Part shown: piece after piece, positions 1-35,784 of the stretch | Layout of the letters: each line of letters opens with the position of its first letter | How positions within the stretch are numbered: position 1 is the first letter of the stretch | IMG/VR virus record: IMGVR_UViG_3300021957_005605 | Coordinates: 1 to 35,784 of that record | Length of the DNA: 35,784 nt | Origin: a virus | Direction: 5' to 3' (one strand) | Made by a program: the position numbers and the translations under genes | Notes under the pieces: generated by a model | The model's input: only the letters and a program-made list of their open reading frames with translations | Told to the model about the DNA's origin: nothing | Database searches by the model: none

Positions 1-81
1 GTAAAAGATCGAAGCGGATTATTTAACTACTTTGTAAATAATAAGCTAAAAAACCTTATGGAAAATCTAGGTGAGTTTTAA
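1..81 (+). CDS. 3' end of an unidentified gene (partial)
   Basis: The reading frame is open from the window edge to a TAA at 79-81, giving the last 26 residues of a protein that ends in ENLGEF. The stop overlaps the ATG of the next gene (TAATG), the translational-coupling junction seen throughout this window, so this is very likely a real gene end. The fragment is short, lysine- and asparagine-rich and carries no motif I recognise, so I cannot name it. Confidence 0.6.
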   Translation, partial: VKDRSGLFNYFVNNKLKNLMENLGEF

Positions 82-509
82 TGAATTTAAGCGTACATGA
101 ACAATTAAAAGATATTGAAAAGCAAAAGTCTAAAAAAGAAAAAATAGCTAAACTTAACGAGTATATTAACTCGACCAAAGCTTTGGCTATTATTTTAGAC
201 TTAACATTTAATTCTAAGATTAAATGGTTACTTCCTCCTGGAGCTCCTCCATACAATCCTTCTGATCATTTAGATAATCAGAATGTTCTTAAAAATGATG
301 CTCGTAAATTACAATACTTTATAAATACTCGCGAAGGCAATAATATGAAGCCTTTACGACGCGAAACAATGTTTATTGAACTATTAGAATCTGTTAATAA
401 ACATGACGCTAAGTTGCTTATTTCTATCAAGGATGGGAAGTTACCCTATAATGGTATCACAAAGAAACTGGTCCAAGAAGCACTCCCAGAACAAACAAAG
501 AACTGGTAA
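81..509 (+). CDS. DUF6433 family phage protein
   Basis: The 142-residue protein matches my memory of DUF6433, a family widespread in T4-like marine phages. It has a charged, coiled N-terminus with a KTKKEK-like stretch (here KSKKEK), a central WLLPPGAPPY segment and a C-terminal RRETMFIELLE helix followed by KLVQEAL. The function of the family is unknown. The ATG overlaps the preceding stop. The C-terminus (TKNW) is followed in the +1 frame by another coding stretch, discussed as a finding. Confidence 0.75.
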   Translation: MNLSVHEQLKDIEKQKSKKEKIAKLNEYINSTKALAIILDLTFNSKIKWLLPPGAPPYNPSDHLDNQNVLKNDARKLQYFINTREGNNMKPLRRETMFIELLESVNKHDAKLLISIKDGKLPYNGITKKLVQEALPEQTKNW

Positions 510-672
510 GACATATCGTCGTAAATCTTGGAACGACGATTACGGTGAACATACAATTGAAAGTGTTAGCAAGAAGCAGGTGCTTTCAGAGCGAAAGCGG
601 CGCTTTAAGCAAAACATAAAGCGAGCAATACAAAATGAAGAATACGACGAAATCGAAGACTTCTACGAGTAG
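451..672 (+). CDS. Small basic phage protein, start uncertain
   Basis: This frame encodes a charged protein of about 73 residues. The convincing part is the last 55 residues: a TYRRKSWNDDYGEH block, then basic KRRFKQNIKRAIQ and an acidic tail. The reading frame opens well inside the DUF6433 gene, and the residues before TYRRKSW look like an out-of-frame shadow. In-frame ATGs lie at 403, 433 and 451; I chose 451 as the shortest overlap, after a weak GGGAAG. It may instead be made by frameshifting from the upstream gene. No function recognised. Confidence 0.5.
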   Translation: MVSQRNWSKKHSQNKQRTGKTYRRKSWNDDYGEHTIESVSKKQVLSERKRRFKQNIKRAIQNEEYDEIEDFYE

Positions 673-1246
673 AGCTTTTATCATTGGTAATGGTAAATCT
701 CGAGAAGGTTTCGACTTAGAGCAATTACGACCGTATGGAGACATTTACGGGTGTAATGCTCTTTATCGCGATTTTGAACCTGACTGGCTTATTGCAATAG
801 ATGATGCAATAACTAAAGAGATTCAAGATAGCGACTTTCCTCAAAATAAATTTATACATCCAATATATGAAGAGCAATTTGAGCATCCTGAATTCAATCC
901 TTTTACAAGATTGCGCTCTAATGCTGGAATGAACGCTATGATGGAAGCACTTAAGCATGGAAAGCGGGAGCTTATATGTTTAGGTTTTGACTTTGTTATT
1001 AATAATGAATTATCTGTCAGTAATTTATATGATGGTACAAACGCTTACGGACCTGAAACTCGTACAGCAGTTCAAGATAATTTAAGAAGAGTAAAGTATC
1101 TAGATTGGTTTGCTACAAAAAATAATGTGGCAACTATTCGAATGATCTTACCTAAAGTAGATAATCTAAAAGTACATAAAATGAATTCTAAAAATATACG
1201 AGGTATGTTTATAGACAATTTAATTGAGTATTTAAATGAAAATTGA
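635..1246 (+). CDS. Conserved phage protein with IGNGxSR motif
   Basis: The 203-residue protein begins with a hydrophobic strand and IIGNGKSREGFDL (about residues 16-28). It later has YGCNALY, PDWLIAIDD and a LICLGFDF strand. The glycine-rich IGNGxS start and the gCNa segment resemble the Rossmann-like nucleotide-binding core of DUF115/sialyltransferase-type proteins, which in phages are often annotated only as conserved or morphogenetic. I infer a nucleotide-sugar-binding fold but cannot assign a reaction. It overlaps the genes on both sides by 38 and 11 bases; the ATG at 635 is the only sensible start. Confidence 0.65.
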   Translation: MKNTTKSKTSTSRAFIIGNGKSREGFDLEQLRPYGDIYGCNALYRDFEPDWLIAIDDAITKEIQDSDFPQNKFIHPIYEEQFEHPEFNPFTRLRSNAGMNAMMEALKHGKRELICLGFDFVINNELSVSNLYDGTNAYGPETRTAVQDNLRRVKYLDWFATKNNVATIRMILPKVDNLKVHKMNSKNIRGMFIDNLIEYLNEN

Positions 1247-1817
1247 TCTTTTTAGTACACCTATAACTGTTAATGAATTAAATGAGCAAGTTTTAATTAG
1301 TACTAGACGTGCATTAGAAGAATATCTAAAAGATATAAATTATACTACTTTTGATTCTACTACAAAAACAACGTATCAATTAGATAATATTTTTTCAAGA
1401 CCAGAGTATAATAAATTAAAAAAATCTGTTCTTATATATGTTAACGACTACATTACATCTAATAAAATAGATATAGATATTTCAAACTGTGAATTAGATG
1501 GTTGGGTTAATATATCAAATAAATTTGATTATCAAGAATATCATAATCACAGTAATCCAAAAAATATATTAAGCGGTAATATCTTTATTAATAGTGATGA
1601 AAAACAGAAATATGGTAGACTAGTTTTTTATAATCCTTTCTCTAATTTAATTCGTTATTCAAGATTAGATTGTAATAATTCTAGTTTTACGGAAAAATAT
1701 TTTATTAAACCAGAAATAGGAAAAGTGGTTATTTTTCCTTCCTGGCTTAATCATTCTGTTGAACATAATGACTCAGAAGTAACAAGAATAACAATTTCCT
1801 TTAATATAAAATTATAA
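1236..1817 (+). CDS. 2OG-Fe(II) oxygenase (paralogue 1 of 7)
   Basis: This 193-residue protein fits the phage 2OG-FeII_Oxy_5 type (PF13759-like). It starts with the DLFSTPI motif and carries a YHNHS iron-binding segment (H103/H105). A G-N-I-F-I-N strand and FYNPF follow, then the distal FPSWLNHSVEHN (H173) and TRITISFN (R184, for 2-oxoglutarate). The family hydroxylates proteins or small molecules using Fe(II), oxygen and 2-oxoglutarate; the substrate is not known for phage members. It overlaps the IGNG gene by 11 bases. Codon use is extremely AT-rich compared with the 1844 gene next to it. Confidence 0.85.
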   Translation: MKIDLFSTPITVNELNEQVLISTRRALEEYLKDINYTTFDSTTKTTYQLDNIFSRPEYNKLKKSVLIYVNDYITSNKIDIDISNCELDGWVNISNKFDYQEYHNHSNPKNILSGNIFINSDEKQKYGRLVFYNPFSNLIRYSRLDCNNSSFTEKYFIKPEIGKVVIFPSWLNHSVEHNDSEVTRITISFNIKL

Positions 1818-1820
1818 ATA
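1813..1820 (+). promoter_or_regulatory. T4-type late promoter box TATAAATA
   Basis: An exact TATAAATA lies across the end of the oxygenase gene, 24 bases before the ATG at 1844. This is the T4 late-promoter consensus recognised by gp55 with help from gp33, and a gp33 gene is present at 33544. In AT-rich DNA single matches occur by chance, but this one sits directly before a well-placed ribosome-binding site. It would drive the 1844 gene and phoH. Confidence 0.5.
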
Positions 1821-1843
1821 AAAATGTCTGATATGGAGAATTG

Positions 1844-2155
1844 ATGCCGACTTACACTTTTCAAGACAAAAAAACTGGCGATACCTGGGAAGAAATCTGT
1901 TCCTGGAATGATCGCTGCGCCTTCCTCGAAGAAAATCCTCACATTAAAACTATTATAGTGAAGGCTCCTGCCATGGTAGGAAGTCGATATATTAGTGGCA
2001 TCAAAAATGATGGAGGATGGAGTGAAAATTTGTCTCGCATAGCTGAAGCACATCCTGGTAGTGCTTTAGCTGCTCAACATGGCCCAAAAGATTCAACGAC
2101 AGTGAAAACGAGACAAGCTGTAGAAAAATGGAGGAAGCAGACTGGTAAAACATAA
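1844..2155 (+). CDS. FmdB-like small phage protein
   Basis: The 103-residue protein starts MPTYTFQDKKTG, the N-terminal strand pattern of FmdB-like zinc-ribbon regulators. The paired cysteines of a ribbon are missing: only C21 and C27 are present, both in a helical region. It continues with LEENPHIK, a GGWSENLSRIAEAHPGS segment and a basic end. Similar proteins sit next to phoH in T4-like marine phages. GGAGA at 1835-1839 selects ATG 1844 rather than the in-frame TTG at 1841. Function unknown. Confidence 0.75.
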   Translation: MPTYTFQDKKTGDTWEEICSWNDRCAFLEENPHIKTIIVKAPAMVGSRYISGIKNDGGWSENLSRIAEAHPGSALAAQHGPKDSTTVKTRQAVEKWRKQTGKT

Positions 2156-2173
2156 CTCACGAGAGGTACTAAT

Positions 2174-2965
2174 ATGGCCATTGCTGTTGAACTTATTGAA
2201 CAAGAATTTGATAAAGATATAGAAAAAGCAATTACAAGAGCACAAAGAAAAAGATTAAAAAAACAAAAGTACCAGCAGAAAAAGCAATTGATAGATATAA
2301 CGACTATTGATCCGCGCACCGAAAATCAAGCAAGAGTGTTTGATTCGTTCGATAGTGGAGATAATTTATTACTTCACGGTGTAGCAGGAACAGGAAAAAC
2401 ATTTGTATCTCTCTATCTCGCATTAGACGATGTGTTTAATGGAGATGATATGAAACGGTCTGTAACAATTATTAGATCAGTAGTTCCAACTCGAGATATG
2501 GGTTTCTTACCAGGTAAAGAGACAGAAAAGACAGCTGTATATGAACAACCTTACCAAGCTATTTGTAGAGAGTTAACCAATAGAGGTGATGGCTATGATG
2601 TTCTTAAACAGCGAGGTGTAATTAAGTTTACTACTACCTCTTACATTAGGGGATTAACATTAGATAATACTACTCTAGTTGTAGATGAGTGTCAGAATAT
2701 GACATTTCATGAGCTAGATAGTATCATTACAAGAGTTGGTGAAAATACTAGAATTATATTTTGTGGTGATTTTAGACAGACTGACTTAAATAAACCGCAT
2801 GACCAATCTGGAATAAAAGAGTTTATGAATATTCTAGGGCGTATGAATGGGTTTAACTCCGTAGAATTTGATTACGATGATATTGTAAGATCAGGTTTGG
2901 TTAAAGAATATATTATGGCTAAGGATAAATATGACAATTTATTACCAACGAAACGAGCAGTTTGA
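2174..2965 (+). CDS. phoH: PhoH-like P-loop ATPase
   Basis: The 263-residue protein has a basic N-terminal region (residues 20-38), then Walker A GVAGTGKT (69-76), Walker B LVVDECQN (168-175) and the later GDFRQTDL motif, all typical of the PhoH family. PhoH proteins are ATPases related to superfamily 1 helicases and are probably linked to RNA metabolism or phosphate stress. They are common in marine phages, where their exact role is not settled. An AGAGGT lies just before the ATG. It follows the 1844 gene closely, so the two probably share the late-type promoter at 1813. Confidence 0.93.
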   Translation: MAIAVELIEQEFDKDIEKAITRAQRKRLKKQKYQQKKQLIDITTIDPRTENQARVFDSFDSGDNLLLHGVAGTGKTFVSLYLALDDVFNGDDMKRSVTIIRSVVPTRDMGFLPGKETEKTAVYEQPYQAICRELTNRGDGYDVLKQRGVIKFTTTSYIRGLTLDNTTLVVDECQNMTFHELDSIITRVGENTRIIFCGDFRQTDLNKPHDQSGIKEFMNILGRMNGFNSVEFDYDDIVRSGLVKEYIMAKDKYDNLLPTKRAV

Positions 2966-3632
2966 AAAACATTATAGTGTTAATGAACTAATTGAATCAG
3001 CAACTCCGCAAAACTCAAATTGGTTGAATAGTATTCCGCCAATTCGACGGGGATTTAAAACATTAAAAGAATGGTTTTTATCACCAGACTCATTAGAAGG
3101 TGATGGTATCCCTAGCACTATTCGTATGTGCCCAGGTATAAAAGCGTATCTTGATAAATGTATACTTGTTAAATTTTCACACGAGTTACTACTTCAAACA
3201 ACCTCGCGAGGTCAACTAAAATATCAAATCCCGCAAAATAATAGATGCAATATTGTAGTAGAAATCCATAACCCAGATCAATACAGTTCATCTTCATCTA
3301 ATTTGTTTAACGATAAAATTAATGTTAAATTCGTTTTACCGTTGAATATACATGTAGATAAAGATAATTATATGATGCCTCAAGTTCCTTATTATCATAC
3401 AAGTGTGCCTTACGATGTAATGCCAGGTATTATTACAAACCGTAATATAGTTAACGAAACAGCTGTAAATGTTATGTTTCCTAAAATAGATGCTGTATAT
3501 CATTTCAAACAAGGTGACCCGTTTTGTTACATATATAATTTAAAAGATAATAGAATTAAGCTAAAAGCAAATAATAATAATCTTGCTCGTAAAACCTTCT
3601 TAAATAACTTTAATAGAAATAAAAATGTTTAA
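2931..3632 (+). CDS. DUF6065-like protein
   Basis: The 233-residue protein has the pattern I associate with DUF6065 proteins near phage oxygenase genes. A TIRMCPGIKAYLDKC segment (about 64-78) precedes strands with VPYYHTSVPYDVMPGIITN, VNVMFP and a FKQGDPFCYIYNL end. The overall shape suggests a cupin-like beta fold, but I see no metal-binding pair. Function is unknown. It overlaps phoH by 35 bases in another frame, and no later start fits. Its low GC matches the oxygenase and exonuclease genes that follow. Confidence 0.6.
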   Translation: MTIYYQRNEQFEKHYSVNELIESATPQNSNWLNSIPPIRRGFKTLKEWFLSPDSLEGDGIPSTIRMCPGIKAYLDKCILVKFSHELLLQTTSRGQLKYQIPQNNRCNIVVEIHNPDQYSSSSSNLFNDKINVKFVLPLNIHVDKDNYMMPQVPYYHTSVPYDVMPGIITNRNIVNETAVNVMFPKIDAVYHFKQGDPFCYIYNLKDNRIKLKANNNNLARKTFLNNFNRNKNV

Positions 3633-4290
3633 TCATATAAATCCTCCTGAGCTTCAAGAGCTTGAAACTGAAACTATTAATGGAAAAAGATACTACGTCA
3701 CTCCTAGTGGTAAAAAATATCCTTCTGTAACTACAGTCTCAGGTTTTGCTTCAGCAAAATCTATAGTAGAGTGGCGTAAAAGAGTAGGAGCAGAAAAAGC
3801 TAATAAAATATCTACTCAGGCAGCAGTTAGGGGAACAGCTGTACACAAACTATGTGAAGACTATATTAATAATATAGATAATTATAAAGAAAAACATATG
3901 CCTGTAAATATACAAGCATTTAATTCCATAAAACCATTACTAGATAAACATTTAAATAATGTAGTTATGCAAGAATGTCCGTTGTATTCTGATTATTTAG
4001 AAGTTGGAGGAAGAGTTGATTGTATTGCTGAGTGGGACGGATTGATGTCTGTTATAGACTTTAAAACGTCACGAAAAATAAAAAAGAAAGAATGGATTAA
4101 AGGATATATGATGCAAGAATCAGCATATTGTGTCATGTTTGAAGAGCGAACTAAAATACCAATTAGACAAATAGTTACTGTAATTACTGTAGATAATGAA
4201 GATCCACAGTTGTTTATAGAAGATAGAGATAATTATATTTGGGATTTTATTGATTTAAGAAAAAAATTTAGAGAAGTTTATGGTAATTAA
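3625..4290 (+). CDS. PD-(D/E)XK exonuclease, RecB/MGME1-like
   Basis: The 221-residue protein carries the RecB-type nuclease core: YPSVTTVSGF near residue 32, RGTAVHKLCEDYI (69-81), VGGRVDCIAEW (127-137) and VIDFKTSRK (143-151) with D145 and K147. It then has a Q-rich helix near MMQESAYCVMF. This is the order of RecB-family and mitochondrial MGME1-like single-strand exonucleases. A role in phage recombination or trimming of replication intermediates is likely. It overlaps its upstream neighbour by 8 bases and shares one base with the next gene (TAATG). Confidence 0.85.
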   Translation: MFNHINPPELQELETETINGKRYYVTPSGKKYPSVTTVSGFASAKSIVEWRKRVGAEKANKISTQAAVRGTAVHKLCEDYINNIDNYKEKHMPVNIQAFNSIKPLLDKHLNNVVMQECPLYSDYLEVGGRVDCIAEWDGLMSVIDFKTSRKIKKKEWIKGYMMQESAYCVMFEERTKIPIRQIVTVITVDNEDPQLFIEDRDNYIWDFIDLRKKFREVYGN

Positions 4291-4895
4291 TGTTACAAGA
4301 TTTTAGTCCTTTACAAGTAGAAAATAAAGAAACATTTATATTATGTGGTCAAATTTGTGATAATATATGTGATAAATTAATAGAAGTATACAATAACAAA
4401 ACCCCTGATCGAGGCAAAATTGGTACTATGTTAGAGGGTGGAGGTTATGTAAATAGAGTAGATACAACTGTTAAAGATAGTTATGATGTTGCTTTAGATC
4501 CAGATGATGTAAGCCCCTATGTTATAGATGTATTTGAGTTAGTAAAGCAGTACATCAGAAAATATGATATTTTAGCTAGTAAATTTCAGAATTATAAAAT
4601 AAATGAAACGATTAATATTCAAAAATATCCTCCAGACGGAGGGTTTCATCAGCCTCATTATGAAAGAAACTATGAAGGTGAAACTCAAAGACATTTTGTT
4701 TTTATGACTTATCTAAACACTATTGAACAAGGTGGAGAAACACATTTTAAATATTATAACGGAGGAGTGCAGCCCAGAAAAGGTTTAACTCTTTTATGGC
4801 CTGCAGATTGGACTCATACACATTATAGTATTCCTGCACCTAAAGAAGAAAAAATGATTATAACAGGATGGATTAATTATGAGTCCGGTAATTAA
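4290..4895 (+). CDS. 2OG-Fe(II) oxygenase, prolyl-4-hydroxylase type (2 of 7)
   Basis: This 201-residue protein follows the prolyl-4-hydroxylase plan (PF13640-like). It has IQKYPPDGGFH and then the metal motif HYE (H123, E125), RHFVFMTYLN, EQGGETHF (147-153), PRKGLTLLWPADWTHTH (distal histidine 176 or 178) and K188 for 2-oxoglutarate. The metal motif is HxE rather than HxD, which is tolerated in some members. The substrate is unknown. It is coupled to the exonuclease gene and overlaps the next oxygenase by 17 bases. Confidence 0.87.
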   Translation: MLQDFSPLQVENKETFILCGQICDNICDKLIEVYNNKTPDRGKIGTMLEGGGYVNRVDTTVKDSYDVALDPDDVSPYVIDVFELVKQYIRKYDILASKFQNYKINETINIQKYPPDGGFHQPHYERNYEGETQRHFVFMTYLNTIEQGGETHFKYYNGGVQPRKGLTLLWPADWTHTHYSIPAPKEEKMIITGWINYESGN

Positions 4896-5469
4896 TATAT
4901 TTTCTACACCTATTTTTCACACTAAATTAAATACAATGTGTGACGATAGGATAAAAATGACTCTTGATTTAGTTTCTAATTATGATTATTCGGGAAGAGA
5001 GCCTGCGACTCATTCGAGTATATTTCACCACCCCCATCTTCTTGATGTAAAAAGAGAGATACAAGATTTAGTATTAGGATTTGGAAAAAACGTTTTTAAT
5101 CATTTAATAGACGGGATTGAAATAACAAACTCTTGGTCAAATAATATGTTTAATGGTAAATCAATCGATACACATTTTCATGCTAACAGTTACATTAGCG
5201 GGTCTGTTTATCTCTCTCACGGCACACCTATCACATTTTATGATTCTAATGAATTATTTTGTATACAACCAAAATCAATAGAAAATGAATATAAAATTTC
5301 ACCTTCACCTGGGGACCTAGTATTATTTCCTTCTAAGTTAAAACATGGAGTTCATCAGGAAGAAAATGCTCCTACAAGATATTCTATAGCCTTTAATACT
5401 TTTCCAACTAGAAATATCGACGGGGTTAACAGTATAGATTCTTTTGTTAAAGATCCTTATTTTTTGTAG
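4879..5469 (+). CDS. 2OG-Fe(II) oxygenase, PF13759-like (3 of 7)
   Basis: The 196-residue protein starts with the INIFSTPIFHTKL motif typical of phage 2OG-FeII_Oxy_5 proteins. It carries THFHANSYISG (H99/H101), ITFYDSN, PGDLVLFPSKLKHGVH (H156) and TRYSIAFN (R167). The complete facial-triad plan makes an active iron enzyme likely; the substrate is unknown. It runs tail-to-tail into an opposite-strand gene with a 23-base overlap. Two different oxygenase subtypes side by side suggest sequential modifications or independent acquisition. Confidence 0.87.
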   Translation: MSPVINIFSTPIFHTKLNTMCDDRIKMTLDLVSNYDYSGREPATHSSIFHHPHLLDVKREIQDLVLGFGKNVFNHLIDGIEITNSWSNNMFNGKSIDTHFHANSYISGSVYLSHGTPITFYDSNELFCIQPKSIENEYKISPSPGDLVLFPSKLKHGVHQEENAPTRYSIAFNTFPTRNIDGVNSIDSFVKDPYFL

Positions 5470-6013
5470 CTCTTACATATTCAATGTAATTATGTAAGCG
5501 ACCTCTTCTCCATCCGGTAGGAATTTCTCCGTAACATCTTTTCTCTTCTTTTGTGAAAGCATTACAAATCCATATCCACCCACCTTTGTTATTATTATTT
5601 ACTGATTTAAGAAGTTTAGTCTCTTCAGAATCAGTAACTCCTTCGCGATGGTGTTTATGGTATTTGTAATGCTCTTTTAATTTTTTAGAGACAGTTTCTT
5701 TGACATGATCCGGTCTAGGTTTTCCATATTGACTATTGCCTTCTCCAGATGTAGCTTCAGACATTTTACGACGAGTTTCCTCAGATCTGCGAACAGGACC
5801 TTTACGCTCAATACGCTTAGTTACCCAGTGATTAGGTTTAGCCTCAGATCTATTATATAACTCACATTTATATTGTTTTTTATACATTTCTGCACGAATC
5901 AGTAGCTTCTCAAGCACAGAATTTGACTCAAGAAGCTCAAGATTTCGAGTATTTTGCATAGATTCTTCGAGAATTAGCTGATTTTCATTGGAATTATAAT
6001 ACAAATAAAACAT
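5447..6013 (-). CDS. NUMOD3-containing protein, homing-endonuclease relative
   Basis: The 188-residue protein lies opposite its neighbours. Around residues 75-105 it has RRSEETRRKMSEA, then GKPRPDHVKE, the NUMOD3 DNA-binding pattern of phage homing endonucleases. Near the C-terminus WIWICNA, EKRCYGEIPTGWRRGR resembles another repeat found at the end of such enzymes. I see no GIY-YIG, HNH or LAGLIDADG nuclease core, so it is a DNA-binding remnant or needs a partner. The orientation and insertion between operons fit a mobile gene. The start is uncertain, since no clear ribosome-binding site precedes ATG 6013. Confidence 0.75.
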   Translation of the reverse strand: MFYLYYNSNENQLILEESMQNTRNLELLESNSVLEKLLIRAEMYKKQYKCELYNRSEAKPNHWVTKRIERKGPVRRSEETRRKMSEATSGEGNSQYGKPRPDHVKETVSKKLKEHYKYHKHHREGVTDSEETKLLKSVNNNNKGGWIWICNAFTKEEKRCYGEIPTGWRRGRLHNYIEYVRATKNKDL

Positions 6014-6019
6014 AACTTA

Positions 6020-6082
6020 TTGATATCTAATGAAACCTTTTTTCATAAAACAGTTGCTATTAAAGTATTTAGTTCATATAAT
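6020..6082 (+). promoter_or_regulatory. Early sigma70-type promoter with upstream box
   Basis: TTGCTA at 6054-6059 is followed after exactly 17 bases by a perfect TATAAT at 6077-6082. Upstream, the stretch beginning TATTGATATCTAATGAAACC (from 6019) is nearly repeated before the promoter at 20325, and its CCTTTTTTCA-AAAACAGTTGC part recurs before 12164. It drives the gene at 6110, whose AGAGGAGATAT ribosome-binding site follows. Confidence 0.85.
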
Positions 6083-6109
6083 ATATGTATGTTAAGAGGA
6101 GATATAAAA

Positions 6110-6520
6110 ATGGAATTTACTTATTGCGATGATACTTTCAGCGATCTTTTTAAAGATGTAAATGGCTTTCGTCCTAGAGGTTCTTTAATGCAAGAATGGG
6201 AAGATCGTACTCCCCGTCAGAAGCAAGAGCTTTGGAATGCTCTTTGTGATGAGCTTGCAGATAACGAGAAAGCTGATCGTAAAGCTGAGGTAGAAGCTAT
6301 TGAACGCTTCGAAGCTCGTATTCAAGATGTAATTGGTCTTGGTGCTGGTGATCATAAGACAGCTCTTCGTTGGATTTCTTCTCAAGAAACTTTCTATCAC
6401 GAACAATGTGTAGAGCATTTTGTTTGGGAACAAGGTGTCTTGTTTACAGACTATGGTCGTAAGCTTATTAAAGAGCTTGCTGAAGTAGTAACTTATAAAG
6501 AAATGGACTGGGCTGCATAG
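6110..6520 (+). CDS. Hypothetical phage protein
   Basis: I do not recognise this 136-residue acidic protein. It is mostly helical by appearance, with a charged stretch (residues 47-80) and a tryptophan-containing C-terminal half. The longer frame reaches back to 6020, but a strong promoter lies there and AGAGGAGATAT ends 8 bases before ATG 6110, so the shorter start is right. It is the first gene after a strong early promoter, which suggests an early host-takeover role. Confidence 0.85.
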   Translation: MEFTYCDDTFSDLFKDVNGFRPRGSLMQEWEDRTPRQKQELWNALCDELADNEKADRKAEVEAIERFEARIQDVIGLGAGDHKTALRWISSQETFYHEQCVEHFVWEQGVLFTDYGRKLIKELAEVVTYKEMDWAA

Positions 6521-6687
6521 TGGAGCAAATATATGAATGGGCGTATAATAAATACAATTATACGCCTTTAGAATTTAGAAAAGCGTGTTGTGAGGGGAGA
6601 TTGTCCGCACATGAATATTACATTGACAAAGGGTACTTCGATGACGATGAACTCAGACAAATGGGAATACCGACTAAAGCATCTTGA
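6520..6687 (+). CDS. Small phage protein, GTG start
   Basis: A 55-residue frame starts at a GTG overlapping the preceding TAG (TAGTG) and ends at TGA 6685-6687. The product (MEQIYEWAYNKYNYTP..., with CCEGRLSA and GYFDDDELRQMGIP) has a natural composition, with aromatic residues and an acidic patch. It fills what would otherwise be an unexplained 120-base gap between coupled genes. Function unknown. It contains a perfect palindrome at 6540-6566. Confidence 0.65.
   Translation: MEQIYEWAYNKYNYTPLEFRKACCEGRLSAHEYYIDKGYFDDDELRQMGIPTKAS
6540..6566 (+). repeat. Perfect 10-base inverted repeat (hairpin)
   Basis: GGCGTATAAT (6540-6549) and ATTATACGCC (6557-6566) form a perfect stem around a 7-base loop, followed by TTTAG. 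It sits just after the stop of the 6110 gene but inside the 55-residue frame. It could be a weak terminator, an RNA-processing or stabilising hairpin, or a product of repeated Tyr/Asn codons. Confidence 0.5.
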
Positions 6688-6829
6688 ATTAACTCATCTT
6701 GAGCTTGACTCGCGAATCAAAAAAATGGAACAATTGCATGAAAATGATTTGCTTATTAGACAAATGAAAAAGCAAAAGCTAAAATTAAAAGAGCAGATTG
6801 AAAATATCCGAAAAGATTTAGATTTTTAG
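6641..6829 (+). CDS. YdcH/DUF465-like coiled-coil protein
   Basis: The 62-residue protein is a two-helix coiled coil: WEYRLKHLELTHLELDSRI, then KQKLKLKEQIENI. This matches the small DUF465 (YdcH) proteins, which start with a similar 'L..H..LD..I' helix and end with 'KK.kL.lKd.i'. Molecular function is unknown. The frame is open from 6590, but AAAGGG before ATG 6641 and the family's usual start favour the shorter form; ATG 6647 and 6611 are alternatives. It overlaps the 55-residue gene in another frame. Confidence 0.7.
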   Translation: MTMNSDKWEYRLKHLELTHLELDSRIKKMEQLHENDLLIRQMKKQKLKLKEQIENIRKDLDF

Positions 6830-6839
6830 TAAAAAACAG

Positions 6840-6868
6840 TTGCACTTTAATTCTATTGAGACTAGTAT
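6840..6868 (+). promoter_or_regulatory. Early sigma70-type promoter
   Basis: AAAACAG leads into TTGCAC (6840-6845), 17 bases, then TAGTAT (6863-6868). The same AAAACAGTTGCACTTTA start occurs at 27839. A GAGGAGATATATT ribosome-binding site and ATG 6894 follow. Confidence 0.8.
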
Positions 6869-6893
6869 AAGTTATCAATAGAGGAGATATATT

Positions 6894-7100
6894 ATGGTTG
6901 ATTTGTACGAAGATATCGATAAGTTAGGTGAAATACTTCAACTTCTAGGTAAGCGCAATGAAGCTGATACCTTCATGGCTTATCATTCTATTTCTGAGCT
7001 TCTTAAAAAGAAAGCTAAAATGGTAAATAAATTTGAGCGAGAGCTCGATGCTGAATATGCGATCATTGAAGCTGGTCTTGGAGAAGGGCAGGTAGTATAA
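6894..7100 (+). CDS. Hypothetical small helical protein
   Basis: The protein is 68 residues long, acidic and helical, with KLGEILQLLGK and SELLKKKAKMVNKFERELD segments suggesting a short helical hairpin. It is not recognised. It has a strong ribosome-binding site, is the first gene after the 6840 promoter, and is coupled to the next gene by TAATG. Confidence 0.8.
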   Translation: MVDLYEDIDKLGEILQLLGKRNEADTFMAYHSISELLKKKAKMVNKFERELDAEYAIIEAGLGEGQVV

Positions 7101-7267
7101 TGTGGTGGGTTGAAGTAAGGTTCGATATGAAAGGCAGAGAACGTTGGGAGGGCTTGACCTATGATCAAGCTCACTCAGTTTATGGTAAATACTCAGGACG
7201 TAAAGCTAATGCTTGGTATGTACGAATGGGTCAAATGGAGGAAACTAATGTTAGCTTATTGCGATAA
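7100..7267 (+). CDS. Small tryptophan-rich protein
   Basis: A 55-residue frame starts at ATG 7100 overlapping the preceding stop and ends at TAA 7265-7267. The product begins MWWVEVRFDMKGRERWEG and continues with GKYSGRKANAWYVRMGQ, a strand-rich basic protein with four tryptophans. This is too protein-like to be chance and explains the gap before 7248. No function recognised. Confidence 0.7.
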   Translation: MWWVEVRFDMKGRERWEGLTYDQAHSVYGKYSGRKANAWYVRMGQMEETNVSLLR

Positions 7268-7457
7268 AATTGCTGACTTAATTCATAAATCTCTATTAAA
7301 GTTCGACCCTGATGGTATTGTTGGCTTTGTGAATGGTGTTAGTATGGATCTTCATCCTTCTGATGGATATCTTGTTTCTACTAAAAAAACTATCAAGGTT
7401 TCTGATATGAATGGCAAATGGTATAAAATTTCTGTAGAAGAAATAGATGCTAACTAA
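7248..7457 (+). CDS. Hypothetical small protein
   Basis: The protein has 69 residues and starts at ATG 7248 with GGAGG at 7237-7241. The frame is open further upstream, but that part overlaps the tryptophan-rich gene. The protein has one helix (CDKIADLIHKSLLKF) and then strands with GFVNGVSMDLHP, STKKTIKVSD and WYKISVEE. Unknown function; overlaps the next gene by 11 bases. Confidence 0.75.
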   Translation: MLAYCDKIADLIHKSLLKFDPDGIVGFVNGVSMDLHPSDGYLVSTKKTIKVSDMNGKWYKISVEEIDAN

Positions 7458-7866
7458 TATAGATAACATATTAGATGCTGATATTGCTCACCCAGTTATT
7501 AAGAAGGCAGCTAGAAAACTGAAAAAAGATCAGTACTTCATGCCTTCTGAATTCTTTTTAAAATTAACTCGTCATGACTCAGAAGTTCTTGGTGAAATGG
7601 CAGCTATTTTAACTGATGAAGAGATTCCTGATGCACAAAAAGGAGACGAGTATAATAATATTATTTTATTAGCATCTATTCTCTCTATGGCTGAAGGAGT
7701 TTATCTTGAAACAGAAGACGATGCTTTTGAAGCTACGAGAATGGCAGCAATAATGTGTATTGCAAATCATTTACATCGTAGAGGACATGTAGCTTGTTAT
7801 TTTGATAACTTTACATTTGGTCCTGAAGGTTTAGAAAAAGTTATTATGGAGAGAATTAATGAGTAA
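7447..7866 (+). CDS. Hypothetical phage protein
   Basis: This 139-residue protein is largely helical and acidic, with a MAEGVYLETEDDAFEATRMAAIM helix block and an HLHRRGH basic patch. I cannot assign a family. It overlaps both neighbours by a few bases, so it is translated as part of the 6840 operon. Confidence 0.75.
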   Translation: MLTNIDNILDADIAHPVIKKAARKLKKDQYFMPSEFFLKLTRHDSEVLGEMAAILTDEEIPDAQKGDEYNNIILLASILSMAEGVYLETEDDAFEATRMAAIMCIANHLHRRGHVACYFDNFTFGPEGLEKVIMERINE

Positions 7867-8239
7867 GCTTGATAAGGTTGTGATAGGTGGAATATATCAA
7901 TATGTTCATGAGTCAGGTGATATAGTTTACAGAGGAAGTACAACTCATAAAGAAAATCGTTACGGTACTATTTTAGAAAATGTAGATAGTTGGCATCGTC
8001 AAGGTGAACGATTTAAAAGTAATTGGAAATATTCTTGGACAGTTTTTAGAAGTAACCTTCGAAGACCGTTTGGTGATAAAGTAACTATTGAATGGTGTGT
8101 AGAACCAAAAGAAATGATGTATGGTGAATTACTAGAATTAGAAGGTAACAAAATAAGAGAAGGTCATGATATAGGTCAATGTTATCTTAATCATGATCCT
8201 GACCCACTAGCAACTTGGAAAAAATATAACAAAGGATAA
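7859..8239 (+). CDS. GIY-YIG-like nuclease domain protein
   Basis: The 126-residue protein opens with GGIYQYVHESGDIVYRGSTT (residues 10-29). The spacing of GIY to VYRGS matches GIY-YIG nucleases, with YRG in place of YIG. A later ELLELEGNKIREG helix could provide the catalytic glutamate, and R44/R51 the arginine. It may be a stand-alone homing-type or repair nuclease; no linked NUMOD motif is seen within it. It overlaps the previous gene by 8 bases and ends 19 bases before the next. Confidence 0.65.
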   Translation: MSKLDKVVIGGIYQYVHESGDIVYRGSTTHKENRYGTILENVDSWHRQGERFKSNWKYSWTVFRSNLRRPFGDKVTIEWCVEPKEMMYGELLELEGNKIREGHDIGQCYLNHDPDPLATWKKYNKG

Positions 8240-8257
8240 AAATGATCCAGGAGACTT

Positions 8258-8479
8258 ATGAATCTGACTTTATTGAAATGGGCTGCAACATTGACTCTAA
8301 TAGTAGGAGCAACAACCGCAGCACTAAACATATATCCAATGTACATAATTCTGAACACATTTGGCGGGATATTGTGGACTACTGCAGGAATTATTATGAA
8401 GGACAAGCCGCTGATAGCGACAAATAGTTGTTTAACTTTAATTTATGGTTTAGGTGCATTATATGCGATTTATATTTGA
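8258..8479 (+). CDS. Small two-helix membrane protein
   Basis: The 73-residue protein has two hydrophobic helices (about residues 5-25 and 28-46) and a third hydrophobic C-terminal stretch. It resembles small DUF6552-like membrane proteins of marine phages, though I am unsure of the family. CAGGAG precedes the ATG. Another frame is open here (8242-8427), but its codon use and lack of ribosome-binding site make it a shadow. It overlaps the phosphomannomutase gene by 17 bases. Confidence 0.75.
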   Translation: MNLTLLKWAATLTLIVGATTAALNIYPMYIILNTFGGILWTTAGIIMKDKPLIATNSCLTLIYGLGALYAIYI

Positions 8480-9182
8480 TGTTGACGGTACATTAACTCC
8501 TAGTAGACAGCGCATAGATTTAGGCTTCGAAAAATATTTCATGGACTTCTGCGAAGATAATGAAGTATATTTTGTTACTGGATCAGATAGACAAAAGACT
8601 TTGGATCAGCTCGGCGTTGAAATATACGACCGAGCTGTTCGTGTATATAATTGTTCAGGTAATAGTGTATGGGAAAAAGATGTCTGTGTGCACGGAAAAA
8701 CCTGGGTTCCTGAACCTGAAGTCTATGATGAGTTAATCTATCTTATGATGGATACAAAATACCCTTATGAATTTACTGGACGTCATATTGAAGGAAGACC
8801 TGGCTGTCTTAACTTTTCTGTAGTTGGACGAAATGCTGATTGGCTTCATAGACAAAAGTATAAAGAGTTTGATAAAAAGAATAATGAACGTGCAATGATG
8901 GTAGAACGGTTTAACTCTAAGTTTCCTGACCTTCAAGCTACTATAGGAGGAGAAACTGGTCTTGATATTTTTCCTAAAGGATGGGATAAAAGTCAAATAG
9001 CTAAAATGCATTTTGAAGATTGCTCAGATGTTTATTTCTTCGGTGATAAAATGGAAGAAGGAGGTAATGACCTTACTCTTGCTGAAGAAGTAATAAAAAG
9101 AGGGGGTCAAGTTTTTGCTGTAACCGATTATATGGATACTTGGGACACTCTCCTAACTCTCAATACTAATTTTGATAAATAA
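8463..9182 (+). CDS. Phosphomannomutase-type HAD enzyme (PMM family)
   Basis: The 239-residue protein matches eukaryotic-type phosphomannomutases (HAD class IIB) along its length. It has FDVDGTLTPSRQRI (D6 nucleophile, D8 acid/base), VTGSDRQK, a cap region with GRHIEGRPGCLNFSVVGR and the substrate loop ETGLDIFPKGWDKSQ. VYFFGDKMEEGGND, with the metal-binding aspartate, follows. The family interconverts mannose-6- and mannose-1-phosphate, feeding GDP-mannose and cell-surface glycans. The conserved cap residues argue for a true mutase rather than a generic phosphatase. ATG 8463 is preferred to GTG 8454. Confidence 0.87.
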   Translation: MRFIFDVDGTLTPSRQRIDLGFEKYFMDFCEDNEVYFVTGSDRQKTLDQLGVEIYDRAVRVYNCSGNSVWEKDVCVHGKTWVPEPEVYDELIYLMMDTKYPYEFTGRHIEGRPGCLNFSVVGRNADWLHRQKYKEFDKKNNERAMMVERFNSKFPDLQATIGGETGLDIFPKGWDKSQIAKMHFEDCSDVYFFGDKMEEGGNDLTLAEEVIKRGGQVFAVTDYMDTWDTLLTLNTNFDK

Positions 9183-9249
9183 CTAAAACTGATTGAAGTT
9201 CTAAGATATACTATGGATTTACTAACTTTAATAGTAGAAAGTAGTATGA

Positions 9250-9732
9250 ATGATAGATCCAGTAACAGCAATAGCTGGTGCTACCGCAGCTTATAATGGT
9301 ATTAAGAAAGCGATTGGCGTCGGCAAAGAATTACATGATATGGCAGGCACATTGAGTCAATGGGCTGGCGCAATGTCTGATTTAGATTTTTCTCATAGTC
9401 AGGCAGAAAATCCACCATTGTTCAAGAAAATATTTGGTGCAAGCCAAGTAGAACAATCCGCATTAGAAGCATGGGGACATAAGCAAAAAGCTAAGGAGAT
9501 GCGTGAGGAGCTTCGTTCTCACATTTCTCTGTTTTATGGACCCTCAGCCTGGGATGAAATAGTACGTATTGAAGGAGATATGCGTAAAAAGCGTAGAGAG
9601 CAAGTTTACGCTGCTGAAGAGAGAAAACAAAAAATAATTGAATGGACCGTTGGTTTATTGCTAGCCGTAGCTTTATCAGCAGTATTAGGTTTTATTATTT
9701 ACATGATAGGATTAGGTAACGGTTCTTGGTAG
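9250..9732 (+). CDS. Conserved phage protein with C-terminal membrane helix
   Basis: The 160-residue protein starts with a small-residue helix (PVTAIAGATAAYNGIKKAIGVGKEL). A soluble, charged middle section with ALEAWGHKQKAKEMREELR follows, then one strong membrane helix (about 128-153, WTVGLLLAVALSAVLGFIIY). Similar tail-anchored proteins are conserved in T4-like marine phages without known function. The ATG at 9250 is chosen over the out-of-frame ATG at 9246. The 67 bases before it show no convincing promoter. Confidence 0.75.
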   Translation: MIDPVTAIAGATAAYNGIKKAIGVGKELHDMAGTLSQWAGAMSDLDFSHSQAENPPLFKKIFGASQVEQSALEAWGHKQKAKEMREELRSHISLFYGPSAWDEIVRIEGDMRKKRREQVYAAEERKQKIIEWTVGLLLAVALSAVLGFIIYMIGLGNGSW

Positions 9733-9914
9733 AGTTAGCGCTATCAATAGTAGCAGCTACTCATATATGGATTAACGGTAGTAACGTTTTAGTTAAAGTG
9801 TGTAAATATTATGCCGAACGAGATATAAGTAGATTGTATTATCATTTTCCATACACAGTAACGATAGGTTATGATCAAAGATGTCCTCTAAAAATAAAAG
9901 TACCCAAAAAGTAG
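9726..9914 (+). CDS. Hypothetical small protein, TTG start
   Basis: The frame encodes 62 residues with a hydrophobic N-terminus (LALSIVAATHIWI) and a basic end (KIKVPKK). There is no ATG in frame, and the TTG at 9726 overlaps the stop of the previous gene. The composition is plausible and it fills the interval between two genes, but the missing ribosome-binding site keeps confidence modest. Confidence 0.5.
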   Translation: MVELALSIVAATHIWINGSNVLVKVCKYYAERDISRLYYHFPYTVTIGYDQRCPLKIKVPKK

Positions 9915-10117
9915 GGATTATTAAAAGAATATTTAGTGATGAGTATGTGATTACAATATGGATAGAGGGAACAATAGGTAAAGAAAAAAATGTGTTTCAC
10001 CTATCTGAGCTTAACAAGCTAACAAATACTCACTTAAAAGGTAAAGATATGCAAGGGCATGGCATTGAGTACAAATCAGTCAAGCCTTTTGATTACTTAG
10101 TTAAAAAGATTTATTAA
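9881..10117 (+). CDS. Hypothetical beta-rich small protein
   Basis: The protein has 78 residues: a basic N-terminus, then VGIIKRIFSDEYVITIWIEGTIGKE and a VFHLSELNKL strand. The pattern suggests a small beta-barrel. No family recognised. It overlaps the previous frame by 34 bases and is coupled to the next by TAATG. Confidence 0.65.
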   Translation: MSSKNKSTQKVGIIKRIFSDEYVITIWIEGTIGKEKNVFHLSELNKLTNTHLKGKDMQGHGIEYKSVKPFDYLVKKIY

Positions 10118-10257
10118 TGCGTTGGTATGATTATGCAGTATGTATTTGGTTTGCTTGGCAGATAGCCGGAGGGTTATTTTATCTTAATTTAGTGACGATA
10201 ATTTTTGGAATGATTGGATATAAATTATATGAGGATTACAGAGTCGGAAAGTTCTGA
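10117..10257 (+). CDS. 46-residue membrane peptide
   Basis: A short frame starts at ATG 10117 overlapping the previous stop and ends at TGA 10255-10257. It encodes an aromatic-rich hydrophobic segment (WFAWQIAGGLFYLNLVTIIF, about residues 11-30) with a charged C-terminus. It is likely a single-pass inner-membrane peptide. It exactly fills the gap to the next gene and overlaps it by 29 bases. Confidence 0.65.
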   Translation: MRWYDYAVCIWFAWQIAGGLFYLNLVTIIFGMIGYKLYEDYRVGKF

Positions 10258-10582
10258 GGATCTAAATAATAGATCTTCAACAGCAATAACGGAAAATTTG
10301 CTTAATACTTATTTCTTCAAACAAGTTAAAATTAATATTAACTTGGCTGTTCCCCTCTATCTAATAGCTGCATATGCCTACTATATAGAAGATGATCCTT
10401 TAATTTCAGATGACTGTTTCGATTGGTTAGCTAAATTATTAAAAGAGCATTGGGAAGAGATTACTCATTATCATAAAAAATATCTTACTCTCGATGATCT
10501 TAATGCCGGGACATTCCTTGGCGAGTACCCTTCAATAGTGAAAGGTGCTGTAAGTGATTTGAGAATAAGTAATGTCTTATGA
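10229..10582 (+). CDS. Conserved phage protein, DNA-ligase-adenylation-like fragment
   Basis: The 117-residue protein starts MRITESESSEDLNNRSS, a beginning I recall from many T4-like marine phage proteins. Its middle (AAYAYYIEDDPLISDDCFDWLAKLL) resembles the N-terminal helix pair of NAD-dependent DNA ligases (YY..d.P.isD..yD.L). It lacks the KXDG active site, so it is at most a domain Ia-like relative. ATG 10229 follows an in-frame TTG at 10214; the family's start supports the ATG. Confidence 0.7.
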   Translation: MRITESESSEDLNNRSSTAITENLLNTYFFKQVKININLAVPLYLIAAYAYYIEDDPLISDDCFDWLAKLLKEHWEEITHYHKKYLTLDDLNAGTFLGEYPSIVKGAVSDLRISNVL

Positions 10583-10796
10583 AGATGATAGTTTAAAAGA
10601 ATCAGCTAGATTGTTCTGGTTGATAAAGGGTCATTTAAAAACTACGGATGATACTTTAAGAAGTAGTCATAACAGTTATTTTAAACGCCTCTGGGTAGCT
10701 GGGTCTAACGGAGCTCCTTTATATGAGTATGAAGATGGTTTTGAAGAAGCTTGGATAGAGTATCAAAACAATGTATCTCACAAAGAAAAGAAATAA
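10572..10796 (+). CDS. Hypothetical small acidic protein
   Basis: The protein has 74 residues, starts MSYEDDSLKESARLFWLIKGH and contains YFKRLWVAGSNGAPLYEYEDGFEEAW. It is soluble and mixed helix and loop. It overlaps the previous gene by 11 bases. No function recognised. Confidence 0.7.
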   Translation: MSYEDDSLKESARLFWLIKGHLKTTDDTLRSSHNSYFKRLWVAGSNGAPLYEYEDGFEEAWIEYQNNVSHKEKK

Positions 10797-10941
10797 ATAT
10801 ATTTTATATGATCTTAATGAAAAGATACTAATAATTACATCTCATAAAGGTGTAGTGAAAGAAATAATGGAAGCACAGCGTGATGTTGAAAATAAACAAT
10901 CAGTATTTAAATCCAGTGATATTGATTCCGGCGAGATATGA
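10771..10941 (+). CDS. 56-residue hypothetical protein
   Basis: An ATG frame of 56 residues bridges the gap between the 10572 gene and kdsB, ending at TGA 10939-10941. The product has a basic start (LTKKRNKYILYDL), a hydrophobic strand (KILIITSHKGVV) and an acidic end. The composition is protein-like, but it overlaps kdsB by 59 bases, so I rate it as probable only. Confidence 0.5.
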   Translation: MYLTKKRNKYILYDLNEKILIITSHKGVVKEIMEAQRDVENKQSVFKSSDIDSGEI

Positions 10942-11581
10942 TTCTTCGCGCTTTCCTGGTAAACCTTTAACTCTCTTAAATAATAAACCAATGGTGTCGA
11001 TGGTATACGATAAATGTATAGCATCTGGTTTTGATGTGTTTGTAGTTACTGATAGCAGACAAGTATCTCATTGTATACCTTATAAACATGTAATATTTAC
11101 TGATGATGCTTTTAATGGTACAGAGAGATGTAAGTTAGCATTAGCAAATGAAAAATTAATGCAATATGATACTATTATTAACGTTCAAGGGGACATGCCA
11201 GACATTACTCCTGATATTATTCATTCAGTTTATAATTGTTTAAAACAAGGTTGGGATATTGCAACTGCTTATACAGAGATGCCTGAGCATCTTCTCTCTG
11301 ACCCTAATTCAGTTAAATTAATTCATAATACCTCATTTGCAAACTGGTTTGGAAGAGGAACTAATTATGGTTCTCATCATCTAGGTGTATATGGCTATAC
11401 TAGAGATATTCTCAAACATTACCCTAAAGAAGAATCTAAGCATGAGAAAATAGAAAAACTCGAGCAACTCCGTTGGCTTGATTCAGGCACAACTATTGGA
11501 GTAACTCGAGTCGATTTTAACGGTATTGAGATCAACTCTCCAGAAGATGTTGATCGATGGCATGCTAACCAATCTTCATAA
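10883..11581 (+). CDS. kdsB: CMP-KDO synthetase (3-deoxy-manno-octulosonate cytidylyltransferase)
   Basis: The 232-residue protein contains the KdsB signature series: ILIPARYDSSRFPGKPL (14-30) for CTP binding, FNGTERC, INVQGDMPDI with the metal-binding aspartate, HHLGVYGYTRDIL, EKLEQLRWLDSG and a C-terminal SPEDVDR. It transfers CMP to KDO, the activation step before KDO enters lipopolysaccharide or capsule. It is slightly shorter than the roughly 248-residue bacterial enzymes. The usual VDTPEDL is INSPEDV here, so one likely metal-binding Asp is Asn. ATG 10883 is preferred to GTG 10880. It pairs functionally with kdsA at 25159. Confidence 0.9.
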   Translation: MLKINNQYLNPVILIPARYDSSRFPGKPLTLLNNKPMVSMVYDKCIASGFDVFVVTDSRQVSHCIPYKHVIFTDDAFNGTERCKLALANEKLMQYDTIINVQGDMPDITPDIIHSVYNCLKQGWDIATAYTEMPEHLLSDPNSVKLIHNTSFANWFGRGTNYGSHHLGVYGYTRDILKHYPKEESKHEKIEKLEQLRWLDSGTTIGVTRVDFNGIEINSPEDVDRWHANQSS

Positions 11582-12047
11582 GAAACTGACCTATTCTACC
11601 TACAAACGGTAATAGAGCTAAAGCCATTATTAAATTCATTCCTGTATGTGCTACTGCTATTCGTAACGTATCCCCTTTAGGCATACCATCTGATACAAAG
11701 AATCCAGCAAGCCATATTGTTCCTGTAGTCCCTATGTTAGCTCCTAACACAGCAGCTACAGCAGCAGGTAAAGGAAGAGCTCCAGATGCTACTAATGCAA
11801 TAATTGCTGTAGTTGATAATGATGACGATTGCCATAATAAAGTCATGACTATTCCACCGATAAACATATAAATCGGATTACCTAAAAAGAATTGTAGGTG
11901 GTCCATATTACCCATTGACTTCATACCTCCTGAGAAAGTTTTGAGGCCAATATAAAAAATCACCAGTCCAACAAGAGCGGTGATTACGGGGTTTCCTAGA
12001 TCCATTTTCTTTACCTTTTTCCATAGTTTATTTGCTTTATTACTCAT
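11565..12047 (-). CDS. Na+/phosphate cotransporter family protein, single repeat
   Basis: The 160-residue membrane protein lies opposite the surrounding genes. It has about four hydrophobic helices and the PF02690 signatures LWQSSSLSTTAII (QSSS at 73-76) and LGANIGTTGT (102-108). Full NptA/YjbB transporters have two inverted copies of this unit; this one has a single copy, so it must dimerise or act as a partner. A role in phosphate import during infection is inferred. AAGAGGT precedes the start on the minus strand. It converges on kdsB with a 17-base overlap. Confidence 0.87.
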   Translation of the reverse strand: MSNKANKLWKKVKKMDLGNPVITALVGLVIFYIGLKTFSGGMKSMGNMDHLQFFLGNPIYMFIGGIVMTLLWQSSSLSTTAIIALVASGALPLPAAVAAVLGANIGTTGTIWLAGFFVSDGMPKGDTLRIAVAHTGMNLIMALALLPFVGRIGQFLMKIG

Positions 12048-12142
12048 TGATACCTCTTAAATAACCAATATAGTAATTTAGGCTGTCTAGTATATAAATT
12101 CATAAAACTTTCATATTTCTACTAACTCCTTGTAAACAAATA

Positions 12143-12192
12143 AAACCTTTTTTCACAAAACAGTTGCATTACGCCTTAGAATATACTATATT
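12143..12192 (+). promoter_or_regulatory. Early sigma70-type promoter with upstream box
   Basis: AACCTTTTTTCACAAAACAG runs into TTGCAT (12164-12169), then 17 bases and TATATT (12187-12192). The upstream stretch is almost identical to that before the 6054 promoter. AAGGAGATAT and ATG 12220 follow. The 12048-12142 stretch, which separates this from the opposite-strand transporter, shows only a possible minus-strand -10 (TATACT). Confidence 0.83.
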
Positions 12193-12219
12193 ATATGTAT
12201 AGAAAGAAGGAGATATCAA

Positions 12220-12486
12220 ATGATCAAGTCAATCTGGTGCGAAGATGTAACAATACCTGCAGAGATGAAAGCAGGCTCTCGCTTGACTTATAATTATATT
12301 TCAGGTGGAAGCTATCCTGATTATAACTTCTCTGAAGTATCATCTTTTATTGCAATTGCTGAGCAATCAGATATTGAACGTGCTGTAGAGTCTCTTTTGA
12401 CTCAAGCTGATGATCATAACCATGTCTTTATCGAAGGTTTTGATCGTAAAGAAGATGGATCATTTGAAGTCGTATTAGGTTCTTAA
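12220..12486 (+). CDS. Hypothetical phage early protein
   Basis: The 88-residue acidic protein starts MIKSIWCEDVTIPAEMKAGS. It alternates strands with an ERAVESLLTQADD helix and ends FEVVLGS. Not recognised. It is first in a promoter-led cluster with a strong ribosome-binding site (AAGGAGATAT), suggesting high early expression. Confidence 0.85.
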   Translation: MIKSIWCEDVTIPAEMKAGSRLTYNYISGGSYPDYNFSEVSSFIAIAEQSDIERAVESLLTQADDHNHVFIEGFDRKEDGSFEVVLGS

Positions 12487-12499
12487 GAGGAGATATAGA

Positions 12500-12889
12500 A
12501 TGACTGATAGTTTATATATGAATGTTAAAGATGGAATTACATATGAAGAAGCAATGAACTTTAAGTTTATTCCTGTAAGCGCTGAACAAGCTGAGTTAAT
12601 TACTAGAGCTGATCGTTCACATTTTGATAAATCTGGAATCTATAGAGTGCTTTCAGGTTCTCGTGGAGTTATCGAAGAAGTTGTTCTTCAAGAAGGTAAG
12701 CTTGAAATCTTAACTAAAGAAGAAGCTACTCAATGTATGATTGACGATGATATGGATGAAGAAGAAATCCAAGGTGCAAAAGATTATATCGAGGAGTGGT
12801 ATTATATAGATATTGATCCTGAATTTAGTGGAGCTCTTGTCTATGGTTATACCGAAGAAGATTATGATACTTTTGTACAAGTTATATAA
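12500..12889 (+). CDS. Hypothetical acidic protein
   Basis: The 129-residue, strongly acidic protein has MIDDDMDEEEIQGAKDYIEEWYYIDIDPE near its C-terminus. AGAGGAGATAT lies directly before the ATG. Acidic early proteins of this type sometimes mimic DNA or bind host factors, but nothing specific supports that here. It is coupled to the next gene by TAATG. Confidence 0.83.
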   Translation: MTDSLYMNVKDGITYEEAMNFKFIPVSAEQAELITRADRSHFDKSGIYRVLSGSRGVIEEVVLQEGKLEILTKEEATQCMIDDDMDEEEIQGAKDYIEEWYYIDIDPEFSGALVYGYTEEDYDTFVQVI

Positions 12890-13101
12890 TGTCAAAGTAT
12901 GATAATCGTCATGGAGGTCCTTATGATCGAGGAGGAGCAGACAGCTATTATCGTCGTGGTTTGAGACCTCATTACTTTGTAGGTGATACATATCGATCTG
13001 AAGCTGTTATGGAAGATGGTATGACATCTGAAGAAATAGAAGCTTACCTTGCCGGTTACGATGATAACGAAAAAATAGGAAATTATAAAGATTATGGTTA
13101 A
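12889..13101 (+). CDS. Conserved phage protein starting MSKYDNRHGGPYDRG
   Basis: The 70-residue protein has a distinctive N-terminal motif (RHGGPYDRGGADSYYRRG, then PHYF) that I recall in many marine phage genomes. A MTSEEIEAYLAGYDD helix follows. It may be a small nucleic-acid- or protein-binding factor; function is unknown. It is coupled to both neighbours by short overlaps. Confidence 0.8.
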   Translation: MSKYDNRHGGPYDRGGADSYYRRGLRPHYFVGDTYRSEAVMEDGMTSEEIEAYLAGYDDNEKIGNYKDYG

Positions 13102-13291
13102 AACTGTACACTATGTTGGATTTAGAGGAGATGAGTACGTTCGTGCTCATCGCATCTTTGGTAGTCCTGCAATGATTCATAAAGTGTACGACACTCGAGT
13201 ATTTACTGAAGTAGGTCATGATGATGTAGTTATTTTCGGGCCTAAGTATAAGTATTCAGAATATGTATGGGACGCTAGTGGGGACTGCTAA
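13094..13291 (+). CDS. Hypothetical small protein
   Basis: The protein has 65 residues, mainly beta strands (VHYVGFRGDEYVRAHRIFG, then DVVIFGPKYKYSEY) and a C-terminal cysteine. No family recognised. The ATG overlaps the previous gene by 8 bases, and its stop overlaps the next ATG. Confidence 0.75.
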   Translation: MVKTVHYVGFRGDEYVRAHRIFGSPAMIHKVYDTRVFTEVGHDDVVIFGPKYKYSEYVWDASGDC

Positions 13292-13509
13292 TGGAAGTAG
13301 TTTTTTTCGTTTTAATATTTTTTATCGGCGCTGTTGTATTTTTTACCTGGAGTGAATTGCAAGGCGTCGATAAAGTTATGTGGCAAAAAGATACTGAGAT
13401 GAAACAAAAAGTCCGTAAGCTTGAGTCTGATATTGTAGATTTAAATCGTACTATCAGTGAATTAAAACATGAACTAGCAGAAAGTGAGAAAGAAGATGAA
13501 CAGCTTTGA
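13291..13509 (+). CDS. Membrane-anchored coiled-coil protein
   Basis: The 72-residue protein has an N-terminal membrane helix (residues 3-19, VVFFVLIFFIGAVVFF) followed by a coiled coil (RKLESDIVDLNRTISELKHELAESE). This plan resembles inner-membrane spanins, but no outer-membrane partner is adjacent. I leave it as a membrane-tethered coiled coil. Confidence 0.75.
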   Translation: MEVVFFVLIFFIGAVVFFTWSELQGVDKVMWQKDTEMKQKVRKLESDIVDLNRTISELKHELAESEKEDEQL

Positions 13510-13657
13510 AAATTTGGTAATGGAAGATATCTTAAAATGGAAATCACAAAAAGGAATCGATTTTGTTGCTGTTAAAGATTTAATTGAAGCTTATTGGAAG
13601 GATTATTTTAATGGACAGCGGCTTGTTGGAAATGAGAATTTTGAATGCATCGGATAA
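13496..13657 (+). CDS. 53-residue hypothetical protein
   Basis: A frame from ATG 13496 to TAA 13655-13657 encodes MNSFENLVMEDILKWKSQKG followed by a VKDLIEAYWKDYFNG helix. It overlaps the coiled-coil gene by 14 bases and the next by 47. It has natural composition and fills the gap, so it is probably real. Confidence 0.6.
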   Translation: MNSFENLVMEDILKWKSQKGIDFVAVKDLIEAYWKDYFNGQRLVGNENFECIG

Positions 13658-13766
13658 GGCTGCTGAAGCTCGATATCGCGTAGTAGAGTTAGAGAAAACT
13701 GTAAGTGAGCTTTGTAAAAAAGTTTCTGAACTAGAAAAAGCTTTGAAAGATAATAATGCAGCTTAA
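13611..13766 (+). CDS. Short coiled-coil protein
   Basis: The 51-residue protein has a clear heptad pattern (VVELEKTVSELCKKVSELEKAL, read as consecutive short heptads near residues 26-47). The frame extends upstream to a TTG at 13584, but GGAAGG before ATG 13611 favours the shorter form. It may pair with the coiled coil of the 13291 protein. Confidence 0.65.
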   Translation: MDSGLLEMRILNASDKAAEARYRVVELEKTVSELCKKVSELEKALKDNNAA

Positions 13767-14394
13767 TCATTTACATGAACACCAGCATATGTATTTTTAT
13801 TACTGGGGCCCTCTACTTTGTAGAATTGATATAGATGAGAATCTGTATAATTTTATATCATCTTGTGTAAATAAACCTCAACAAGAAAATAATAGGTTTA
13901 AACATAACGTAGATAAGTTAGAAAGAGAGTATGAACTGACCGGTAATGAGAAAATAACATTTAACGAATTATTTTCTCCTTATATCACAAAATATGTTGA
14001 AGCACATAATAAAACATGGCAACCTTATGCTAAACCGGTTAAAGATGAATTTGTATGTGCTAATGCATGGATAAACTTTCAAGGAAATAACGAAAGCAGA
14101 TCTCTTCACACTCACGTAGATAGCGATTTATCATTTGTAATATACTATGATATTCCTGATATTTTAATGAAAGAAGCCTCACTAGCTGAAACTGATGTTG
14201 TTCCTGGAGCTATCACTTTTTATAACGAATTACCTAAACCTCCTGAACCTCTATTTAAAAATATTAAATTAATTTCTCATATGCCTAAAATAAAAGAAGC
14301 ATTTATATTCCCAAGTTCTCTTCCTCACATGGTTAACTCATTTAAATCTGAATGTACAAGAATATCAATTGCAGGTAATTATATAAGGAAATAG
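13756..14394 (+). CDS. 2OG-Fe(II) oxygenase (4 of 7)
   Basis: The 212-residue protein has a helical N-terminal half. The core then follows: AWINFQG, SLHTHVDSDLSFVIYYDIP with HxD (H120, D122), PGAITFYNELP, EAFIFPSSLPHMVNSF (H191) and TRISIAGNY (R202). This matches the phage 2OG oxygenase type seen again at 23041, from which it differs mainly in loop lengths. The substrate is unknown. It overlaps the coiled-coil gene by 11 bases. Confidence 0.87.
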   Translation: MQLNHLHEHQHMYFYYWGPLLCRIDIDENLYNFISSCVNKPQQENNRFKHNVDKLEREYELTGNEKITFNELFSPYITKYVEAHNKTWQPYAKPVKDEFVCANAWINFQGNNESRSLHTHVDSDLSFVIYYDIPDILMKEASLAETDVVPGAITFYNELPKPPEPLFKNIKLISHMPKIKEAFIFPSSLPHMVNSFKSECTRISIAGNYIRK

Positions 14395-14396
14395 AA

Positions 14397-14597
14397 ATGT
14401 GGGTACTAATATGGTTAGCAATGGGGAACAGTGCGAATATTGAATATTTTCATGTCGATAGTTATGATAATAAAGATAAATGTATATCAGCTATGAAAAA
14501 TGCATCTGTTTTAGTTACTAATAAAAATCAAACTATAGATTGTTTATGGGTTTCAGGTTTAAGGACCGCACCAATAGAAAAAGGAGTGCTTGATTAA
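14397..14597 (+). CDS. Hypothetical small protein, possible export signal
   Basis: The 66-residue protein has a short hydrophobic start (MWVLIWLAMGNSA) and then a soluble region with two cysteines (KCISAMKNAS, IDCLW). The cysteines could form a disulfide if it is exported. No family recognised; coupled to the next gene by TAATG. Confidence 0.7.
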   Translation: MWVLIWLAMGNSANIEYFHVDSYDNKDKCISAMKNASVLVTNKNQTIDCLWVSGLRTAPIEKGVLD

Positions 14598-14830
14598 TGA
14601 GTGATGATGATTATGAGACTGAAGAGTTATATGATAAAGTTATAGGTATCGCAGGAGAGCTTTGTGCTAAGCATCCTGGATTGGCTGTTGCTGCAGTGCT
14701 TAATACTGTATCTTTAACTCTATATAAAACTATTCTTACTCCTGAAGAGTATGAAAATATGATGGCTACTATTGATAGTAATACACATAGAATTAAACCA
14801 TTGATTAAAACTGAACAGAGAGTGCATTAA
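14597..14830 (+). CDS. Hypothetical small helical protein
   Basis: The 77-residue protein has an acidic start (MSDDDYETEELYDKV) and a central alanine-rich helix (HPGLAVAAVLNTVSLTLYKTIL). It is probably soluble and helical. Function unknown. It precedes the PEP carboxykinase gene by 17 bases. Confidence 0.72.
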   Translation: MSDDDYETEELYDKVIGIAGELCAKHPGLAVAAVLNTVSLTLYKTILTPEEYENMMATIDSNTHRIKPLIKTEQRVH

Positions 14831-14847
14831 CTCTCTTGGAGTGACTT

Positions 14848-16041
14848 ATGCCAAATATTACGATAACGACTAGCCCGTCTGGTCGTAGTCCTGAGAATAA
14901 ATATTTTTTCGGTAATCGAACTCGAAAGTTAGACTTATCTCGTCCAAAATATAACAAGATTGGAAGTGAAGTAGACTTTTGGGAATTCTATGAAGATATG
15001 ATTGATCAAGAGTACCACCATTATCTTGTGTTCTATTCTGCTGGTAGATGTTTTAGCGTTGAGACTAATGATGACCGGCATGCGCAGTTTGTTCGTAATA
15101 TGTTTAATGTGATAGATGATGATCCTTTGCATGATTATGCAGATTGGAAGATCATTCATAATACATTACTTGATGTTGAACCAACCATATATGTTCACTT
15201 AGATGAAAAGATTATGTTAATTAGTGGTACAACATTCTTAGGTGAAATCAAAAAGGGTGTGTTTGGTATTCTTGGATTTGAACTGCCAGAAGAAGACAAA
15301 CTACCAATGCACTGTGCAGCATTCACATATAAAGATACAACCAATCTAATGTTTGGTTTGAGCGGAACAGGAAAGACAACTCTGTCTAGTGATCCAGATT
15401 ATAAACTAATTAGTGATGATGAAGTCTACTGGCACAGCGATGGAATTGGTATGATCGAAACTGGTTGCTATGCTAAGTCAGAAGGTCTGTCACCAGAAAC
15501 TCATAAGACTATTTTTGATGCTGTTGAATTAGCTAAGAGTAAAGATACTCTAGTAGTTGAGAATCCAGGTGCACCTAATGCTAGATTAAGCTATCCTATA
15601 AATTGTGTAGAGAATGCTTATCATACTTCTCAGCAATTCAACCATCCAGATAATATATTCTTTCTTACTATGGATGCTAAAGGCGTCTTTCCTGCTGTTA
15701 GTAAGATAAGCGGTGAGACAGTCCGTAAGTTTTTTGAAACCGGATACACAAGTCAGATGCCAGGAACAGAAGCGGGAACTGATGTAATAAAGCCATTATT
15801 TAGTCCATGTTATGGATCTCCATTTATGCCCAGACAGGTAAAAGAATACAGTGATATGCTCATGCAGAAAGTAGAGCAAGTTGATTGTAATGTTTATCTA
15901 ATCAATACAGGAATGGATAAGGATGGAAAAAGATATCCTCTAGAATATACCCGACAATGTATCAAAGACGCTATTCAAAAAACAAGTACAGATGAAAGCG
16001 AAACAGTTCTTGGTATATTAGAGGGTCTAATTAATGCGTGA
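14848..16041 (+). CDS. pckA: ATP-type phosphoenolpyruvate carboxykinase, trimmed at both ends
   Basis: The 397-residue protein aligns with the catalytic core of bacterial ATP-dependent PEPCK, which converts oxaloacetate and ATP to PEP, CO2 and ADP. It has SGRSPENKY (R13), LGEIKKGVFG (K135/136), MHCAAF (H155), the kinase P-loop FGLSGTGKTTLSSDP (169-183), LISDDEVYW (D190/D191), ARLSYPI (R246) and NTGMDKDGKRYPLEYTR. All main catalytic residues are kept. It lacks about 60 N-terminal and 70 C-terminal residues of the usual ~540. GGAG precedes the ATG. Phage-borne PEPCK is very unusual; with kdsA it suggests PEP supply. Confidence 0.93.
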   Translation: MPNITITTSPSGRSPENKYFFGNRTRKLDLSRPKYNKIGSEVDFWEFYEDMIDQEYHHYLVFYSAGRCFSVETNDDRHAQFVRNMFNVIDDDPLHDYADWKIIHNTLLDVEPTIYVHLDEKIMLISGTTFLGEIKKGVFGILGFELPEEDKLPMHCAAFTYKDTTNLMFGLSGTGKTTLSSDPDYKLISDDEVYWHSDGIGMIETGCYAKSEGLSPETHKTIFDAVELAKSKDTLVVENPGAPNARLSYPINCVENAYHTSQQFNHPDNIFFLTMDAKGVFPAVSKISGETVRKFFETGYTSQMPGTEAGTDVIKPLFSPCYGSPFMPRQVKEYSDMLMQKVEQVDCNVYLINTGMDKDGKRYPLEYTRQCIKDAIQKTSTDESETVLGILEGLINA

Positions 16042-16156
16042 GATGACTCTTGAACAACTTAGAAAAATTCTTACTGATAACAATATTGAGTACTATGTTA
16101 CTAGTAGCGATAATGGAATTGTAAAAATTAACTTTTTGGTGAAAGATGAAGTTTAA
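16034..16156 (+). CDS. 40-residue hypothetical protein
   Basis: A short frame starts at ATG 16034 inside the end of pckA and stops at TAA 16154-16156, overlapping the next gene by 11 bases. The product (MREMTLEQLRKILTDNN, then YYVTSSDNGIVKINFLVKDEV) looks like a helix followed by two strands. It exactly fills the interval between two genes, so translation is likely. Confidence 0.6.
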   Translation: MREMTLEQLRKILTDNNIEYYVTSSDNGIVKINFLVKDEV

Positions 16157-16586
16157 AAATAAAATATATCTTGATTATTCTGATGTCCTTTCAATGTGTC
16201 ATAACCTTGAAGATATTGCATCTAAATTAAAACCTGATCTAATTGTAGGAATTGTTAGAGGGGGACTGCTCCCTGCTCTTCATTTGTCTCATGCTTTAGA
16301 ACGTCCTATGGAAACAGTAACATGGCAAACTAGAGATGAATCTCGTCAGCAGTATTGTGACATTATTCAACAAGCAATTGATACAGGAAAGACAGTATTA
16401 TTTGTAGATGATATTAACGATACAGGACGAACGTTTAAAGATCTAGCAAAAGCATATAATACTAATACTAAACCCGATGTACATTTTATCTCATTAGTAG
16501 AGAAGACAGCTTCAAATTTCTTTGGTACAGCTGCACTAACTTTAGACGATCCAAGATGGATTGTATTTCCATGGGAAAAAGATTAA
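16146..16586 (+). CDS. Type I phosphoribosyltransferase
   Basis: The 146-residue protein has the PRPP-binding signature VLFVDDINDTGRT (84-96) and an earlier PDLIVGIVRGGLLPALHLSH (30-49) loop typical of purine phosphoribosyltransferases of the xanthine-guanine or hypoxanthine type. It would salvage purine bases by coupling them to PRPP. The exact base specificity cannot be told from the sequence. It lies directly downstream of pckA. Confidence 0.87.
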   Translation: MKFKNKIYLDYSDVLSMCHNLEDIASKLKPDLIVGIVRGGLLPALHLSHALERPMETVTWQTRDESRQQYCDIIQQAIDTGKTVLFVDDINDTGRTFKDLAKAYNTNTKPDVHFISLVEKTASNFFGTAALTLDDPRWIVFPWEKD

Positions 16587-16619
16587 TGAATAAGAAAATT
16601 ATAAAGAAAGATAAGGAAG

Positions 16620-16964
16620 ATGAATAAATGGATTTTAACACTATTCTTAGCTTTAGCACCTCTATCGGTTAACGCTCAAGACCAAACAAAATGGTACCCG
16701 TTTTCTTTTCCATGCGGACCATATGAACCTCTACTAAAATTACTAGCAAAGCAACAAGAGTTTCTTTTATTTACCTCTGTGGGACAAGTCTTTGGAGTTG
16801 ATGGGAAAGTTTATCGTGGTGTAACGATGTTATTTACTAATCAAGACACTGGTAACTGGACATATATTATAAGATGGAATGAAGGGTCTGCATGCATGCT
16901 TTCAACAGGTTCAAACTTCAGACCTTATGATGGAGTTATTCCAGATATTAAGAAAGATCTGTAA
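16620..16964 (+). CDS. Exported protein of unknown function
   Basis: The 114-residue protein has a clean signal peptide (MNKWILTLFLALAPLSVNA, cleavage after residue 19). The mature part is strand-rich with two cysteines (FPCGPYEPLL and SACML) that could pair in the periplasm. AAGGAAG precedes the ATG. The family is unknown to me. It is one of four exported proteins in this window. Confidence 0.8.
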   Translation: MNKWILTLFLALAPLSVNAQDQTKWYPFSFPCGPYEPLLKLLAKQQEFLLFTSVGQVFGVDGKVYRGVTMLFTNQDTGNWTYIIRWNEGSACMLSTGSNFRPYDGVIPDIKKDL

Positions 16965-17296
16965 TGAAATATGTAATTGATATTGATGGAACCATATGCG
17001 AAGAAATTATCTTAGCAGATGGGAAGAAAGATTATGCTAATCATATTCCTGATATGAAGCGAATAAGAAAAGTAAATCGATTATTTGATCTAGGTCATAC
17101 GATTAAGTATATGACTGCTAGAGGGTGTGTAAGTGGTATTGACTATTATGATTTAACTAAGAAGCAATTAGATGATTGGGGATGTAAGTATCATGAGCTT
17201 AGCGTAGGAGAAAAAGAGAACTACGATGTATGGATAGATGATAAAGCATTCTGGTCAGAGAACTTCTTTAGAGAGACAGGAGCATCATATGAGTGA
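16964..17296 (+). CDS. HAD phosphatase, capsule-biosynthesis type
   Basis: The 110-residue protein has HAD motif I YVIDIDGTICEE (D6, D8), motif II HTIKYMTARGC and the late YDVWIDDKAFW. The DYYDLTKKQLDDWGCKYHEL segment resembles small phosphatases found in capsular-polysaccharide clusters. It could supply the KDO-8-phosphate phosphatase step that is otherwise missing between KdsA and KdsB here. That is an inference from context; the sequence is not a recognisable KdsC. It is coupled to the upstream gene by TAATG. Confidence 0.82.
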   Translation: MKYVIDIDGTICEEIILADGKKDYANHIPDMKRIRKVNRLFDLGHTIKYMTARGCVSGIDYYDLTKKQLDDWGCKYHELSVGEKENYDVWIDDKAFWSENFFRETGASYE

Positions 17297-17441
17297 AAAC
17301 TATTGCACGACAAAAGGTCTAGGTTGGGCCTTCTTAATTATTATTATTGGAATGGCAGGCCTGCCTATTCTTGGGTCAGCAATCGCTTATCCGGATAACT
17401 GTAAACAATCAATTCTCATTCCTTGTCTGGGATTAGAATAA
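17289..17441 (+). CDS. 50-residue membrane protein
   Basis: The protein starts at ATG 17289 after CAGGAG, overlapping the HAD gene by 8 bases. It has one membrane helix (GWAFLIIIIGMAGLPILGSAIAY, split near the proline) and a C-terminal segment with two cysteines. The frame extends further upstream, but that part lies inside the HAD gene. Function unknown. Confidence 0.72.
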   Translation: MSENYCTTKGLGWAFLIIIIGMAGLPILGSAIAYPDNCKQSILIPCLGLE

Positions 17442-18229
17442 TGAATAAGTTTATTGCTGCAATGGATCATAGCGGAGGTTCTACTGGAGGAGTCCTAGAG
17501 AGATACGGGCAACAGTATACAGAAGATAATAAGATGGACTTGGTCCATGAGATGCGTCTTCGTATGGTTAACTCTCCTGATTTTACTAGAGATAATATCT
17601 GGGCTGCGATACTATACAAAGATACTATCGATAAAGGTATGGTTCCTGTTCTAAAGAATAAAGGAATAGAAGTTATCTGTAAGATTGACTCAGGTTGTGA
17701 AGAGGATGGTACTCTAAAAGACTTTGATATTGATGCAATGATTCAGTATTCAGTAAGTAATGGCTGCTATGGTACTAAGATGAGAAGTATTGTAAAGACA
17801 GAAAATATTATGATTCCTCTACTAAAACAACAATTCGAATTAGCAAAAGAAATAGCATCTATAGGTCTTGTTCCGATCATTGAACCAGAAGTTCCTATTG
17901 ATCATCCTAATAAAGCAAATATCGAATCCTGGTTATTAGAATATCTTAAAATACTATTAAGAGATTTTAGTTCGCATTGCATACTTAAATTAACACTCCC
18001 TGAGGTGCCAAACTTATATAAAGAATTAGATAGTGAATGGGTAAAACTAGTTGGTCTCAGTGGAGGGTATACAACGAAAGAAGCATGCAGTCGTCTTGCT
18101 GTTAACGATAATATGACAGCAAGCTTTTCTAGGGCGCTTAGCGAAGGACTATATATTAGTCAGAGTGATAAAGAATTTAACCAAAAAATATCTGATAATA
18201 TCAGAGAAATAAACAAAGCAGGGATGTAA
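17441..18229 (+). CDS. Class I fructose-bisphosphate aldolase
   Basis: The 262-residue protein matches the short bacterial class I aldolases (Staphylococcus FdaB type). It has FIAAMDHSGGSTGGVLERYG at the start, GTKMRS (111-116), PIIEPEV (145-151), ILKLTLPEVPNLYKEL with the likely Schiff-base lysine K183, the phosphate-binding LSGGYTTKEA and ASFSRALSEGL. The enzyme interconverts fructose-1,6-bisphosphate with dihydroxyacetone phosphate and glyceraldehyde-3-phosphate, without metal. It is about 30 residues shorter than cellular forms, mostly in loops and the first helix. ATG 17441 overlaps the previous stop. Confidence 0.9.
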   Translation: MNKFIAAMDHSGGSTGGVLERYGQQYTEDNKMDLVHEMRLRMVNSPDFTRDNIWAAILYKDTIDKGMVPVLKNKGIEVICKIDSGCEEDGTLKDFDIDAMIQYSVSNGCYGTKMRSIVKTENIMIPLLKQQFELAKEIASIGLVPIIEPEVPIDHPNKANIESWLLEYLKILLRDFSSHCILKLTLPEVPNLYKELDSEWVKLVGLSGGYTTKEACSRLAVNDNMTASFSRALSEGLYISQSDKEFNQKISDNIREINKAGM

Positions 18230-18585
18230 TGATACTAAGAACAGCATTTATTTTAAGTCTATTAGCCTCACCTTTATTTGCAAATGACAAAGCTTTTAAG
18301 AAATGTAAAGCCTGTCACAGTATAGAAGAAGGTGCGAAGAATGGTACTGGTCCGAACCTATGGAACATAATGAATCGCGGTACAGGTGTCAACGAAGACT
18401 ACAAGTATAGCAAGAAGTTTCTAAAATGGGCTGAAGAGAATCCTGTATGGACTGTAGAGTTGATGGATCAATGGCTTACAAATAGTAAGAAGACAGTGAA
18501 AGGCACTAAGATGAATTACAGAGAAAAGAAAGAGAATAAACGTGCAGAAATTATTGAATATCTTCAAAGCATGGGTGAAGAATAA
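18229..18585 (+). CDS. Periplasmic class I cytochrome c
   Basis: The 118-residue protein has a signal peptide (residues 1-18), then the haem-binding CKACH (26-30), TGPNLWNI and VKGTKMNY with the likely distal ligand Met95. A C-terminal helix (RAEIIEYLQSM) closes the class I cytochrome c fold. It should be exported, receive haem from the host Ccm system and shuttle electrons in the periplasm. It follows the aldolase gene with a TAATG junction. Sequence features suggest a functional carrier, not a remnant. Confidence 0.93.
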   Translation: MILRTAFILSLLASPLFANDKAFKKCKACHSIEEGAKNGTGPNLWNIMNRGTGVNEDYKYSKKFLKWAEENPVWTVELMDQWLTNSKKTVKGTKMNYREKKENKRAEIIEYLQSMGEE

Positions 18586-18947
18586 TGAATTATAAAAATA
18601 AACCTATTGGGTGGGCAACTACCCTTACAGGACTTGCAAGTCTTCCACGAGAGATGTGGGACAGTGTAATGACAATCGAGAACTCTCCGCTTCGGAAACT
18701 AGATCCTATGGTAGCACATATGATCTTTCAATGCCTGTTCTTTATTTGGAGTGGCCTGTTTGCTGTAATGGTTGGCAGTTTTATAGCGTTTGGCATTAGC
18801 GCAGCAATTCATGTCCTATTGATCACTGGTATTACAATTACGGCTGTAACATTCCGTCAAGCTGAAAACAATCCAGACTCAATTAATAAATTACTACAGT
18901 CAGGATCTAAGTATAATGGCCGTTCAGCAGATGGAGAACATTACTGA
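18585..18947 (+). CDS. Two-helix membrane protein
   Basis: The 120-residue protein has an N-terminal soluble stretch and two membrane helices (about 48-70 and 72-92), then a polar tail. A second frame at 18611 is a shadow. Coupling to the cytochrome gene (TAATG) raises the idea of a membrane partner for it, but no redox motif is visible. Confidence 0.75.
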   Translation: MNYKNKPIGWATTLTGLASLPREMWDSVMTIENSPLRKLDPMVAHMIFQCLFFIWSGLFAVMVGSFIAFGISAAIHVLLITGITITAVTFRQAENNPDSINKLLQSGSKYNGRSADGEHY

Positions 18948-19147
18948 TGAAAGAACAATTAGTCAAAGCAGCACGGATGCATGCCGAAGGTGAACTAGAA
19001 CGTGCGAAAACTAACATTATGGTTTATATGAACCAGTCAGTTGGTATTGGAGAACATAGCGATATTGTAGAAGCCATTCAAGAAGAATTAGATAAGATGG
19101 CAGCAGCGACAGATCGTATTGAAATGCTAGAAAGACACTTCGAATGA
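18947..19147 (+). CDS. Hypothetical helical protein
   Basis: The 66-residue, almost fully helical protein (HAEGELERAKTNI, then VEAIQEELDKMAAATDRIEML) looks like a short coiled coil. The ATG overlaps the previous stop (ATGA). No function recognised. Confidence 0.72.
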   Translation: MKEQLVKAARMHAEGELERAKTNIMVYMNQSVGIGEHSDIVEAIQEELDKMAAATDRIEMLERHFE

Positions 19148-19148
19148 A

Positions 19149-19757
19149 ATGAATATTATTGATGCATTCCCATCTCCGATTAGTTACAATAAGAATGTTC
19201 TAACGCTAGAACAATCGAAATCTATTGTAAAATTTTGTGATGATCATTCAGAATTATTTCATGAGCATCCTAAACTTAACAGTTATTCACGTACAACATA
19301 CAGCAATACATCTATAGATTCGAATGCATTGTTTGTTAAAATGTTTGTTGATCTAGTTGATGGTGGATTAGATATTATTGAGAATGTGAATGCATTAGCT
19401 AATGAGTACTCTGATAAGATAGGTTCAGTACCTGTTAAATTAACAGATATGCTCATTACTATACAAGACAAAGGAGGTATGGTATTACCTCATCAACACG
19501 GAAAAGCTTTGCATTCAGTCGTCTTGTATGCGCATACTTCAGAAGATTCGAATAACATATATTTTTATAATCCTAACCCATATACAAGTCTTAACCATTA
19601 TACAGAGAATAATAAGTACTCTCATTTATATTACAATTTTAATCCACAGATAGGTGATTGTATTATTTTTCCGGGATGGATGTCTCATGGCACTCATAAT
19701 GAGATTAATAATATGAACGGTCGTATAGTTCTTAACTTTAACTATACAGATATGTAG
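19149..19757 (+). CDS. 2OG-Fe(II) oxygenase (5 of 7)
   Basis: The 202-residue protein starts IIDAFPSPISYNKN, the usual phage 2OG-FeII_Oxy_5 start. It has LPHQHGKALHSVVLYAH (H115/H117), IYFYNPNPY, IGDCIIFPGWMSHGTH (H180) and GRIVLNFNY (R192). The metal motif here is HxH, as in paralogues 1, 3 and 7, a form seen in this subfamily. The substrate is unknown. It ends the metabolic run that begins with pckA. Confidence 0.83.
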   Translation: MNIIDAFPSPISYNKNVLTLEQSKSIVKFCDDHSELFHEHPKLNSYSRTTYSNTSIDSNALFVKMFVDLVDGGLDIIENVNALANEYSDKIGSVPVKLTDMLITIQDKGGMVLPHQHGKALHSVVLYAHTSEDSNNIYFYNPNPYTSLNHYTENNKYSHLYYNFNPQIGDCIIFPGWMSHGTHNEINNMNGRIVLNFNYTDM

Positions 19758-19767
19758 AAAGAAGAAA

Positions 19768-20004
19768 ATGAGTGAAATAAGCTCTATTGTTAATATATCA
19801 ATGTTAGAAGGCGTAAGTAGAAATATGCCTTTTAATACACCTAATGAACAACAATCATTAAAGGGTGCGAGTAATAAGATGCCTTTTAATAATGATTCAA
19901 CTCAACAAGATTATAAGTCAGAAATCTATTATAATTACAATTCTAGAGGTGAGAGAGTAATGATTCAACAGGTAGGCCAGAAGGTTAATATAACAGTCAT
20001 ATGA
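19768..20004 (+). CDS. Hypothetical protein with MPFN repeats
   Basis: The 78-residue protein contains two near repeats, GVSRNMPFN and GASNKMPFN (about residues 15-23 and 32-40), in a polar, asparagine-rich, probably flexible chain. The C-terminus (GERVMIQQVGQKVNITVI) looks like two strands. Function unknown. It is followed by an ATGA overlap. Confidence 0.7.
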   Translation: MSEISSIVNISMLEGVSRNMPFNTPNEQQSLKGASNKMPFNNDSTQQDYKSEIYYNYNSRGERVMIQQVGQKVNITVI

Positions 20005-20135
20005 TAGTAGTAACAGGCATTATAGACGATAAACGTTACGAGAAGACATTCAACTGTGTATTAGATGCTATGGATTATAGAGATCATCTAGATGCACATT
20101 ATGCCAGGAAAGTAAATATGCGAATCTTTTCGTAA
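20001..20135 (+). CDS. 44-residue hypothetical protein
   Basis: A frame from ATG 20001 to TAA 20133-20135 overlaps the preceding stop by the ATGA pattern. It encodes MIVVTGIIDDKRYEKTFNCV and a helical, histidine-containing end. Coupling and composition support a real small gene of unknown function. Confidence 0.6.
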   Translation: MIVVTGIIDDKRYEKTFNCVLDAMDYRDHLDAHYARKVNMRIFS

Positions 20136-20234
20136 TCTAGCAAAGTATAGAGATTCATTGGGATTATCGGTCCCTCCCCAAGAGAATATAGCGTAGCCCC
20201 TCTCTCCTAAGTGCTCTCTAGTGGGAAATAGTAC
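20136..20234 (+). other. Non-coding stretch with possible RNA structure
   Basis: No gene is visible here. The stretch contains C-rich blocks (GGTCCCTCCCC, GCCCCTCTCTCC) unlike the rest of the window. It ends with TCTCTAGTGGG (20215-20225), which nearly recurs as TCTCTAGTGAG at 21145-21155 in the other structured gap. It may be a 3' untranslated or terminator region before the tandem promoters. Confidence 0.4.
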
Positions 20235-20263
20235 TTGCACTACAATCAGTTAGAGTATATAAT
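20235..20263 (+). promoter_or_regulatory. Early sigma70-type promoter (upstream of a tandem pair)
   Basis: TTGCAC (20235-20240), exactly 17 bases, then a perfect TATAAT (20258-20263). It has no gene of its own: the next ATG of any length is at 20381, after a second promoter. It could give a leader RNA or simply boost the next operon. Confidence 0.8.
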
Positions 20264-20299
20264 CATCGTGTAGATGTTAAAGAAAAAAAATACTAACCT

Positions 20300-20353
20300 A
20301 TTGATAACTAACGAAACCTTTTAGTTGCACTATGTCTCATAAGATACGATAAT
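20300..20353 (+). promoter_or_regulatory. Early sigma70-type promoter with upstream box
   Basis: The box TATTGATAACTAACGAAACC (20300-20319) differs at only two positions from that at 6019. TTTTAG then leads to TTGCAC (20325-20330), 17 bases and GATAAT (20348-20353). A GAGGAGATATACATT ribosome-binding site and ATG 20381 follow. Confidence 0.83.
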
Positions 20354-20380
20354 AAGTTATCAAATGAGGAGATATACATT

Positions 20381-20716
20381 ATGAAAGTTACAGTATTCCA
20401 TAAAGACTTCGAAGATAACAGCTTCACTCGCGTTGCAGTAGTTAATGTTCCAGAGACATATGCTGACGATGATTCAGCTGCTCTTGAGTATGCTTATCGT
20501 TATACTAATAATGTAGTAGGTAGCTGGTCTATGAAGATTGGTGGCGATGCTAACGATAATGTAGAAGTAACTGCTCCTCTTCATGTAACAGATGATGGCC
20601 GTACTATGGGTCTTCGTTCTTCTATGATGGGTGATCGCTTCTATGTTGAAGGTGGTGATGCTTATGAGTGTGCGATGCTTGGGTTCGAGGCTCTTCCAGT
20701 ATTGGAGGATGTATAA
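20381..20716 (+). CDS. Hypothetical early phage protein
   Basis: The 111-residue acidic protein has strands with VTVFHKDFEDNSFTRVAVV, a DDDSAALEYAYRYTNNV helix and later RFYVEGGDAYECAMLGF. Not recognised. It has two promoters and a strong ribosome-binding site in front, so it is probably abundantly expressed early. Its stop overlaps the next ATG. Confidence 0.85.
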   Translation: MKVTVFHKDFEDNSFTRVAVVNVPETYADDDSAALEYAYRYTNNVVGSWSMKIGGDANDNVEVTAPLHVTDDGRTMGLRSSMMGDRFYVEGGDAYECAMLGFEALPVLEDV

Positions 20717-20799
20717 TGGGTGCGCTAGTAGGTTGTGCATTGTTCTTTATCGTATTAGTTGTAGTAACAGCAGTCGTTGAGGGCTTCTTTATAAAATGA
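20716..20799 (+). CDS. 27-residue membrane peptide
   Basis: A tiny frame starts at ATG 20716 (TAATG with the previous stop) and ends at TGA 20797-20799. It encodes a single hydrophobic helix (ALFFIVLVVVTAVVEGFF, residues 8-25). It is linked by ATGA overlaps to further tiny genes, a pattern unlikely by chance. Confidence 0.6.
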   Translation: MGALVGCALFFIVLVVVTAVVEGFFIK

Positions 20800-20927
20800 A
20801 ATGGTTCTTTCTTGGCATGCTGGTAATGGCTCTTATGGACCATACCGGCTTTATGTCTGGTACGTATCTAATAGAGCTCATACAGAGCATCATACTAGCA
20901 ATAGCGAATTGGGTAACAACATTATAA
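20796..20927 (+). CDS. 43-residue membrane peptide
   Basis: ATG 20796 overlaps the preceding stop, and TAA 20925-20927 overlaps the next ATG. The product (MKWFFLGMLVMALMDHTG, then YLIELIQSIILAIANWV) has two hydrophobic stretches. A longer frame in another register (from 20801) covers the same DNA but reads as nonsense before 20927. Confidence 0.6.
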   Translation: MKWFFLGMLVMALMDHTGFMSGTYLIELIQSIILAIANWVTTL

Positions 20928-21079
20928 TGGATGATAATATGACAGATGAGCAGTTGATTAAAGAGTGGCTTGAGAAGAACGAAGTGACAGAGTGTGAACC
21001 GTTCGAGCGTACTTGTCCTGAACAGCTGGTGTGGAAGCGTACTAAAGGTACTAAGAAGCAACAGAAGAAGAAGTCCTGA
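20927..21079 (+). CDS. 50-residue charged protein
   Basis: Starting at ATG 20927 (TAATG), the protein reads MDDNMTDEQLIKEWLEKNEV, a short cysteine-containing middle (ECEPFERTC) and a lysine-rich tail (KKQQKKKS). I recall similar small 'MTDEQ.I..WL.KN' proteins in T4-like marine phages. The upstream extension of this frame to 20801 is rejected in favour of the membrane peptide. Confidence 0.65.
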   Translation: MDDNMTDEQLIKEWLEKNEVTECEPFERTCPEQLVWKRTKGTKKQQKKKS

Positions 21080-21233
21080 AAGAGGCCGCGTATAAAAAAG
21101 TTTCTAGAGAGAGAACCATATACGGGGGGCGATACGCAAAGCTGTCTCTAGTGAGTTTACTTCCCCTATATAAAACGAAACCAAAAGCCGCAGAGAAAAT
21201 TTGCGCGCGGAAAAATAGGAGTTTACCATCCCC
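21080..21233 (+). ncRNA. Structured non-coding stretch, candidate RNA
   Basis: No gene fits here. CTAGAGA (21104-21110) can pair with TCTCTAG (21145-21151), and GCGTAT (21088-21093) with ATACGC (21132-21137). A G-run (GGGGGGCGA) lies between them, and later CCGC/GCGG and a GCGCGCGG block occur. The GC-rich patches contrast with the AT-rich surroundings. TAGGAG before ATG 21234 may be exposed or hidden by this structure. It might be a leader or a stable small RNA; I recognise no known class. Confidence 0.35.
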
Positions 21234-21440
21234 ATGTTTTTAGAGTTATACGTCGATTGGCCAATGGTACTATTTTATACTGTAGGTACTATATTTGGCC
21301 TCTGGGTAGGTCGTAAGATGAAGAGTGATGAAGTTGTAGAGAATACAATTGACTATCTCATAGAGAATAAACTGGTGCGCTGGAAACAAGATGAAAATGG
21401 TGAAATAGAGTTGTTGCAGATAGATGATAAAAGTATTTGA
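21234..21440 (+). CDS. Small membrane protein
   Basis: The 68-residue protein has one membrane helix (about residues 9-25, MVLFYTVGTIFGLWVG) followed by a charged cytoplasmic part (RKMKSDEVVENTIDYLIENKLV). Function unknown. GGAG lies a rather long 14 bases before the ATG. It overlaps the next oxygenase by 17 bases. Confidence 0.72.
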   Translation: MFLELYVDWPMVLFYTVGTIFGLWVGRKMKSDEVVENTIDYLIENKLVRWKQDENGEIELLQIDDKSI

Positions 21441-21993
21441 AAACTTACTATCAGCTGAGCTTGCTGATGAGATTGAGAATGAGCTTCTTGGTGGCTCTCA
21501 TGAATGGTATTTAATGGGTAATGTGACATATGATGATGTACCAGGAGTAGATGATGTACAAGCTGGCTTCAATCATTCACATATTCAATATAGTCAAGTA
21601 ACTTCCAAAAGAGTATTTCGCTATCTAACTATTCCTTATACAGTAATTGCTAAATTAGATATTAGTGTGTCTAATATAACTCATGGCAGAGCATGGTTGC
21701 ATTATCCATCTCTTAAACCTGGTACATTTAATAGTATGCATAATGATCAGACCGAACCACATATATCAATTATATACTATGTAAATGATTCAGATGGTGA
21801 TACTATATTCTTTGATAAAGAGGATAGAGAAACTATCATACACAGGCAGACACCTAAAAAGAATACTGCAGTAATATTCTCTGGTGATATACCGCATTGT
21901 TCTTCTACGCCGTCTAAATGGAGAAGTGTATTTAATTTTGTTATAGAGCCTGTAGATTGGCAAAAAGAAGTGCAGAAACTAGTTGCCTTATGA
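21424..21993 (+). CDS. 2OG-Fe(II) oxygenase, prolyl-4-hydroxylase type (6 of 7)
   Basis: The 189-residue protein has an N-terminal VFENLLSAELADEIEN helix typical of this class. The core is SMHNDQTEPHISIIYYVN with HxD (H106, D108), DGDTIFFDKED, TPKKNTAVIFSGDIPHCSS (H158) and KWRSVFNFVIE (R167). It resembles small phage P4H-like enzymes. The substrate is unknown. The last bases of the gene contain the next promoter. Confidence 0.87.
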   Translation: MIKVFENLLSAELADEIENELLGGSHEWYLMGNVTYDDVPGVDDVQAGFNHSHIQYSQVTSKRVFRYLTIPYTVIAKLDISVSNITHGRAWLHYPSLKPGTFNSMHNDQTEPHISIIYYVNDSDGDTIFFDKEDRETIIHRQTPKKNTAVIFSGDIPHCSSTPSKWRSVFNFVIEPVDWQKEVQKLVAL

Positions 21994-22011
21994 TTGAAAA
22001 GTTCCGATAAT
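21983..22011 (+). promoter_or_regulatory. Early sigma70-type promoter
   Basis: AGTTGCCTTATG contains TTGCCT (21983-21988), then 17 bases and GATAAT (22006-22011). It overlaps the end of the oxygenase gene. An alternative pair, TTGAAA (21994-21999) with TATAGT (22017-22022), also has a 17-base gap. GTGAGGAGACTATATT and ATG 22041 follow. Confidence 0.75.
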
Positions 22012-22040
22012 ATTATTATAGTAAGTGAGGAGACTATATT

Positions 22041-22682
22041 ATGATATATGCAACTTCGGATAGACCTTATGTAGAGAAGTGTAGAGCTCTTGGTTGGGAT
22101 GATGATACTACTCAGAAGTATCTAAATTATCGTACTAAACGTTCTAGTACTATTCGTAGAGGTCGTACTGCATTTAAAGATTCTAACCAATCTAAGGTAT
22201 ATAAGTCTGAATACAAATATCATAAGACTCACGGTTATGGTCAGAAGTATAAGACTATCGAAGAATGTGAGAAGTATGTAAAGCGTATTACTAAGTCCAA
22301 GCTGTGGGCCGAGCTTTGTGGTGGTGATCGTAAAGTCATTACAGTAGCTAGTTTTAGAGCGCGCCGCTGGGCTGGAATGGCTTACGGCAGTCATATTAAC
22401 CTCTCTGTATCTGGTTATAATCAATACGTAATACTTCATGAGCTTGCTCACTGTTGCGGTAACATGCATCATGATGTGTCTTTCCGCCGAGACTTAGTGA
22501 GACTAATCTCTCGCTTTCTAGGACGCGAACAAGCTAAGCATCTTAAGCAGTGTTTTCTTAGCGACGGTCTTAAGATGACTATTAAGTCTACTGTTAAGGA
22601 GCCTGAAGTATGGCTCGCTTCATTTAATAAAATGGCCGCTATGCGGCGCAAGTTGCCTTCGGCAAGTACTGATAATGTTTAA
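22041..22682 (+). CDS. Zincin metalloprotein, TIGR04338/SprT-like
   Basis: The 213-residue basic protein has KDSNQSKVYKSEY (46-58), like the start of TIGR04338 proteins. It then has the zinc motif VILHELAHCCGNMHHD (130-145) with H133, E134, H137 and probably H143 or H144. The protease-like motif is complete, but the biological target is unknown. The many arginines and lysines suggest DNA or RNA contact, as in SprT-like proteases. It has a strong ribosome-binding site and a promoter directly upstream. Confidence 0.8.
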   Translation: MIYATSDRPYVEKCRALGWDDDTTQKYLNYRTKRSSTIRRGRTAFKDSNQSKVYKSEYKYHKTHGYGQKYKTIEECEKYVKRITKSKLWAELCGGDRKVITVASFRARRWAGMAYGSHINLSVSGYNQYVILHELAHCCGNMHHDVSFRRDLVRLISRFLGREQAKHLKQCFLSDGLKMTIKSTVKEPEVWLASFNKMAAMRRKLPSASTDNV

Positions 22683-22887
22683 TATTGAATATAAAGAAGT
22701 AGAAACCATTACGTATGGTGATACTAAGTATCGCTTGGTAGAGTCTGAAAACGGTAAGCGTGTTATTCAATTGTATAGTAATCTCTCTAAGCGATGGAAT
22801 GTTACTATTAGATATAATGTTGAACGTGAATGGAATAGGATGAAAAAGCTCTATGAAAGTATGGCAAAGCGACGTAATCAAAACTAG
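22675..22887 (+). CDS. Hypothetical small protein
   Basis: The 70-residue basic protein has strands (YKEVETITYGDTKYRLVESE, GKRVIQLY) and a charged C-terminal helix. Overlaps on both sides mark it as part of the 22041 operon. No function recognised. Confidence 0.72.
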   Translation: MFNIEYKEVETITYGDTKYRLVESENGKRVIQLYSNLSKRWNVTIRYNVEREWNRMKKLYESMAKRRNQN

Positions 22888-23044
22888 GAAGCATTGGGCG
22901 GTTGGTACTATATGGAATGTCTTATCGTCTAATAAGAAAGACTCTTATGATATTGAGATGGTTGACAAAGGCTTTACGTGTAGTTGTCCTGCGTTTCGAA
23001 AATGTAAGCATATAAAAGAAGTAGAAGAGAGATTTGCTATATGA
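22853..23044 (+). CDS. SWIM-type zinc-finger protein
   Basis: The 63-residue protein carries a SWIM motif: FTCSCPAFRKCKHIKEV (41-57), with C43, C45, C51 and H53 as zinc ligands. SWIM fingers bind nucleic acid or proteins. The preceding strands (WAVGTIWNV, YDIEMVDKG) fit the usual SWIM fold. It overlaps the previous gene by 35 bases and the next oxygenase by 4. It may work with the zincin two genes upstream. Confidence 0.8.
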   Translation: MKVWQSDVIKTRKHWAVGTIWNVLSSNKKDSYDIEMVDKGFTCSCPAFRKCKHIKEVEERFAI

Positions 23045-23721
23045 GCATAGTTCCAATAAAAAATTTAGGTGCTAGTATTGGTCGCACTACTCTTGATGAT
23101 AGTTTGATTGAAGATCTTATACAGCATTCGGAAAACTTACATAGAAGAGCTAATGGGTCTCTAGCTGGTAAAATTGAAGACGAAAAATTTTATGAAGAAG
23201 AAAGTAGAGCATACTTCGAGAAACAATTATTAACTTATGCTGTTAACTTTTATGATGAGTGTGAAAAAGATAAAGGTTTTGTAGTTGATATAGAATTAAA
23301 AAAAATGGCTCAGTGGAGATTAGACGCTCTATGGGTTAATAGACAAGAACCTGGCGAGTATAATCCTATACATGAGCATTCTGGTAATATCTCATTTGTT
23401 ATATACTTGCAAATACCTCACGGTATGTATGAAGAGGTAAATCCAACAAACGGTAGCCCTCCAGGATCTATTTCTTTTCGCTACGGCTCAGATAATAGAA
23501 TGTATCCAGCATGGCCTGGAACGGATGGGAAGCTTTCTGAAAGATATGTAATATCGGAATTAGAAACGCCGTTGCGACCATTAACTAATCTTGAGCTTAA
23601 ACCAGAAGTAGGAGAAATGTTTATCTTTCCTTCTTTTTTAGCACACAGTGTAGAAGCTTTTTACAGTCCGGGAACAAGAATATCTGTTTCTGGTAATTTT
23701 AGTTTAGATTTTATAAAATGA
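23041..23721 (+). CDS. 2OG-Fe(II) oxygenase (7 of 7)
   Basis: The 226-residue protein has a helical N-terminal half. The core follows: LDALWVNRQ, NPIHEHSGNISFVIYLQIP (H111/H113), PGSISFRYGSDNR, VGEMFIFPSFLAHSVEAF (H202) and TRISVSGNF (R213). It is the same type as the 13756 protein, sharing the SFVIY-IP strand and TRIS.-.GN end. The substrate is unknown. It is followed directly by a sulfotransferase gene, with a 4-base overlap. Confidence 0.87.
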   Translation: MSIVPIKNLGASIGRTTLDDSLIEDLIQHSENLHRRANGSLAGKIEDEKFYEEESRAYFEKQLLTYAVNFYDECEKDKGFVVDIELKKMAQWRLDALWVNRQEPGEYNPIHEHSGNISFVIYLQIPHGMYEEVNPTNGSPPGSISFRYGSDNRMYPAWPGTDGKLSERYVISELETPLRPLTNLELKPEVGEMFIFPSFLAHSVEAFYSPGTRISVSGNFSLDFIK

Positions 23722-24395
23722 ATGATTTAATATTATTTCCAAGCTTGCCAAGATCAGGCTCTACTCTTTTATCTAGTATACTGAATCAACATCCACAAGT
23801 GTATGTTACCCAGACGTCAAATTTTGTTGATGTATTATGGAAAAATAATTCATGCTGGGAAAGTAATACACCTGAATCTAATGTAAGTTATTTTACAAAT
23901 ATAAAAGATGACTATTTAAAACAAATAACTAATTTATATTTTTCTCACTATACAGATAAAGATATAATTGTGGATAAAAGCCGTTATTGGTTTAATCTCA
24001 ATAATTTACATATGTACTATACAGTGTATGGAAAATATCCTAAAATAATTTGCACTGTAAGAGATAGAGATGAAATAATTAACTCGTTTATTAATGTAGC
24101 ACAAAAGAGTCTTATTACTTTTAATGGACATCATCAAAGAAATTTAATAGATAAATTTTATAATGAGTATCAACAAATTAAAAAAACTCATTTTAAAGAC
24201 TGTTTTCACTATATTGAATATAATTCGATTGTAGATGATACTGATAGTGTAATGAAACAGCTTTGTAAATATTTAGAAATATCAGATTTTAAATTTGATT
24301 ATAATAATGTTGAATCTAATTTAGAAGCAGAGTTAGATAGTATGATAGGATTTAAAAATTTACATTATGTTCGTAATGAGATAAAAAGGAGATAA
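23718..24395 (+). CDS. PAPS-type sulfotransferase family protein
   Basis: The 225-residue protein starts LILFPSLPRSGSTLLSSIL, with the PAPS 5'-phosphosulfate loop PRSGST (11-16). It later has KIICTVRDRDEIINSFI, the 3'-phosphate-binding segment. These two motifs and the length fit soluble sulfotransferases, which move sulfate from PAPS to sugars, lipids or proteins. The DNA is very AT-rich, and no PAPS-synthesis genes are seen here. It is coupled to an oxygenase, so a shared substrate is possible. Confidence 0.83.
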   Translation: MNDLILFPSLPRSGSTLLSSILNQHPQVYVTQTSNFVDVLWKNNSCWESNTPESNVSYFTNIKDDYLKQITNLYFSHYTDKDIIVDKSRYWFNLNNLHMYYTVYGKYPKIICTVRDRDEIINSFINVAQKSLITFNGHHQRNLIDKFYNEYQQIKKTHFKDCFHYIEYNSIVDDTDSVMKQLCKYLEISDFKFDYNNVESNLEAELDSMIGFKNLHYVRNEIKRR

Positions 24396-24397
24396 TA

Positions 24398-24691
24398 ATG
24401 GCTAAACGAGGAGAGCTAAAACCTGTAGATGCAGATGAGTACCGTATTCGCTCTAATGCGAAGTATTATACTGTAGTTGGATTTAGACCTGGAGAAGGTA
24501 GAAAGCTTTTTCAGACGTTTGAGAATTTATTATGGGCTAAAGAATATTGTAAGGAGCTGTTACGTGATGGTTCTTTACGTCTTCGTGCTACAATGATATA
24601 TGCTGTCGATGAATATGATCGTAATGCATTAGTTGGTACTATGAACTTAGATGAAATTTGGAAAGATGTGGAGGTTAAACGTTATGCGTGA
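24398..24691 (+). CDS. Hypothetical phage protein
   Basis: The 97-residue basic protein starts MAKRGELKPVDADEYRIRS and contains a KEYCKELLRDGSLRLRATMIYAVDEYDR segment suggestive of a mixed alpha-beta domain. AAAAGGAG precedes the ATG. Function not recognised. It overlaps the next gene by 8 bases. Confidence 0.78.
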   Translation: MAKRGELKPVDADEYRIRSNAKYYTVVGFRPGEGRKLFQTFENLLWAKEYCKELLRDGSLRLRATMIYAVDEYDRNALVGTMNLDEIWKDVEVKRYA

Positions 24692-24944
24692 AGAGCTAAT
24701 TACTAAATTAAAGGAAAATGTTTGTGTAGTTTCTTTCAAGAAGAAAGATGGAACTAATCGTAATATGAAATGCACTCTTAAAGAGAGTGTTGTTCCAAAA
24801 GCAACTAAAGAAGATCCTTTATCACAAAAAAAGATTCGTGCTTTAAATGAAGAAGTAGTCCCTGTATGGGATGTTGAGAAAGAAGGTTGGCGTTCTTTTA
24901 GAGTTGATTCAGTTATAACAATTGGTATTTGTACTGAAGCATGA
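24684..24944 (+). CDS. DUF2693-like small phage protein
   Basis: The 86-residue protein has CVVSFKKKDGTNRNMKCTL (15-33) and VVPVWDVEKEGWRSFRVDSV near the C-terminus. The fold looks like a small beta-barrel of the DUF2693 type, common in T4-like phages. Function unknown. GGAGG before ATG 24684 selects this start over the upstream extension to 24651. Confidence 0.8.
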   Translation: MREELITKLKENVCVVSFKKKDGTNRNMKCTLKESVVPKATKEDPLSQKKIRALNEEVVPVWDVEKEGWRSFRVDSVITIGICTEA

Positions 24945-25162
24945 CTCAGGAGCGTTATTATACGTATATGTTACGGAGGTATAAAGAGCATATGAAAGAA
25001 CTTAGAGAAGATCGTATGGATGAAAAAAAGCTTAACGTTGCTATCCATCATTATGCAGAAACTCATAGTATGACAAATGAACAAGTACATAATATGATTC
25101 AAGAAAGTGCAGCAGCTAAGCAACTAGTAATTAATTACTATTGGGAAAAATTTACTTTATGA
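24941..25162 (+). CDS. Hypothetical small protein
   Basis: The 73-residue protein is helical and basic at the start (YYTYMLRRYKEHMKELREDR) with a later NEQVHNMIQESAAAKQLV helix. It overlaps its upstream neighbour by ATGA and kdsA by 4 bases. No function recognised. Confidence 0.72.
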   Translation: MTQERYYTYMLRRYKEHMKELREDRMDEKKLNVAIHHYAETHSMTNEQVHNMIQESAAAKQLVINYYWEKFTL

Positions 25163-25941
25163 GAATTATTGCTGGTCCATGTCAACATGAATCACTTGAG
25201 CAGTCATTAGAGATTGCTCGAGTATGTAAATGGGTTTGTGATCAATACGGCTTTGAATATATTTTTAAAGCATCATTCGATAAAGCTAATCGTACTTCTA
25301 TGAACGGTATTAGAGGTGCTGGACTTATTAATACACTAAACGACTTTAGAAGATTAAAAGATGCAATACCAAATCTTAAAATTCTTACAGATGTACATGA
25401 TGTAGACCAAATTGAAAAGTTAGAGATGGATGAATTCTGTGGCTTAGTAGATGTATTACAAATTCCAGCTTTCTTATGCCGGCAAACAGATCTTATTCGC
25501 AAAGCTTGCGAGACTGATTGTATTGTTAATATTAAGAAAGGCCAGTTTCTTGCACCATGGGACATAAAAGGTATATTATCTAAAACAGAAGGTGCTAAAG
25601 AAGTATGGATAACTGAAAGAGGAACTAGTTTTGGTTATAATAATCTTGTTGTCGATTTTAATGGTTTGCAGTACATGCTTGATAACTATAGCGTTCCGAT
25701 TGTATTTGATGCAACACACTCGTGCCAGAAACCTGGTGGAAGCGGTGAAAGTTCAGGTGGCAATCGTGCTTGGGTCCCAGGGCTCACTCGTGCTGCTTCT
25801 GCTTTGGGCATATCTAACTTCTTCTTAGAAGTGCATCCAGATCCAGATAACGCACCCAGTGATGGTCCTAATATGATTAAGTTAGAAAATTTTCAATCAG
25901 TAATAGATAGTATAGATAGGTTTAAAAATGAAAGCAGGTAA
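25159..25941 (+). CDS. kdsA: KDO-8-phosphate synthase, metal-dependent type
   Basis: The 260-residue protein condenses PEP with arabinose-5-phosphate to KDO-8-phosphate, the first committed step to KDO. The family motifs are complete: IIAGPCQHES (3-12), FKASFDKANRTS, LTDVH, IPAFLCRQTDL, KKGQFLAPWD, TERGTSFGYNNLVVDF, DATHSCQKPGG and FFLEVHPDPD then SDGPN. Cys8 in AGPC, with the later His, Glu and Asp, indicates the metal-dependent class, which in E. coli-type enzymes has Asn instead. The N-terminal hairpin of cellular enzymes is missing. ATG 25159 is supported by an ATGA overlap. Confidence 0.95.
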   Translation: MRIIAGPCQHESLEQSLEIARVCKWVCDQYGFEYIFKASFDKANRTSMNGIRGAGLINTLNDFRRLKDAIPNLKILTDVHDVDQIEKLEMDEFCGLVDVLQIPAFLCRQTDLIRKACETDCIVNIKKGQFLAPWDIKGILSKTEGAKEVWITERGTSFGYNNLVVDFNGLQYMLDNYSVPIVFDATHSCQKPGGSGESSGGNRAWVPGLTRAASALGISNFFLEVHPDPDNAPSDGPNMIKLENFQSVIDSIDRFKNESR

Positions 25942-26275
25942 AGTATGGGGGATGACAGAGCTCGTTGAAGCTAATGGTGCTCTTGAATTTCATCGGATCG
26001 AGATGAATAAAGGTGGTGTATGTAGTAAACACTTGCACGAGTTTAAGTGGAATGGTTTTTATGTAGAGTCAGGTCGTATGCTTATTCGTGTATGGCAGAA
26101 AGATTATGATTTAGTAGATGAAACTATTCTTGAACCTGGTGATTATACAAAAGTTAAACCTGGAGTCTATCATCAGTTTGAATGTCTTGAAGATGGTGTA
26201 GCGTTTGAACTATATTGGGCTGAGTTTAACCATAGCGATATTAAACGTGAAACAGTAGGTTTTTCTCAAAAATAA
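25928..26275 (+). CDS. Cupin-domain protein
   Basis: The 115-residue protein has cupin motif 1 CSKHLHEFKWNGFYVESGRM (32-51) with the HxH pair, and motif 2 EPGDYTKVKPGVYHQFECLEDG. This is the mannose-isomerase or sugar-epimerase-like small cupin plan. It overlaps kdsA by 14 bases, so the two are co-translated. A sugar isomerase such as the missing arabinose-5-phosphate isomerase step is tempting but unproved. Confidence 0.83.
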   Translation: MKAGKVWGMTELVEANGALEFHRIEMNKGGVCSKHLHEFKWNGFYVESGRMLIRVWQKDYDLVDETILEPGDYTKVKPGVYHQFECLEDGVAFELYWAEFNHSDIKRETVGFSQK

Positions 26276-26278
26276 TAG

Positions 26279-26306
26279 TTGCCTTTTAAGTAAAAGGTAT
26301 TATATT
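26279..26306 (+). promoter_or_regulatory. Early sigma70-type promoter
   Basis: AATAG leads to TTGCCT (26279-26284), 16 bases and TATATT (26301-26306) within an AT-rich run. GAGGAGAATAT and ATG 26334 follow. Confidence 0.75.
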
Positions 26307-26333
26307 ATATATTATAGATAGAGGAGAATATCA

Positions 26334-26846
26334 ATGAAAAATATTTTAGCTAGTGCAGCATTAGTTGCTTTAACTTCTGGTTGCGTCAATGCGCAGAGTT
26401 ATACTGAAGTTGTTAAAGGTAATGTCATTGCTGTAGAAAATTTAACTCGTGTAGTTAGCGTTCAAAAACCTCATAGGAGTTGTTATACTGTAGATGTTCC
26501 TGTATATGGAAATAGTGGTGGGGGATCTACTAACGATACTATTGTAGGGGCTCTTATAGGTGGAGCTATCGGTAATCAATTTGGTAACGGTAGTGGCAAA
26601 GATGCTGCTACAGTGCTAGGTGCTATTGTCGGTGCTGATGTAGCTAATAAGAATAATAGAAATTCTAATGTAGTTGGCTATCGTCAAGAGAATAGATGTA
26701 CTACTGAATATATTACTGAACTACAAGAGCGTACCGCTGGTTATAAAGTTACTATTGAAGTAGATGGTACTACGTTTACCACTATCTCAAATAGAAAGCA
26801 TCGTGTAGGTCAAAGAGTAGAAGTTCAAAAACGATACGATTACTAA
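26334..26846 (+). CDS. Envelope protein with glycine-zipper domain
   Basis: The 170-residue protein has a signal peptide (MKNILASAALVALTSGCVNA). Cys17 could be lipidated, but TSGC is a poor lipobox; cleavage after VNA is the alternative. A glycine-zipper region (about 64-100, VGALIGGAIGNQFGNGSG, then GAIVGADVA) resembles the 17-kDa antigen/SlyB 2TM family. The remainder is strand-rich with two cysteines. It likely sits in the outer membrane or periplasm and could alter the host envelope during infection. It is the first gene after its own early promoter. Confidence 0.82.
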   Translation: MKNILASAALVALTSGCVNAQSYTEVVKGNVIAVENLTRVVSVQKPHRSCYTVDVPVYGNSGGGSTNDTIVGALIGGAIGNQFGNGSGKDAATVLGAIVGADVANKNNRNSNVVGYRQENRCTTEYITELQERTAGYKVTIEVDGTTFTTISNRKHRVGQRVEVQKRYDY

Positions 26847-26850
26847 TATT

Positions 26851-27396
26851 ATGAATATTTTTATTTTGGATCGCGACCCGTATAAAGCGGCTCGACAGAT
26901 GTGTGATAAACATGTAGTAAAGATGGTAACTGAAACCGCTCAGTTACTATCTACATGTCATCGATTACTAGATGGTGATATGTATATTGCTCGAACTAAA
27001 ATCGGTCGTCGAATAAAGCGCTGGCGCTTGTATGATGATAGAGAGCAATTACTGTACAAAGCCTCTCATATTAATCATCCATGTAATATTTGGTTAAGAG
27101 AGACTAAAGGTAACTACGAGTGGACGTTCAATCACTTTATAGGTTTATGTGATGAGTATAAACATAGATATGGACGTGATCATAAAGCAGATACTGATTT
27201 CAGATTCTTTCTACATAGATTTCCTGACAACTTAAAAGACGGTTTGAGGACTGAATTTGCTCAGGCAATGCCGGATGAATGTAAGCAAAAAGATGTTGAA
27301 CTTGCTTACAAAAGATACTATAATATGTATAAAGCAGATATCGCTAAATGGAAATCTGGCTTAGTACCTGAATGGTTTGTAGGAGAGTTAGTATGA
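26851..27396 (+). CDS. Pyrimidine-dimer glycosylase-like phage protein
   Basis: The 181-residue protein starts MNIFILDRDPYKAARQMCDKHVVKMVTET, split by conserved residues. It includes NHPCNIWLRE, WTFNHFIGLCDEYKHRYGR and FAQAMPDECK. This matches a T4-like marine phage family often labelled pyrimidine dimer DNA glycosylase. I am confident of the family but not of the activity, since I cannot identify the catalytic N-terminal threonine and glutamate of T4 endonuclease V. It overlaps the next gene by 4 bases. Confidence 0.75.
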   Translation: MNIFILDRDPYKAARQMCDKHVVKMVTETAQLLSTCHRLLDGDMYIARTKIGRRIKRWRLYDDREQLLYKASHINHPCNIWLRETKGNYEWTFNHFIGLCDEYKHRYGRDHKADTDFRFFLHRFPDNLKDGLRTEFAQAMPDECKQKDVELAYKRYYNMYKADIAKWKSGLVPEWFVGELV

Positions 27397-27815
27397 GTAT
27401 GCATATGATTAAAGGTGTTGCGGTTCATGGATCTAAGAAGCGTAAGTCTAAAAAGAAAATTGATATGAAAGAGATGGAAGTAAAAATGCGTCAGTATAAT
27501 AAAGATATGCGACGTAAAGGACTTCATAGTTGTCAGTTTGAGACTGTAGAAGATTATGTTAATAACCTTACTGGTAAAGTTAAAAAAGTGAAACAGGAGT
27601 TTAAGCCTTATGAACCGAAGACAACGGTCAGACGTACAACGCAGGTTATCCCTAGCAAATCGACGGACAGCATACCTGGCGCGGCAGCGCGAAAAGAGCG
27701 GCAAGTCTACTCCGGAGACTATGTCGTCGGTATCGCCTCAATGCATAAGTCGAACTTCGTCCCAGTAGGTCGTGGTGATGATCCTAAAGCTTATGCTCAA
27801 ATGAGACGAAATTAA
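27393..27815 (+). CDS. Conserved T4-like marine phage protein
   Basis: The 140-residue basic protein has a lysine-rich start. YNKDMRRKGLHSCQFETVEDYVNNLTGK follows (two blocks), then SIPGAAARKERQVYSGDYVVGIASMHKSNFVPVGRGDDP and a terminal MRRN. I recall this C-terminal pattern from many cyanophage-type genomes, always without function. The stretch encoding it at 27640-27760 is clearly GC-richer than its surroundings. ATG 27393 overlaps the preceding stop (ATGA). Confidence 0.82.
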   Translation: MSMHMIKGVAVHGSKKRKSKKKIDMKEMEVKMRQYNKDMRRKGLHSCQFETVEDYVNNLTGKVKKVKQEFKPYEPKTTVRRTTQVIPSKSTDSIPGAAARKERQVYSGDYVVGIASMHKSNFVPVGRGDDPKAYAQMRRN

Positions 27816-27838
27816 TTTTAGTTTTGTGAAAAAAACAG

Positions 27839-27867
27839 TTGCACTTTATTCTGAAAGAGTCTATTAT
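27839..27867 (+). promoter_or_regulatory. Early sigma70-type promoter
   Basis: AAAAACAG leads to TTGCAC (27839-27844), 17 bases and TATTAT (27862-27867). The AAAACAGTTGCACTTTA core repeats that at 6836. AAGGAGATACTT and ATG 27898 follow. Confidence 0.83.
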
Positions 27868-27897
27868 ATATTATAAGTTGTTAATAAGGAGATACTT

Positions 27898-28089
27898 ATG
27901 AATATAGATTTTGATAAAGTCAAAGTTTTAAACGTAGACGGAATTGATATGAAAGATTATCCTAAGTTCTGTGATGCGTATATTGATGAAGCTCTTATTG
28001 ATGGTGTACGAGCATCAGATGAAGAGTTAGATGTTATTAATGAGAATAGCTACTTTCTAATGGATGCTATTCATAACCATATTAATTGA
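27898..28089 (+). CDS. Hypothetical small acidic protein
   Basis: The 63-residue acidic protein (VKVLNVDGIDMKDYPKFCDAYIDEALIDG) has repeated aspartates and looks soluble. It has a strong ribosome-binding site and its own promoter, followed at 12 bases by the DUF932 gene. Not recognised. Confidence 0.8.
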   Translation: MNIDFDKVKVLNVDGIDMKDYPKFCDAYIDEALIDGVRASDEELDVINENSYFLMDAIHNHIN

Positions 28090-28101
28090 GGAGAATTAAA
28101 T

Positions 28102-29043
28102 ATGTCACATCAAGTTGAAACTATGGCTTATGCCGGTGAAGTTCCTTGGCATGGATTAGGTGTTAAAGTTAATGATGATCTCACTGTAGATGAGATGATC
28201 GCGGCTGCTGGTCTCGATTGGACCGTTAGTAAGCAGCCTACTTTTTATCGCATTGGCGATGAAGAAATAGCGACAGGTAAGTATGCTCTTATCAGGGATA
28301 CAGATAAGCAGTTCCTGTCGAATGTCTCCGACGGGTGGGAGCCGTGTCAGAATGTTGATGCGTTTTCTATCTTTGAGGAGTTTGTAGAGCGCAATGAACT
28401 AGAAATGCATACAGCAGGTTCATTGAAGGACGGCAGAGTAGTCTGGGGTCTTGCAAAAATGAAAGATCAGTTTGCTTTGTTTAACGATGATGTGACGGAA
28501 CAGTATCTCCTCCTCGTCAATCCGCACACGTTCGGTAACGGCATTCACGTCCGCTCTACCCCTATTCGAGTTGTTTGTAATAACACTCTATCATTTGCTC
28601 TTGGTTCAGCATCTGATGTTAAATCAACTCAGAATCATCGTAAGATGTTTGACGTAGATCAAATGAAGCAAGCTATCGGACTTACTCGTGAGAAGCTTGC
28701 TCAGTATGAGACTATGGCTTCATTTCTTGCTAGTAAGCAGTTTAGTGAAGAAAAGTTTAAAGAGTATCTTAACGTTGTATTTCCTAATTTCTCTAAGAAA
28801 GAAGGAGCTGAGTTAAATCTTTCTCGTAATGCTAATCGTGCATTAGAGATTGTAGACACTCAACCTGGTGCAGAATTTGGACGAGGCACTTGGTGGCAAG
28901 CTTTTAATTCAGTTACTTACTTGACTGATCATGAGCTTGGTCGTAGTCAAGATTCTCGGTTGAACTCTGCTTGGTTAGGAGTTAATAAAGATCGTAAGAA
29001 TATGGCTTTAGAAAAGGCTGTTGAGTTTGCAGAAGCAGCATAA
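28102..29043 (+). CDS. DUF932 phage/plasmid-like protein
   Basis: The 313-residue protein shows the DUF932 (TIGR03299) pattern: MAYAGEVPWHGLG near the start, SDGWEPCQN, VWGLAKM, LLLVNPHTFGNGIHVRSTPIRVVCNNTL in two blocks, and WWQAFNSVTYLTDHELG near the end. The family is common in phages and plasmids and its role is unresolved; links to recombination or DNA-binding have been proposed. TGAGGAGAATTAAAT precedes the ATG. The region 28300-28570 is noticeably GC-richer than the rest of the gene. Confidence 0.88.
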   Translation: MSHQVETMAYAGEVPWHGLGVKVNDDLTVDEMIAAAGLDWTVSKQPTFYRIGDEEIATGKYALIRDTDKQFLSNVSDGWEPCQNVDAFSIFEEFVERNELEMHTAGSLKDGRVVWGLAKMKDQFALFNDDVTEQYLLLVNPHTFGNGIHVRSTPIRVVCNNTLSFALGSASDVKSTQNHRKMFDVDQMKQAIGLTREKLAQYETMASFLASKQFSEEKFKEYLNVVFPNFSKKEGAELNLSRNANRALEIVDTQPGAEFGRGTWWQAFNSVTYLTDHELGRSQDSRLNSAWLGVNKDRKNMALEKAVEFAEAA

Positions 29044-30535
29044 AATAAACAACATTGTTGTAGTAGGGGGCGGTAGTGCTGGTTGGCTTACCGCTCTTAC
29101 TGTTCATGCATATCAACCTGATAAAAATATAGTATTAATCGAAAGCGATGATATTGGTATATTAGGTGCAGGTGAAGGAACTATTCCTCATTTCACAGAA
29201 GCAATGCTTAATATTTTAAATATTGATTTTACTGATTTAATTAATAACACAAACGGTACAGTAAAAAATTCTATTAAATTTACAGGTTGGAATAAATCTA
29301 ATATAGATTTTCACCACACGTTTAATGCATTTGGCCCTCTATCTTATAATTCTTATAATGATAAACAAGATCAAACTTCTTTATTAATATCTCATCTATA
29401 TGCTAATAATGATAATATTATTAATAAAGAAGCCATATCTTCACTAAGTGAAGAAACTAAAGTTCCTATTCTCAAAGATAATCTAGAAAGATTAGCACCA
29501 TTTGCTGTTCATTTTGACGCTCAGTTGTTAGCAAAATATTTACGTACACTAGCTATAGAAAGAGGTGTAACTAGAGTAGAAGGAATTATTGCATCGTATG
29601 ATGAGGATAATTCTGGTGATATTACTAATGTAATATTAAAAGATGGTAAAAATATACCATGTGATTTTATATTTGATTGTTCTGGTTTGCATAGACAAAT
29701 AATTGGTAAGCATTATAACAGTGAATGGATTTCTTATAAGGACAGCTTACCAGTAAATAGAGCATTACCATTCTTTATTAAAACTGATAATGATCATAAT
29801 CTTCATCCATACACTGAAGCTATTGCAATGAAGTATGGCTGGGTTTGGAAAATTCCTGTACAAGGTAGATATGGTTGTGGTTATGTTTTTGATTCAAATT
29901 ATTTAACTGATGATCAAGCATTACAAGAAGTAAAAGAATTATTTGGAGAAGATATTACTTCGCCTAGACAATTTTCTTTTGAGGCAGGTAGATATAAAGA
30001 GGTGTGGAAAAATAATTGTATAGCTATAGGACTATCACAAGGCTTTATTGAACCGTTAGAAGCCACATCAATATATGTTTCTTGTGTTTCGTTAATTACC
30101 GCACTATCAAACTTCTATAAATTAGAAAAGAGAGATCAACTTTTTATAGATGAATACAATAATATATTTGCAAAAAGAATGCAAGAAATATTAGATTTTA
30201 TCTATTTTCATTACATAACAGATAGAACTGATACTGATTTTTGGAAACACTTTACTATTAGAAATAAAGTTCCTGACTCATTAAAAGAAAAATTATCAAC
30301 ATGGCAAAAAAGATTACCAGTTGAATCTGATTTAAATCATAAAGCAATTTTTGGATTACATAGTTGGTTAATGATTGGTACGGGTAATAATTTTATAAAC
30401 AAAGACCGTTACCAACAAGAAATATTTGACTATAATAACTTTAATATCAATATCGAAGAGTATAATAAAAGAAAAGAACGTGCTGTTAATGATAGCATAT
30501 TACACAAAGATTTTTTAAATATATTAAAAAAGTAG
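29021..30535 (+). CDS. Flavin-dependent halogenase (tryptophan halogenase family, VirX1-like)
   Basis: The 504-residue protein has the FAD loop VVVGGGSAGW (13-22), GAGEGTIPHF (49-58), TVKNSIKFTGW with the likely catalytic lysine (K82 or K86) and the halogenase signature WVWKIP (274-279). FIEPLEATSIY with E347 then matches the catalytic glutamate of PrnA. Such enzymes halogenate aromatic substrates with FADH2, oxygen and halide; a cyanophage member (VirX1) is known to iodinate varied substrates. It is very AT-rich and overlaps DUF932 by 23 bases. No ATG is available: TTG 29021 or 29027 must start it. Confidence 0.92.
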   Translation: MSLQKQHKINNIVVVGGGSAGWLTALTVHAYQPDKNIVLIESDDIGILGAGEGTIPHFTEAMLNILNIDFTDLINNTNGTVKNSIKFTGWNKSNIDFHHTFNAFGPLSYNSYNDKQDQTSLLISHLYANNDNIINKEAISSLSEETKVPILKDNLERLAPFAVHFDAQLLAKYLRTLAIERGVTRVEGIIASYDEDNSGDITNVILKDGKNIPCDFIFDCSGLHRQIIGKHYNSEWISYKDSLPVNRALPFFIKTDNDHNLHPYTEAIAMKYGWVWKIPVQGRYGCGYVFDSNYLTDDQALQEVKELFGEDITSPRQFSFEAGRYKEVWKNNCIAIGLSQGFIEPLEATSIYVSCVSLITALSNFYKLEKRDQLFIDEYNNIFAKRMQEILDFIYFHYITDRTDTDFWKHFTIRNKVPDSLKEKLSTWQKRLPVESDLNHKAIFGLHSWLMIGTGNNFINKDRYQQEIFDYNNFNINIEEYNKRKERAVNDSILHKDFLNILKK

Positions 30536-30564
30536 TTGCCTTTTATTTCATTTGTTCCTATAAT
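30536..30564 (+). promoter_or_regulatory. Early sigma70-type promoter
   Basis: TTGCCT (30536-30541) lies directly after the halogenase stop, followed by 17 bases and a perfect TATAAT (30559-30564). ATAAGGATTTATT and ATG 30593 follow. Confidence 0.85.
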
Positions 30565-30592
30565 ATGGTATAAAATGAAATAAGGATTTATT

Positions 30593-31162
30593 ATGAATAA
30601 TGTGATATTAACAGATGCCGATGGCGTACTTCTTAACTGGGAGTACGCCTTCGATTGTTGGATGGAAGAGAAAGGTTATACACCTTTAACTCGAGACATC
30701 TATGATGTAAATTCTCGATATGGATTAGATAAAGAAGAAAAAGATTTACTAGTGAGGTCTTTTAACGAGTCAGCTGCAATTGGCTTTCTTCCTCCTCTAC
30801 GTGATGCTATTCATTATGTGCGTAAGCTACATGAAGAGCATGGTTATATTTTTCGAGTAATTACATCGCTTAGTCTCAATAAGCATGCTGGACGTCTTCG
30901 TCAGAAGAACTTATTTAAGTTGTTTGGTACTGCTATTGATGACGTTCTGTGCTTGGATACAGGTGCAGATAAAGACGAAGCTTTAGCACCTTATAAAGAT
31001 TCAGGTATGATTTGGATCGAAGATAAGCCTGAGAATGCTGATCTTGGTGCTGAGCTTGGTCTTACATCTTATTTGATTGAACATAAACATAATATGAATC
31101 ATGATAACAATGATGTTACTATCGTAAAGAACTGGAAAGAGCTTTATGAGTTGATCTCCTAG
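30593..31162 (+). CDS. HAD-family phosphatase, 5'-nucleotidase-like
   Basis: The 189-residue protein has motif I ILTDADGVLLNWEYAF (5-20, D8 and D10), FRVITSLSLN with the motif II threonine/serine region, and GMIWIEDKPENADLGAELGL with the motif IV acids. It most resembles 5'(3')-deoxyribonucleotidase-type and related phage HADs. It could recycle nucleotides or act on sugar phosphates. It has its own promoter, and its stop codon lies inside the following terminator stem. Confidence 0.83.
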   Translation: MNNVILTDADGVLLNWEYAFDCWMEEKGYTPLTRDIYDVNSRYGLDKEEKDLLVRSFNESAAIGFLPPLRDAIHYVRKLHEEHGYIFRVITSLSLNKHAGRLRQKNLFKLFGTAIDDVLCLDTGADKDEALAPYKDSGMIWIEDKPENADLGAELGLTSYLIEHKHNMNHDNNDVTIVKNWKELYELIS

Positions 31163-31189
31163 TATGGTAAAAATACCATACTTTTTATT
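31161..31189 (+). terminator. Intrinsic terminator
   Basis: AGTATGGTA (31161-31169) and TACCATACT (31174-31182) form a perfect 9-base stem with an AAAA loop, followed by TTTTATTTATTTTTT. The stem starts within the TAG stop of the HAD gene and insulates the tmRNA from upstream transcription. Confidence 0.87.
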
Positions 31190-31240
31190 TATTTTTTAGT
31201 TTCAGGGAAAAAATAAACCTATACTACTAAATAAAATTGT

Positions 31241-31498
31241 TAACGTTGAAGCAACGTAGACGTATTCTGGACCTGGGGGCGGTACCCAGCAGCTCCACCA
31301 AGTGTACATTTAATGAGTGTATAGTTGATGGGGCTGAAATAGGATCGACAGGTGCGAAAGTGAAGTGGAGTTAACCGGATGACTGCGTTATTGGTCAACA
31401 ACTACAAATGCAAACGATAATTTTGCACCATCTGGTTATGCACTAGCTGCATAGGCACAGGGGGAGGCCACTGCCTAGCAACAGAAGTGTGGCGTTCA
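31241..31498 (+). ncRNA. ssrA: Circularly permuted two-piece tmRNA
   Basis: The acceptor piece comes first and ends CAGCTCC-ACCA at 31290-31300, after a T-arm CTGGG/CCCAG with loop GGCGGTA. After a 29-base spacer the coding piece begins GGGGCTG (31330-31336), which pairs with CAGCTCC to close the acceptor stem. The tag frame at 31410-31454 reads ANDNFAPSGYALAA then TAG, an alphaproteobacterial-type degradation tag ending ALAA. The order acceptor-spacer-coding is the permuted arrangement of alphaproteobacteria. Outer ends are estimates. It would rescue stalled ribosomes on phage or host mRNA. A weak TATACT at 31220-31225 may be its promoter. Confidence 0.93.
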
Positions 31499-31517
31499 AC
31501 TATAAGAGGAGATCATT

Positions 31518-31751
31518 ATGGAAGTTCTAAACAAAGTAAAATCATGGGCAGGTGCTCTAGCTGAGGTTGGTCTTAGCGTAGCAGCTCTTGCAATCATACT
31601 AGAAGTCCTAGGTATGGGTAACATGCCATTCATGCCAGAAGGTATGAGCGTAGTAGATAATGTTTCAGCTATGATATCAGGTCTAGGTTCACAAGGTGTG
31701 ATGGGTTTGATCGCTGTTTGGGTTCTATATGAAATCTGGAATCGTAAATAA
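31518..31751 (+). CDS. Small membrane protein, holin-like
   Basis: The 77-residue protein has two membrane helices (about 13-32 and 56-72) joined by a short loop with GNMPFMPEGMS, and ends in NRK. Size, topology and the nearby SleB-type hydrolase suit a class II holin, but similar proteins in marine phages have no proven role. AGAGGAGATCATT is a strong ribosome-binding site. It follows the tmRNA directly, perhaps on the same transcript. Confidence 0.72.
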   Translation: MEVLNKVKSWAGALAEVGLSVAALAIILEVLGMGNMPFMPEGMSVVDNVSAMISGLGSQGVMGLIAVWVLYEIWNRK

Positions 31752-31767
31752 TAAGAAAGAACGATAA

Positions 31768-32142
31768 ATGAAAGTTTTAACTACAGCTGCAGTTGCAGCT
31801 ACTTTTTTAACTACTGCAGCTTATGCTGTAGACCTGGGTAACGGATTGACTGTAGGTGGTGAGCTGGATGCTCATTGGGCAGTTGATGCTGAAGCACTGT
31901 CAATGACATTAACACCTGAAATTGGTTATAATGCATGGGGTAATGATTTTACTGCGTCTACAGATTTGGATGTATACAAAAATGAAGATGTAGTTATTGG
32001 TGATGCATTTGACTCACTAGTAGTTGACTTCAAAGTGACACGTCCATGGATGTCAAATATTGAATTGTATGGGGAAACTTCTTGGGATTTCGATGCTGAA
32101 GAGCGTGGAGAGATTTCAGTAGGTGCAACATTCTCATTTTAA
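31768..32142 (+). CDS. Outer-membrane beta-barrel (porin-like) protein
   Basis: The 124-residue protein has a signal peptide (cleavage after AYA, residue 20). The mature part of about 104 residues alternates hydrophobic and polar residues (LTVGGELDAHWAVDAEALSMTL, in strands) and ends GATFSF, with the C-terminal phenylalanine that marks outer-membrane proteins for BAM insertion. It is about the size of a six- to eight-strand barrel. It may block superinfection or alter permeability. GAAAGAACG before the ATG is a weak ribosome-binding site; a terminator follows. Confidence 0.85.
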   Translation: MKVLTTAAVAATFLTTAAYAVDLGNGLTVGGELDAHWAVDAEALSMTLTPEIGYNAWGNDFTASTDLDVYKNEDVVIGDAFDSLVVDFKVTRPWMSNIELYGETSWDFDAEERGEISVGATFSF

Positions 32143-32160
32143 TTTATAGATAAACAAATG

Positions 32161-32187
32161 AAAAGGGGCTCAGGCCCCTTTTTTTGT
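32161..32187 (+). terminator. Intrinsic terminator
   Basis: AAAAGGGGC (32161-32169), loop TCAG, GCCCCTTTT (32174-32182), then more T residues. The 9-base stem and T-run are an ideal rho-independent terminator ending the tmRNA-holin-porin unit. Confidence 0.95.
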
Positions 32188-32196
32188 ATAAAACAG

Positions 32197-32225
32197 TTGC
32201 CTTCTGTTGTGAATTATATTATTAT
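32197..32225 (+). promoter_or_regulatory. Early sigma70-type promoter
   Basis: AAAACAG leads to TTGCCT (32197-32202), 17 bases and TATTAT (32220-32225), 10 bases after the terminator. GCAGGAGAG and ATG 32251 follow. Confidence 0.83.
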
Positions 32226-32250
32226 AATATAACGAGCAGGAGAGAAAAAA

Positions 32251-32772
32251 ATGAAATACTTGGTAAAAGTACTTTCAGCTATTTTAATAGCTGTGTCATC
32301 TACTTTTTTATTTGCAACTACTAATATTGTATTAGCAGATGCTGAAAAAAGAGGGATGGATAAAAATGAAATAGAGTGTCTTGCACTTAATATCTATTTC
32401 GAAACTAGCGCAGTATCTTTAGCAGACGCAATTGCAGTTTCAGATGTTGTAATGAATAGAATCAACTCAACACGTTACCCTGATACTGTTTGTGAAGTAG
32501 TGAAGCAAGGGCATAAACATCCTAACGGTGCAATGAAGAGACATCAATGTCAGTTTAGTTGGTATTGTGATGGTAAATCCGATACACCAAATAATTATGA
32601 AGCTTGGGAAAGATCTAGAACAGTAGCTTATGATATGTATATAAACAAAACATATATTGGTATTACTGAAGGCTCTACCCATTATCATGCTAACTATGTT
32701 TCACCAGCTTGGGCTAAGCAATTACAAAGAATTACTCGAGTAGGTTCTCATATCTTTTATAGGCAGAATTAA
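32251..32772 (+). CDS. SleB/CwlJ-type cell-wall hydrolase (endolysin candidate)
   Basis: The 173-residue protein has an N-terminal signal or anchor helix (about 8-29). The Hydrolase_2 (PF07486) core follows: ECLALNIYFETSA with the catalytic Glu51, DVVMNRINSTRYPDTVCEV, CQFSWYCDG, ITEGSTHYHANYVSPAW and HIFYRQN. The family cleaves peptidoglycan glycan strands and serves as endolysin in many marine phages. The export signal suggests a secreted or signal-arrest-release lysin. It overlaps the next gene by one base (TAATG). Confidence 0.9.
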   Translation: MKYLVKVLSAILIAVSSTFLFATTNIVLADAEKRGMDKNEIECLALNIYFETSAVSLADAIAVSDVVMNRINSTRYPDTVCEVVKQGHKHPNGAMKRHQCQFSWYCDGKSDTPNNYEAWERSRTVAYDMYINKTYIGITEGSTHYHANYVSPAWAKQLQRITRVGSHIFYRQN

Positions 32773-33551
32773 TGAAGTATGTTTTAGTGACTGGAGGATT
32801 TGATCCTCTGCATTCTGGTCATATTGAATATTTTAAAGCAGCGAAAAATCTAGGACATAAACTTATTGTAGGTTTAAACTCAGATGAATGGTTAACAAGA
32901 AAAAAAGGTAAACCTTTCTTGCCGTTTGAAGAAAGAGCAGCTATAATAAAAGAATTACAGATGGTTGATGAAGTCATCAAGTTCATTGATAAAGATGATA
33001 CAGCTTGTAATGCTATCTATAAAGCTCTAACTATAGCAGGAAGTCATAATGATGTTATTTTTGCTAATGGTGGAGATAGAGAAAATAATAATACACCTGA
33101 ATATAAATTATACAAAAATACATACGGTTTGAAATTTGCTTGGGGTGTTGGTGGTAACGATAAAATTAATTCGTCTAGCTGGATTTTAGATGAATGGAAA
33201 ACTCAAAAGACTGAGCGTGATTGGGGTTACTGGAGAGTATTAGACGATAAGCAACCTGATGTAGGTATTAAAGTAAAAGAATTAGTTATTGAACCAGGTT
33301 GTAACTTAAGTGATCAAAAGCATTACAGTCGTTCAGAGCACTGGTATATTCTTGAAGGCGATTTACAAATCGATTTAGAATATCCAAATGGGGAATGGCA
33401 AATACAGATGTTATCTCAACATACTACATTTGTAATACCTCAAGGCACATGGCATAAAACAACTAATATAGGTAAAACAAAAGCTCACATTCTCGAAGTT
33501 CAATATGGAGAGAAATGTGTAGAGGAGGATATAGAGCGTAGAAATGGTTGA
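32772..33551 (+). CDS. Nucleotidyltransferase-cupin fusion (sugar-nucleotide enzyme)
   Basis: The 259-residue protein has two domains. Residues 1-140 are a cytidylyl/adenylyltransferase with VTGGFDPLHSGHIEYF (HxGH at 14-17), IVGLNSDEWL and a late NSSSWI motif, like HldE- or TagD-type enzymes. Residues 150-255 are a mannose-6-phosphate isomerase type II cupin with DWGYWRVL, YSRSEHWYILEGDL and FVIPQGTWHKTTN. Together they suggest activation and isomerisation of a sugar phosphate for surface glycans. The substrate cannot be read from sequence. It lies between the lysin and gp33. Confidence 0.87.
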   Translation: MKYVLVTGGFDPLHSGHIEYFKAAKNLGHKLIVGLNSDEWLTRKKGKPFLPFEERAAIIKELQMVDEVIKFIDKDDTACNAIYKALTIAGSHNDVIFANGGDRENNNTPEYKLYKNTYGLKFAWGVGGNDKINSSSWILDEWKTQKTERDWGYWRVLDDKQPDVGIKVKELVIEPGCNLSDQKHYSRSEHWYILEGDLQIDLEYPNGEWQIQMLSQHTTFVIPQGTWHKTTNIGKTKAHILEVQYGEKCVEEDIERRNG

Positions 33552-33768
33552 AATAATGAACACACAAGCTTTTTCAATGAAAATTGAACAAGTTGTTAAA
33601 GATAAAAGAATAGGTTATTTCGATGCTGTATTATGGTATTGTGAGCAAAACGAAATAGAAATTGAAACAGGTGCTAAACTAATTAACACTATTATAAAGA
33701 AAAAGATAGAAGCAGAAGCTTCTGATGCTAATCTACTAAAAGAAAAGTCAGCTAAGTTGCCTGTATAA
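33544..33768 (+). CDS. 33: Late-transcription coactivator gp33
   Basis: The 74-residue protein matches the T4-type gp33 of marine phages: AFSMKIEQVVKDKRIGYFDAV then WYCEQNEIE, KKKIEAEA and a C-terminal KLPV like the clamp-binding tail. In T4, gp33 joins the RNA polymerase flap to the sliding clamp at late promoters. Its place before 59 and 32 is the classical order. ATG 33544 is chosen; ATG 33556 is an alternative. Confidence 0.85.
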   Translation: MVEIMNTQAFSMKIEQVVKDKRIGYFDAVLWYCEQNEIEIETGAKLINTIIKKKIEAEASDANLLKEKSAKLPV

Positions 33769-34382
33769 TGAATAATATATACGAAGGTCTGAATGCTTAT
33801 AAAACTTATCTAGCGATCAGAAACCACTTCAATACTGATTATGATTATTTTAAATATAAAGGAAAGTTGAAAGTATCAAATGACAGTTTCCTTAAAAGAC
33901 GTGACAAATTTTTCTTCGCTAAGCTGGAGCGAAATTATCGCAATAACGAGCTCGTCTATTTCTTTGTCGCTAATTTTCTTGATAATGATAGTAGTTGGTC
34001 TGGTTCTTTGGTTGGATCAGAGAGCGAAAAAAAATATTTAGAATGGCGTAAACGTATTGAAAGTTTGAAGTACATCTTTAAGACGGAGTGTGAAAAAATA
34101 CAAAATGAAATCGATTATAAAGATATTAACTTCGACGAGTTTTTTAGAGTTTTGGACTCCAATCATCCTCGTCTTCTTAATTGGCAACTTGGTAGCCATA
34201 TTAGTCTTGAGACATTTACTATCATGGATGGGATATTAAATTTCACAAAACAGTGGAACTCTCACCTAAAAGATGATATAATGTATTATACAGTTAGAGA
34301 TAAATCTAGCAAGTATAAACCTTTCTTACAAGTTGACCTACAAGCTTATAGAAAGATTATGAAGAATGTATTTACTAGCTAA
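33768..34382 (+). CDS. 59: Helicase loader gp59
   Basis: The 204-residue protein has the gp59 pattern: AYKTYLAIRNHFNTDYDYFKY, VSNDSFLKRRDKFFFAKL in separate helices, YFVANFLDN and a C-terminal YKPFLQVDLQAYRKI. In T4 it loads gp41 helicase onto gp32-coated forks. Length (T4: 217) and position between 33 and 32 agree. It is coupled to gp33 by TAATG. Confidence 0.93.
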   Translation: MNNIYEGLNAYKTYLAIRNHFNTDYDYFKYKGKLKVSNDSFLKRRDKFFFAKLERNYRNNELVYFFVANFLDNDSSWSGSLVGSESEKKYLEWRKRIESLKYIFKTECEKIQNEIDYKDINFDEFFRVLDSNHPRLLNWQLGSHISLETFTIMDGILNFTKQWNSHLKDDIMYYTVRDKSSKYKPFLQVDLQAYRKIMKNVFTS

Positions 34383-34444
34383 ATACTATTATATTATGAT
34401 TATTGTGGATAAGAAACTATACATCGCATATATGGAGAATACAT

Positions 34445-35344
34445 ATGACAAGTTCATTCGCAGAGCTTAAATCAGCTCGAAAGACTTCACTCGAAGCACT
34501 TATTTCAGAAACTAATAAACTAAACAGTAATGAAGGTACTGCACGTTCAGTAGATGATCGCTGGTGGAAACCTGAAGTAGATAAAGCAGGTAATGGCTAT
34601 GCTGTTATTCGTTTTCTACCTGCACCTGAAGGTGAAGATATGCCTTGGGTGCGTATCTTTAATCATGGTTTTCAAGGACCAGGTGGTTGGTATATTGAAG
34701 ACTCTTTAACCACTCTTAATAAAAAAGATCCTGTATCTGAACATAATTCTATGCTTTGGAATTCAGGTATTGAATCTAATAAAGATGTTGTACGTAAACA
34801 GAAACGTCGATTGAATTATTATGCTAACATTTATGTTGTAAAAGATCCTTCTAATCCAGCTAATGAAGGTAAAGTGTTTCTTTACAAGTTCGGAAAGAAA
34901 ATCTTTGACAAGCTTAATGAAGCAATGAACCCTGAGTTTGAAGATGAGTCACCAATGAATCCTTTTGATCTATGGGAAGGTGCTAACTTTAAGCTTAAAA
35001 TTCGTCAGGTAGAAGGGTATCGTAATTATGATAAGTCAGAGTTTGACTCATCATCCGCATTACTTGATGATGACGATACTATGGAAAAAGTATGGAAGTC
35101 AGAAAACTCTCTACAAGAGTTTCTAGATCCTAAAAACTTTAAGTCATATGATGAGCTTAAAGCTAAACTAAATCGCGTACTTGGTCTTGATGGATCATCT
35201 GGTAGTACAACTAAAGCAGATGAAATTGAAATCGAAAGTGCTCCAGCTCAAAAAGCTGCTCCTGCACCTTCATTCACATCTAAGACTGATGACGATGATG
35301 ACGACAGTATGTCTTTCTTTGAAAAGTTAGCTGCTGACGACTAA
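34445..35344 (+). CDS. 32: Single-stranded DNA-binding protein gp32
   Basis: The 299-residue protein has a basic N-terminal cooperativity region (KSARKTSLEALI). The OB-fold core follows, with WWKPEVDKAGNGYAVIRFLPAP, VRIFNHGFQGPGGWYIED, RKQKRRLNYYANIYVVKDP and FGKKIFDKL, and last an acidic tail (DDDDDDSMSFFEKLAADD) that recruits partners such as gp59. It coats ssDNA in replication and recombination. No four-ligand zinc site is visible, as in marine relatives. GGAG sets ATG 34445; the frame upstream to 34403 is not used. Confidence 0.96.
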   Translation: MTSSFAELKSARKTSLEALISETNKLNSNEGTARSVDDRWWKPEVDKAGNGYAVIRFLPAPEGEDMPWVRIFNHGFQGPGGWYIEDSLTTLNKKDPVSEHNSMLWNSGIESNKDVVRKQKRRLNYYANIYVVKDPSNPANEGKVFLYKFGKKIFDKLNEAMNPEFEDESPMNPFDLWEGANFKLKIRQVEGYRNYDKSEFDSSSALLDDDDTMEKVWKSENSLQEFLDPKNFKSYDELKAKLNRVLGLDGSSGSTTKADEIEIESAPAQKAAPAPSFTSKTDDDDDDSMSFFEKLAADD

Positions 35345-35349
35345 AAAAT

Positions 35350-35472
35350 CCTATGTATGGAAGTGGCCCTCTAACATAGGTCGGTAAAAGCACTGGTACC
35401 GGATAACCCAGTCGGTTGCTGCATACGTGAAATGCAGATAGAAAGAGGGGCACCTAGGAAGGCCCCTCTTTT
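35350..35472 (+). ncRNA. Structured RNA downstream of gp32
   Basis: Four stems follow the gp32 stop: CCTATGT/ACATAGG (35350-35380), ACTGG/CCAGT (35392-35412), CTGCAT/ATGCAG (35419-35437) and the terminator AAAGAGGGGC/GCCCCTCTTT (35442-35471). The loop of the first stem holds GTGGCCCTCT, which could pair with the AGAGGGGC arm of the terminator instead. The compact array looks like a 3'-derived small RNA or a switch-like terminator. I recognise no known family. Confidence 0.5.
35442..35472 (+). terminator. Intrinsic terminator after gp32
   Basis: A perfect 10-base stem, AAAGAGGGGC and GCCCCTCTTT, with a 10-base loop (ACCTAGGAAG) and a final T. It separates the gp32 operon from the convergent minus-strand gene and could act in both directions, though the T-run on the minus side is short. 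Confidence 0.88.
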
Positions 35473-35475
35473 GAT

Positions 35476-35784
35476 TTATGCAAAACGACTCATAGCAGCT
35501 GAAGTATAACTTGTATCAACTCTTACATTTCTAGCAGCTGCTGTTCTTGCTGCACCGCTACCTCTACCTGCAATCATTTGACTATTATCAATATTATTAA
35601 CTACAGTAGTAACTGGTACGTTAATTTGATTTGACATCGTTGCTAAACTCATTGCTGAAGGTGTAACTGTTGGTTTATCTATGGTATCTAAAGAAGCAAT
35701 AGCAGGTGCACTAGGTAATGAACCTATCTCAAATTCTCCAGCAGGTAGCGGGGCAGTTCTAAATACAGTACCTCCAAGAGTTAC
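35476..35784 (-). CDS. 3' part of a minus-strand gene, probably structural (partial)
   Basis: The minus strand is open from the window end to a TAA at 35476-35478, giving the last 102 residues. They are rich in alanine, serine, threonine and valine, with RTAPLPAGEFEIGSLPSAP, VPVTTVVNNIDNS and a terminal SRFA. The low-complexity, repeat-like composition suggests a tail or baseplate structural protein, but no family is recognised. It converges on gp32 and marks a switch in gene orientation. Confidence 0.75.
   Translation of the reverse strand, partial: VTLGGTVFRTAPLPAGEFEIGSLPSAPAIASLDTIDKPTVTPSAMSLATMSNQINVPVTTVVNNIDNSQMIAGRGSGAARTAAARNVRVDTSYTSAAMSRFA

Follow-up and report, generated by a model that had tools for sequence, protein, structure and literature searches.

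Why would a phage carry both the enzymes that make CMP-KDO and a PEP carboxykinase (PEPCK), and are the two connected? For the IMG/VR virus record IMGVR_UViG_3300021957_005605, a fragment of 35,784 bp (G+C 34%) that was analyzed whole and is called the window here, the original prediction was that PEPCK provides PEP for a KdsA-KdsB route, such that the phage boosts KDO supply and remodels the surface of the infected cell. Genes for a T4-type gp32 single-strand-binding protein (PF08804, 163 bits), PhoH and an exonuclease family, together with the origin of the record, identify the window as phage DNA, and it is part of a T4-like marine phage. Nearly identical proteins are encoded by a viral contig of 75 kb (L082/L087), which parallels the window from position 635 to ~20,000 and stops there. 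The four genes on which the prediction was built, encoding KdsA, KdsB, PEPCK and a small HAD phosphatase, are all real and lie on the + strand where it had placed them (Table 1). The genes for PEPCK, the HAD protein and an aldolase are close together, with kdsB ~3 kb upstream and kdsA ~9 kb downstream of PEPCK; both of the gene modules described below are present in the window but spread over 15 kb.

Table 1. Sugar and central carbon genes of the window.
Feature	Position	Strand	Details
Phosphomannomutase of eukaryotic type (HAD-IIB), accessory to the sugar modules	8454..9182	+	PF03332 95 bits; overlooked in the original prediction
KdsB-like CMP-KDO synthetase, compact, Asn for second catalytic Asp (EINSPED)	10883..11581	+	PF02348 79 bits; PDB KdsB E 8e-25
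Compact ATP-type PEP carboxykinase, 397 aa	14848..16041	+	PF01293 301 bits (cut-off 26.5)
Small HAD phosphatase, usual neighbor of the aldolase	16964..17296	+	HAD Asp motifs present
Class I fructose-bisphosphate aldolase	17441..18229	+	ATG 17441; listed ORF opens at TTG 17423; overlooked in the original prediction
KdsA, metal-type 3-deoxy-8-phosphooctulonate (KDO8P) synthase	25159..25941	+	ATG 25159; ORF 25141-25941, open from TTG 25141
Metal cupin of the KDO module, highly conserved	25928..26275	+	His35/His37/His82 invariant
Nucleotidyltransferase (HldE C-terminal-like) fused to a cupin	32772..33551	+	TIGR02199 70 bits, PF01050 67 bits, both partial

The active site of KdsA is fully canonical, with every checked residue kept, in agreement with the complete motif set claimed for it. 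The protein passes the curated NCBIfam KDO8P synthase model NF003543 (325 bits; cut-off 242), falls marginally below TIGR01362 (313 bits; cut-off 314), and matches both PF00793 in Pfam and KDO8P synthases in the PDB (E 5e-74). It carries the metal-type Cys and the KANR, KKGQF, ERG, DATHS and HPDP signatures, and aligning it to the PDB synthases we found all of the substrate Lys, Asn and Arg residues as well as the metal-binding Cys, His, Glu and Asp. A scan of 2.9 million viral contigs returned at least 225 relatives of KdsA, at least 103 of PEPCK and at least 110 of the aldolase. The 12 catalytic, metal or substrate positions checked in KdsA were invariant in the viral set, Cys8 in 76/76 sequences with a letter there and the other 11 in 77/77 rows.

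A complete motif set had also been claimed for the KdsB-like protein, wrongly, as the second of its Mg-binding Asp residues is Asn. The first is kept; the second, Asn218 (numbering from 10883), takes the place of the Asp of the VDTPED motif in alignments to KpsU (position 225) and E. coli KdsB. In the A. aeolicus KdsB structure, D219 and D95 are the strictly conserved Mg-A ligands (PMC3149649). Asn occupied the position of this second Asp in 60/60 distinct viral homologues, in which the remaining KdsB motifs, first Asp included, were invariant, whereas Asp was found in 61 of the 65 cellular homologues with a letter at this site. The viral sequences form a well separated clade on a long stem (100/100 support) that also contains three rows from MAGs. 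Among the four cellular exceptions, L259 is a real outlier, whereas L256-L258 cluster inside this clade, L256 and L257 with a phage-type kdsA and cupin adjoining their kdsB; these probably stem from phage contigs that were assigned to MAGs. The protein scores under the curated KdsB cut-offs (NF003952, 159 bits vs 193; TIGR00466, 106 vs 155), and the solved structures related to it are all KDO cytidylyltransferases. Judged by its sequence, it is a true KdsB homologue with an altered catalytic site. Asn at a catalytic metal ligand makes the product of the enzyme uncertain. GlmU, however, uses Asn as a metal ligand at a comparable site, and hence neither loss of activity nor a change of substrate need follow. 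As a near-diagnostic mark of the viral KdsB class, this single residue makes the identity of the activated sugar directly testable.

PEPCK retains the catalytic residues of the motif set ascribed to it, but in a protein of only 397 residues (E. coli, about 540) whose C-terminal end is missing or shorter. Its 61 viral homologues are similarly compact (393-410 aa), with an invariant P-loop, metal ligands and substrate Arg, and all viral copies have Phe at the position of E. coli Tyr207. The window protein scores below the full-length curated NCBIfam model TIGR00224 (255 bits vs 590), a shortfall that fits a compact, divergent branch of PEPCK.

Directly downstream of the HAD gene lies that of the class I aldolase, whose family evidence consists of PRK05377 (233 bits, below its cut-off of 392), PF00274 (24.5 bits vs 22.2) and PDB entry 2iqt (E 5e-44); its candidate Schiff-base residue, Lys183, was invariant in 69 sequences. 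This neighborhood bears on the role of the HAD protein, which had been proposed as a stand-in for KdsC. Within 1.5 kb of the aldolase, small HAD genes occurred in 24 of 44 aldolase clusters (PEPCK in 11, GAPDH in 7), but they were near kdsA in only 3/62, and the protein thus travels with the aldolase rather than with KdsA and KdsB. The HAD protein had no NCBIfam match, the KdsC model TIGR01670 included, and KdsC was found in 0/35 related records. By fold and profile, it is closest to AfhF of phage HY126 (PDB 9iqw), a phage D-arabinose 1,5-diphosphate phosphatase, with which it shares a small HAD fold (35% identity when the folds are aligned; profile E 7e-13, the profile match covering residues 17-101 only of the window protein). 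It is therefore probably not KdsC, and replacement of KdsC is no longer the leading idea. Given the likeness to AfhF and the neighboring aldolase, it fits better as a sugar-bisphosphatase that acts in gluconeogenesis or in the supply of pentoses than as a KDO8P phosphatase, and production of arabinose-5-phosphate is an attractive candidate role that it might possibly fill.

The cupin that follows kdsA in the window also travels with it elsewhere, being present in 48/63 distinct viral kdsA neighborhoods. It was modeled confidently as a metal RmlC-like cupin (pLDDT 88), but the fold singled out no specific isomerase: the model resembled KdgF, archaeal phosphomannose isomerase and lyxose isomerase to much the same degree, and the fold is unrelated to SIS-domain KdsD. 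Nor is the cupin exclusive to KDO genes, since some PEPCK loci are arranged as aldolase-cupin-PEPCK-phosphomannomutase with no kdsA nearby. Phosphomannomutase itself was found within 1.5 kb of pckA in 8/35 clusters and of kdsA in 5/62.

Several steps of the pathway would fall to the host. As originally noted, neither KdsD nor a clear KdsC was detected: the SIS-domain arabinose-5-phosphate isomerase, like KdsC, was found in 0/35 related records, and in the same 35 records no WaaA or KpsC/S-type KDO transferase scored above cut-off. The host must therefore supply arabinose-5-phosphate and the transferase, and probably the phosphatase too.

The genes that are present are under purifying selection, maintained rather than decaying cargo. 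Pairwise dN was far below dS for KdsA (dS 0.93, dN 0.11), the cupin (dS 1.08, dN 0.07) and likewise phosphomannomutase; for the KdsB-like protein, PEPCK, the HAD protein and the aldolase, dN was below a saturated dS. Apart from that of the KdsB-like protein, the active sites are intact.

Across related phages, these genes form two separable modules, KdsA-KdsB-cupin and PEPCK-aldolase-HAD, the latter with GAPDH in some relatives. In the first, kdsB occurred in 50/63 distinct kdsA neighborhoods and 19/20 large kdsA records, and lay within 1.5 kb of kdsA in 51/62 kdsA clusters. At the level of whole records, kdsA was found in 5/23 PEPCK records (1/8 of those of at least 80 kb) and PEPCK in 0/20 kdsA records of at least 55 kb; the records are fragmentary and were selected by similarity to the window, so these co-occurrence frequencies should not be read as unbiased rates. 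Where kdsA was present in a PEPCK cluster (10/35), it lay within 1.5 kb of pckA in all 10 and at no more than 5 bp in 8, an adjacency to which the window itself is an exception. We estimate that, were kdsA placed at random in a stretch of ~14 kb, the probability of finding 10/10 within 1.5 kb would be of order 1e-7. Four loci (L014, L021, L146 and L156) carry the operon kdsA-pckA-kdsB-cupin, and in L018 the order is GAPDH-HAD-aldolase-kdsA-pckA. With pckA placed immediately between kdsA and kdsB, or adjoining them, in relatives, the link of PEP supply to KDO synthesis is real and far above chance placement. At the same time, PEPCK is not mainly a feeder of KdsA, since most PEPCK records lack kdsA and large kdsA records lack PEPCK; its primary place is in the gluconeogenic module. 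PEPCK and KdsA are mostly apart, and a minority of related phages have them fused in one operon. The fused operons favor the idea that PEPCK feeds KDO synthesis, although with the modules mostly in different phages this is not its sole purpose. Genes for UDP-sugar dehydrogenase, epimerase and DegT aminotransferase occur in the same kinds of neighborhood. Together, the data support a PEP-to-KDO link as one of several forms taken by a broader set of genes that leads from gluconeogenesis to sugars.

The explanation that we favor, and consider somewhat better than even, is that of a T4-like phage with two metabolic modules, one for the supply of a CMP-activated keto-sugar and one for gluconeogenesis, which are combined in some phages. 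From the gene content we infer the following activities, direction of flux, timing and use of products. Both modules would presumably be expressed during infection. The first (KdsA, the KdsB-like enzyme and the cupin) would increase the amount of this CMP-sugar, which is most likely CMP-KDO: KdsA would join PEP to arabinose-5-phosphate from the host, the phosphate would be removed by host KdsC or, less likely, the phage HAD protein, and the KdsB-like enzyme would activate the sugar with CTP and hand it to a host transferase or an unrecognized one of the phage. The second (PEPCK, the class I aldolase and the small HAD phosphatase, with GAPDH in some relatives) would drive host carbon up gluconeogenesis, yielding PEP and hexose or pentose phosphates, from which the two substrates of KdsA, as well as other sugars and nucleotides, ultimately derive. 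Surface remodeling, and with it perhaps a block to superinfection, both originally proposed, may be the purpose of the phage KDO genes.

Nucleotide supply is another possible use of the second module, to which 11 loci with PRPP synthetase in the vicinity of the aldolase or of PEPCK point. In its strongest form, this alternative holds that PEPCK and the aldolase serve nucleotide or energy metabolism (ribose for DNA) rather than KDO specially, and that the fused operons reflect shared timing of expression. The absence of kdsA from most PEPCK and aldolase records is in its favor, as is a phosphoribosyltransferase family that, along with PRPP synthetase, occurs near the aldolase. However, kdsA within reach of pckA was adjacent to it in every one of the 10 clusters, 8 of them at no more than 5 bp, and in several phages pckA sits exactly between kdsA and kdsB. 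We consider this alternative rather unlikely, though the strongest of those weighed here.

Other alternatives concern the product of the first module. The viral KdsB-like enzyme might activate a sugar other than KDO, which the cupin would modify, to give a different CMP-sugar, perhaps for decoration of the phage or cell surface. The invariant Asn at a Mg-A ligand, the separate clade on its long stem, the KDO transferases not found in the same records and the strong conservation of the cupin across 48/63 kdsA neighborhoods would all suit such a sugar; against it stand the fully canonical KdsA active site, solved relatives that are without exception KDO cytidylyltransferases, and the GlmU precedent, by which Asn need not alter the substrate. 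We regard a non-KDO sugar as very unlikely. A bolder version, still improbable but slightly less so, is a portable operon, built by a family of marine phages, that leads from central carbon, by way of PEPCK, GAPDH and the aldolase, to an activated keto-sugar; its phage-specific, Asn-type KdsB would make a CMP-sugar foreign to the host. That the KdsB-like protein has lost catalysis or acts as a regulator, with only KdsA and KDO-8-phosphate of importance, seems to us hardly credible: a strictly conserved Asp is indeed lost (PMC3149649), but across 60 viral sequences neither the first Asp nor any of the other KdsB motifs varies, and dN stays well under dS.

The favored two-module explanation extends what has been described in viruses. 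Marine viral kdsA and kdsB are on record as auxiliary metabolic genes (PMC10653327), and a T4-like genome from the environment has KdsA together with an aceBA operon (PMC5332604). Synechococcus phage S-SCSM2R (PQ898602) likewise encodes KdsA and KdsB, there side by side, but its KdsA is only 41% identical to that of the window. In hadal trench sediment viromes, pckA and fructose-bisphosphate aldolase were reported as viral metabolic genes (PMC12448302); in the passages found there they are given singly, with neither a compact family nor an operon with GAPDH, HAD or kdsA. Pelagimyophages, marine myophages of alphaproteobacteria, carry LPS genes that are clustered in pairs or triplets, but the paper describing them mentions neither KDO, kds, carboxykinase nor aldolase (PMC7029224), and for the window an alphaproteobacterial host is suggested. 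We found no description of a linkage of PEPCK or aldolase to marine viral kdsA/kdsB, nor of an Asn-type clade of KdsB or a fused operon, in the literature searched, a scope that leaves out most subscription journals. The single genes are already known from phages, and the fused operon and Asn-type clade look new. Phage metabolic genes are usually catalogued singly, whereas here the neighborhoods are common to dozens of viral groups, and tying gluconeogenic entry enzymes to sugar-nucleotide synthesis gives a testable pathway-level hypothesis of carbon redirection by marine phages.

The phage DNA also carries a permuted tmRNA of the alphaproteobacterial type. This type suggests an alphaproteobacterial host; searched for a host match, the tmRNA gave short matches to many alphaproteobacteria, none of them close. 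In the family of SAR11 strain HIMB114, ATP-type PEPCK was present in only 1/60 genomes, and if a member of this family were the host, the phage PEPCK would supply an enzyme that such a host misses. At 32772..33551 of the window, the fusion of an HldE-like nucleotidyltransferase to a cupin is a possible further nucleotide-sugar enzyme, as its partial profile matches indicate.

Phage-type KdsB was also present on three contigs from MAGs labelled Neomarinimicrobiota and Euryarchaeota (L256, L257 and L258), and in two of these three it was accompanied by phage-type KdsA and the cupin protein. These contigs are probably of phage origin, misbinned among bacteria or archaea. Within the family of the SAR11 strain HIMB114 (G071), ATP-type PEPCK was found in only 1 of the 60 sampled genomes. 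Matches to the tmRNA carried by the window were all short and came from 164 of the 385 alphaproteobacterial genomes. Genes adjoining kdsB and the aldolase gene, the GAPDH gene of the related phage locus L018, and further enzymes encoded in the window are listed together with this tmRNA in the table.

Additional features of the window and of the related phage locus L018
Feature	Location	Strand	Remarks
Short gene with Na+/Pi-cotransporter domain	window 11565-12047	-	PF02690; adjoins kdsB
Small cytochrome c gene	window 18229-18585	+	PF00034; immediately 3' of aldolase
Phage GAPDH gene	L018 2446-3408		upstream of HAD phosphatase, aldolase, kdsA and pckA
Tryptophan halogenase family protein	window 29021-30535	+	match score 370 bits
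2OG-Fe(II) oxygenases, at least 3	window 1236-1817, 4290-4895, 23041-23721	+	
Sulfotransferase	window 23718-24395		
Permuted tmRNA, alphaproteobacterial type, phage-borne	window 31207-31545	+	tag ANDNFAPSGYALAA
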